The notes under the pieces are model-generated. The model was not told where the DNA came from and did no database searches. It saw only the letters and a program-made list of their open reading frames with translations. From Halichondria panicea (taxonomy: Eukaryota; Porifera; Demospongiae; Suberitida; Halichondriidae), in contig NC_087393.1 in assembly GCF_963675165.1 (NCBI RefSeq), positions 173,501 through 237,500 of the forward strand: 64,000 bases of DNA, read 5' to 3'. Positions 1-64,000 of this stretch are shown piece by piece. How positions within the stretch are numbered: the first letter of the stretch is position 1; each line of letters starts with the position of its first letter. The position numbers were made by a program, and so were the translations under genes.

Positions 1-2708
1 GGAGTGTGATCTTGTACAGTATTACATACCTCTTGACTCACGACAGTTTCCTCCTTTTCTATCTCCTCATAGGCTCCTCCCCCTATATCCAAAATAGTGC
101 TAGACTGCGTCTGATTGGACGACTGGCGCTCTGTCGGCTGGTACTGAGCAGCCTGGACATTCTGAGCATTCAACTGCATCAGGATCTGAAATACAGAGAC
201 ACAATAAACAACATCTGTTCACTAGCTTCCTGGGTCATAAATATTAGCTATTGGTACAATAATAAGGGGAAACACCTAATCCACATGTACATGCATGTTA
301 CAATATACAAGGCAGATATTACCAAAGCCCAACAAGCAGATACTTAAACAAGATGGCCAAGACTGTAATACCAACCTTGTTGGCCTTGGTCCTGATGGTG
401 GTGTGTGGTGCCTGGGAGAGTGTGGACAACTCCTCCAACACTAGGTCAAGATAGGAGAGCATGTCGGGCAAGTCAGAGCGGGAGAGAGCTTCTATTACAA
501 ACAGTGCCCTCTGTGAGTGTGCATGTGTGTGTGTGTGTGGGTGTGTGTGTGTGGGTGTGTGGGTGTAACAATATATTTAACTTTGCAGGCAATTAAATAA
601 TACTCTCTACCTACATACATCCCAAAAAGTACACTCAAAACCATTTAGCAGCCTTCCCTCACCAGGACAACTTGGTTCTCCGCGGCACCAAGCTTCAGCC
701 GCAAGTACTCCACCACTGACTGACAATCCAATACCCTGCATCGGCTCACAAACTTGACCAACATCTCCCTGGGGGGTGCTGCCTTGATCCCCCCTGGTGC
801 TGTGATATCATCTACTAGTCTCTTCTCCTGCTCAGTGCTAGTGGACTCTAAATCATGGCCACCATTTTGTGGTTCCTCTATCAGTGTGGGTTCATGACGA
901 GGTACACGAACTGTCTCAGGGGAGGAGTCCGCATGATCATCCCAACCACCACCAGCCTTTCCTGTCACATGACCTAGGGGAAGGAAGCCATTACCTAGTA
1001 TATAATTATGTAGCTATAGGCCATTCAATAAAATAATACAGTTTCACTTGTTCTATTGATCCCAACACACACACTCTCAAGGTAGTTCCACCAAAAGGTG
1101 ACAATTATGTATAGCCTTTGTTTTTGTCAAAATTGGTGGATTTCGCCTAAGCACAGAATTTGTATCTAAGCCCATCATTGGAAAGGTCATCCTGGGGCAC
1201 ACTAACCAACCCCCCCCCCCCCTCGGCCTGATAGCGCCCACCTAACCTTTTCCAGTGATAGTATCCCCCTCGGCCTGATAGCGCCCCCCCGTGTGGGGGG
1301 CAGAGGTAGTGTTCTGGAGATGGGGCACAGGGTCCATTGTCACATAGGTGGGGTCATACTGTATTGTCTTGCCAGCACTTGGCACACCAAACAGCTTCTT
1401 CAGTTTAGTAGCTGTGGAGTAAGTGATGGTGTGTGTGTGGGCGGGGAGGTTGAAGGTGATGGTGTGTGTGTGTGGGCGGGGGCTTACATGTAGTCGGCTG
1501 TTGTGATGGGGGTGTGTAGGAGCTGTTTCCAAATCCAGTGATCCGATTGGACGACTCTGAGCTCTGACTCTGACCTGTATGAAAATAATATGTGAAACGT
1601 TCTAGGAAGCTAGTGCAGATTGAAACCATCCATATTAATAACATCACAAAATGCATTTACTGTAGCTATAATTATAAAGACAGTGTAATACAAATTATGC
1701 ACTGTTAACTAGATTAGTGGAACTCTACCAACTGCAGGATGGACACACACACACAGAACTTGCCAGTAGAGTTGGAGTCATTGTAACTGACTGAAGGAGC
1801 TGGTTTCCTCCTCAGCTCAGGAGTGTCTTCATACAGCATGTCCAATATCCTCTATACACAATAAAGGAATGATTACAATAAGGTACTGTAATGTTGGTGT
1901 CACATGTGCAGACTCAAGGTACTGTAATGGTGTCACATGTGCAGACTCAAGGTACTGTAATGGTGTCACATGTGCAGACTCAAGGTACTGTAATGGTGTC
2001 ACATGTGCAGACTCAAGGTACTGTGTCACATGTGCAGACTCACTGAGGCCATGTCCCTGATCCTACCACACTCTGCCACCAAGCTCTCACTCTTGGGTTG
2101 GTGGGGTCGCAGCTCTACACAAGAGGAGGGAAAATAATGGTCATTTAAAGATAATACTTGGAGGCTGATTTATATCGAACCTCTCACACTCTTCACACAC
2201 ATCACACACACCCACTCACTGGATGCTTCGTTGAACGGCTGTGGAACTTTCCTCAGGTTTTGCTTGAACTCGATGTGTCCCTCGTCCAGGACGGCTGTTA
2301 TACAGCGCAGTACTCTCAGCTTGACAAACACATTGTTAGTGGAACACAGCTCGTTGACTAAGTACTGCTGTAGAAACACTCGAGTGGCCGTCGAGTCAAA
2401 GCTCATCTCTGAGGGAGGGCTAAGGAAGGACAACATTTGTGTCTATTATATAATTATTACATGTATTATGTAGTTGTAATATTAAAGCTGACAATATTGC
2501 AGTGTATGTATACTAAGGATACTGATGATGTCCCTGAGGATGAAACCCTCCGGAGCATCTTTAGAGGCAGAAGTGGCAGTTATCAACACTGGCATCTGTA
2601 CAAAGGTGACAAGTGTGTATGAGAGTCAGCCTGTACTGGCTAGCTAGCTAGCTAGCTTACGTGTTGGACATTCGACAGCTTCTGCCCGAGAGATGGTGCT
2701 CTATTCAT
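1..2708 (-). CDS. TEPSIN: Tepsin (AP-4 accessory protein), C-terminal part beyond window
   Basis: Tepsin is an ENTH/VHS-domain accessory protein of the AP-4 coat at the trans-Golgi. Ten exons can be joined in phase: 2661-2708, 2523-2595, 2220-2408, 2044-2114, 1764-1851, 1488-1574, 1247-1411, 663-973, 376-510 and 30-185, giving 441 codons with no stop, so the gene continues past the left edge. The start gives MNRAPSLGQKLSNVQH. The ENTH-like part covers the first three to four exons. The GFGNSSY block and KAGGGWDD match conserved tepsin linker motifs, and the VHS-like second domain includes RVLDCQSVVEYL and RALFVIEAL. Human tepsin is about 525 residues, so a short tail is probably missing. The intron after the fifth exon uses a GC donor (GCAAGT). 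The identity rests on remembered family motifs, not on a search. Confidence 0.88.
1888..2042. repeat. Minisatellite, about 33-base unit, 5 copies, in a tepsin intron
   Basis: Direct repeats built on GGTACTGTAATGGTGTCACA followed by TGTGCAGACTCAA; the last unit is shortened. The array fills most of the intron between the fourth and fifth tepsin exons. It runs into the 5' splice site of exon 4: read on the minus strand the donor is GTGAGTCTGCACATG and each repeat carries TTGAGTCTGCACATG, so the units look like copies of the donor-proximal intron sequence with the GT changed to TT. Confidence 0.9.
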
Positions 2709-2909
2709 TCTCTGTTCCTATGGTGATCTGTACAGACTTTTAGGAAAGCAAATTGGCTAGTCTTGAAGCTTCTTCATAGCCCTTGTGTTGACCTATTTAC
2801 CCGAAAAAACTCTTCAATATTGAAATCAACGGTGTGAGAAATAAAGGGAAGGCTCGTCATTAGAACAAACTGTTTGCTAGTTGAATGGGCGTGGCCTGCA
2901 ATACTCAAA
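2709..2909. promoter_or_regulatory. Shared upstream region, tepsin / LRR gene (head to head)
   Basis: 201 bases separate the start codon of tepsin (minus) from that of the LRR gene (plus). Both 5' UTRs and both core promoters must fit here, so a bidirectional promoter is likely. I see no clear TATA box; a GGGCGTGGCC element lies near 2886. Confidence 0.5.
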
Positions 2910-5335
2910 ATGGTGGAGCATCAGAAAGCTAAAGTTCATGAGCTCGATTTGCACAGGAAAAGGCTTTCCAGAATTGAAGGCTTGGACAAGGTGAGGCTTA
3001 CTAGTGTCAAGATCAATGTCTGAGCTGCTGGGCTTGCAATGACAGTATACAACTCTAGCACTCATATCATATCTCTATCCAGTCGCTAGCTATGCTATGA
3101 CTGTTTGATATTTATTTGTGCAGTTCAAGCACTTGCACTCATTGGATGCTTCTTGCAATAAACTCACAAAGATTCAAGGCTTGGAGCAAAACAAGGTAAA
3201 TTGAAGATCGTATTCATTATTATTAAATATGATATTATGGTTTTGTTTTGATGCAGGAGCTCCGAGAACTGAAGCTCTATGGCAACGAGATCACAGTTAT
3301 GGAGGGGCTGGACAAATTGAGTGACTTGTGTGTTCTACTCTTGCAACACAATAAGATAGCCTCCATAGGTACTCCTCATTTGTGTTAGATGCTCAACTAG
3401 TATAGTATGTAATTACTGATGTTCTGTATGCTTTGTGTACAGGCACTGGTCTGTCCAACCTTAAGAAGTTGAAACAGCTCAGATTGGACCACAACCATCT
3501 AACGAGTGTGTCCCACAGTGATCTGGTGTCATGTGGTAATCATATGACCCACTTGGACCTCAGCCACAATCTCCTGACATCGGTACAAGGGTTAGGGTCT
3601 CTTGGCAACCTGGAGGAGCTCTATCTAGCAGGGAACAAACTGACGTGCCCTCCAGATCTGGCTAGATGTAGAAAAGTGCGTGAATGTCTCAATATTCAGT
3701 AATAGTAGATCTCTATGATTTCTTCAGGTTACTTTAGCATGCATTTACTGTCTCTACAGCTCACAGAATTGAACCTATCAGACAACCCGCTGACACTGGG
3801 CTCCCTCTCATCATCACTCAAGCCACTCAACCAGCTCAAGGTATTCCATCGGTGACTATAGTGTATAGCCTTTGTAGCTCAGTTAGGTGTGCAAGCACTT
3901 GTTATATCATACACACATGTCCAACCAATGGCTTAATACACACATGTCCAACCAACGGCTTAATACACACAAGTTATAGACTCTAATTGTGGGCATTCGG
4001 ATTCTCCCATTATTAATTAGACTTTCTGTTATCTAGGTCCTTTGTCTGGATCGGATAGCCCTCTGTGACCTCTCCCCACTGCCCAAGCTAGTCTCCCTGG
4101 ACACACTGCACTTGTCAGGTAATAGCCTGGACACACTCGCTCCATTGGTCAAGCTCTACCCTAGCCTGGAGGTGCTGGATGTGGGGGATAACTGCCTAGC
4201 AACAGTGGAGGCTGTGGGGGGTCTTCAGCAGCTGGCCAGTCTCTCTGAGATAATGCTGGAGGGCAACTCACTCTGTCAGCATTTAAATGAGTAAGTTACA
4301 ATTTTAAATGGTGGGAGGGTTGTAGTTGAACAGCCATAACTTCAGTACCGTTGATCCGATGTCAAAAATTTTATGATTATCTGAAAGCTTAGAAAGTGAC
4401 CTTTCAAATTATATGTTTAAATCCAAAATTTATATCGGGGCCCTAATTTGTCATTTTTCGGCCTTGGACCATGGGCTATTATCCATGGTGTGGCCAAATT
4501 TGACAATACTTTTATCTCTCAAATATGAATTTTGATGACACGATTTGAAAGGTCTTTTTCTAAGCTTTCAGAAAATCATAAAATTGTTGAAATTGGATCC
4601 ACGGAATTCAAGTTATAGCAGCTGAAAGAATCCCCGAACCATTGAATAATGTTGTGTTGTATGTGTGTTTGATATTGTTGTACTGTTTCTTCCAGTTATA
4701 GGAAAGATGTACACAGTGTTCTGCAAAGATTGGAAATGATCGATGGGGTAAGCCCATGCATACGTGGACACTGACTCTACCTAACTAACTTTGACTTTAT
4801 TTGCTAACACCAATCCCCCCCCCCCCCCCCACACACACACACACACACACACACACTACACACAGGTTGCTGTATCGCTACTCACGCCCACTCTACCACA
4901 CCCCCTCCAAATGCGACCATTGACACCATCTAGTATAGGCCCCACCCTTCGTCAGATGGAACGGCACTTTCTGGAGGCGGAGCTTCAGTTGCAGGGACTG
5001 GAGGGAGAGATGACCGCGCGCTTTGACCTCACTCGGGCTAAGATGGAGGCAACAATGAGAGAAAATGAAGTTAGGCTACGAAACGATGGAGTGGCATCAC
5101 CAAAGAAACGGTATGAGAATGAACAGCCCCCGAATGGGAATAGAGCTTTGGACGTACCAACAAGTGAAGGAGACAGTGACGTAGTGCAGTCATCCAGACC
5201 CTCTACAAGGTGTGGGAGGTGAGGAGATTATGTTATTGTGTATTGTATTGTATTGTGTCCCTCCCCCCTCTCAGCCGAGCCAAGTTGAGTGAGGCACTTG
5301 CCCTGGCCGCCCTCTACCCTGATCACATGACCTAG
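2910..5335 (+). CDS. SDS22-type leucine-rich repeat protein with C-terminal helix
   Basis: Nine exons join in phase: 2910-2990, 3124-3195, 3257-3368, 3443-3675, 3760-3840, 4037-4290, 4696-4747, 4866-5218 and 5275-5335, giving 432 residues. Roughly residues 10-290 are tandem leucine-rich repeats of the SDS22 pattern (for example LRELKLYGNEITVMEGLDKL, LKQLRLDHNHLTSV, LEELYLAGNKL). They end in a cap like that of LRR proteins (YRKDVHSVLQRLEMIDG). After this comes a predicted coiled-coil stretch rich in E, R and M around QMERHFLEAELQLQGLEGEM, then a polar tail ending in LALAALYPDHMT. The LRR fold is certain; the orthologue is not. It resembles ciliary or phosphatase-scaffold LRR proteins, but I cannot assign a name. 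Confidence 0.85.
4322..4648. mobile_element. Near-palindromic repeat element, full copy
   Basis: Intronic element whose two ends are inverted repeats: the left end reads GCCATAACTTCAGTACCG and the right end, reverse-complemented, reads GCTATAACTTGAATTCCG. Inner inverted blocks TGAAAGCTTAGAAA and TTTCTAAGCTTTCAG follow, and the centre is GGCCTTGGACCATGGGCT. No coding capacity. It looks like a MITE or foldback element. The same element recurs across the window. Confidence 0.75.
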
Positions 5336-5948
5336 CAATTGAACTCATCAACATTACCATTATCATATCCCAGTTCAATTCCATGCATTTTGAATCTTTT
5401 GTCTTTGTTGACCCTTTTCTTTGCAGTAAAGATCATCTCATCTACATGTAGTATCTTACACCTGTGCCTCATCTTCAGTGCGGTCTGGGATCGAGGCTAA
5501 AAGATCCCCTTCCTCCTACGTTTTTGACTTGTTGCAGTTCACCCATGTAGCGTGTGGGTTATAAACTACTGCTTTCAGTAAGGCTAACTGGCCAGTAGTT
5601 TTTTTGGAGTAACAGGAGGTGGTCGCTCTATTTTAACGAATCCAAAAGTATACAAATGAACTTCTGCTCCTCTAGACAACCTCAACCTTCCACATACACA
5701 CTGGCTGGATCATGCATAAAGTACTCTCTAATAAACAAAGATCTTGTGCTGTTGGTGCAATCAGATCTGAAATGGGACTATTCTTACAGTTCATGTATCT
5801 TGTCACTTCAATTAAATAATATGAATGCATGTCAAAATAATGCACACAATAGAACAAACAAGCAGATCAAATCTATATACTACCTAATGAGAGTTCAAAC
5901 CAATAGAGACAGTTAGTGCACTGGCAGTTCCTAGAGTGTGCTCCATTG
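5336..5948. other. Convergent intergenic region, LRR gene / ZZEF1
   Basis: About 610 bases between the LRR stop and the ZZEF1 stop, holding the two 3' ends. The sequence is AT-rich without a supported open frame. TAATAAAC near 5728 could serve as a plus-strand poly(A) signal and TTTTATT-like stretches as minus-strand ones, but neither is certain. Confidence 0.4.
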
Positions 5949-6073
5949 CTAGCTATCATCTGAGTCAGAAGAGGAGCTCCTACACAAGAAATTAATTAAA
6001 TAAAAGGAAGGCAAAATGTGTGTATTGAACTAAGGGGATTAAAAACTACCAGTCTGAGTCAGAAGAGGAGCTC
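5949..6073 (-). other. ZZEF1: Tandemly duplicated terminal microexon of ZZEF1
   Basis: Exon 6050-6073 (24 nt) and last exon 5949-5979 both start GAGCTCCTCTTCTGACTCAG after an AG acceptor. About 95 bases including flanking intron (ACAAGAAATTAATKA) are duplicated. The preceding exon ends at 6237 with two bases of a codon. Both copies begin by completing that codon, and the 24-nt copy also ends on two bases. The tail therefore reads [18 protein letters not shown] if both are used, or [10 protein letters not shown] if the cassette is skipped. Confidence 0.75.
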
Positions 6074-6884
6074 CTGCACAAGAAATTAATGATAGGCAAA
6101 ATTTTTTGTATTGAATTGAAAAAATAGCCACCACTTGCTGGGTACATCCCTATAACAGTTTAGCTGTTCCCTAAATGCTCATAACACACCCACACACGCA
6201 CGCACACACACCCCACCCCCACACTCTCATACTTACGAGTCCTCCTCCTCCTCTGTGTTGTCAAATGAGTCAGTGTCCTCAGAGCCTCCTCCATCATCAC
6301 TGACTGCCCCCTCCCAACTATGCTTGGCCGTGGGAGGAGGGGGAACATACTCACTCTACAGGGGCAAGGGTTATGTAGTTAATACAGTCTAAATAATGTA
6401 AAATATTTAGCCTTTTAATTACATAATTATACTATTCCCACCTTGGCCTTGATAAAAGCTGCAGCTGCTGTGTTGTCCAGCCCGAGTGCGAGACTAACGA
6501 AGGCCACGTTAGCGATGCCTTTCTCCAACCACTTGTTGAGCTCCTCCTTGGTGATAGTGCGAATCATGAGGTCATGGGAGATCCCCCATTCCTGGGAGGA
6601 GAAAGAGGGTCAAAGGTTAGGGGACTATGAGATGTTACTCTAAGAATCTGATTAAGACGACACCAGTCATAGTTTACAGGACAGATCATTCAGGGGGTTG
6701 TCTAATAAGAGTTTAGAGCTGTCACAGTACTGCATGGTGGCCATGGTAACTACTGTACTACCTCTGCCAGGTTTTCAATGGTTAGGAAGAGTTCAGTGAA
6801 TACTCTAATAATCTCAGGAGAGAGCAACTGCTGACCCTTCGTCTTCTCCTCTGTGTGTGTGTGTGATGTGCGTGCGTGTGTGTG

Positions 6885-6933
<49 letters not shown>

Positions 6934-9586
6934 GGGGGGGGGGGTATACAAAGGAAAAGGGAATTGTATCCACTGTAGCTCAAACGCTCACTTAGTATTC
7001 TACTAGTTTGTTAAGACTAAAACCTCACTGTGTACATACACACTGTGGTCCCTCAGTGCACACCATCATGCTAGCACTGTGTACATACACACTGTGGTCC
7101 CTCAGTGCACACCATCATGCTAGCACTGTGTACATACACACTGTGGTCCCTCAGTGCACACCATCATGCTAGCACTGTGTACATACACACTGTGGTCCCT
7201 CAGTGCACACCATCATGCTAGCACTGTGTACATACACACTGTGGTCCAGTGCACACCATCATGCTAGCACTGTGTACATACACACTGTGGTCCAGTGCAC
7301 ACCATCATGCTAGCACTGTGTACATACACACTGTGGTCCCTCAGTGCACACCATCATGCTAGCACTGTGTACATACACACTGTGGTCCAGTGCACACCAT
7401 CATGCTAGCACTGTGTACATACACACTGTGGTCCCCTCAGTGCACACTATCATGCTAGCACTGTGTACATACACACTGTGGTCCCTCAGTGCACACCATC
7501 ATGCTAGCACTGTGTACATACACACTGTGGTCCCCTCAGTGCACACTATCATGCTAGCTGTAAGACCCACCATAGGTCTTGATGAGAGTGGTGTACAGCT
7601 GCCAGAGAGGCTTGAGTGCAGACAGCTCCAGTCGGTCCTTAGAGACCACCACTGTGTCACCTCCCTCACTCCTACCAGAGCTCTGTAGTCCCACTAATCT
7701 CATGAGCAGCTTGACTACCTTCAGACGTTGGGCTCCAGTGTACTTGCAAGCCACGACTATGAGGAGGGGCCACAGACGAGAGAGGGGGAGGGAGGGGGCA
7801 GGGATAGGGGCGGAGTCTCGGCACAGTAACTGCTCTAGGATGGAGTGGCCAGTGTCAAACCTGAGGACATGATGAGTGACATTCTTAAATTTCGTCTGCA
7901 GTATTCTAACTAATAAGCTACCGTCTAAAAAATATGCAACACGTAATAATTTTGCTGCCTTTAATTAGAACAGTACGATACTCACCTTCCCATCTGTGTG
8001 CCATTGACTGTGAAGGTACAGGTAGTGTTTTTGTTGCTAGGGCCAACCATATCCACCTCGTAGTACAGTGTGTCTCCAGGGATCACATGACTCTGACGAT
8101 CCTCAGGGTCAAAGGTCGTAGAGGTGTGGCTCTTGGCATTCTGTGATAGATTGATTGATGATGAGAACTTGAGAGAGCCGTTGATTGGATGGCTGAAAAG
8201 AACGACAGGAAGATAAAATATATTTCGCAGATATGCAAAATCTATATCAAAACTTACAATGTAATATTGAGGTTGGCAGCATTAGGGATATTGATCTTTC
8301 CCTGTATAAAGAGATTAAAGGAATTTAATGCATTATAATTATGAAGGAAGATCCCACAAAATATGATATGAAGTGTCGGCACTTTAATTACAATGTACAA
8401 AACAGCCATACAATACACTCAACCATACACTACACTGGTAATAGTCCACAGGACAGCCTTAGCTAGGTCTAGTATAATATCCGCCCACTCACTGTTTCCT
8501 TCATGTTGCTGTCCTGGGTGTACTTGATGACTCGTGTTTCCTTGCCAACGGACACCTCACTCATACACTGTACAGCTGTCAGCACTAGACTAATAAGCTC
8601 TGTTGGCTCAGTACATGACAGCACTGATGACAGAATCTGAGGAGAAAATAGTACAAACTATATGTACACAAAACAATGAATGGCGCTAAATGGAAGAAAT
8701 ATCCAAATGTTCGTATAATTAGAGTGTCGCCTTAATACGGTACACGCATCATACAATTGCCCTGCCCACTCCACCACACACACACACACACCTCCTCTCC
8801 CTCCTGTTTGACGAGGAGGTCCAGTAGACAGAAGTATTGCGGCATATCCGTACAGCCGAGAGAGGAGGTGCTCAGTCTCATACCAGTGTCCGCCCACTTT
8901 ACGAGTAGTCGTGACAACACACGTCTCGCTTGTAGCACTGCAATGGCATAGAACGTCTTGTACATGGTGCTTCTCGAGGGCGGCTTGTTCTTGAGGGAGG
9001 TCAACTCATCAGATAGTAGGGAGTAAGATTCTTGTCTAGCAGCCGAGGAATTCTTGGGTTCCTAGATAAGTGGGAGGAGGGTAATAACATGTCTACTGTA
9101 TTAGGAGACACACCTCTTCTTTGGAGTCTGACTTCAGCAGGTTCTTAGTTTTCTTGAAGATGCTCTGATCTTCAGCAATGGCCTCCACTGATCTGCAGTG
9201 ACAGAGCAACAAAGATAGAATACTATACACAGATTACTGTGCATGTATGAGCAAGTGCAGCTATTGTACACAGACTGCTACTGGTACAGTTGTACATGTA
9301 TGTGCTTACTTGATGTCAATCTCCACGGGGACCAGTCTGGTGACACCCACATCCTCAGTGCTCTGCTGGACACTCTCAACAGTCACACTGTCTGAAACCT
9401 TCTTTATCTCCCTGTGTGTGTGGTGTGTGTGTGTGTGTGGTGTGTGTGTGTGTGTGTGTGGGTGTGTGTGTGTGTGGTGTGTGTGTGTGTGGTGTGGGTG
9501 TGATGTTATATATAATACTCACCATTTTTTAGCAGCTTCTAGTATTTCATCGGAAGGTTTGAACTCTCCTTCACTATAGCTGCACA

Positions 9587-9619
<33 letters not shown>

Positions 9620-9632
9620 TGTGTGTGTGTGC

Positions 9633-9667
<35 letters not shown>

Positions 9668-11152
9668 CGTGCGTGTGTGTGTGGGAGAATCATGTGAGCA
9701 ACTCAACTCTTTAACCACACAATCATTGAAATTGGACCACCAGATCTTAAGTTATGGCTATAGAAAAGTGTTGGTCCTCACCTCTGCTCAGTGATGGCCA
9801 TGAACCTATCCATGTTACCATCCACACTCTCATGCATGGCCCGCAGCACTGTCATGGGACACATGAACACCTCGGACAGCGTCTGGGGGGTGGGGTAGTG
9901 GGTGTGGTCAATACATATATGTATCGCACAAACTGACAATAATATGATTAGCCAAATGACACTGTATGAAGGACAGTTTACTGACCACACCCACCTGTAG
10001 CATGGAGCACACCTCCTCCGATAGACCCTCTAAAATCTTGGCATTATTTTTGGTCTCATCATCATTGTCCTCATCATCTTCATCTTTATCATCGCTGGCG
10101 GGCTCATCCTTGTCTTCTTTGCTGCCTTCAGTTGCAGCAGCGGCAGTGGGCTCTTCCTCAGTAGTCTCATCAGAGTCGGTGTCTTGTACAGCTCCAGCTG
10201 GCTGGTACATGCTCATCCCCAACACCTGGCAACCATGGCAACCATTACACAGCTATGACACACGTGTCACCATATACACATGTACTGGGGGTTATGCAGA
10301 AATCAAAATAATGTCCTAAAATGTCTGTATAGCGCAACATTTAGTTCAATCGTACACGAAATTAGGTGAATGAATTACTTATAGCTAACGGAAGACACGG
10401 TGTCATTGACCAAATAGCGCCACATTTATTCAACACACAAGAGGAGAAAATTATGTGGGTCTAAAATTTTACGCTATATGGTAATTAATAAATGCACAAA
10501 TAGCAGTACTTATTCTCATACCTCTAGCTCAGCTAGTCTCCACTTGAGACTGAAGTTGGTTGGCCTTGAGGCTAGTTTCATGATAGCTGGTACTATTCCC
10601 ATGTCAACCAGCATCTTGACCACACCCTCTGACTCGGGAGACTATAAACAACGACAGAAAGCCAGTAAAAACGTCAACAGCGTATAATAATTGTAGCTAG
10701 CATACCTGGAGTATGATGTAGAGAGCCTTGAGGGACAGCCCCAGTATCCAAACATTCTCCACACATCGTTCAGTGTCTACAGAATCGTGTACCTCGTTAA
10801 GATAAGCACGCTGTTATTGATATAGAGCATTCGCATGTACACACACACCTGGCTTGACAGACTTGAGGGCAGCTTTTACTAGAGGTAGGATGGTGTCCAT
10901 CTTAGAGGTGTCGATGCAATCAGGAGCAGACTCTTCAATCTCATAATCGGACAACTTGGCCTATGGAGGAACAATATTCACCATTTCACGAAAAACCTGA
11001 TTAGAGACATTTCCAAACTCACCACAATCTTCTCTCTTGTCTTGAGATTGACGGCACAGCCACGCCCACTTTCCTCTACCTTGAGCAGTACCACGGGGGA
11101 CGGAAGATCACCTGATCCAGTGTATGTGAGCAGACTACCAGCCCTCGGCACC

Positions 11153-11187
<35 letters not shown>

Positions 11188-11200
11188 TGCGCGCGCGCGC

Positions 11201-11231
<31 letters not shown>

Positions 11232-12908
11232 GTATGATTGATGATCAATACGAACAAAAAACACAAATGTTTCAACATAAGATATGTCTACAGGCTATAT
11301 TGTACCGAGGAACCTGGGGAATTCCCCATGTACAGGCCACACCCACTCACTTTGGGAAATCCAGCCAGTATGAGTAGACTGAACATTGAGCTGAGATCCA
11401 TGTTCTCTAGGCCTATACCAAGGGTGGTTGCTATGGTAGCAGAGAGAGCAGGACGCCAGGGGAGTGGCCGAGACAGCAAGAGCAGGCAAGACTCAGCGGT
11501 TGATGCACCAGTAAAGTCAGACCTAGTGGGAGGGGCAACATAACGTGCAATACTAGAGATGTAGCAATAATTATATGCACAAATGTAAGTATAATTATGT
11601 ACAGCCTGTTTTTCTCTACAAATTAATTTGGAATTATGCACGACATCAATTGATGCATCACAATTTAACTGGCCACACCCACTGGCCACACCCACCTTTC
11701 CAGAGAAGATGCTCCACAGTTGAAGAAGAACTGAACAGTCTTTAGTCCGGCACATCCAGTCTCTAACTGAAGACTGTGGGGGGTCTGACCCTCAGCTATC
11801 TCTACGGCACGGTCTGCCACCTGTGGGTTGAGGCGGGCAAAGTACTGGGCCGCTACCAGGAGGGCTTGTAGTCGCAGGGGGGAGGTCACCTCACAACAGC
11901 TGTGGAGGGTGTGTGTGTGTGTGTGTGTGTGTGTGGGGGGGGTGTGGGTGAGCTTACCTTGACAGCTGTAGCAGTGATGGTAGAAGTTCCTCCGCTAAGA
12001 ACACCTCAATATCCTGCTTGTGTTGAATCCACGCAGACAACTGGACAAATACAAAATCAACAATTAGAACAAAAACATAACACTGCATAATACATGCACT
12101 GTACACAACCACACCCACTACTCCCGTTTATTCAATGGTTCGGGGATTCTTTTAGCTGCCATAACTTGAATTCCGTGGATTGATTTTCTTAACTCACTCT
12201 ACTAACCACACCCACTACTATATTAACCACACCCACTATACATGTACGTACATTGAACTCCTTGGGTAGTACGGCTGTGAGCAGCCCTAAGATACTGTCC
12301 ATGTAACAAGTGGAGAAGTTCCTCTCATTGAAGCCAATATTAGAGTCCATGTCCTGTGGTCTTTTGCTAGCCTTCACGATCGGACTCTCCTCCTCTTCTT
12401 CTTTGCTATCTCCAGTGGGCGTGACAACACTGGTAGTGATATCCTCTATAGTGAGTGTGGCCTCTGCTGTAGTGGGTGTGGCCTCTGATGGAACAGAGAA
12501 GTCAGTTTCATCTACAGATGTCCCCTCTTTTGATTGGTCAATAGAAGTGCCCTCTTTTGATTGGTCGACTGGGCTGGCTTGTTCTGATTGGTCTGCTCCC
12601 TCTTGCTTCGATTCTTCTTTCGTTTTTTCCTCCTCCTCAATTTTCTTATCAGCTTTCCTCTTGGAAGCTGTAGGTAGCAATGTCAGCAAAAAATATATAC
12701 GTTAGGGAACGTAGATATATAATTTGTACTCTGACCTTGGTCATGCTGATCGAGTACGGCTGCTCGTAGTGACACAGAGAGATGCTTGAGACAGCTGTAC
12801 TTGATCCTGCTCGCCTGTTGTAAGTAGTCAAGCTCTAGTACTGTGCGTGTGTGTGTGTGGGTGTGTGTGTGGTGTGTGTGTGGGTGTGTGTGTGTGTGTG
12901 TGTGTGGA

Positions 12909-12939
<31 letters not shown>

Positions 12940-13031
12940 TGTGGTGTGTGTGTGTGTGTGTGTGTGGTGTGTGTGTGTGTGTGTGTGGATGTGTGTGTGT
13001 GTGGGTGTGTGTGTGCGTGGTGTGTGTGTGG

Positions 13032-13062
<31 letters not shown>

Positions 13063-14808
13063 TGTGTGTGTGTGTGGTGTGTGGGTGTGTGTTTTTAGTA
13101 TGCTTGAATTCTACTCAAGATAATTTAATTTCACTAAAAAGCAAAACTAAGAGAAGCAATCTGTAGCTCTTGACAATGATAATTATGCTGATGGGGGCAC
13201 AGCCTTTGTACAATATGACACCACACCCCCTCCACCACGCCCCCCTCACCTGGCTTGTTGACGGTGTTGGCCATGCCCAGACACAGAGAGGAGAAGAGCA
13301 TCCAGCAGTGTTGATGGACGTAGCCACGTACCTGACTAGCTGGGGTGCTCTTAAACAAGTAACCATCTTGGTACTTGAACCCAGTGACCTCTCCTAGACA
13401 ATGGGGGGGGGGGGGCAGATTGTAGAGAGTGAAGAATAGAATATTGTAATGTATATAAAAATGGCACAGTAACTAAGGACATTCACCACAGTAACTAAGG
13501 ACATCACCACGCAACGCAGTACCTTTATCACTGCTCCAGTATCGTCCCCTCTGCCCACTAGGAGTCATCTCAGTGTAGGGGAACACTGTCCACGAGTCAT
13601 CCCTCCTGTGCCGTCACATGACATGCTAGTATGATCACATGACTACTATAGGGACTTACCCTGTTGCTTGCTCTTTCCTGAAACAGCCGATACAGAGATC
13701 GTAATCACAGCGTGTCTCACTGTGGAAGCGATGTCCCATCACAGCCATGTGACAAATATCACAACCATACCGCCTACAAAAGAAACACAGACGTATAATA
13801 TAGACTATAGACAATGATATGACATCATCGGACAATGTTATGTACAAGAGGAGGTGTCAAAGTATTGTAACACACTTACCCTAAAGACATGAACTTGTGA
13901 TCGGCACTTTTCTCTCTCCCATCTTCATCTGTAGGCAGGCAGGCAGAATACATCTTAAACATTCAATAAGTACAGAGCACAATACAGAGCTTAAGGAGCA
14001 GTATACTAACATGACTTGTAGCCCTCATTACCAGTGTGGATTGTTAGCTACAGTGTGTGTGTGTGTGTGTACATACTGTCAAAGCAGGAGGTGCAAAGGT
14101 CATAGTCCTCCTCCACCTCAGTGTCACGGAACCAACGCCCACGGATGGTTGAGGAACAATTGTCACAGTTCATCGAGATACGGTCGCTATACAGGGACAT
14201 TGCTACCAGGAATATGTGTGTATCCTGTGTGTGTGTGTGGGGGGGGGGGGTTATGCAGGTCATGTGACACAATTCTACCAACTTCAACACTTGCACATAC
14301 AGATACAAATGAACTGATCGTCATAGCAACACAAGTCATCATACACGTTCTATTCACATCCGTATCAAAGTAATCATACCAGAGATCAGTAGTACATGTA
14401 CCCAGCCCACCCTCCTGGACCAAGTGCAAAGCTCCGCCCCCTACCATGAGACAGACGGAGGGTTAGTGTACCTTGAGATGCTCCATACAATAAGGCATCT
14501 CTAACATCTCCTTCCAGCTCTGAGAAGAAGGGAGGTCATTGAACAACTGGAGCATCTTCATGTACACCTCGTACTTCTCCAACATCTCGTCTTCTCCCTC
14601 GAACTTCTCCATTGGCTCACGATCACCCGTCACTGAGTATTCTGTGAGGGGGCGGGAAGTGGGTGTGGTTAATATACAGCTGTACATGTACTTCCTGAAC
14701 ACAATAACCGTACAATACCTGTACATAGGTATCTCAGGTACTAGCACACCCACACCCACACACACCCACACCCACCCACACACACACACACCCACACCCA
14801 CACACACC

Positions 14809-14865
<57 letters not shown>

Positions 14866-17800
14866 GCACACACACACCAACGGCATTGCTGAACAGGAAC
14901 TCTGGCAGCTGTAGCTCGGAGAGGAGGGCATGGTCATAGTCCTGCCAGTCAAAATCCAACAGGTGACACACAAACAGGAGGACCAAAGAACGAGAGAAAG
15001 AATGCTCCCTGAGACGATATAATTATAAGAAATGCTCTCATAATATTATTATAGCGTGTATTTCTACTCTAGTGCATTTACTTTGAGGAAGGTTTCTTGA
15101 AAGAGTTGATTGTTTCGACTAGCTTAGTGAGGAGTCGACGATACGATTTGCGCACCTGGTTCTCCAGCTCTAGACCACACCCATCCAGCTTGGCCGCATA
15201 ATGCCTGAGGTAATAATAAGAGTACAGAGTTCAAGTTAAGCCACACCTACAAACAAGCATTGCATTATATACGTACCTTGGAAATAACTGTTGTTTTGAG
15301 AGCACTTGTTGTAACAGGACAAGACCTGACAGCTGTTGAGTGTGTGTGTGTGTGTGTGGGTGTGTGTGTGTGTGGGTGGGTGTGTGTGTGTGTGGGGGTG
15401 AGTAAGAGATATGAAGGCCACATAACTTTACCTCGAACAAATTTCCCATTCCCATGACTGTAACAACTTCAGCTAGGAAAGCGTAAGTCTCTGCAACAGA
15501 GCGCGCCACTTTCTCTCTCTGCTTAAGAAGAGCTTGTACACGATCCACTGATAAGGCTTCGTTCTTGACAAAGTTCAGAATGAGGTCAAATGATGGATAC
15601 TTCTCCGACACCTTCTCCTCGGAACTAGTCAGCTGCAGGCAGGACATCAACATAAGCACATCATTGGAAAGGTAATTCTGAGAGCTATTGAATGCATCAA
15701 TTAGTTTTGAAATTGAACACAAAATACGGGCTCTGAAACGCCACTGAATATATACATGTTCTAGTACACTACTGAATATCACTGAATACTATTGGATACT
15801 ATTGGATACTATTGGATACTACTGAATATCACTGGATACTATTGGATACTACTGGATACTAACGTGCTGCTTGAGCACCCCCACAGTGGAGACAGCAGTG
15901 GTGACCTTCTGCCACTTGAGGCTCTTCCTAGCCCACTGTGGCCGACTGCCGCTAGTGGACAGTGGGTTCTTACGACGAGAGAGCCCAGAGAACTTGAGCA
16001 GGAACATTGCCTTCTCGAAGCACGCTGTCACTGTGAGGTGTGTGTGGGGTGTGTGATGTGTGATGTGTGTGAGTGTGTGAGGTGTGAGGTATGTGTACAA
16101 TAAAGTTAATTGTACTGCTGATTACCAGGGGCATCCTCATCGATCTTTTCCTTCTCTTTGTTTGCCTCCTCTTCTTTCCCCTCCTCGTTGCTCTGCATCA
16201 CTTGCTGTCGTGCCTCCACCTGTAGCCACGCCCACATATGGATTAGGCCACACCTACCAGGCCACACTCACTCACCAGATCTCTCCTCATAGCCTCGGCA
16301 GCTTTGAAAGCCGTGAGTACACCGGGCGTTACTTTGGGCGGATTCTCTTCGGATACTGAGTGGTGTAGCGCATCACATGACAGTCACATGATATCACATG
16401 ACTCACCAAATGGGAGGAGCTCCTCTCGGATGTCCTGTGAATGCCATATAAGGGCAGCAAACACGGAGTTGACTGCCTTGTCCACTGTGGGTCCACCGTA
16501 GAAGTGACCTTTAGTGTCCGCACGACAGCTGTACATTTGGAGAAGGAGCATTTAAACACATCACAGGAGCCATTTTCATGGTCTACTTGAAGTTGTGTAG
16601 GCAATGCTAGTAAGTACAGTCACAATACAAGGCCCATACGGTACTACAAGCTGTACACAGATCACAATCAGATTAAGAAGGAATCTCACAGTTCCAGTAG
16701 TTGTAGCCCCACCCCCTCCGGACCGTTAGCAAGGTCTTGCAGCATAGTGCACAGTGCTGAGTCAGCAGGACTGGCAGCCTGGGGGGGGGGGGAGAATACA
16801 CATTCACTGGGCATTCAAAATGGATACACAATCCTAATTAACTCAATGCTTAATAGCCCACGAAAAATTGAAATATTTGGGCCCGAAATGAATCATTGAT
16901 CTACACACACGGCTCTATCAGGGAGCTACTACATGTACATGCACAGGTTAGTTGTGACATTGGAGAATCCCCACTCAAGTTACAGTGATGTCAAGTTACG
17001 GGCTCTTAAAGAGAGCTATCACAGTTCAGAGCGACTCCTAAACTGCTGTTACTACAGCAACTCACGTGGAACTCTGACAGGGACCGTGTCAGCTTGCCCA
17101 CCATGTAGCCGCCTCGAAACAATGTCTTCCAAAGCTCACTATCCACTAACTTCTCCTCTTCCTTCTCTTGGTCCGTCTTGTCGGGCGATGTGATTGGCCG
17201 CTCAGTCCTCTTCTTGCCGAGGGTGGTGGAGGAGAGTAGGCCAAGGAGACTAGATAGTGAGATCTGTGCGTCTAGTATCCAGTGCATAGACGGAGGGGAC
17301 ACACCGTACGCTTTCAGCTGGGTCAGAATAAATATAAACCATTAATAGCCTTGTATTAACCTTGAGTCTTGTTGGCTATTCGGCTTCCCTTAATGTACTT
17401 AGTGTATAGAACTGAATTTAAATCATATCACATGACATCAGTATATGTCACATGACCACCATGTGCTCACCGTAAACTTGTATCCCCACTCGTTGTTGCT
17501 GCCATCAGAGTGAAACTTAAATGTTAGTTTCTGACCTTTGAACTCCGCCTTCTTGGTCCACCTATCTGACCCACACTCTCCATCGAACTTAGTCTTTGAT
17601 CCTTGAGTGTCAGTGAACTCCAGGTAGTCGTATCTAAAGAGGGGGCGGGGCTTCAGTAAATAAAGGGGCGTGGCTTCATTAAAGCAACACCAACTGTACA
17701 ATACAGTGTTTCAGACCAGTAAGGGAATTAAAGGCGCAATACTCCACCAATTAAAATGGCATAAAAATAAGTAAACATGAAAAAATTTTTGTACATATAA

Positions 17801-19784
17801 TTATAATTATGCAGTAATAATTATGATACTGATAAACTCACCGTCTCTCAGTATGACATCGCTGATCGAACTCAACTACAAACCTGCATCGATATAAAGA
17901 TCAATAATCATTACCTGACTGATCATGTGACATACCTTGTGGCGGAGGAGCAGACGAAGTCCTCCGTCTTGTCGCTGTTGTTCTCGTAGTTATGTGGTGA
18001 CTCACGTGTCCACACACTCACCACACTCTCGGGGGTGTTACATGACAGGAGCTCGGGACTGTCCACCTGGTGAGGGGGGGTGTCAGTAGGTGTGGCTTCA
18101 ATAACAGGACCGTACCTTGAGGAGAATGGAGGGAACTTTATTGACAATGTTTGAGAGGGCGGGCACTAGTGGGTGGAGTCTATTACTCAGGTTCACAGGG
18201 TTCATACCACCAGAGTCTGTCATTGTGGCCAGGAACACCAACTGGAGGCAGCAAATAATCACATGATGAATCACAGACACTGCACACCACTCACCATCTC
18301 CGGCAGTGGTCGCCCTAGCAACGACTTCCTCAGAATCTCCAGTAAAGAGTCCTACATGTCATGCATGTATGTATTGCTTATAAACACACATTCAAAATGA
18401 AGGGGAAATAAAGCATCTTTGAGCGGCCATAACTTTAGTTTAGTTGGTCCAATAACATTACTTTTATGATTTTCTGAAAGCTTAAACAGAGGCCTTTCAG
18501 ATGGTGTGTTCGAATCAAAAGTCTATTTTGGGCCTGGTTTTGACAAAATAGCATTGCCCATGGTCTTTTCCCGAAAATCAGAAATTATGGCACGTTTTAA
18601 ATTTGAGATTTGATAATGCGATCTGAAAGAGCTCCTTCTAAGCTTTTAGAAAATCAGAAATCATTGAATTTGGACCACCAGAACTCTAGTAGCTGTTGAC
18701 TTACTGAAACCTCTTCTAGTTGGTCTAACTTGTGTAAGAGCTCTGTGCAAGATTGGACCAGACGCGTCACATCTGTGCAGGTCGAGAGAAGACATAACAC
18801 ATGCACACAGTGGGGCACTGCACAAAGGTTCTAGGTTTCCCAATCATAGCATGATATCTAGCATAGGAAAGCACACTCACACTCAGCCAGGAGATTGTAC
18901 ACTGTCTTCTTAACTTCCTCCTCCTCTGAAGCTTTGAACATCCTCTGACACCAGATGAGCAGTGACGCCTGGAGAGCACTTAACAACTTAACCAGATCAT
19001 CCGGTTTGCTTGTCCCTGTTACAATGATGTTCTGGGCCTGCATGTGATTGTCATGTGATAGTACCGAGTACATTATGACTGTACATGTATACGAAGCAAC
19101 AAATTGACCAGTGTATGTGATAGTCATGTGATACTAACCTCTCTAGTGGCAACAGTGAGCATAGTGGTGAGTATGTTGAGTGTGGGGGTGGGGTCAAGGG
19201 GTGTGGTCTCAGAGAGGGTTTTTGGTAAATTGAGGACGGAGTTGCTGTCAGTCTTGCTGAAATAATGACAGAGAGCCTCAAACTTGAGCCACCATGACTT
19301 GGGCTGATTCTCGTCCTGAGTAGGAGGGGACAATATCAAACACGCACATGTTTGCAGTACCATTATCCAACACACACACACACCATTGATAATTAAGCAA
19401 CTTTCCGGACGTCAAAACTTCCCAAACTAAGCCCACACCCTCCACACACCTCACACATCCACCCACTCACCAGGACGGCCCCGATCATGCTCAGGAGGTA
19501 CTCCTTCCTGGCCTTGGCGTCAGGGAAGAAGATGACCACACCCTCCACAATAATGTCCTGTGCAACACTCTTAACAGCTGAGTCAATCTCAGCCGAGTCT
19601 AGGATACCACACAAGTGTGAGAGGACTTCTGATGGCACAGAAGTCAATTTATTTGAAGTTGGCCGACTGGGTTTGATGAATGGGAGGGCAGACTTGAGCA
19701 AGTGCAGACAAAGAATGCTGGCATATTCAGCCTGAGGCTCTGGACTGTGTGTGTGTGCGGTGTGTGTGTGGAGTGTGTTGTGTG

Positions 19785-19822
<38 letters not shown>

Positions 19823-20506
19823 TATAATTGTAGGGGCTGACTCACTTCAGAGTGAGGGGAATGTAGATGTTCCATATCTTCTCCAGAGACAAGTTGTCCA
19901 CTGCCAAGTGGACCTCCTGTATTAGGTCAGTGCAGAAATCAATACACATGTACAATGTACACATACACATAGTGAGTTATACACTAAGCTTGCATGTACA
20001 TGTACATGTACACTGTAGCCCCATCACCCCTCCCGCCCCCTCACTCACTCCCACTAGGGTGGGGTCCAGAGCAGCTGCCTTCCTGCGCAGCTGGAGGAAG
20101 TGCAGGTCAGCCAGCAAGGTTGCTAGAAAACCAAGTACTCGGATCAAGACCACACCCCCTAAGACACACGGCTCGTCAGTCAGAGGAGCTATGGAATCCT
20201 ACACAAGATAGAGGGAAATACCATATCACATACTGTATATTTTTTTTTCAAAAACAGGCCCAAACATCACTATCTTTAAGCTTTCAGAAAATCTAAAAAT
20301 TAATATTATTGGATCAACTGAACTAAAGTTATGGCCGTTCCAAGATGCTTTAACACTACACCCACTCACCAGCTTCTCGAGGAAGGAGTCGATGCCAGGT
20401 CCGTCCGAGAGAATCTTGTGTCCACACACCCTCACACAATGCACGCCCACACGCTCCACATCCTCCTTGTCCGAGGCCAGGAACTTGAGCAGCACATACT
20501 GCGTGC

Positions 20507-20553
<47 letters not shown>

Positions 20554-21465
20554 GTGTGTGGAGCCAAAGAATAAGCTTGCAAGCAAATAACAGTCACTGC
20601 TTGTGTGTGCTTCCCCTCACCTTTGCAGGCTTGCCAGCGTTAGGGGTCACCTCTGCCAGGCAGCTGCATCATAGGGAGACAGCATGTACACCACATGCAC
20701 ACCACATGTACACCACATGCACACCACATGTACACAGTCCTTACCTGTCCTTGTTAGGCTCGAAGTATGCCACAGGGCAAAGTTCGTCAGTGGACTCTGA
20801 ACTCTGAGATCTGAAGTTCGTGATATAAATTATTGCTACCAATGTAACCTCCCCCCTCACACACACACACACACACACCTCATCTCAGTGTAGTCGTCCA
20901 TTGTCCAGTTGTCATACTTCTCTGTCTGTTTGGCGAGATCCTCCAGGTCCTTGGGTTCAGAGGTCAACAAGAACACTAGTCCTGCCCTGGCCCCCTGCGC
21001 CCCAGACTGAACTTTGACCTTCAGCATAGACAGTTGAATGACCGAGGAGGACTCTTCCTTGAGAAGAATATTGACAACTTTCTTGTCCTTGTCACTGATG
21101 TACGGATCTGTGAGGGTGTGTGGTGGGCGGTGTGTGGGTGGTGTATAGAGTGGAGCCTGTGTACACATACGTCTCCTTGGGCTGGCACAGTGAACACTAA
21201 TAGGTGCATGTATACTAGCAAATACTGCTATTATTAGCACGATATTAAATCAAGGAAAATCATAATTGACATGTGTAGTGTATATGTACCTCCAGAGGAG
21301 TTGTCCGGTGTATTGGAGAGGATACAGGTGGGACCATGTTCCTCATCCTTCTGTCCCCCGTCACATGACACCACCTCCAGCTTGAGCAGCTCCGCTAAGA
21401 GGAGGGAGGGGCAAACTATAAACCAACACACACCCACACACACCCACACCCACACACACACATAC

Positions 21466-21526
<61 letters not shown>

Positions 21527-24500
21527 GTGTCTCTGTTTCTTAGTTGACTTCATCTCTTCCATCTTCTTGAGCAGTGGGAGCAGTGAGAACTCGAGTGTGG
21601 TGTTATCTGAATAGGAGGCATTATGAACCAAAGTATACAAAACTACAGATTGTTCTCCGTGTAAGCACATGTATAAGTTAGGGAATGTTTTATACTCCAC
21701 TCAACGACACGGGCCAACTAAACATTCCAGTTATATATATATTATTCATCCTCCTCCCAATGTTACAAGACCACACCCACCTATCAGTATTTGCAGTGTG
21801 TCGAGGATGGTGTTGACGTTGCCGTGAGCGAGGGCAAAGGACAAGAGGACGTGGAGAGGGTCTGCCCCCACTGACACGTAGGTCTCCTCAGGCAGGCTGT
21901 AATAACAGCAGATACTAGTGAATATTACCAGTGAATATTACTAGGATACTATCAGGATACTAGCAAATACTATCAGGATATTATCAGGATACTACTAGGA
22001 TATTATCAGGATACTATCAGGATACTATCAGGATACTAGCAAATACTATCAGGATATTATCAGGATACTACTAGGATATTATCAGGATAATTATTATCAG
22101 GATATTATTAGGATATTAGAGTTCGTACCAAAGTGAGGTGAGGAACTTGTCCATCTCGGCGATAACAAAGGTCGAGAAGAAGTCTGGTTTGAGTGGGGAC
22201 GTGGGAGAGAGGGATAACGGAGACAGCGACTTCAGGGACATTCTGTGTGTGTGTGTGGGCGGGATGTGTGGGGGGGTGATAAAAATGTAAGTGGTATAAA
22301 TATTTCAATGAAAGCCAGAAACTGAAAACCACAAATTATCAGTAATGACACCAACCACCACCATGTACAGTGACCATATAATACCAACCATGTGCAGTGA
22401 GTGCATATAATACCAACCATGTGCAGTGAGTGTAAGCATGACCATATAATACCAACCATGTACAGTGAGTGTAAGCATGACCATATAATACCAACCATGT
22501 ACAGTGAGTGTAAGCATGACCATATAATACCAACCATGTACAGTGAGTGTAAGCATGACCATATAATACCAACCATGTACAGTGAGTGTAAGCATGACCA
22601 TATAATACCAACCATGTACAGTATACTCACTTGGACTGCTGCAGGATGGTGTCCCTCAGAGCTGGGGACAGTGGGATGGCAGCCTTGGCCGTGCACGCCA
22701 CTATGTTCAGGTACCATATTGCCATGGTATCCATCAGACTCGGCTCTATCTCCCTCTTGTATCTATAAGTGTGTAATGGCCAAATGGGTTAAATTTAAAT
22801 TATTCCAGTGGTGGAAGAGTTAAGTATACAAGCACCTGCATCCTTTGATGTGTAGACCTCTGATACGACAGTCACAGCCATCGCTATGGCAACTCTTGAT
22901 GTTGAGTTGAATGATGGAGTAGTTGGAGGAGATGCTTCTCATGAGCACATGGCGACCGTTCACTTGTCTACATGGAGACAGAAATAACTATTAAAAATTA
23001 TATATTATATAATATAAACTTGTAGTACACGTAGGGGAAAATTTAATACGGTCAATCTTAGGAATGTTATCAATAACCTTGATTAAATTAGTTTTAACGA
23101 GAAATACCCCCTCCAGACAATCATAGCCAGCAAAGTAGACTGACCTTGGTATCTGGATGGTCTTGATCTCCTTGAGGGAAGATTCTGAGTTGCCAACGGA
23201 AATGCTGATGGCCTTAGGCATGTAGCTGTCGTCACCTGACCTGACGGACACCGCTAACTCTTGTATCATCACCCCTGACAACAGCCTGACTCTGTAGTGC
23301 GAGACAAGCAACAGTTGTGTGAGGAATTGCTCATCACGTACAAAGATAGAATATTGTGACAGTGAAATTAGGGAATCCTAGAATGGTCTAGTACAGGAAG
23401 CAATGGAGGACATTGTAGTAAGTGTGTGAGTACCTGATATAGTGTGACCGTGGTGACCCGTTGGACTGCCAGTACGTATCAATAGAGTTGTCAAACAACC
23501 TGTGTGTAGGGAGAGAGATAACCTTCACACACACACACGCCCACACACACACACACACACGCCCACACACTACTAGGACTACAGCTGCACCATTGTTCTA
23601 TACAACATAATAATGTGAGCACACTACAGCAACATAATTATACACGTACGTTCAACTTTATAAACACTAGCGTACATTTCAATGAGATGAAACTCACGCA
23701 TCTATCTTCTTCTCGCCAGAGGAGACCTGAACTTTAGAGTAGCACTTTGAGAGGACCAATCTCTCTGTCCCCTCATCCTCTTCCGTGTCAGCCCCGCCCC
23801 CTAGCAACTCAAGCTCTGTGCATAGCAACAAGCACTAGATACAATCTACTCTTGATACAGCGATATATAGCAAATTCGGTACGACATTATAAATATGTAA
23901 GCATGTCATTGGATGGTTTTTTCCTAAAAGCTACTGAATGTATATTTTCATTGGGAAATTGAGCACTAAGTTTTGGGGCTAGCTAGCCATTGAAACCACA
24001 CCCACCTTTCTCTTTCTCGTCAATCATGATGCAACGTCCTGCCACTAGTTTCATCCTCTGCTCCAGACTGCTGTTGATCTGGGTGAGTGAGGGGAGGACC
24101 AACTTGTCCGATCCTACACGATAGCGGACCAGGTACTGTGAGGGTGGTGTGGGCGTGTGAGGAGGTGGTGTGTGAGGGGTGGTGTGGGCGTGTGAGGGGG
24201 TGGTGTGGCATGTCAACACCCACTCATCAGTACATGAGGAGTACAACTCAATCAAGACAATATTCTTGACCACACTTAATATGGCGAGGGAATCTTCAAC
24301 TTATGAAAGAGGAAATCAAAACTGGAAATGTATGGCTTTATGAAATCTAACCTTGAGTAGTTCTTTGTGTAGAGAGAAGGAGTCAGTGCGCTCTGGTGAG
24401 TACAGATCCATCAGGCCTGTACGGAGGGGGGGTTAGATCATCATGTATATAGCCACACCCACAATACACGAACATACCAGGTAGCCGGGGACACGGAAGA

Positions 24501-25612
24501 AGCTCTCTCACGTTGTTATTCTTGAGCACCTACAAAGAGGAAGCACACGTCGGTCAAGACAGTAATGAAATATGTGCACATTAATTATAACCAGCATTAA
24601 ATAGAGCATCTTTAAACGGCCACTACTTTAGTTCTGTTGGTCCAAAAACGTTAATTTAGAGCTCCTTCTAAGTGTTCATAAAATCATAAAATCGTTGAAT
24701 TTGGATCACGTTACAGAGCCGACTCTAGTGCTCAAATTACAAAATGCACATTGCTTTGAAGTGCACATGAAACTCACAGCTAGACAGTAGGTGATGTCAG
24801 TGCCACCCTCTCCCTCAGTGTCCAGCTCTTGGAAGCAGGTGGTGGCCTCTGCCAGATCACAGCCCTTCCCCGTGAGGAAGTTGACAAACTCCCCCATACC
24901 AACGATACTCTGGGGGGTTAGGGGTAATATTACATGCACACACTCCCCCACACTAACAGTACTCTGGGGGGTTAGGGGTAATATTACATGCACACACTCC
25001 CCCATATAGCATGCTAGGGTACAGCTGCCACTACACAGAAGAGGTATGAATATAGACCGTACATTGACCAGGTTGTTTACAGTTCCTGTGTGGACAATCA
25101 TTATTCAGGGCTGCCATGTATTGTATTCCACAGCTTACAAAACAACACTCTCTGTAATATTATACCTCTACCTCCTATACAATTTACAAGTCCAAAACTG
25201 ACATAAAACGAACCCACACAATTGACTAGATTTTCAGTTTCTGTTTTGATACTCACCTCCATTTTGTCCACCTTATCGTGAAGCCATTTCACCAGCTGCT
25301 CTTTGTACATCACCAGTGGACTGCCGGGGGGTTCCCTGTAATTAAAGGATAGTTTTATGCAATGTGGGGGGTCAGTTGTGTGTTCAAGTGGTATGTACTT
25401 TATATTGAGGAGAGCTTTGTGCAGCGACTCCACTACAAACAATGGGGACAAGTCCAACAGATTCTCATTAGCTCCTGATACAGCCTCTTCCAATGGCAGC
25501 TGCAAGCAATGAATCGTTGGTCAGTGACTGTCGGAGTAGCTAGCTTGTAACTTACTTGTTCTAGGAAGGACAAGTCGTCTTCGATAGACTCGGCAGACGT
25601 TGTGTTGCCCAT
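5949..25612 (-). CDS. ZZEF1: ZZEF1, zinc finger ZZ-type and EF-hand domain protein
   Basis: A giant gene of roughly 55-60 exons over nearly 20 kb; the family protein is about 3,000 residues. Start ATG at 25612 gives [19 protein letters not shown], and Gly2 suggests N-myristoylation as in the human protein. In order: an EF-hand-like region (25499-24778), a DOC/APC10-type domain (23500-22630, with [19 protein letters not shown]), long helical regions, a CUB-like region (18060-17470), two ZZ zinc fingers (14216-13660), an acidic low-complexity insert (12669-12253), further helical exons, a second beta-rich segment at about 8190-7985, and an acidic serine tail ending SSSSDSDDS. The domain order matches ZZEF1, whose ZZ fingers are reported to read the histone H3 N-terminus. 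Individual exon borders were not all fixed, and several microsatellites interrupt the introns. Confidence 0.9.
7026..7556. repeat. Minisatellite, 49/45-base unit, about 11 copies, in a ZZEF1 intron
   Basis: Head-to-tail units starting CACTGTGTACATACACACTG and ending in CATCATGCTAG. Most units are 49 bases and some are 45 through loss of CCTC-type bases. The array ends about 10 bases from the 5' splice site of the ZZEF1 exon that lies at about 7567-7860 (donor GTGGGT on the minus strand). It has no gene of its own; reading frames across it are repeat artefacts. Confidence 0.92.
9718..9768. mobile_element. Palindromic element, terminal fragment
   Basis: About 50 bases matching the right terminus of the recurrent palindromic element (TTGAAATTGGACCACCAG, then AAGTTATGGC), in a ZZEF1 intron. 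Confidence 0.5.
12128..12192. mobile_element. Palindromic element, terminal fragment
   Basis: Matches the outermost end of the recurrent element, including the flank CAATGGTTCGGGGATTC seen next to other copies, then GCCATAACTTGAATTCCG. Only one end is present; it lies in a ZZEF1 intron. Confidence 0.6.
12253..12669 (-). other. ZZEF1: ZZEF1 acidic, repeat-bearing insert exon
   Basis: An exon of about 139 codons. It begins with a lysine/glutamate stretch ([18 protein letters not shown]), then imperfect repeats built on DQSKEGTS, a threonine-rich part, an acidic run ([12 protein letters not shown]) and a more conserved end ([20 protein letters not shown]). The first two-thirds look disordered and are probably lineage-specific. 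Confidence 0.75.
12844..13094. repeat. Long (TG)n / TGTGG array in a ZZEF1 intron
   Basis: About 250 bases of almost pure TG dinucleotides on the plus strand, broken by GTGG and GGATG steps. On the minus strand it is a CA tract that ends at the acceptor of the next exon (CGCACAG at about 12842). Confidence 0.9.
13660..14216 (-). other. ZZEF1: ZZEF1 paired ZZ zinc-finger exons
   Basis: Two ZZ fingers on separate exons. The first (about 14216-14084) has [14 protein letters not shown] followed by YDLCTSCFD. The second (about 13776-13661) has [15 protein letters not shown] followed by [13 protein letters not shown]. Each shows the C-x2-C ... D-x-C-x2-C pattern, so zinc ligation looks intact. Two adjacent ZZ domains are the signature of ZZEF1. 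Confidence 0.88.
15662..15738. repeat. Interspersed repeat family 2, partial copy
   Basis: Contains CATTGGAAAGGTAATTCTGA and GAGCTATTGAATGCATC, also found near 34,300 and 54,800 (opposite orientation) and near 38,640. It lies in a ZZEF1 intron. Confidence 0.55.
15781..15862. repeat. Decamer tandem repeat (ACTATTGGAT)n
   Basis: About eight 10-base units ACTATTGGAT, with ACTGAATATC variants, next to the donor of the ZZEF1 exon at about 15864-16030. Confidence 0.85.
17470..18060 (-). other. ZZEF1: ZZEF1 CUB-like beta domain
   Basis: Three exons give [33 protein letters not shown] and [11 protein letters not shown], with a C-terminal strand [17 protein letters not shown]. The SPHNY ... FD-x-RC-x-TE pattern is the CUB-like module found in ZZEF1 and some large HERC/HECT ligases. 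Two cysteines remain visible. Confidence 0.65.
18412..18700. mobile_element. Near-palindromic repeat element, diverged copy
   Basis: Left end GCGGCCATAACTTTAGTT, inner block TTTTCTGAAAGCTTAAAC, a centre with CCCATGGTCTTTTCC, and right inner block CTAAGCTTTTAGAAAATC. It is clearly the same family as 4322-4648 but more diverged. Confidence 0.65.
20240..20350. mobile_element. Palindromic element, right half
   Basis: Contains AAGCTTTCAGAAAATC, ATTGGATCAACTGAACT and AGTTATGGCCG; the left half is missing. It lies in a ZZEF1 intron. Confidence 0.6.
21905..22112. repeat. Short tandem repeat (GGATACTATCA)n with variants
   Basis: Irregular 9-12-base units such as AGGATACTATC, AGGATATTATC and AGCAAATACTATC fill the intron between two ZZEF1 exons, starting immediately upstream (minus-strand sense) of the acceptor near 21900. 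Confidence 0.85.
22365..22625. repeat. Minisatellite, 39-base unit, about 6 copies
   Basis: Unit begins ACCATATAATACCAACCATG and continues with the GTACAGTGAGTGTAAGCATG part. Because 39 is divisible by 3, long but meaningless frames open on both strands. The array starts within about 15 bases of the 5' splice site of the ZZEF1 exon at 22630-22762. Confidence 0.92.
22630..23500 (-). other. ZZEF1: ZZEF1 DOC/APC10-type domain exons
   Basis: Four exons in order read [47 protein letters not shown] and [18 protein letters not shown]. The DTYWQS-G ... HYI core is typical of DOC domains (galactose-binding-like jelly roll), and the last part matches the strand [20 protein letters not shown]. Confidence 0.82.
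24598..24735. mobile_element. Palindromic element, internally deleted copy
   Basis: Carries CATCTTTAAACGGCCACTAC, then jumps from TTGGTCCAAAAACGTTA to the right inner block (CTTCTAAGTGTTCATAAAATC). The central part of the element is missing. Confidence 0.55.
24778..25499 (-). other. ZZEF1: ZZEF1 EF-hand-like region
   Basis: Exons 25257-25499 and 24778-24909 encode [20 protein letters not shown] ... [19 protein letters not shown] ... [19 protein letters not shown]. The loop [12 protein letters not shown] has D, E and E at positions 1, 3 and 5 and G at 6, but lacks the usual acidic residue at position 12, so calcium binding may be weak or lost. Confidence 0.6.
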
Positions 25613-25650
25613 CCCGTCTCTCGATCTCTCCTGCCTCTAGCTCAGTTCCC

Positions 25651-25691
<41 letters not shown>

Positions 25692-26103
25692 TGGGTGCGT
25701 GGATCGTGTGATGTGATGTCGTTACAAATTGTGTCTAGCTATTGAACCATTCAGCTATAATTATATCACCAGTCTTACCACTTGTGTATCAGCTTCAAGT
25801 AGTCAGTGTATATCTCGCAGCCTCAGTCTCAAGTATTCGCAATCGCTAACACAGTACAGCAGCTTTCCAGCTTTTAATAGAGCTTGAAGAAGTGGGCGTG
25901 ACCCTCTGTGTCTGTGAGGGCCACGTGATATTATTTTTCAGCTGTTTACGCGCTGCATGCAACTGCGGCAAGTGCAGCACTCACTATCGCTGTCTATCAG
26001 TGTATGAATAATGGTGATTTGAAACAACTGGGGGAGTAGTATCACTAATAGCATCCTATAATTTGTAGAAGATATATCCAAAATAGCTCTCCATTTCATT
26101 ATT
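25613..26103. promoter_or_regulatory. Divergent upstream region, ZZEF1 / methyltransferase
   Basis: 491 bases between opposing start codons. It contains a (TG)n tract at about 25656-25690; in ZZEF1 sense this is (CA)n ending in TGCAG at 25651, which could be the acceptor of a 5' UTR intron. The half next to the methyltransferase is AT-rich. Confidence 0.45.
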
Positions 26104-26862
26104 ATGGACTCTGATCAGCTTGCTTGCAAAATATCTTCAATCCAACAAGATCATAACAGAGAATTGCTGGAGCTTATTAATGATATTCCAAAGGGTGCTT
26201 CTGTTCTTGATCTAGGCTGTGGAACAGGGCAACTTGCTGTCATCTTGTCTGATCAAGTGGGACCGCAAGGGAGCATCATTGCTGTTGATCCTGATGCTGA
26301 TAGAATAAGAGTAGCCAAGGAAAACAATGGAAGACCAAACATTGAATTTCTTGTGGCAGATGACCAGTCTTTCCCTGGTAGTGGATATGACGTTGTAATT
26401 TCAGCGCACGTTATTCACTGGATTAGTGATAAAGAAGCATTGTTCCGAAATGTGCATGAAAAACTCGCAACAAGCGGAATATTTGCTTTTATTACAGTCA
26501 ATGGAGAGAAAGGCATGAAATTACCAGCAGCAACCAGGAGTGCATTGAATCAATTGATTTTACCTGATTTTGAAAAGAATGTGATCTTTAAAAAGTGGAT
26601 GTACAAAGATCTATCACAATACACTGAGTTGGCGGAGTCACTTCAATTTAAAGTGTCTCATTCAAAGACTGTAATTAAACGTGTAAATTGGGAAAGTGTC
26701 GATGCATTTATTGATTTTTGGGTTGGTGTACTACCAGGAGAATCAGCAAAAGACAATATCGACCGTCTCAGTCTGGTAGACTTCAAACGTCTCCACGAAG
26801 AGGAATTAAAATCGGAACCAGTGAACATTGAACAACTGGTGATGATCCTTAGCAAGCAATAA
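26104..26862 (+). CDS. Class I SAM-dependent methyltransferase, intronless
   Basis: A single-exon gene of 252 residues starting at a true ATG. The SAM-binding signature is plain: motif I VLDLGCGTGQLAVIL at about residues 36-50, the acidic strand end IIAVDPDADRI, motif II-like NIEFLVADDQSFPG, and DVVISAHVIHWI as the post-motif strand and helix. This fits the Methyltransf_11/25 superfamily, like the small-molecule methyltransferases related to juvenile hormone acid methyltransferase. The substrate cannot be read from the sequence. The lack of introns contrasts with ZZEF1 and synaptojanin on either side, and the coding sequence is more AT-rich than its neighbours. Retroposition, intron loss or horizontal acquisition are all possible. 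Confidence 0.85.
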   Translation: MDSDQLACKISSIQQDHNRELLELINDIPKGASVLDLGCGTGQLAVILSDQVGPQGSIIAVDPDADRIRVAKENNGRPNIEFLVADDQSFPGSGYDVVISAHVIHWISDKEALFRNVHEKLATSGIFAFITVNGEKGMKLPAATRSALNQLILPDFEKNVIFKKWMYKDLSQYTELAESLQFKVSHSKTVIKRVNWESVDAFIDFWVGVLPGESAKDNIDRLSLVDFKRLHEEELKSEPVNIEQLVMILSKQ

Positions 26863-27063
26863 AATTATACAATGTAATAAAATTATACTAAAGAGGCTAT
26901 TGTTTGGCACACAGCTTCTCAATGTCATGCAGTGGCACAATAAGAATCTGTACATGTGTGCAAGACATTTTATTTTTTGCGTGGGAGGCTCAAGCTGACG
27001 TCATTAGATGGGTGTTTTGGAGGTGTGTCCATGGAGATCTCTGTATTTTAATTATTATTGAGA

Positions 27064-28245
27064 ATGATGATGAATGGAACAAAGAAGCAACTTAGACTGA
27101 GCGACTATGACATCTCAGAGAGGACTGGGTTTCTCCCACCCAATCCTCCACTCAGAAGATTGCCAGGAGAGTATTTCTCGTCATGGGAAGATACTTGCAG
27201 CAAGATCCCAGCCCTCATCGAGAGCAAGCAGCTACGAGCTGAGGTTGATGCCCTACCAGAGAGACAGTTCAATAAAGAAACACTCAAGTGTGAAGAGGAA
27301 TGGCAGAGAGCTTATAGTTTACTGACATTCTTGAGTCAATCCTACATTTGGGCAGAGGGTGAAGCTGGAGTGATTGACACACTTCCAAAGAAACTGGCCA
27401 TACCTTGGTATGCTGTGTCTGAGCATCTTACATTGAAGCCAGTGGCTACATACGCCTCCACCCTTCTCTACAACTACTGTCTACGTGACCCTAATGGTGG
27501 AATGACTGCTGACAATTTGGAAGCTGTCTTCACATTCTCTGGCACGAAAGACGAATCATGGTTCTACATGATGTCTGGACTTGTGGAATTAGCAGCTGTT
27601 CCTGGGCTTAAAGCCATTGAACATGCATACAAATCAATGGAACAAGAACAAGACGATTGTTTGGTGGTTGATCTCGAAAACATCACCAAGTCCATTCTTG
27701 AGATGACAGAAGCTCTCCAAAGAATGTACGACCACTGTGCTCCACTCGTATTTTATCTTCAAATACGACCGTTTCAGAGTGGATCTAAAGGAATTAAAGC
27801 GTTTCCGAATGGTATCATATACGAAGGTGTAGACTCAGAACCAAAGCTTTATCACGGAGCCTCTGCAGGTCAGAGTACATCTGTACCATCATTTGATGTA
27901 TTCCTGAGAGTCGAGCATACTGGATCAGAGCAAGAGTTTTTGCACACCATGCGTGAGTACATGCCAAGAAAACACAAGGAGTTCCTCGAGGCCTTGGACC
28001 AGCTGCCCTCTGTCAGGGACTATGTACTGCAATCCAAGAATCCTGAACTGTCAAAGAACTACGATCTTGCAGTGGAAGCGTTTAGTGCATTTCGAAGTGA
28101 GCACATTGTTCTAGTAACACGGTACATTGTTATGCAGAGGAGACACAGTGTTAATGCCAGCTTGGACATGACTGGCACTGGAGGCACGCCTTTCATGGTC
28201 CTCCTCAAGCAAGTGAGAGATGACACTTTAGCATTGAAGCTCTAA
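27064..28245 (+). CDS. IDO: Indoleamine 2,3-dioxygenase, intronless
   Basis: A heme dioxygenase that opens the indole ring of tryptophan, the first step of the kynurenine pathway. The 393 residues from the first ATG match the usual IDO length. Visible family features: the N-terminal FLPPNPPLRRLP, the distal-pocket segment WFYMMSGLVELAA (Phe and Ser align with human Phe163 and Ser167), IRPFQSGSKGI, the GGSAGQS-like GASAGQSTSVPSFD, the proximal histidine in FRSEHIVLVTRYI, and the C-terminal GTGGTPFMVLLKQVRDDT loop. The key residues look intact, so the enzyme is probably active. ATG at 27064 is the first of three consecutive ATG codons. Animal IDO genes usually have many introns; this one has none. 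AATAAA lies about 77 bases after the stop. Confidence 0.92.
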   Translation: MMMNGTKKQLRLSDYDISERTGFLPPNPPLRRLPGEYFSSWEDTCSKIPALIESKQLRAEVDALPERQFNKETLKCEEEWQRAYSLLTFLSQSYIWAEGEAGVIDTLPKKLAIPWYAVSEHLTLKPVATYASTLLYNYCLRDPNGGMTADNLEAVFTFSGTKDESWFYMMSGLVELAAVPGLKAIEHAYKSMEQEQDDCLVVDLENITKSILEMTEALQRMYDHCAPLVFYLQIRPFQSGSKGIKAFPNGIIYEGVDSEPKLYHGASAGQSTSVPSFDVFLRVEHTGSEQEFLHTMREYMPRKHKEFLEALDQLPSVRDYVLQSKNPELSKNYDLAVEAFSAFRSEHIVLVTRYIVMQRRHSVNASLDMTGTGGTPFMVLLKQVRDDTLALKL

Positions 28246-28482
28246 ATGTTTGACTTTTTTGTACTGTTTCTGTGTGCTGTAATTCTTATTGAATATTTAT
28301 GGTTTATGTTTGCAAACATTATAATAAATTTTTTTTTATTGTGGGTAGACCTGTATGTGACTTTATTACTCAACGATCTTAACCATAATCAATAAACTGA
28401 ATGATGGTGGGTGTGGCTCAGCAGAAAAAGAGTGGGTGTGTCGTTCAGATATGATGTTTGTGTCTCTAAGAATTAAGAAGAA

Positions 28483-30156
28483 ATGGTGCTCACAAAAACT
28501 ATCCGTGTGTGGCGCAAATATAAGCCACGATCAGTGCTTGTGGAGAGCAAAGAGATCCCTGATGAGGCACTACTATTTGAGAGCAACACTGTAGCGGTCC
28601 TCTGTGAGTGTTAAGCCATGCATGTCCCTTACCTTATCATCACACTGTGTGTTGTCTTAGCTAGCTAGCTTGATAGTATATCTTATGCAGCAATGTACAT
28701 AATCCCCTGCACACACACACACACACACACACACAGCTCCTGTGGAACTAGAAATCATTCGCAAAGAGTGTAGCTATGGTGACAGTCTAACAGCGTACGG
28801 TTGCCTGGGTGTACTTAGTGTGGATCACGAGAGAGAGACCTTCCAATACTTAGTGGTCATCACAGAGTGTCAGCCACTGGGCAAGCTACAAGATGCGGAG
28901 GTGTTCCGTGTCACACAGACTGCCTTCATACCACTCACCCTACAATCTAAGATGGAGCGCGTGACAGAGGTGGGGAAGTTGCTGGCCTCGGGGAAGTTCT
29001 ATTTCAGTTATCCCTCGCAAGGAGTGAGCTTCGATCTGCTGTGTTGTGCACAGAAGCAAGGGACGGAGCGGACACAGTTTCACTGGTGAGTATGTGATGT
29101 GTGTGTGGGGGTGTGTGATGTGTGATGTGTGTGGGAGGTGGTGCTTAGAGAACGATAGCCATTTGGCATGGAGCTGGCTTCTGCGTACATATTATGACTC
29201 TTCTTAAAGGAGCTAAAGGCATGTTCAGTGTACGCAAATTAGCTAATTATCCAGCAACATTGCAAACATTCTCATGCCTCAGTACAAGTACAGCTTACCC
29301 TCTTAAATCACAACTAAATGTTTCCGTCATGTCTTTAGGAAAAATAGAGCTTAGGTATTTATTCATATTTGTCTGGCTGTGTGATACCTGTCCTCTCTCT
29401 CCTTGTTATAGGAACCGCAGTCTGAGGGTATACCTAGAGAGGTTCGGTGTGTCGTGCTCCAAGTGGTTGTTCCGCGTGATATGTGGCTACGTGGACATTC
29501 AGACTCTCTATGCTGGGGACAAGAAAGCAAAGATGGTGCTCATTTCACGAATCAGCTGTGAGAGAGCGGGCACAAGGTGAGGGGGGGGGGTCATTGTGAC
29601 CAGGGGGTTGGTTTTCTAAGAAACCCTGTAGTAGGGAAGTGGTATAGACTCTCTAACCAAGAGAATGTTGCCCAGTTAATATTCATTATCTTGTCACTGC
29701 CTGTAGTAACGATATTGATCCTATGCTAGTGGTACTATCCTCCACAATGTTCTCACATTTCTAGGCCATACTTGATCAGTTTCAGAGCTACACATGATCT
29801 GTTATCACACTCCCCTCAGGCTGAATGTGAGAGGCATGAACGATGAAGGTCACGTTGCCAACTTTGTAGAGACAGAGTTAGCCATCCATTGTGACAACAA
29901 TGTCGCATCATTTGTCCAAATCCGAGGTCTTGTCCCTCTATTCTGGGAGCAGCCTGGACTGCAGACCGCCGGGGGTCTCATACGTATCAAGCTGTCACGG
30001 GGATATGCTTGTTCTCATCCTAGCTTTGAGCGCCATTTTGAGTGGTCTCTGCTTCACTACGGACCGATGCTGTGCTGTAATCTACTAGGAGAGCGTAACC
30101 AGGAGACTATGCTGAGCAAGGCTTTCAAGGAACACTTTGCTGATCTCAGCAGTGTG

Positions 30157-30254
<98 letters not shown>

Positions 30255-33200
30255 ACACACACACACAGTAATGCATGTGATTATCATCAAGCAAATTGAA
30301 ACACAGCAGCTAATTAGTATTATAGTGTACATTCTGCACTCATTAATTTTTGATTATTGTAACTTCCTCGTACTGTAGGCGTACTGTAGTGAGATGATCT
30401 GTTATGATTACCACAAGTTCATCAAGTCCGGGGGCGGAAGTGTGGACTCCACCCTCACACAGACACTCCTCCCACTCATCACACACTTCACAACCTCCCA
30501 CGGATTCTACCTATCAGAGGATGGGCAACCAATGAGATTGCAGACTGGTACGATAAGAAGCAACTGTCTGGATTGTCTCGATCGCACCAACTCAGTTCAA
30601 AACTTTATCGGGCAACAGGTACCTATGTGTGTGATGTGTGGGCGTGTGTGTGATATGTGGGTGTGGGGGTAGTTGATTAAGGTGATGCTGGTTGTAATTC
30701 CGTTAGAGTATAGGGTTACTGTTTCCTGGCTGTTGCCTAGGAATCTACGTATCCAACTAAACATGTTTTTATGACCCAGCCTAACACTCTAGTGACCCCC
30801 CCCCCCCACAACTAGGTCCTCACGGAGCTATTGGGATCACTGGGGCTCTCGCTGAAAGCCACACTCCTCACACGCTTCAAGCAGCTGCTGGCTACCACCT
30901 GGACCAAGAACGGAGACAGTCTCTCTCTCTTCTACTCTGGTACACGTGCTCTGTCCTTTGAGGGAAAGTCCAACAAGGTACAGTGATGCATCAGTTGATA
31001 CAACACCTGCGAGGGCTGTATATATAGTGCAGTGATGTGCCCACACTGGTCGGTGGTGGTGGTTGGTACTAACCACCTCTAGACAAAAATGAACACCTCT
31101 TTATTATACTGCATAAAAGAGGCAAATTTGTATGTTGAATTGAGATTTATCTCGTGATGATAATGTGTGCATGATGGATGTTTGATGTTCAGTTGAAAGG
31201 CGGAGCTCGTTCGGTTCAAAGGACAATTCGCAACAACTTCATGGACAGTAACAAACAAGAAGCCATCGAAATGCTGTTGCTTGGCAACGTGTACAGCGGA
31301 GACCTCGGCCTGAAGACACGAGCACTGCTCGACCAATCAGATGCATTCAGTAGGTTTCCATGGTAACAACTAGTTATATAGTGACACTGATGCCCCGCCC
31401 CCTCAGGTCCTGTGCCGTTCCGAACAGACGTATGTGAGCGATGGAGTGACTTCACTACTTCTGAGAAGCTTCGTGTTGCCATAGGAACATGGAATGTGAA
31501 TGGTGGTAAACTGATCCACAGCATTGCCCTGAGGGGGAGTCAGTCGCTGGATGATTGGCTACTGGATGGCCCAAAGATATCCGGAGCTGCAACTCAACAT
31601 GTGAGTTGGTATGAGTACAAATTCTAGGTAGCCAATAAGGATTTTGTAGCCCAGCCCTTTGTAATGTCTATCTAACGGTGTGTTTAAATCAGTGATAAGA
31701 GGTAGTTGTATTCTCTGAGAAAAGCCATGGCGAAACCAAATCTTAGGAATTTGGCCTGTTTTATTACTAACTTTGAGTCGTCATAACTTGAGTTTCGATA
31801 GAGTACCAGCATAATTAAAAATGCATTTTGTAGCCCTTTAAAAATAAAGGTGAGGCATTTTATAATTATTGTGACTACTCGTCGATTTTCAGCCCGAGGA
31901 GTTTGCCACACCCCCTGACATCTACGCTATTGGTTTTGAGGAGATGGTGGGTTTGACAGCCTCCAACATCGTGTCAGCCTCGTCCAGTAACAGGCTTGAG
32001 TGGGCGGCTGAGCTCCAGAAGGTGTTGTCACGCCACACCCCCTATGAGCTGTTGACAACCGAACAACTGGTGGGCGTGTGCTTGTACATCTTCATAAGAC
32101 CCAAGCACATACCGTACATTAGGTGAGTGGGTGGATATGTGTACAGTAAGTGAGTGGGTGGATACATGTACCATACAGTAGATGAGTGGGTGGGTGTGTA
32201 GTTAGTGGGCGTATTGATGAAGCTGTGACACCAACTTGAGGTCAGCAGGAACGATTCTAACATTTCATCACCACAGTATAATTTTGCTTGAATAACGTGA
32301 TAACTATTGAAAGCATAATTATAACCCCACCCCCTATAACCCCGCCCCCTTCTCTCGTGTGTGTAGAGATGTGGCTGTAAGCTCAGTGAAGACTGGGATG
32401 TCTGGTAACGCTGGCAACAAGGGGGGTGTGGCTATAAGATTCCTCCTCCACTCTACGTCGCTGTGTTTCGTGTGCTCTCACTTTGCTGCTCACCAGAACA
32501 AGGTCATAGAGCGTAACCATGACTACAGTGAGATCTGTCGCAAAGTCTCCTTCCCTCATGTAAGCCACATAATTATTACTTGAGAACTGAAGCGTTGAAT
32601 ATATGGCTGTTTATATAATAATAGTGTTGGATTTACATTTCATGGTATCTACTTATGTACCCATGCATTGATATACCCACTCTACTCACTACAGGGTGGT
32701 ACAGTGGATATCCACGACTATGTGTTCTGGTGTGGTGACCTCAACTACCGAGTGGACCTGCCCACAACAGCTGCCAAGGACTACATCTCCCACGCTCGCT
32801 GGGACAAGCTCAACAAGCAGGACCAGCTGTTCAAGCAGAAGAGAGCAAAGAAAGTAAGAATAGTGTTTGGTATCTTTGTACTGCCAATTCGGCGATACCA
32901 TGGATAATAGCCCATGGTCCAATTTTCCAATCCAATCCACTACACTCCGTTCATTCAATGGTTTGGGGATTCTTTCGGCTGCCATATCTTGAATTTCGTG
33001 GATCCAATGTCACATTTTTTAGGATTTTCTGAAAGCTTAGAAAAAAATAGTTGAAATGGTGTCATCAAAAATCATATTTGAGAGATAAAAGTATTTGCCA
33101 ATTTGGCGATACCATGAATAAAGCCCATGGTCCAAGGCCGAAAAATGACAAATTAGGGCCCCGACAAAATTTTGGATTGCAACACATCATTTGAAAGGTC

Positions 33201-36021
33201 TTGTTCTAAGCTTTCAGAAAATCATAAAAATGTTGACATTGGATCAACTGTACTGAAGTTATGGCTGTTGAAAGATGTTCAACTACAATACATCCCCCCA
33301 TCTCGTTCTTTTAGCTGGCCTGCCATAACTTGAATTCCGTTGATCTAATATCAACGATTTTCTGATTTTCTGAAAGCTTAGAAAGAGACCGTTCAAATAA
33401 TGTTATCGAAATAGAATACTCTCCCTTGTATCAATATCGCTGCCTCCTTGTCTTTTATGATGCATATTTGAACATGCAGGTGTTCCAAGGCTATATTGAG
33501 GGAGACTTGACCTTTGCCCCCACGTACAAGTACGACCAGTTCTCTGACGACTATGACACGAGTGAGAAGTGCCGCACTCCAGCGTGGTGTGACCGTGTGC
33601 TGTGGAGGAGGAGGACGTGGGCGGGAGGGGACCCAAAGAGCCTCTCAAGACCTCCTCTCAGTAAGTGCCTGTCTGTGTATGTATGCAATAGATAGATACA
33701 TGTACTGATAGCAAACTGTTCATAGCTTGTCTTATTGCTCCTCATATGGAGCAAGTGGTTACCAACTACATGTACTGTATCATGTGCAGCTTTACTGTAA
33801 TTGTCATTTTACACAGGCTCCAAAAAGTTCTTTGTACATTTTGTTGAGGCCTATAAAGACTAGCTAGTGTTGTTTGACTTGAACTTGCTGTAGGATGTTG
33901 TTGGCTTGTGTATATATACACCGCTCTCAATCTCACTCTCTGCCCTTGTCTCTGCTACTATAGTAACCAACTGTGCTTCTTCTTTAGATGCAGAGCAGGC
34001 CAGTTTGGCAGTACCCTCTGGAATGGACTTTGGTCTTCATCCGTGTGACGCAGGTGTGGTGTGTGGGGGGGAGCTGTCAGGTGACCTGGTTGCCATGGGA
34101 CACCAGTGGCATCCAGGGAGACTGCTCTACTACAACAGGGCCGAGCTAAAACAGTCAGACCACAGGTAACCAACCACTCGCTGTATCCACTTACTGGACA
34201 TGTAATGTGTTCGCTTGTTTTTGTAATTATGCAGATAACCACAGCCTTGTATCTTTGATAGGCCGTAATTTGTATTCAGATTGTTCAATTTCAAAACTAA
34301 TTGATGCATGCAATAGCTCTCAGAATTACCTTTCCAATGGTGTGCTTAGATACAAGTTTTGGGAATAGTCGAAATCCTGCAATTTTAACAAAAGCAAATG
34401 ATACTCTGTTTTGGTAGTACGCACTGTTCCCTTCATGCAGACCTGTGATAGCTCTGCTGGAGGTGGACATATACAAGGTGGACCCCCCACGGAGGTCAAG
34501 AGTGCGTGAGGAGGTGGTCCTGGCCAGCGGACCTTTGAACCCCACCGTGATGGTGCACGAGCTCGAGGAAGGCAAGGAAGTCTCTGTACAGCATCTGCTC
34601 GACTCACTCCGGACATACGGGGAGGTGGTGTTGGTCAGGTGAGCAGTCATGTGACTGAGAGTTCATTTAATTAGAATTTTATATTCGGAATATCAAAATC
34701 ATTGGTTGCCCAGGGTAACGGACGAGAATGTGTTGGTGACATTCAAGAAGTCTACTAGTGCCCTGGCTGCTACTGGTCTCCATGGCAGAGAGGTAAGTAG
34801 CCACACCCATTTACATGTGATAACCACACCCCTTTATTAGGTACATGGTGTGAAGGTGAGCGTATCTCTTCGTGAACCCTGGCCTCCGGGGTCAGAGGTC
34901 ACCACTCCGACACGTAAAGGTCATGGTAGAGTGATTAGACGTCCGACAGTGTCCGTGCTGACTAGTGAACTGTTGGGGGTGGAGTCAGGGGGAGGGGACA
35001 ATGGAGAGGACCTCATGAGCTTCAGCTTTGAGGACCAAGGGTAAGTCACTATTAGCGTTCCATTTAGACCTTCATTACACATACATGTACGCTGTGTAAC
35101 TGTTTGTAATGTCAATGTATCCGTATTGTGCTAGCACATGTGCTCCCTGCTAGTACATGTGCTCCCTGCTAGTACATGTGCTCCCTGCTAGTACATATGC
35201 TCCCTGCTAGTACATGTGCTCCCTGTATTGTGCTAGAACATGTGCTCTCTGCTTTTCTCTCACTAGGACTCAAGACACAGCATCAGCAATGCCTGCAATG
35301 GACGACCATGAAGATGTACAGGACGATCTGGACTCTGATCATCTGGAACAGGAACTGAATGTCTCCTCGTCAGATTCTGATACGGAGGTCACAGTTCAAA
35401 CAATGAAGCACGCTCAGAGCGAACCAGTCCTACCCCACAGACCCGTACCCCTCAAACGACCAACTGTGCCCCCCAGACCTGGAAACAGTCTCATTAACGT
35501 TCAAGAGGCGATAAAAGCACCCCCCAGATCAACCTACAGTAGCGCAAGTCTTCACAGCACGGTTGAAGAACCGCCTCGACCAATTCTTAATCTCCAAACA
35601 TCGTTAGACGTGCCCCCCAAACCCAAGCCTCGTACTAGGACTGCCGTCCCCTTCACTCTGGGGGACTCTCCAGTGAACAATTCTCCGCAATCACTAACCC
35701 CTGAATCTAAGGGAGTGCGGCAAAGTCCTGACCCCCCTAAGAGGCCGATGAGACCACCCCCTCCTTACGTCAATGGCAAGGTCAGTGTGACACACTTTGT
35801 GTTAGAAATAATTGTAAATTGTTTCTAGCACTACGATATTTATATACTATATAATATTAGGGATGTGGTTTTCTTTGTCGGTACAGAGTGATCAGCGAGT
35901 GAGTCCCCCACAGCCTTACACACCACCCCCTCCCTATAGTGCCTCTACACAAGCACCCGTTGTACCCAAACGTCCTGAACCATCGCGACCTTTGAGACCG
36001 CCTCCACCAAAGAGAACTTAA
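28483..36021 (+). CDS. SYNJ: Synaptojanin, phosphoinositide SAC / 5-phosphatase
   Basis: Synaptojanin removes phosphates from phosphoinositides and uncoats clathrin vesicles. Eighteen exons join in phase to 1,262 residues: 28483-28603, 28737-29085, 29412-29576, 29820-30153, 30379-30618, 30816-30977, 31193-31349, 31407-31600, 31893-32122, 32367-32559, 32695-32853, 33480-33660, 33988-34165, 34441-34638, 34714-34792, 34841-35040, 35267-35780 and 35887-36021. The N-terminal SAC domain has the catalytic CX5R(T) motif in [13 protein letters not shown]. The 5-phosphatase domain shows [44 protein letters not shown] and SDHRPVIAL, so both catalytic centres look intact. An RRM-like segment follows ([17 protein letters not shown]), then a proline-rich tail with SH3-type ligands ([19 protein letters not shown]). 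No NPF motif is evident. A vertebrate SYNJ1/SYNJ2 assignment is not possible. Confidence 0.95.
30154..30268. repeat. (CA)n microsatellite directly after a synaptojanin donor
   Basis: About 55 CA units with two CCACA interruptions, beginning within the 5' splice site (GTGAGCACACAC) of the fourth synaptojanin exon. Confidence 0.92.
32876..33290. mobile_element. Near-palindromic repeat element, full copy with nested partial
   Basis: A fragment of the centre (GCCAATTCGGCGATACCATG) lies at about 32884, followed by the flank GTTCATTCAATGGTTTGGGG, then a full copy with ends GCCATATCTTGAATTTCG and CAACTGTACTGAAGTTATGG around a reversed centre AAAGCCCATGGTCCAAGGCC. It sits in the synaptojanin intron before exon 33480-33660, suggesting one copy inserted into or beside another. 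Confidence 0.7.
33300..33400. mobile_element. Palindromic element, left-end fragment
   Basis: About 100 bases with GCCATAACTTGAATTCCG and TTTTCTGAAAGCTTAGAAAG, directly after the previous copy in the same synaptojanin intron. Confidence 0.65.
34250..34405. repeat. Interspersed repeat family 2, longer copy
   Basis: Contains AGGCCGTAATTTGTATTCAG, CAAAACTAATTGATGCATGC and CTCTCAGAATTACCTTTCCA. The same blocks recur at 54690-54832 and, inverted, at 15662-15738 and 38608-38690. It lies in a synaptojanin intron. Confidence 0.6.
35125..35250. repeat. Tandem repeat, 19-base unit, about 6 copies
   Basis: Units of TGCTAGTACATGTGCTCCC with minor changes in the synaptojanin intron before exon 35267-35780, ending about 20 bases from the acceptor. 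Confidence 0.88.
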
Positions 36022-36285
36022 TTGAACTCCTCCACAATCATAATTATATTCTAATTATTGCTATAGCTAGCTGTCATGTGTTTGTATATTTTAATAAACT
36101 CGATTATATACCTATTAACAGTTAATTTGAATTAATCTCGTGAAACATTTTCAATTTATACAGTATAAAGATTCTAACAAATAAAGTAGATAAATACATA
36201 AATCTGTGGCTACGTCGTCTACGTATATATACTAGTTACACAAGCCATCAACAGTTCAACTAGCTACAGTGTATATAAACACAGT
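36022..36285. other. Convergent intergenic gap, synaptojanin / HRS
   Basis: 264 bases hold both 3' ends. AATAAACTCG near 36093 is a likely poly(A) signal for synaptojanin. The region is AT-rich and shows no open frame. Confidence 0.55.
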
Positions 36286-39200
36286 TCAGTCAAACGAGAT
36301 GAGCAGGGGTTCCAGGCTCGTAGTGGGCGGGGCTAACCCTCCATTGGCCACGCCCATATGCTGATGGTGTGTCGGAGTGTACCCTCCTTGATGAGGTACA
36401 AACTGAGTGGGTGGAGCTCCGTTGTATGACTGCATCTGTGGCTGGTACTGCACATCCGGCTGTGTGGGGAACGATTGACCCCCCATCATCGCTTGTGGCT
36501 GTGTGAGGGTGTGAGGCTGTGGTGGGGGCGGCACCATCGATTGTGTGGTCTGTGTGAAGCTGTGAGGCTGTGGTGGGGCCTGCGTCAACATCTGCGAGGG
36601 TTGTGTGAAGGTGTGAGGCTGTGCCATCGATTGTGAGGGTTGTGTGAAGTCATGAGACTGTGCCATCGATTGCGGGGGTTGTGTGAAGGCGTGAGGCTGT
36701 GGTGGGGGCTGCACCATCGATTGTGTGGGCTGTGGTGGGGGCTGTGTCAACATCTGCGGGGGCTGTGTGAAGGCGTGAGGCTGTGACTGTGTGAGGGTGT
36801 GAGGCTGTGTGAGGGGGGAGGGTTGGTAGGCATTTCCCGGGCCTCCTAGTGTACTATGCATGTAGCCCATATCGGATGGGCTGCTTCCATACACTTGGGG
36901 TTGAGTAACTGCCGGTGGAATTGAGGTCTGTAGGGGTTAACAGTGGGATTACATACACACTGTAACTAATAATAGCTAATAGAGTGGTATTGTCACAAAT
37001 AAAAAGTTTGGCCTGTAGCTTGAAATGTTCTTAAGTACTGACAAATCTAATTTGACAAGGCCTGGTTGAAACAATTAATACAGGCAAATAGCCATTATTA
37101 GGGAGCCAGATAATGGTTGCCTAAGGAGATAGTAGCTCTCACCATGGAGACAGGCTGTTGGTAGGAGAGTGGTTGAGAGGTCAGTGATGGCTGATAGAGT
37201 CCATCGTTGTATGGTGGCTGTGTGTACATACTAACAGCCGGCTGGTAGGGGGGCGGGGCAGGTTCATAGTCCACCTTCATCGGGAGGGGGGCAGCTTGCT
37301 CCCCTGGGTTGAGAGACAGAGAGTGGAATGGAACGCCCTCCACTGGTCCTGGTTCCATTTTACTGCCATAGGGAACACCCTCCACTGGTTCGGGTTCCAT
37401 TCTACTGCCATAGGCCCTACAAGAGTATGTGAATGATTAGCGTACAAAGAGTATGCAATTCAAGGCTTCAAAACCAACGTAATTACACGCATATAATCAA
37501 CATACCCTCCCTGTCCAAACTGCTGATGCATCACTTGTTGTTCCTTGGCAATCAGTTGCAGTCTCTCCGCCTCTCTCTGCTGAATCAGCTGTTTCTCGTA
37601 CTCTGACCTCTGCGTCTGAAGATCGTCCAGCCGCTGTTTCTGCAGGGCTTGTTGGAACGTGAACTGCTCTGCCTTTTGTTGACGAAGGAGTGCTAGTTTC
37701 TGTTCCATTTGCATCCTAGCCAGCAATGTTTGCTCTTGCTCTTGTTGACGAATCTTGTCCTGATGTTCCCGCCTCATTCGATTGAGCGTCACTCGCGCTT
37801 CTTTAGCCTCGTCCAGTTTATGGATAATCTCCTGTTGCCGTGCTACAGTGGGGGGGGGGGGGGGGGTCAAATGGTTGACTGGGTAGAATAGGATGATCAA
37901 AAGAATACAATTTTACAGCTAATTGGTTAATAACAAGCGACTTATGTAGCATATCATCAGGCCATAATTATAGTTACACAAGTAATGTTGTTTGTACATT
38001 GAACATCTTTCAGCTGCCATAACTTGAGTATCGTTGATCCAATGTTAAAAATATTTTAATTTTCTGAAAGCTTAGAACAAAACCTTTCAAATGATGTGTT
38101 TAAATCCAAAATTCGTTATGGGCCCTAATTTGTCATTTTTCGGCCTTGGACCATGGGCTATAATCCATGGTATTTGGCCAAAAGTGGCAAATTCTGTCAT
38201 CGCTCAAATATGAACTTTGGTGGTACCATTTGAAAGGTCTCTTCCTAAGCTTTCATGAAATCATAAAATCATTGACATTGGATCAATGAAATTCAAGTTA
38301 TGGCAGCTGAAGAGTCCTCGAGTCATTGATTTAAATGCTCACTTTTCTTCTGTTGCACATCGTCTATCTGCTTGAGTAGCTGTGGCTGGAGGGCGGTGAG
38401 GTTTTGATAGTGTGAGAGGATGACAGGGTCCGTGGCAACACTACCCCCCAGGGAGTTGACCTCCTGCAGACGTGCCATGAACATCTCTACAGTCTTGCGT
38501 ACACTCTCAGCCAGCGGACTCCCACTCACACCCTCACTCAGCACCATCGCCTGTGTGGGCGGTATTGTCAGGAGTGGACACAAAGTAATCATTACTTAAA
38601 CTTTCACCATTGAAAAGGTAATTCTGAGAGCTATTGAATGCATCATAAAATTGAACACAAATGACAGGCTCTTAAAGATAGCCACCAAATCCTTACGGGA
38701 GGTCCAACGTCTGTGTGGGTGTGGCCAGTTGCCGTGGAAGTGGGCGGAGGTACTTGTTGCTCTTTACGCTGATCCCAGTAATTGCGATCAAGATATCGTG
38801 CCAACTGTGTTATTATAACACATTAATTGAGATTCAATGTAACATGATATTTAACTCACATTGGGGTCAGAATTATCTTCAGGCTCAGCAGGACCTCCGT
38901 TATAGTAGTTAGTGGGCGGGGCCTGGCTCTGTGGGGGGTAATGGGTGGGGGTGGAGTAAGGACACACATGTTGCATAACTACTAGTACCAAGAGTTGAGA
39001 GTTTACTGTTACATCACTAGTACACAGGTTAGATGCTATTCTGCATACACTGTATAATCCACTCACTGCTGGTATAGGGTTGTGCACAATGGATGCATAC
39101 AGCGTACTGGCAGGAGGGGGTGGGGCAGAGGGCGTGGTCGATGATATAGAGACGGACGGAGACGAGGCTCTCTTGGGAGGTGGCTTGTCTTTATTCTCAG

Positions 39201-40743
39201 CCTCATTCAGAGACATAGCAATGGCTATCTGCAGGTCATCGTCCTCCTGTATCTGAGTGTTACCTGACACAGCAGGGGCGGTGGTTTGAGCCTCCCTCGC
39301 CAACGTGCTGTTAAGATACTCTGGAGGGAGGTCAGAGTTCGAGGAGGAGGGGGCGGGGCTGGAATTTGTTACCGTTCCAGTTCCAGTTCCAGTTCCGGAA
39401 TCGAGTTTCTTGAAGCAGATGTCACAGACTCTAGTAGGCATATCGATGCCAAACTCCATCAGAGGAGCTCTTTTCCCTGAGCACTGAGTGCACACGCTCT
39501 TACCGCAGTTACGGCAATGGTGCTGGAGGAAAAAAAAAGAGTAAATGATGTTTGTTTGTTTGTGTTATGATTTTTACTCACCCTGAAGTGACCTTTGAAC
39601 CTGTTAAACTCTTGACGACAGGCGTAGCACTTGTCATTAAGGTCAAACTCTGGAGGCTTCTTCATGAAGGCAGCAGAAGCAACCTACACACACACAGCAT
39701 AGGAACTTAAACACAATGTATGGTCTGGAAGAAAACATCAATGGCCAGTATAATAATTCTATATAATCTCTCACCTGAGTCTCTGGGACGTGGAAACCTT
39801 CTCTCTCCAGTTCAAAGAAGACGTCGACCACGGCCTTGTAGTTGGTCTGTGCTCCAAACGCCACCTTCCATTCCCCAACTAGTTCAAGAGCCTTGTCCAC
39901 CGTCTTGGCTCCACTCTGTGAGGGAGGGGGGTATTGAGGGAGGGGGCATTGATGGGGGGGGGGGCATTGATGGGGGGGTATTGATGGGGGGTATTGAGAG
40001 GGGGCATTGATGGGGGGGTATTGATGGGGGGTATTGAGGGAGGGGGCATTGATGGGGGGGGTATTGATGGGGGGGCTGTTAGCAGCTAGTACACACACTG
40101 TCCACCAGACACTAACACAAGGCTCATATAATACACAAGGAAGTGTGAACACATAAATATCATATTAGGGACAACCCATCAAATACCTCCAGTCCTACAG
40201 TACAGACATTTAGCGCTCTCTATCTGCAAATTACACAGTCATTAGCACTCGCTAGTGTAGGTACCTTTGAGGATATGATGATCTCCTTAATGATATTCAT
40301 AAACTCCTTGGAGAGAACCTCGCTGTGTACGTCAGTGGAGCAGTTCTTCATGACAGAGTCCAGCACTAGCAGCGTGTAGTAGAGCACTGTAGAGTCGTTG
40401 TCAAGGAGACGCTTACGAAACTCTTTCATCACCGTCTTTATACTGAGGAATTGTGCACAGTCAGCAGTAATGGTTTACAATAAGACTCATAGGGAAAACA
40501 TTTTACTATTATCGGAGGTCAGATTCAACGTTAAGGCCAACTAGATATACTAGAGGTTACAGTATGTCAACGTACGTGACGTTCTTGGACTTTATCTCCT
40601 CGACTATCTCCAGGATGGCCTCCCAGTCAGGGTCAGAATGAGCTGGGCTAGTAGCTTTCTCTGTGAGGGGGGAGGGGGTAGTTGTAGTGTTGGGGTATAT
40701 ACGGCTGTGGAAACTCACCTAGTAGCTGCTTGAAGTTGACCAT
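36286..40743 (-). CDS. HGS: HRS / HGS, ESCRT-0 subunit
   Basis: HRS binds PI3P and ubiquitinated cargo on early endosomes and starts ESCRT sorting. Twelve exons join in phase to 874 residues: 40719-40743, 40576-40660, 40265-40442, 39775-39915, 39582-39683, 39067-39522, 38860-38928, 38697-38804, 38343-38550, 37506-37842, 37143-37416 and 36286-36927. Order: VHS domain (start MVNFKQLLEKATSPAHSDPD); FYVE finger (CYACRQEF, then RHHCRNCGKSVC and RVCDICF); a UIM (EDDDLQIAIAMSLNEAE); a PSAP motif (TTPSAPPP) that could bind TSG101; the conserved ARYLDRNYWDQRKEQQ; a helical core and a long coiled coil (RQQEIIHKLDEAKEARVTLN); and a P/Q-rich tail ending LISFD, the clathrin-box end also present in human HRS. 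Human HRS is 777 residues; the excess lies mainly in the tail. Confidence 0.95.
36430..36830 (-). repeat. HGS: Coding repeats in the HRS tail
   Basis: The last HRS exon contains about ten imperfect copies of a unit such as PPQPHAFTQPPQSMAQ, visible in the DNA as recurring TGTGTGAAGGCGTGAGGCTG (complement) blocks. It looks like an in-frame coding minisatellite and is likely variable in copy number between individuals. Confidence 0.8.
37985..38325. mobile_element. Near-palindromic repeat element, full copy
   Basis: Left end GCCATAACTTGAGTATCG, inner TTTTCTGAAAGCTTAGAAC, centre CGGCCTTGGACCATGGGCTA, right inner TCTTCCTAAGCTTTCATG, right end AAATTCAAGTTATGGCAGC. It is very close to the copy at 4322-4648 and lies in an HRS intron. 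Confidence 0.75.
38608..38690. repeat. Interspersed repeat family 2, partial copy
   Basis: AAGGTAATTCTGAGAGCTAT, TGAATGCATCATAAAATTG and a GGCTCTTAAAGATAGCC end; it lies in an HRS intron. Confidence 0.5.
39916..40080. repeat. G-rich minisatellite (GGGGGCATTGATGG)n in an HRS intron
   Basis: Units alternating GGGGGCATTGATG and GGGGGTATTGATG/GAGGGA, about 11 copies. In HRS sense this is a C-rich tract that runs up to the acceptor of exon 39775-39915 and may serve as its pyrimidine tract. The plus strand has dense G-runs capable of forming G-quadruplexes. Confidence 0.88.
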
Positions 40744-41011
40744 CTTCTTGTATGGTTGGCTGTAGTGTAGTTTATAGCTAGTGTTCTGTGAAACTTTTAC
40801 AGTGTATTTTGCTTTGTGGTTGTGACTGTGGCTGTACTGTTGATGACAATGCATACATAATCATAGTTTCTGTTATGCTTCCGCTTGTGGTCACAAGGCT
40901 CAGCCATGTGACCTGCGCAACCACGAGCCACGCCCCCTTTTTAATCACATGCACAGAAAGAGGGGGAGTGGCTCGTAGTTTGCAGGATTTGCTGCAGGAG
41001 ATCTGAGAAAC
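40744..41011. promoter_or_regulatory. Divergent upstream region, HRS / sulfatase
   Basis: 268 bases between opposing start codons. It contains CATGTGACCTGCGC and CACGCCCCCTTTTTAATCAC, a possible GC/CACC box beside an AT stretch about 80 bases before the sulfatase ATG. Confidence 0.45.
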
Positions 41012-42484
41012 ATGGCTAGCCCAACAGCGACTCTGCTGATCCTGCTGTGCACACTAGTTGCACACTGCTATTGCAAGCCCAACATTATCTTCTTGCTCAC
41101 AGATGATCAGGACCTTACCTTGGGTGGAATGACTCCCCTCTCCTTCACAAACAGTCTCATGGAAAAAGAAGGAGGAACTCTAAAGAACTTTTTTGTCAAC
41201 ACCCCAGTTTGCTGTCCCTCTAGGACCACTCTCCTTACTGGTATCTACCCTCACAACTGGCATGTGACGTCGGGCCCTTCCTGCATGCACATGGGAGTCA
41301 CCAACTCTAACTTTCAGCAGGCAACCATTGGAGTTCAGATGAAGAAGCTAAACTACACTACTGGCATGTTTGGGAAGCTCCTAAATCCAAATGGTATGAC
41401 TCCTTATTGTAAGAAAGATAGTGATGGAAAATACCAGCCCCTCCCAGGCTTTGACAACTACACTGCAATGTGCAATGACAACCGATATTTTAAGAACACT
41501 TTCACAAAGAATGGTGTACCATTCTCCAGTGGAACAGAACCACAGGACTACCTCACTTCAATAATTGGAAACGCTACCATTGACTTTATGGACAATGCTC
41601 TGAGTAAGGGAGAGCCATTCTTTGTATATGTGGCCCCACATGCTCCTCACGTCCCCTCCACACCGGCTCCCTGGTATATGGACAATTTTGCCGGAATCAA
41701 TGCTCCTCGCACTCCAAACTATAACTACTCGGCTCTGGACCATCACTATGTTATTCGCAGTCAGCCACCTCTCTCTACCAAAATTGCTGGCGAGGTTGAT
41801 GAACTATTCCGTAATCGATGGAGGACTCTTCTCTCTGTGGATGACATCACTAGAGCTGCAGTCGACTTGCTGAAGAAACACAATGCAATGGACAATACCT
41901 ATATCGTTGCTACTAGCGACCATGGGTTCAATCTCGGACAATTAAGACTACCCAGTTGCAAGCTGCAACCGTACGATCACGACATACGAGTGCCATTTCA
42001 TATATACGGGCCGAAGATTTCCGCTGGTAGTTCATTTGACTTTGTAGCAGGAATGGTGGATGTGTCTCCAACAATTGTTTCACTAGGAGAGGGTACACCA
42101 ATCGATACCATGGATGGAAAGAGCTTTGCAAAGCTTGTAATGGGAGGCAATAAAGAGGAGGAGAGAGACATGCACATGATCGAGTATTGGAGTCTTGGAA
42201 ATGTTGTTCGTTATGAGCACTATATTGACATGCCCAACAACACGTACATTGGAGCTCGTCTCATTAACTCCACCCACAACTATCTCTATGCTGAGTTTTA
42301 TGATGGAGAGAATGTTGTCTCATTTGACACCCCACTCGAGTACGAGCTATTTGATTTGAGCAAGGACCCCTACCAGATGACCAACCTCTACCAGCACGGA
42401 GACGCTACTGCACAGGCAGTTACAAAGCAGCTATACGATTTTATACACAAGCAAGTGCAGTGCAAAGGAAAAACTTGTCAGTAA
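41012..42484 (+). CDS. Lysosomal sulfatase, N-acetylglucosamine-6-sulfatase-like, intronless
   Basis: A type I sulfatase of 490 residues. A signal peptide (about residues 1-21) is followed by KPNIIFLLTDDQD, whose aspartates bind the metal. The formylglycine signature C-x-P-S-R-x3-L-T-G is present as CCPSRTTLLTG with Cys67 as the residue to be modified. FVYVAPHAPHVPSTPAP and YIVATSDHGFNLGQLRLP are catalytic-site segments, and HDIRVPFHIYGP follows the GNS pattern. FRNRWRTLLSVDDI matches GNS closely. It would act in lysosomes on heparan or keratan sulfate 6-O-sulfate, but arylsulfatase-like specificities cannot be excluded. No intron is present, unlike vertebrate GNS. Confidence 0.88.
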   Translation: MASPTATLLILLCTLVAHCYCKPNIIFLLTDDQDLTLGGMTPLSFTNSLMEKEGGTLKNFFVNTPVCCPSRTTLLTGIYPHNWHVTSGPSCMHMGVTNSNFQQATIGVQMKKLNYTTGMFGKLLNPNGMTPYCKKDSDGKYQPLPGFDNYTAMCNDNRYFKNTFTKNGVPFSSGTEPQDYLTSIIGNATIDFMDNALSKGEPFFVYVAPHAPHVPSTPAPWYMDNFAGINAPRTPNYNYSALDHHYVIRSQPPLSTKIAGEVDELFRNRWRTLLSVDDITRAAVDLLKKHNAMDNTYIVATSDHGFNLGQLRLPSCKLQPYDHDIRVPFHIYGPKISAGSSFDFVAGMVDVSPTIVSLGEGTPIDTMDGKSFAKLVMGGNKEEERDMHMIEYWSLGNVVRYEHYIDMPNNTYIGARLINSTHNYLYAEFYDGENVVSFDTPLEYELFDLSKDPYQMTNLYQHGDATAQAVTKQLYDFIHKQVQCKGKTCQ

Positions 42485-42680
42485 ACATAATAATTATGAT
42501 GTAGAATACATGACATTGTGTAGGTGAAAAACGAGCCACTCCCCCATTTCCTGCAGATTAGCTAGTTCCTGTGTTTGTCTAGCTAGCTAGCTAGCTTGTC
42601 TTTATAATAAGTTTTGTGGTTTTCAGTATAAGGTAGCACAGTGCAGAAAGCTAACACTAACACAAACACAAAGTTGCAGC

Positions 42681-47723
<5,043 letters not shown>

Positions 47724-48118
47724 CATGTGTGTTCGTTCAACAGTTTGTGTAATGAAAGACAATGTAGATTTTACTGTGTATATTATTTTTGAGTCATTTG
47801 AATGCACTTTTGTTTGTTTAATTATAATTTTGAAGAATAGAGCTTTTTGTATATAATACAAGATTCATATACCATTATTGAGTATTGATACTAGCTTGCA
47901 CACGTATGTGTGTGTGTCACCAGAGACATGTATATAGCTGAGTCATCACTATGCTGCATGCATGCATGGGGAATGTACTTTTTTGGCTTGATAATAAAAA
48001 CGGAAGATATCAATATCAGTAATCGATACTTGCAACAATGAAGCGTGTGTTTACACAATGACAGTAAAGAATGTCACACTCATAACATATCAACATATCA
48101 TATTACATATTGTACAGT
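47724..48118. other. Convergent intergenic region, adaptor / NOL10
   Basis: About 395 AT-rich bases with the two 3' ends. AATAAAAAC near 47992 is a candidate plus-strand poly(A) signal. No gene is seen. Confidence 0.45.
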
Positions 48119-48294
48119 CTATTTAACTCTGCGTCCTCTCCAGTAAACATGGCGTTGGTCAGTCCTTGGTAATATGCTCCTGGCTGATCGTCTCACTTTC
48201 TTTCTCTCTGCTCGGTGCTCTTTTTGTTGCTTTTGCTTCTCATCTTCGCTACCATCCTTCTGTGTGGTGTGTGTGATGTGTGATGTGTGTGTGG

Positions 48295-48325
<31 letters not shown>

Positions 48326-51300
48326 TGTGTGGTGTGTGCTGTACAGTGCACGGTTGCATGTAGGTATCACATACACACTACTATTGTAACAACAGTGTTC
48401 CTTGAATGAACTCCTCACCTTTGCCAGTGTGATGGTGACCTCTCTGCTACCAAGCACTGAACCTGTCTGTCTCACATTCTTCAACTCTGACACACCCTCT
48501 GACACTAAACGCTGGCCCAGAGATGACCTGAGGGCATGTAATACCATAACAATTAAACATTATCTATTCATTGTATACTCACTTTGAGTGCTTGCTTTTA
48601 GATGCACGATCTTCAGTCTGGGATAATGGTACCATCTGCACAGTTTTCTTGGTTTCCGTGGTTGCAATGGCCCGAGGTCGGTCAGCTGCTCTCCGTGCTT
48701 CTTCCCAGTCTTCCTCTGAGCTACTATCCTCGTCACTCACACGCCCCTCTAACTCCTAGGAGCAACGGAGCAATCTCATTGGGCGTAAATCAGTTGCTAT
48801 AATTAGCGCCTTACCATTTCCTCGTGTTCCTCTTTTATAAAGGTCTTCTTTTTGTTCTTTACTCTCTCCCTATGAGCCATGAGTGGATGAAGTAACTGGA
48901 ATTCTTCACTCTCAACATCCGCTTCAAAGTCAGGGTTTGAGAATAAGGAGGAGAATCGCTCGTCTCCCGTTGGATTGGCCACGTCTGTATTAGTGGGTGT
49001 GGCTTTGTCCGAGAGCATTTTTTCAGCCAACAGTCGATTTACTTTGGGAAGTTTCTGTAGGGAATACATATATGTGCATGAGAGGTCACCAAAGGTCATA
49101 GTACAGTTATTGTTGCACATGAGAGGTCACCAAAGGTCATAGTACAGCTATTGTTGATTGCCAACCTTTTGTCGTATTCTGTTGGCTCTTGCTTCTTCTA
49201 GTCGTTTTTTTATCCTCTCTTTTCTGTACTCATCGTATGCAAACGGTTGAGCAATGGCCTTTGCCTGTGAGAAAAATACAATATTAAATGTGTTTATGTA
49301 TTACAATCAGTCATGCACACATCTGCTTATGGTGTGTGGTGTTGGTAGGGGATTATGCAAAGGAGGAAGGGAGCAGGAAACAGTGTTTGAACACAGAACA
49401 CATACAAGAGGTGAGGTCTATTCTACTGAGAAATGTGGCTTTCTGTGTGGAAGCACTGTCAGTCATGCCACAAGTATGTCAACTGCTAATTGTAGATTGT
49501 ACAAAGTGTTGTTTTGATGGAGGGAATTTTTGCACAGGAAACCAGTAACAGAGCCAAACACCTTGTCTAGCTGCACCAGCCAAATCAATAACATCCTTAA
49601 CAGACTATAAATATATACATTCCTTGTAAGGAATGACGTGAGTATAGGATTTATGTTACCTTGTGATAGAGTTTCATGTCCATGAAGAAGCCATGCATGT
49701 ACGCTCGGAGGAGGTTTGAGCCAATCAGATGTGAGAGACCTATTGTAGAGTGGGTGGGGTATATACACACATCATGTGACTATCATGTGATCCGCTCACC
49801 TAGAGTATCGAGGTCCTGACGTGTAACAAACTTGTAGTCCTCGTATACAGTTGGTTCAGGGTTCTCCTCGAGCTCCTCCGTCAGATTATCCAGGAAAGAG
49901 CACCACTTGGGGGCGGGGCCTATAGCCTGGGGGGGGGGGTAAGGAGAGGGGATGCTTCAATATTACACATGTGTATAGCTGGTTCTATTTCTAGGAAGAA
50001 ATTCCTAAAAAACTGATTGGTTTGTCCAAATTCCAAATGAACATGCACTCACGGGAATATAGTAGCTCAGCACACGAGTGTCCTCTGTTGCCATGATCAC
50101 CAGTCCAGAGTCAGGGAGGTGACAAAGATCATTAATGGAGTTCTCAGGCTCAACAGAAGTAAATGCTGAGCCCTGTGACAAGCAAGTACAGTAAGCAAGT
50201 CAGTAAGCAAGTCAGTAAGCAAGTAGTATTCAGGTTCATTCAATAAGGAAAAAGTAGCAGTTTTATTCCTTTTTTAACCCAATTTCGGCACAATATCACA
50301 CATGTATGTAACTACCTCAATGCATAATTCTACTGTCCATTCTACTATAGTAACAGTAACTATTGCAAGGGCAACCTTTACCAGTTGGTATTTATTCTTG
50401 CACAATAATTATTATCATCAGTATTGAATGATTGCACGCTGTCACGTACATCTTTCTCATGCCATATCTTGAGTATCTTGCTATCAGCCGAGAGCACAAG
50501 CCCCTCCTTCTTCTGGAAGGCAATGGAGTGGATGGGAAAGCCATAGTAGTGATCCTTGACAGTGTGTGGGCGGGGGGAGCGTAGATCATAGAGCAACACT
50601 TGTCCAGCTGATGTCCCCACGGCGAGATTGAGTGAGTCTTTATAACAGAGGGCTGTCACACTTGGAGGGGAGTCACTGGGAGGGGGTGGGGACTGATGTG
50701 ACCACACCCACTTGTCAGTATATAACTTACGTGTCTCCCTCTTCTACTGGTAGGGCCACCTCCCCCACACACAGTCCAGAGCGCGGGTCCCAGCACTCAA
50801 CCGTACCCTGTGTGTGTGTGTGTGTACTTGTGAGCTATATGTAGCGTACGTTTGATTGAACTCTGACCTCTTCTGTTCCTGCAGTGAACAACTGATGCTC
50901 TGAGTTGAATGCACACGATGTACAACCACTACAGGGACAGAATGACGTAATCCATTAGGCACTAAAGGCACACTACAAACACCCCACACACCCACACACA
51001 CACACAACTAGCTGACCTTGACTTAGACTTGAGAGGAGTAAGAAAGCGGCCTTGCTCGAGATTTAGCCGATATATGTCTGAACTGGGCATGGGAATTGAT
51101 ATATGCATACTCATTACATACACAGTCCAATACCCACCAATCAGAAGTAATATAGAGATCACATGACTGGCGGTGATAGTCCAGGTCTCGTCCAGACCTC
51201 GGTATACGGGTACGATAGTAGAAGCCATACTACACCAGAGGGACGGAGGGTATGATGAGTTATCAACAGCACAAGGCAGCTCTCACCTGAGCATGGAACT

Positions 51301-52224
51301 CCAGCTGTCGGTTGCTAAGCAGCAGCACAAACTATGGAAGAAATGACTAGAGTTCTTATTGGGTCATAAGTTGTAACATTTTAGTGGGTTAATTACCAAA
51401 GCAAAACATGCCTCAGTAGCTCTATGCCTCACTAGCTCTATGCCTCACTAGCTCTATGCCTCACTAGCTCTATGCCTCACTAGCTCTATGCCTCAGTAGC
51501 TCTATGCCTCAGTAGCTCTATGCCTCAGTAGCTCTATGCCTCACTAGCTCTATGCCTCAGTAGCTCTATGCCTCAGTAGCTCTATGCCTCACTAGCTCTA
51601 ACTATGTCGGGAGAGTCATCTCAAAAGCTTTGATATGGCCAATTTTCAGTAAAAGACCGCGAGCTATGTAGCCTTGGTAAAATAACATATGCATGAGATA
51701 ACAACGTTAACGCTGCTAGACATGTGTTAGCATCAGCTGACCTTGGAATAGTCCTCAGAGAGCATGTTGAAGTTGACCACCTCGGCATCCACACAACGCT
51801 CAAACTTCATTGACAGCTGGTGAACATCATAGCAACGAATCCTAGGCTTGTACACACCTGAGATGAGACAGATAGCAATATTATAAGGTCATGGGTTCAA
51901 GTTAGGCAATCTGTGTACTTCTTATAATCGTACATATCTCCTTGTACACTATTATACCTCCCACCTGTAGTTAATATGTACTGGCCGTCTGGACTGGTTT
52001 TCACTCGTGTGGAGGCCACTGGCATTGTGAAGTCCTGGATTAGCTCAATACGACGACGAAGACCTATAATAAAACAGCGAGATATGAACAGTCTGTGGTT
52101 GCATCAACTCACCGATGTCATTTTTGAGTAGTGTACGTCTTTTCCTCTCTGAGATCCATTCTGGTAGAGACTTCCCAGCACTGAGGTTGTACACCTTCAC
52201 ACTGTTGGCTGTAGATACTTGCAT
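48119..52224 (-). CDS. NOL10: NOL10, nucleolar WD40 ribosome-biogenesis protein
   Basis: NOL10 (yeast Enp2) acts in the small-subunit processome in the nucleolus. Seventeen exons join in phase to 660 residues (human 688): 52113-52224, 51965-52063, 51742-51857, 51287-51331, 51138-51229, 51017-51082, 50868-50928, 50731-50807, 50450-50675, 50053-50172, 49800-49926, 49660-49739, 49166-49264, 48815-49054, 48583-48755, 48419-48527 and 48119-48259. The start MQVSTANSVKVYNLSAGKSL closely follows the human start. WD40 blades include DIYRLNLEQGRFLTPL and TSAGQVLLYDLRSPRPHTVK. The linker PAPKWCSFLDNLTEELEENP is nearly identical to the human one. The NUC153-type segment is DERFSSLFSNPDFEADVESE, followed by a basic C-terminus (HRAERKKVRRSARS). 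NOL10 and ROMO1 are divergent neighbours 135 bases apart. Confidence 0.95.
51411..51603. repeat. Tandem repeat (AGCTCTATGCCTCAST)n, about 12 copies
   Basis: 15-16-base units TAGCTCTATGCCTCA with alternating CAGTAGC/CACTAGC joints in the NOL10 intron between exons 51742-51857 and 51287-51331. Confidence 0.92.
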
Positions 52225-52359
52225 TTTAACTATTATCACAGCCACGTGGGTGTTGTCATTCTAATTAAAGCCCATTTTCCACCACATGGTTGAAGTTATA
52301 CAAGAAGCCAACTCTCTCTTTGCTGCTTGTACCATCTACAGCCCCTCTCTGGAGAGATA
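52225..52359. promoter_or_regulatory. Bidirectional promoter, NOL10 / ROMO1
   Basis: Only 135 bases separate the NOL10 and ROMO1 start codons, so both transcripts must start inside or very near this segment. It has GTGGGTGTTGTCATTCTAAT and a CTCTCTTTGCTGC stretch that may be a pyrimidine-rich start, but no TATA box. Confidence 0.6.
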
Positions 52360-52596
52360 ATGCCAGTTGCTGCAAGAGGCCACGGAGGAGGTGTCTCCTG
52401 TATCAATAAAGTCAAGTACGGAGCTATGATTGGAGGTGCAGTGGGTCTGTCCATAGGAGCCATCTTCGGGACTGTTGCTGGCATCAGATATGGTCTGCGT
52501 GGAAGAGAACTAATAACGAACTTGGGAAAAGTCATGATACAAACTGGAGGAACATTCGGCACCTTCATGGGCATAGGCAGTGCCATAAGATGTTAG
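52360..52596 (+). CDS. ROMO1: ROMO1, reactive oxygen species modulator 1
   Basis: A small inner-mitochondrial-membrane protein of 78 residues (human 79). It starts MPVAARGHGGGVSCINKVKY, parallel to the human MPVAVGPYG start. It has a glycine-zipper transmembrane segment (GGAVGLSIGAIFGTVAG), the conserved GLRGREL turn, then TGGTFGTFMGIGSAIRC, which matches the human C-terminus almost residue for residue. ROMO1 scaffolds the TIM22/TIM23 system and cristae and affects ROS output. The gene has no intron in its coding part. Confidence 0.95.
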   Translation: MPVAARGHGGGVSCINKVKYGAMIGGAVGLSIGAIFGTVAGIRYGLRGRELITNLGKVMIQTGGTFGTFMGIGSAIRC

Positions 52597-52854
52597 CCAA
52601 CTTAACTGTGCTTGTTTCAGTGTAGATTCATAATATAATAGATTATGTGTGCTTGTTTCCAGACTATTGGTGGCCGGCCCACAAATAAAATTATGAGTTC
52701 CTATAACTGGTTATGATCGGTACACAATTATGATATACTGCAAGACCAGCTCCACCCCCTCTTAGTGTGCCTGTGTGGTTTCATTTTATTATTATGACGA
52801 TCTTTACCGCATTCTCACATGTGCTCTATGTCAGACTAGATCGAGGAGGTTGCT

Positions 52855-54085
52855 ATGTCCTTGAAGTATTCTCTTGTGGTGCTATTGCTGCTGCTGTTCT
52901 GCGGAGGGAGGTTAGTGTTGGAGCAGTTCTATGGAGACCAGGATTGTGAGATGACCTGGATGTACCAGTGGCCGCAATACCTGGTATATACTGTAGTAGT
53001 ATGGAGAGTCTGCATAATAAATAATTTATTTGTTAAGGCCTCTATGCCTATGGGTGGGTAGATTAATATCGACGACCCTAGACGTCTAGCCTGGCTTGCA
53101 TGCTGTAAAATGGGAAAACCCTAGCTGTACTTGTAAAATGGGAAACCCCGTACCCAATGTAGGCAGTACCCTTGGATGCTACAGTAGAGAACTCCTACCC
53201 TCAATATGGCCTCTTCCTCTATGCTGAAGGGTGAGTATTCATATCATTATTATTATTTAGTTAACGTCTCCGCTATACAGGGACAAGAGGGAGGATGCCA
53301 TTGATGTGCCTCAGGGCTCACTATCTGGTGTGCCAGTTCTCTTCATCCCCGGCAATGCTGGCAGTCACAGACAAGGCAAGTGAATGTGTGTGTAATGTAA
53401 TCAATGGTTCAGAGATTCTTTCGGCTGCCATAACTTGAATTCCGTGGATCCAATGTTAATTTTTTTATGATTTCCTGAAAGCTTAGAAAAAAATAGTTGA
53501 AATGGTGTCATCAAAAATCATATTTGAGAGATAAAAGTATTCGCCAATTTGGCGATACCATGGATTATAGCCCATGGTCCAAGGCCGAAAAATGACAAAT
53601 TAGGGCCGAAAGGAAATTTTGGATTGAAACACATCATTTGAAAGGTCTTGTTCTAAGCTTTCAGAAAATCATAAAATTTTTGACATTGGATCAACGGTAC
53701 TCAAGTTATGGCTGTTGAAAGATGTTCAACTACAACCCCCCCTCCCCGTTTAAGGAATCGTTGTATGAAATTACCCATCCGCCCACTCTCACAGCTCGCT
53801 CATCTGCTTCCATTGCTCTGAGGATGCATTCTGCTGAGTTTTCTGGTGCCCACTATTTTGACTTCTTCACTGTCAAGCTAAACGAGGCAAGCTTGTGTGT
53901 GCAAGTGTTGTAAGGTGTGGCTAACCTTTGACCTCTGTAGGAGCTGTCGGGACTGTTTGGTGGCGTACTACTTAGACAAACAGGTAAGAATAAAGAACGT
54001 ATAGCTTATAATTTTAGACATTGGTGATTTTTCTGAAATGGGCGTTATATAGGATTGTGCATTTTCACAATTAGCATTAATTTTC

Positions 54086-54135
<50 letters not shown>

Positions 54136-57100
54136 CGCACGCACGCACACGCACACACACACACACGTAGTTATAAGCCAGTGTATGATTGTGAGAGGGG
54201 ATTTAATGTTTCCCCCTTGTTCACAGAGTACGTATGTGTGTGCATACGTCACATCCTCTCTCTCTATTCTCATCTCTCCCAACCACCACGGTCTGTTGTC
54301 ATCATCGCGCACTCCATGGTAAGCCATTATTGTAACCCATCACCATGGTAACGGTAGACACCGGCAGGGAGGTGTAGTGGCTCGAGCATTATTCACATAC
54401 CATGGCTTCAATGCATCGACTGTACACACCATCATCGCCATGGCATCTCCGCTGAGTAGACCAGGTTCGTGTGTACTTTAAATAACTATTGATAATGTTT
54501 CATTAATTTATCCATTACAGTCATTAGTTTTGATTCTCTGCTACATGGTTTCTACGAGCGAGAGGGTGTGGTCAATATGAGTCATGTGACCCTCGTATCT
54601 ATAGCCGGGGGTAAGAGAGATGTGATGGTCCCCACGGCCATCACTCCACATCAAGGAGCCATCAACCTAGCAGTAAGTATGTATATACACGTTTAGAACA
54701 TTTTCACAAAATTTCAGCCAATTTGATAGCTATTTTTGAGAGCCCATAATTTGTGTTCAAATTGTCCGGTTTCAAAACTAATTGATGCATTCAATAGCTC
54801 TCAGAATTACCTTTCCAATGATGTGCGACTCTTACTCCTCCCCTATACAGTCCCCAGCTGTTCCGAGGAACTGGGTGTCTAGTGATCATCGTGCCATCGT
54901 GTGGTGAGTGTTACCCTGTCATGAACCATCGTTCAGAGCACCCCCCTCTGTAGGTGTCGTAGGTTACAGCTGGCTCTGATACGCGGACTCTTCCTATTAC
55001 AAGATGGCCGGGAGCTGACTCGAGATAAGACTAGGAGAGACCTCACACTGACACACCTCCTATTACGAGGGACGGAAATCCCCTTACCTACAACAAAACC
55101 TGCTGCAGTACTTCAGTTTAAGTCATCACAAGTTGTCATGGTGAATGCTACTGATGGATGGTCCAGTCTCAGAGGGGGGGTGGGGGCTGGGAAGTACGTG
55201 GGCGTACAGCTGAGTGGCCACGCTCCTATACATGTCATATCTAATACAGTAAGTTGATTGGTTAGCCTAATAATTATAGTGTATAGTAGGTATTTTTTTA
55301 TTTTTTTAACAGTATTTACAATTGTATATACTCACTCGTGATGATAGGGCTTCCCTCTGCATAGGGTCAAAGGTCGTGGGTGTTCCTCTGTGATCAAACC
55401 TCAAACTGGTAAGTTAATTAGTTCACAATTACCTGACACTTTAGTGTTGCTCTCTGTAGCTCCGATGTGTCCTCTAGAGCTTCTTTATTGCCTCCAAAAC
55501 TGGGTGTGGTCAAGGCTGTATCATTGTTGCCGGGTGACTGGGAGGGAAAGTCCCTACTTGTTATTGCTCAGCCCACTAAACTACACCCAAAATCAGTTAA
55601 AAAGGTTCGATTTTTATAACCGTATGATCTCTATTAACTGCTTATACAGGGATTCTTGTCAGTACATCAATGCATTGGAGATGATCAATTACCACTCTCT
55701 CTATGGGGTAAGATGTTGATTAGAACACGCCCCCACAGGCACAAGCCTCACACGCCCCCACTCTCACAATTCACATGCCCCCACAGGCACAAGCCTCACA
55801 TCAGCACAGCCTCACATGCCCCCACCCTCACAATTCACACACTCCACAGGCACAAGCCTCACAATAGCACAGCCTCACTGCTCGTTGATGAACTTCTCTC
55901 TCCCAGGACTACAAGAGGTAAAGGTTTTCCTGACTACTAGAAGTGATCTGGTTTGCCCGCAGCCATAAGAGTTGGTATAATAATTGTAAGGGAAATCCCA
56001 TACTCCATGTGGTAGCGACATTGAAGGTAGTGAAGTCAAAAGTCCCTAGGCTTCCAAGAGAATCGTTTGTACATGTAGCTACTAGAGTTAGCTCTGTAAC
56101 TAGAGTTGGCTCTGTAACTAGAGTTCTGATGCACCAAATTCAATGATTTTCTGAAAGCTTAGAAGGAGCTCCTTCAGATGGTATGCTCAAATCCCAAATT
56201 TGGAACGGGCCATAATTTCCCATTTTACCGTGTATAGCTAGCCCATGGTATTTTGTCAACAACAGGCCAAAAGTTCATTTTAACACATCATCCGAAAGGC
56301 CTCTCAAAGCTTTCAGAAAATCAGAAAATTAGCTGCACAGTTGCACCTCTATAAAGCATGATTGTATAGTTCAATAAGTTCGTTTTTCCTGCAGGTTTGG
56401 GAGAGCTACACAGCTGTCATCAGTAGTAGTTGTGGGGAGGTTGTAGCTACACTCTCCACACCGTGGTACGCCCACACACCCATCACACAATCACATCCCT
56501 CACACCCTCACAACCTCAGCGTATCACTCAGTCTACTGGTGAGTGTGTTGGACAACTACCTCTAGCTACATGTACGTTAAAACTATGGGGGAATGCCTCT
56601 TCAGGTACCCACTCCGAGCAGCCACACCCCCCATCTCCTTATATGGAGCCCTCCAGACTGCCCCCTCACCATCCGAGTGACCTCTGATCTCTTGGAGTCT
56701 CTTGACAAGCTCTCCGTCCTCTACACCCCCCTATTGTTGCCGTGGGTTACAGCCGTGTGCATTGCTGGATCTGGGTGGAGCCTTGGTATCGAGCTACTGG
56801 CCGTTACCACTCTATACGGACTCACCAGGTGTGTGGGCGTGTGTGTGTGTGATGTGTGAGGGTACAATTATATAATCAGGGAAATTAGAGGATTTCAGAA
56901 GGAATTTTTAATTCAAACATAATAAAAATTATATCAACATTGCCCTCCCTCCCCTAAAATCTAAAATAAACTCTGAATAGTGTTTGACAGATATTCCGTC
57001 CTCACAGTAATGGTTGGATCCCGTACACTGACTGGCAGCTGCTCTCCGCCTCTCGTCTCTGGGGGGCGTGGACCCCTCTCCTTGTCCACCTAATAGCCCG

Positions 57101-59186
57101 TGCTATCGCTAGTCTGCTAACTCACATGACTCGACTGATTGCAGCCTTACTGCATAAGATATGCTGTGGACGAGAGACGTACATCATGTGGGTGTGGCTT
57201 GTGATGGGTGTGCCTGGTGTGATGGTGTGCAGTGGTGTGGGCGGAGTGTGTCTACTAGTTGGCTGGCTCTTTAAGGTACATGTACTTATAGCAAAATCAA
57301 CTTTTTGATATTTTTACCACAGGCCTCTCAGAAGTGGTTTAGTGGTTTATTATATTTATGATCTTTACCACATGCAGGCCTCTGCTGACGGGCAGGTGGG
57401 ACTTTTGCCAGTGATTGTGTGTGTGGAGGTACTGACTGTGCCAGCCTTAGGATCGTGGGTCAAGGGACTCAGGTGTAGTTTAGCTTGTCATGTATGACAA
57501 TGTACCGTATTGCTAGAGCATCAAACATATGCGCAAAAATCTAAAATTAATCCTTGCCAGAACGTAATAGTTAGCTCACTAAAGGGTCAATTTATGATTT
57601 GGCTCATTCGCAAAGATTTTTCATCTACAAAATATTCTAGTAAACGGTAGTACACACATGTACTGTTTAGAAGCGCATGTCCAGGACTTCCTTCATACAT
57701 AGTTATCATTCTAAGCCTCATGCCTGTGTATTGACTTGTACACACTGTTATAATCATGCCCAAATGCTACCTACTGTTGTGGGTAGACCTGGTTCATGTG
57801 TCCTTGGTAATGATGTCATTGCTCCTCTATTCAGTGCACAGTCCCAACTGTACCCTGACCCACACTTGGCTGGAATGTTAGCAACAGTTTGTGTTGCCCT
57901 GGCTACCGCTTGGCAGGGGGCTCCTCTACACAAGGACAGGTGAATCTGATGTGTGGGGATACCTGTGTGTTGTGTGAGGGTACCTGTGTGATGTGTGGGG
58001 ATGCCTGTGTGTGATGCCTGTGTGATGTGTGGGGGTGCCTGTGTGTTGTGTGAGGGTATCTGTGTGTTGTGTGAGGGTATCTGTGTGTTGTGTGAGGATA
58101 CCTGTGTGATGTGTGGGGGTACCTGTGTGTTGTGTGAGGGTACCTGTGTGATGTGTAGGGGTGGTACCTGTGTGTTGTGTGAGGGTACCTGTGTGATGTG
58201 TAGGGGTGGTACCTGTGTGATGTGTGGGGGTGCCTGTGTGATGTGTGAGGGTATCTGTGTGATGTGTGGGGGTATCTGTGTGTTGTGTGGGGGTACCTGT
58301 GTGTTGTGTGATGCCTGTGTGATGTGTGGGGGTACCTGTGTGTTGTGTGATATGTGTGATGCCTGTGTGATGTGTGGGGGTACCTGTGTGTTGTGTGATG
58401 TGTGGGGGTACCTGTCTGGTTGTGGTCATTCCCATAATGATATACTGAGAATAAATTAATGTTTAATAAGAGCACGTGACCTCTGTGCTAGGATACTGCA
58501 AGACAGGTTTGGGTAACTAACTGCCTCCTAAACTCTTGCTAGTTTATTACCCAAACAAGTAGACTGTGAACTCTTCACATTTTGTCCTTTGATTAAGGAG
58601 TTACAGTTACAATACAGTATAGAGTTTCCTAGGTGGAAGTGAGTAAAGGCCTGTGTATACACTGTGTCTGTAGGCATGATATGATACAATATAGTGTATG
58701 TATTTCCAGTGGCTCTGTTGTTGGTGGTGGGAAGTAAACATTGTGTTCAAAGCTCTCCTTGGCACCATAATTACTCAGTGTCCATTTGATCAATAGTCAT
58801 TTCTTTGAACTTTGTGATTCACATATGATAAGGCTTCCATGAAATGTTTGCTTTGATTGCCCATTAACTACCTAATTCTAGAGCAATTTTATCCCAACTT
58901 TGAAGCTGTTTTTTGATGTGGATTATTTGTTTGCACTATTTGAAGCTAATGTATCCACACACCCACACAACACACATACACACACCTCCCCCTCACACAC
59001 ACACACACACACACACACACCTCCCCCTCACACACACACACACACACACACAGACACACTGGATACTGGGAGGCCTTGCTGGCTATGATGCTCCTATGTT
59101 ACTGTACAGTCCATGTCTACAGAATCACTGGATTTGTATTAGCCTATATGACACTCAGACTGGTTGAACTAGTAGTAGCCAGCTAG
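52855..59186 (+). CDS. PGAP1: PGAP1, GPI inositol-deacylase
   Basis: An ER membrane lipase that removes the acyl chain from GPI inositol. Twenty exons: 52855-52983, 53163-53230, 53281-53375, 53795-53886, 53941-53983, 54227-54318, 54368-54464, 54521-54672, 54851-54903, 54954-55248, 55348-about 55412, 55460-55604, 55650-55707, 55907-55917, 56395-56538, 56605-56828, 57008-57275, 57378-57472, 57835-57939 and 59054-59186; about 787 residues (human 922). It shows an N-terminal signal anchor, GVPVLFIPGNAGSHRQ, the nucleophile in VVIIAHSMGGVVARA (split by an intron after HSM), catalytic Asp in AGGKRDVMVP, His in SSDHRAIVWC, and C-terminal membrane segments ending VHVYRITGFVLAYMTLRLVE, like human AHLYRLPCFVF. 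Two introns have GC donors. The donor near 55408/55412 is ambiguous: GTAAGT at 55409 breaks the phase, GTTAAT at 55413 keeps it. The 11-nt exon is inferred from phase. Confidence 0.9.
53400..53735. mobile_element. Near-palindromic repeat element, full copy
   Basis: Ends GCCATAACTTGAATTCCG and GGATCAACGGTACTCAAGTT, centre TAGCCCATGGTCCAAGGCCG. Much of it is nearly identical to the copy at 32,970-33,290. It lies in a PGAP1 intron. Confidence 0.75.
54690..54832. repeat. Interspersed repeat family 2, longer copy
   Basis: ATAGCTATTTTTGAGAGCCC, TTCAAAACTAATTGATGCAT and AATTACCTTTCCAATGATG. Same orientation and order as 34250-34405. It lies in a PGAP1 intron just before an acceptor. Confidence 0.6.
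56128..56340. mobile_element. Near-palindromic repeat element, shortened copy
   Basis: CAATGATTTTCTGAAAGCTT on the left, a centre with AGCCCATGGTATTTTG, and CAAAGCTTTCAGAAAATCAG on the right; the outer ends are worn. It lies in a PGAP1 intron. Confidence 0.6.
57940..58420. repeat. Minisatellite (TGTGTGATGTGTGGGGGTACC)n-like, in the last PGAP1 intron
   Basis: About 20 irregular units of 18-30 bases built from GTGTGTTGTGTGAGGGTACC and GTGATGTGTGGGGGTGCCT. It starts immediately after the 5' splice site of exon 57835-57939 (GTGAATCTGATGTGTGGGG). Cys- or His-rich frames on either strand are artefacts. Confidence 0.9.
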
Positions 59187-59450
59187 CCTATATGACACTC
59201 AGACTGGTTGAACTAGTAGTAGCCAGCTAGCCTATATGACACTCAGACTGGTTGAACTAGTAGTAGCCAGCTAGCCTATATGACACTCAGACTGGTTGAA
59301 CTAGTAGTAGCCAGCTAGCCTATATGACACTCAGACTGGTTGAACTAGTAGTAGCCAGCTAGCCTTATGATGACACTCAGACTGGTTGAACTAGTAGTAG
59401 CCAGCTAGCCTTATGATGACACTCAGACTGGTTGTAGCCAGCTAGCTCAC
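59138..59450. repeat. 44-base tandem repeat starting inside the last PGAP1 exon
   Basis: About seven units beginning GCCTATATGACACTCAGACT and ending AGTAGTAGCCAGCTA. The first unit is the last coding sequence of PGAP1 including its TAG; later units lie in the 3' UTR or downstream. The last two units carry GCCTTATGATGAC instead of GCCTATATGAC, and the final one is truncated. Confidence 0.92.
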
Positions 59451-59701
59451 ATCTGACATAATCATAGCAGCCTACTATACACCAGACTCTAGTATAATTA
59501 CTATAGATTCATTTCATTTTCTGTTAAAATGTTGTATAATAATAATATATTATTGAGTCAAATTGATTGAGCAAGATATGTTTTAAAGGTGCTTGTGTGT
59601 GAGGAGAAGTGACTGAAGCAAGCAATGAGAGCAGAGGTTATAATTATTATACATTCTGAACTGTACAAAGAAGAAAAAAAAAGAGTATAGAGATCGATGT
59701 C
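59451..59701. other. Convergent gap, PGAP1 / Axin
   Basis: About 250 AT-rich bases after the 44-base repeat. It includes ATAATAATAATATATTATTG near 59538 and no evident gene. Both 3' ends and their poly(A) signals must lie between 59187 and 59701. Confidence 0.4.
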
Positions 59702-62131
59702 TCAGTCTATTCTCTCCACGCGTCCGATGACCTTCCCCTGAAACAATGGCAGTGGTAGGGCATCTTGTGAGCATTCTTCCAAGAACTCCCCCACATCTTC
59801 CAAATAGCTTTTAAAGAAATATCTGCATAGGGGATCAAAGAGAGCTCATAAAGTGCATGTCTAGCAGCTATGAAATAGCATCCTGGTCAAGTTACAAAAC
59901 AGAATGCCCCAATAGTTAAGAGTAAGATAAGGAAGACCCACTTCAAAGGCACCTATAGACTACAGTGGTGTAGTTATCAGCTATCAAGTGACACCATCAC
60001 AGCACACACCACAGGAAAGGGTGGACAATTGATCACCAAATAACATAACACAGAACACAATTTCAAGCTATCCACACCTTACTATAATACTAGCTAAAAA
60101 ATAAACACCTAACTACCTCATATTAACAAAAAGATGCCATAGACTTTAGGGAACCAAACACACTAGCTGCTTCACCACTGACACACAACACACACACACA
60201 CACACCTGAAGTTTCCTGGTCTCTTTAAGACCTTCTCCTTGAAGTCTGCCAGAGTGATGTTTGTGCCAGGCACTCGCATTGCAAATGGTGTTGGGATCTG
60301 GTCCAAGTGGTAGACAACCAGCGTTTGTCCTTTGGGTGGGGCCACTACAGAGTTAGGGGGAGGGGCAACGTGATGGTGTTCCACAATTGGAGAGGGGGCC
60401 ATCTGTGACGCATGTTGCTGTCTGCTGGAGCGTCTCGGAGCTGTCAGTTGTCGTCTGTGATACCTGTGAGTGTGTGTGTGGAGTGTGGAGTGTGAGAGTG
60501 TGTGGAGTGTGATGAGTGTGTAGCTATCAACAAATCTAGTGGAGAGTTAATTATTGGTAACCTAAGTAGCCAATTGGTCTACACACAAAACCACTAGCAT
60601 TGGCTGGGTGTCTTGGCATGCTGTTAGTGTACACAACTTGTTGTGGCTTAGAGAATGGGATGAGTTTAGTTAGACTAGCAGCCTCTGCATATCAAAGAAT
60701 ATAACATACCTCAAATGGTTGGATTCATCATTATCTGAGTAGGTGGGTCTGTGAGAAGAGCGACGAGGAATAAATAAATCTGAAGCACTTGAATGGCTAG
60801 TCATCGTGAAGCAAGATGAGCTGTCATCGCTTGAATATGCCTCAGGGAAGTTGCCGTACGGTCTTCCTTTAGCGTGTCTGTCTGCTGGTGGGTGAGATCG
60901 TATACTGGGTACTAGTGGATTGAGGGACTCGGGGTGTGGGGAGGCGTGCATTAAAGTCATAGCAGCTGCTCGTGCATCTCGCTCCCTCTCAGAGGTGCGG
61001 TCGCGTAAACTGTCCATTTGGTAGACATACTGGGTGAGTCGATCATGTTTGGGAGTCACAAGACCACTGGTTGCCATAGTATCGCCAACGCCAGAATCAG
61101 AGGTGGTAGATAGCACTGAGCTGGCACCAGATGTCCGACTGAAACTAGCCTCGACCTGAAATCATATGACAGAAACAGGTATGACAGGAATGGCATTCTT
61201 GAACTATAGCTGTACACACACGTATGCTAAGGTTTTAATTAACACAATATAACATATTGCAGTTTTCACAGCACATACCTTGTTGGTGATCTCCATATCT
61301 TTTAGTGCTGCCTGGACTTCACACAGCGCTAAGTTGTTGATATGAAGAAGGTCTTTGGGAGGGGATACCGGCTTGGGGAATTGAAGTTGAAGTTGATTGG
61401 CTGGTTCACGATCTCCATTGACAACAGTGTCATATTGCAGATATTTGATGGTCTCTGGAAGGTCATACCACTCGAGCGCCTGCACAGAACAATGGGAAAC
61501 AGGTCATGAGTGCTACTAAAGCTACAAAGCGTAGACAGTTAGGTGCCAAGTAGAGGTGGTCTGAAAGAGATCAAAGAGTTTGCTATTCTCAAAGGATGTG
61601 TGGGGGTGGTGGCAACAGAGCTTCAAAGGGACGCAGTTTGATAACACATGTTTCAAACACCATACTACTACAATCACAGTGCATACCATTATATCATCGT
61701 AGTTCATTTTCTGTTGCCTTGCTCTGTCTCTCACACGCTGGGTCATGCCGTCTCTGTCCATGATGACAGCCCGCAGTCTGTCTACCACAAGGGCTGCAAA
61801 TTTCTCATCAGTAACAGGCTTGTCTTTAGTTACATAGGTCGAGCTGTGGGGACCTCTCCGGTGGCTACGAGGCTGTGTGTGTGTGTGTTGTGTGTGTGTT
61901 GTAAAGCGTCTGCAAATGAATTCTGTGCATAGTTGACTCAAAATACAGTCTAACTTAATGACATTCACATGAGACTGTGGATAGCAATATGGAAGCATAG
62001 CAGAGGAGACAACGTTTACATGGAAGTTAATGTTATTACCTTGTGGTCTTCACAGTCTGAGATAGCATTCCTGGAGGTTGGAAATGGTCTGGATAACTGC
62101 TGCATCACATAACTTCTTGGTCCCAGGTCAC

Positions 62132-62200
<69 letters not shown>

Positions 62201-63139
62201 GTAAGGTGTTTGTGTGCGATGCTATATGATATTGGTATGTTCTATGATATTGGTATGTTGTGTAAGCGTGTGAAAACCCTTACATACCAGACATCAGAGA
62301 AATTACAGAGGAATGAATAATAATTATTAAGGAACTTACTCTGTTGAGAAGCTTGACAAAGAGGCAGAGTCCTCTGACCCTGAGTGCTGTAGAGACCCCC
62401 CTCCACACACGTTCAGCGTAGGGTTGGCCATGCTAGGTGTAAACACTGATGACGCCAGGGAGATGTTATCAGCAAGGCTGGCGTAACTTGGACAATCCGC
62501 AAACACACCAGAGACGAGAAACTGACGCAGTTCATTCTTGTTCATCACTCCCCATATCTCCTTCTGTGCTTGCATGAATAGATCAGGAGTAACTCTCTTT
62601 GATTCCAGCCCCATCTTTATGTTTCGTCTTGTAAAATCCTGCAGTGTGACTCTCTGTGTAGCTGAGCTCTTGATAAACTTGACATAGATGGCTTTAGCCA
62701 CATCATAGAGGTACTGCTGTCCTTCTGAGGGTACCCTCTTATAGTGTTCGCAGGCTAACCAAAAGTTGAGGTTACGAGTAGTGCACTGATCTTTGAGAAA
62801 TCGCATAAACAGGCCGAAGAGACGGTTGTCTTGTATCACAGTGTCCAATGTAACAGGCTTCCTTATTTTCTGTATGCTGTCAGCATAGCTGTCCGACACG
62901 GCAGAAGGTGCATTGCTTGGAACTGGCGAGGGAGAGTAGATACGAGCCATTCTTTCCCGAGTCAGCTCGCTACCTCCTTCTTGCTCTTCCTCCAACAGAG
63001 TACCAGTTGCTTCCTCACTTCTCTCTGCTTCGACAAAGGTCTCTGTAGCTTCGACTTCTTCATTTTCTGAGTCACTGCCACCTAAGTTCTGGATAGCAAA
63101 CTCCAACGCCATATCAGGATCACAGTCAATTGGGTCCAT
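59702..63139 (-). CDS. AXIN: Axin, scaffold of the beta-catenin destruction complex
   Basis: Seven exons join in phase to 701 residues (human AXIN1 862): 62340-63139, 62040-62133, 61687-61872, 61279-61479, 60710-61155, 60206-60463 and 59702-59822. The ATG at 63139 sits in GCCATGG. Order: an acidic N-terminus; an RGS domain (about residues 90-230; LFGLFMRFLKDQCTTRNLNF, LNFWLACEHYKRV, ELRQFLVSGVF) that would bind APC; a helix like the block after the human GSK3 site (KFAALVVDRLRAVIMDRDG); a serine-rich middle part; and a C-terminal DIX domain (QTLVVYHLDQIPTPFAMRVP, TLADFKEKVLKRPG, GKVIGRVERID) for polymerisation with Dishevelled. I see no tankyrase-type RxxPDG motif in the first 80 residues and no clear match to the human beta-catenin-binding helix. 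Confidence 0.93.
62136..62196. repeat. (TG)n microsatellite forming the acceptor of Axin exon 2
   Basis: About 30 TG units on the plus strand, a pure (CA)n tract on the coding strand that ends directly in CAG at the 3' splice site of exon 62040-62133. Confidence 0.9.
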
Positions 63140-63911
63140 GGCTAGCTCTTCTGTTAGTTTTGATTCTTGAGACACACAATGGAGACTAGCTCTACGCTAA
63201 GTACTAAACTTCAGACTTGGCTCAACTAAGCAGTTATGAGCGTTTGCACTGTATAATATTCAATGAGGGAAATTTCACTTTGAGTAGAGAAGCCCCTAGT
63301 TAATTAATGAGCTGCGGTCAGTGTGGGAAACATCAAAGGAAGCCAACTTGTAATTAATGCCTTTGAGCAATGTTCAGAGTTGACAATATAGAGCCCACAC
63401 TATTTATATGCATGAGAATTTACAGTTAGTGGTATGCACACTTATTCAAGCATTCCCAACCACTGCACATGTGGCCACTCAATAGTCTAGCATCAAACAG
63501 ATTTGGTGCAAACACACTCCCAATTATTAGCCAACTGTGAGGTATCACTTTATGTGAAGTAAAGCCATATCCTACACCTGTTAATGGGCCACAAAGAAGG
63601 CAAAAGGTAGCTGTTAATTCTGTTAGCTTTAACTCATGCAAATACCAATGCTAATACAGCAAGCTTGTTTACAGTACCTAGTACAGTATGAAAACTTCAA
63701 AGACAATCTGGCTTATTCACAGACAAGCACCATTGATGTGCACATGTTCAACAATCATAATGAATACAGAAATGTTGGGGAGGTTTAACCACAAATATGA
63801 TTAAAGAGTGTCTTATAATTATATTAAGTATAGAAAATGCATTGATATACAGAGAAAAATTAATATCTGTGTTCAGTTTCTGAAAAAAACAACGACAAGT
63901 TCGAAAATTGT
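63140..63911. other. Axin upstream / intergenic region
   Basis: About 770 bases holding the Axin 5' UTR and promoter and the 3' end of the next minus-strand gene. It is AT-rich. TAATTAATTAATGAGC near 63299 and TATTTATATGCATG near 63402 are the only notable AT motifs. No supported open frame. Confidence 0.4.
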
Positions 63912-64000
63912 TCAATGCCTGTGAGCTTGCTTGCACTTCTCCAGTTCTATGGACAGCTCCCTGACCTTCTGGGTCCAGTAGCCACTGCTCTGTTGCAGCT
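63912..64000 (-). CDS. C-terminal end of an unknown coiled-coil-like protein (partial)
   Basis: On the minus strand a frame enters from the right edge and reads QQSSGYWTQKVRELSIELEK, then CKQAHRH and a stop at 63912. The heptad-like spacing of hydrophobic residues and high charge suggest a coiled coil. With only 28 codons and no upstream context, this could be a real last exon or chance. Confidence 0.35.
   Translation of the reverse strand, partial: LQQSSGYWTQKVRELSIELEKCKQAHRH

Follow-up and report, generated by a model that had tools for sequence, protein, structure and literature searches.

The window, a stretch of 64,000 nucleotides of the Halichondria panicea genome, holds genes for tepsin, an LRR protein, a ZZEF1-like and a synaptojanin-like protein, a PH/SH3 protein ('SKAP-like'), NOL10, PGAP1 and Axin, and introns of these genes end in CA dinucleotide tracts close to the acceptor AG (Table 1). 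A CA acceptor is present in 8 of the 9 gene models of the window, or in 7 of the 9 without acceptor 54182, and some of these models appear to merge adjacent genes. Acceptor 54182 belongs to the PGAP1 model and is open to doubt, with a log-odds of 2 for its exon and a poor match at the site. Of 13 CA-ended acceptors named in the preliminary description, 12 are also acceptors in the new gene models, with exact agreement at 28737, 4866, 46405, 62133, 61872, 60463, 50807, 48259, 510 and 22242 and small shifts at the other two (9412 to 9411, and about 19735 to 19744); at 59054, given there as the last exon of PGAP1, the gene models have no acceptor. Both flanking exons have log-odds above 5 for 9 of the 12 recovered acceptors, the weaker ones being 4866, 9411 and 50807 (upstream exon log-odds of 2, 4 and 4, respectively). 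A homology check covered three junctions. Position 510 corresponds to residue 317, within the TVHS-like Pfam match of tepsin (261–365), and 50807 and 48259 both fall within the alignment to human NOL10, where the latter adjoins a one-residue gap. For synaptojanin, the alignment covers the SAC domain, downstream of the junction at 28737.

Table 1. CA tracts at acceptors, and GT-repeat donors, in the window (window coordinates)
Feature	Position	Strand	Remark
CA tract before acceptor 510 (tepsin)	511–566	−	junction within tepsin TVHS-like Pfam match
76-nt intron with two short CA runs, acceptor 1411 (tepsin)	1412–1487	−	
Poly-C then CA tract before acceptor 4866 (LRR gene)	4830–4865	+	weak upstream exon (log-odds 2)
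CA tract before acceptor 6850 (ZZEF1-like)	6851–6931	−	
Donor starting GTGTGTGTG, intron 8637–8791 (mirror pattern)	8775–8791	−	
CA tract before acceptor 9411 (ZZEF1-like)	9412–9502	−	weak upstream exon (log-odds 4)
CA tract 13 nt upstream of acceptor 9573 (ZZEF1-like)	9587–9683	−	weak downstream exon
CA tract before acceptor 11151 (ZZEF1-like)	11152–11231	−	
58-nt intron, mostly poly-C and CA repeat, acceptor 11899	11900–11957	−	outside test set (<60 nt); space for a conventional branch point not evident
CA tract before acceptor 12834 (ZZEF1-like)	12835–13092	−	
98-nt intron with poly-C and CA run, acceptor 14202 (ZZEF1-like)	14203–14300	−	weak upstream exon
GT-repeat donor, intron 14642–14877 (mirror pattern)	14745–14877	−	
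CA tract upstream of acceptor 15325	15340–15394	−	weak downstream exon
Interrupted CA-rich tract before acceptor 16030	16031–16087	−	
CA tract before acceptor 19744	19745–19821	−	about 19735 in the preliminary description
CA tract before acceptor 20498	20499–20560	−	
GTGAGT then GT repeat, intron 21395–21525 (mirror pattern)	21426–21525	−	
CA tract before acceptor 22242	22243–22257	−	
CA tract about 25 nt upstream of acceptor 25630	25655–25701	−	outside strong set
CA tract before acceptor 28737 (synaptojanin-like)	28710–28736	+	
CA tract before acceptor 46405 (PH/SH3 protein, 'SKAP-like')	46392–46404	+	
CA tract before acceptor 48259 (NOL10)	48260–48338	−	junction within NOL10 alignment
CA tract before acceptor 50807 (NOL10)	50808–50824	−	within NOL10 alignment; upstream exon weak by coding score
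GT-repeat donor, intron 59823–60205 (Axin; mirror pattern)	60188–60205	−	
Interrupted CA tract before acceptor 60463 (Axin)	60464–60521	−	
CA tract before acceptor 61872 (Axin)	61873–61902	−	
62-base pure CA tract before acceptor 62133 (Axin)	62134–62196	−	

The frequency of such tracts was determined on 356 well-supported introns drawn from 314 kb of sampled genome; introns under 60 nt were left out. A tract was defined as at least four CA or TG units, in the last 40 nt of the intron for acceptors and in the first 40 nt for donors, and the null model consisted of rotations of intron interiors (1000 rotations, and 500 further ones for the split between the window and the rest). The gene finder used for the models does not score splice signals upstream of position −3. 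In the sampled parts, about 1 in 11 well-supported introns has a CA repeat close to its end (CA in 32/356, TG in 6/356), against a rotation mean of 17.0 and a maximum of 26 in 1000 rotations (n = 356). The excess is found in the window alone (15/103, null 8.6) as well as outside it (17/253, null 8.4), and in neither case was any of 500 rotations as high. CA density outside the window is higher at acceptors (0.035) than in mid-intron (0.010); within the window the two are almost equal (0.084 versus 0.073), but once a single intron with a CA array of some 630 bases is left out they are 0.082 versus 0.037. The preliminary description held that its observation would fall if CA tracts were equally common within introns; in the 314-kb sample they lie above the rotation null, and the pattern is confirmed as real and unusual.

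The donors show the mirror image of this polarity, with a TG repeat close to the start of about 1 in 13 well-supported introns of the sampled parts. TG tracts occur at 27/356 donors and CA tracts at 13/356 (donor versus acceptor polarity, P = 4e-6); under rotation the expected counts are 11 for TG and 16.2 for CA, in other words CA is not raised at donors. At acceptors it is TG that is scarce (6/356 versus a null of 10.7, with 17 of 500 rotations as low). Acceptor CA and donor TG both exceed all 500 rotation nulls, and each is enriched about 2-fold in the window and outside. Runs of at least five units account for 9 of 41 GT runs at donors versus 20 of 717 in intron interiors (P = 7e-6), a lengthening that comes mainly from the window (6/9 versus 8/204 interior runs; elsewhere 3/32 versus 12/513, P = 0.05). 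Genome-wide, the donor pattern AG(GT)7G is not in excess (760 versus 1004 for its mirror). The TG mirror is absent from the preliminary description.

In the 30 nt measured, CA-ended acceptors have the same pyrimidine share as the others (0.583 versus 0.592) but far less U (0.079 versus 0.359), and their longest pyrimidine run averages 3.8. Their AG-free zone extends over 70 nt versus 28 nt at other acceptors. A 5-mer comparison directed at the branch point gave C-rich and some T-rich words and no clear motif. The position of the tracts was followed in 218 introns of at least 150 nt, with at least three CA units counted in five bins outward from the AG. Counts are 17, 22 and 22 within about 40 nt of the AG (null 7.7, 7.9 and 10.9) and come near the null further away (15 and 17 versus 11.1 and 15.9). 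When the 39 introns ending in CACAG are dropped, the bins read 1, 11, 8, 8 and 11 versus 4.4, 4.8, 6.9, 6.9 and 9.8, so that most of the CA excess vanishes. The 12–22 nt bin is still above its null (11 versus 4.8), hence not all tracts adjoin the AG, and interrupted tracts may be the reason for this residue.

With modest confidence, we read the tracts as microsatellites that were seeded at splice-site motifs, are anchored there and are tolerated, rather than as a new splicing signal. Suitable seeds would be at hand, since ordinary acceptors often end in CACAG and some donors read GTGTGT; among the CAG ends of 292 tract-free introns, CACAG makes up 16.8%, versus 7.8% of interior CAG pentamers. 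Replication slippage would extend such seeds from the exon edge into the intron, while selection on the splice site would pin the AG (or GT) edge of the tract. CA tracts are probably tolerated because a CA run contains no competing AG, and would survive the more readily as the usual pyrimidine share is kept; long TG runs of the sense strand are found mainly near donors. The 3′ splice site would then probably be read through the AG, the long AG-free zone and the remaining pyrimidines, and a special CA signal would be unneeded. Genome-wide, (CA)8G outnumbers its mirror (4314 versus 1022) and (CA)8T does not (2978 versus 3448), but this control is not neutral, CACAG itself being 1.87 times as frequent as GACAC (933 versus 498), so that the 4.2-fold ratio at eight units is just about 2.3-fold over baseline. 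The stronger lengthening of GT runs at donors than in interiors is not what plain seeding predicts, and the residue at 12–22 nt and the missing genome-wide excess of AG(GT)7G also speak against this reading. As to the preliminary description, its suggestion that microsatellites are tolerated here is borne out, CA tracts adjoining acceptors in frame-consistent models and most acceptors being recovered after replacement of intron interiors. Its further suggestion, that the tracts are used as splice signals whose length tunes splicing, is not: runs of at least five units make up 12/61 CA runs at acceptors versus 76/593 in interiors (P = 0.16), interior runs being tallied singly so that one interrupted tract yields several.

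Other readings were weighed against seeding and tolerance. That an hnRNP L-type protein bound to the CA tract takes over the role of a U-rich tract in promoting or regulating the recruitment of U2AF/U2, with tract length tuning exon inclusion, is unlikely, although several observations agree with it. An orthologue of hnRNP L is encoded in the genome (its best PDB matches are to hnRNP L, 1e-40, and PTB, 4e-22), which makes regulation of splicing through hnRNP L at CA tracts possible, and CA-ended acceptors have little U; moreover, hnRNP L prefers repeated CA (PMC3823766), and in mammals a CA-rich hnRNP L site between the pyrimidine tract and the AG regulates splicing (PMC4320613). Against it, CA runs at acceptors are without clear extra lengthening over interior runs, and the TG mirror falls outside what an hnRNP L/CA model predicts and needs a second explanation. 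Action of hnRNP L on the donor side is also known, yet donors have no raised CA. The broadest version, in which (CA)n before AG would be a general substitute for the U-rich tract, with hnRNP L-type recognition, a (UG)n donor context and length adjusting thousands of introns, is quite improbable. It is distinctly unlikely that CA and TG tracts arise anywhere and that transcript TG is purged by selection near acceptors and inside introns, so that CA is left near acceptors and TG mainly at donors; the agents proposed for such a purge are cryptic GT donors and UG-binding repressors of the TDP-43/CELF type. The scarcity of TG near acceptors and of long GT runs in interiors (20/717, versus 76/593 for CA) speaks for it, as does the repression of CFTR exon 9 by TDP-43, driven by UG-rich tracts that also mark cryptic exons (PMC5446763). 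Against it, purging alone does not lift acceptor CA over the mid-intron level, whereas outside the window acceptor CA does exceed that level. A domain search for TDP-43 gave no match, a result obtained with no positive control and thus not a demonstration of absence.

Two further readings carry very little probability. The tracts could reflect gene calling, since a CA tract resembles non-coding sequence, has CAG at its end and might draw exon starts; this is highly improbable. Planted in tract-free introns, (CA)10G was called as acceptor in 7/219 cases and (TG)10AG in 0/228, which indicates a small pull of the gene finder toward CA tracts, but after swapping of intron interiors 26, 25 and 26 of 32 CA acceptors were recovered (50, 54 and 54 of 60 tract-free ones), and three junctions lie inside homologous proteins or domains. 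Equally hard to sustain is the idea that, as in fish and lamprey, donor GT pairs with the acceptor AC of its own intron and makes U2AF2 dispensable. The polarity is the same here, TG near the 5′ end and CA near the 3′ end, and as populations GT repeats do lie near donors (27 versus 13) and AC repeats near acceptors (32 versus 6; n = 356). Genome-wide, the order TG..CA also exceeds CA..TG at 80–110 nt spacing (385 versus 182), a test that is uninformative because matches overlap and the 100 CA..TG places listed, those of TG..CA not being listed, are dominated by repeat clusters. Within single introns, co-occurrence is at chance in four settings (4 versus 6.1 and 2 versus 2.3 expected, n = 310; 8 versus 7.0 and 2 versus 2.5, n = 254), with odds ratios that run from 0.58 through 0.78 and 0.84 to 1.21 and intervals that, reaching up to 3.7 (0.09–3.72 for the setting of 2 versus 2.3), leave room for a modest excess. 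Paired-repeat introns are therefore disfavoured, and pairing cannot be the general reason for the tracts.

The CA-ended, U-poor introns (32/356) lend themselves to the question of what a 3′ splice site requires, and of how fast-mutating repeats persist in splice sites without breaking genes. Annotators of the Halichondria panicea genome should also bear in mind that genuine acceptors could be lost from view when simple repeats are masked.

Known systems offer partial parallels. In fish and lamprey, some introns carry GT repeats next to the donor and AC repeats next to the acceptor, and paired GT/AC-repeat introns of this kind were reportedly described by Lin and colleagues in Genome Res. in 2016. 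The same ends bear the same repeats here but, unlike in those paired introns, the tracts share an intron only at the chance rate; a class of fish and lamprey introns with AC- and GT-rich tracts is also named in a review (PMC7404189). Among the open-licence papers listed, judged by their titles and the openings of their abstracts, we recognised no invertebrate precedent for a polarity of this kind, which does not demonstrate that none exists. The likeness to CaRRE1/REPA, CA-rich hnRNP L sites placed between the pyrimidine tract and the 3′ AG, lies in a CA-rich sequence directly before the AG and in the hnRNP L orthologue encoded here, whereas the published CaRRE1 is one mammalian element and the present case comprises 32/356 strong introns with little U, known from their sequence. 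In mammals, intronic CA repeats are splicing regulators bound up with hnRNP L, and the motif and the candidate protein are thus in common; the striking feature here is the position of the repeats close to the acceptor, mirrored by TG at donors.

Dinucleotide repeats at the intron ends of Halichondria panicea are polar, with CA runs at acceptors and TG runs at donors, inside the window and equally in the stretches sampled elsewhere; the preliminary description, which listed 13 acceptors closed by CA tracts, had noticed half of this polarity. Among 356 predicted introns, runs of at least four units number 32 (CA) and 6 (TG) in the last 40 nt, and 13 (CA) and 27 (TG) in the first 40 nt (Fisher p = 3.8e-6). 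For the 103 introns of the window, CA/TG counts are 15/3 at acceptors and 5/12 at donors (p = 0.002); for the 253 outside it they are 17/3 and 8/15 (p = 0.0016). When intron interiors were rotated and repeats recounted, 1000 rotations yielded on average 17.0 CA acceptors (maximum 26) and 10.8 TG donors (maximum 21); in a separate 500, none attained either observed count, in the window or outside. In these 500 rotations of the 356 introns, TG at acceptors was low (6 observed versus 10.7) and CA at donors showed no excess (13 versus 16.2). Relative to the repeats that these introns carry overall, the enrichment is therefore about two-fold, and it extends beyond the window, which bears out the claim that CA tracts are associated with acceptors (32 versus 17.0). 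CA density in the window is 0.073 in mid-intron, near the acceptor value of 0.084, and becomes 0.037 versus 0.082 once the intron at 44942-46404 is left out; outside the window it is 0.010 versus 0.035. At least one CA-ended acceptor occurs in 22 of the 51 gene models having at least three introns, weak calls counted.

These introns come from 314 kb of an assembly of 131 Mb in 39 contigs with intron-bearing, animal-type genes, sampled as the window and ten 20-kb stretches, to which five 10-kb stretches were added. A purpose-written two-strand gene finder, trained on the sequence itself, combined coding statistics by codon position with reading-frame continuity, and scored donors from -3 to +6 but acceptors on the AG and positions -3 and +1 only. 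It predicted 777 introns, and for 436 of them the exons on either side both exceed a log-odds of 5; the test set comprises the 356 of these that are at least 60 nt long, from 16 stretches. The 40-nt end windows overlap in 46 of them (60-83 nt), which contribute two of the 32 CA acceptors and three of the 27 TG donors. As to the assembly itself, contig C1 (18.1 Mb) is twice the size of C2 (8.6 Mb), its 20-kb sample contains 5000 N, and it carries the sole reported COX1 match (5280527-5280718), a 64-position fragment with two internal TGA codons that resembles a nuclear copy of mitochondrial DNA.

No splice signal upstream of -3 is scored, yet the non-coding look of an intron still counts, and position -3 favours CAG; because both can sway acceptor calls, controls were run. 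When other intron sequence was substituted for the interior, the acceptor was called again in 26, 25 and 26 of 32 tract-bearing introns and in 50, 54 and 54 of 60 that lack a tract. A (CA)10G insert placed in introns lacking a tract was wrongly called as an acceptor in 4/74, 3/72 and 0/73 cases, a (TG)10AG insert in 0/228. Twelve of the 13 listed acceptors were called, nine with strong exons on both sides, but the PGAP1 acceptor at 59054 was not. By homology, acceptor 510 lies within the TVHS-like domain of tepsin, and 50807 and 48259 lie within an alignment to human NOL10; for the remaining nine the basis is coding statistics and frame.

Independently of gene models, (CA)8G occurs 4314 times genome-wide on both strands versus 1022 for its mirror G(AC)8, while with T replacing G the counts are 2978 and 3448. 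Since CACAG already exceeds GACAC at two units (933 versus 498 in 314 kb), only about 2.3-fold of this 4.2-fold ratio exceeds the baseline. Of 33 (CA)5G matches in 314 kb, 17 fall exactly on a predicted acceptor. The donor counterpart AG(GT)7G shows no genome-wide excess (760 versus 1004 for its mirror), so evidence for the donor-side pattern is confined to gene models.

The comparison group for the 32 CA-ended introns consists of 322 whose last 60 nt are free of CA runs; the two remaining introns of the 356 belong to neither group. In the 30 nt upstream of -3, the pyrimidine share is similar (0.583 versus 0.592) and the U share is 0.079 versus 0.359; pyrimidine runs are shorter (3.8 versus 5.8) and the median AG-free zone is longer (70 versus 28 nt). 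Poly-C runs of at least five occur in the last 80 nt of 7/32 CA-ended and 38/322 other introns, several adjoining the CA tract on its upstream side. The 58-nt intron listed in the table below is so dominated by poly-C and CA repeat that it is difficult to see where a conventional branch point would lie.

Selected features of the window
Feature	Position	Strand	Remark
GT-repeat donor, mirror of CA-ended acceptors	intron 8637-8791	-	gene model
GT-repeat donor, mirror of CA-ended acceptors	intron 14642-14877	-	gene model
GT-repeat donor, mirror of CA-ended acceptors	intron 21395-21525	-	gene model
GT-repeat donor, mirror of CA-ended acceptors	intron 59823-60205	-	gene model
58-nt predicted intron	11900-11957	-	nearly all poly-C and CA repeat; no obvious branch point
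Minisatellite array	7026-7558		period 49
Minisatellite array	51408-51600		period 16
Minisatellite array	57947-58398		period 42
Minisatellite array	59140-59434		period 44

The preliminary description had suggested that the tracts are either tolerated by splicing or serve it as signals. Among the 218 introns measuring 150 nt or more, the excess of CA runs of at least three units is confined to about 40 nt from the AG (17, 22 and 22 in successive bins versus null 7.7, 7.9 and 10.9), with counts farther away close to null (15 and 17 versus 11.1 and 15.9). Excluding the 39 introns ending in CACAG (bins 1, 11, 8, 8, 11 versus 4.4, 4.8, 6.9, 6.9, 9.8) abolishes it, save at 12-22 nt (11 versus 4.8). 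CACAG is itself a favoured ending, forming 16.8% of CAG ends versus 7.8% of interior CAG pentamers in 292 tract-free introns. CA runs of at least two units attain five at similar rates at acceptors (12/61) and in interiors (76/593; p = 0.16), where one interrupted tract enters several times. This similarity and the CACAG-linked excess fit a scheme in which the acceptor motif would seed the tract, slippage would extend it into the intron and selection would keep the AG fixed at its edge. The tracts are most likely splice-site-anchored microsatellites tolerated by splicing.

Use as a signal is possible. Hits of the PTB/hnRNP L family model fall into two clusters, one on contig C4 and one on C15; three weak ones lie elsewhere and none exceeds the curated cut-off, exons being scored separately. 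The C15 gene model is nearest to hnRNP L (1e-40, versus 4e-22 for PTB), and the C4 locus is taken, from its sequence, as PTB. A preference of hnRNP L for repeated CA is described in PMC3823766, and a mammalian regulatory CA-rich element immediately before the AG in PMC4320613. A functional signal read by hnRNP L may therefore exist, yet none of the measurements requires it, and tolerance of motif-seeded tracts is favoured.

Counted from the donor, GT runs of at least three units give 20, 12, 17, 9 and 19 versus null 6.1, 4.6, 8.3, 7.9 and 14.9, and they attain five units more often at donors (9/41) than in interiors (20/717; p = 7e-6), mainly in the window (6/9 versus 8/204; elsewhere 3/32 versus 12/513, p = 0.05). 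Sense-strand interior runs of five units are rarer for GT than for CA (20/717 versus 76/593, 314 kb). Selection against long UG tracts within transcripts is one possible reason for the donor lengthening. Mammalian TDP-43 works via UG-rich tracts, as described in PMC5446763; its N-terminal domain had no match in a genome search that had no positive control.

The two ends appear independent of each other: repeats at both ends of the same intron were found in 4/310 (expected 6.1) or 2/310 (2.3) introns, depending on the rule, and under other rules in 8/254 (7.0) or 2/254 (2.5). In fish and lamprey, by contrast, introns with complementary GT and AC repeats are described (PMC7404189), the two repeats sharing one intron, whereas co-occurrence in the sponge is close to expectation.
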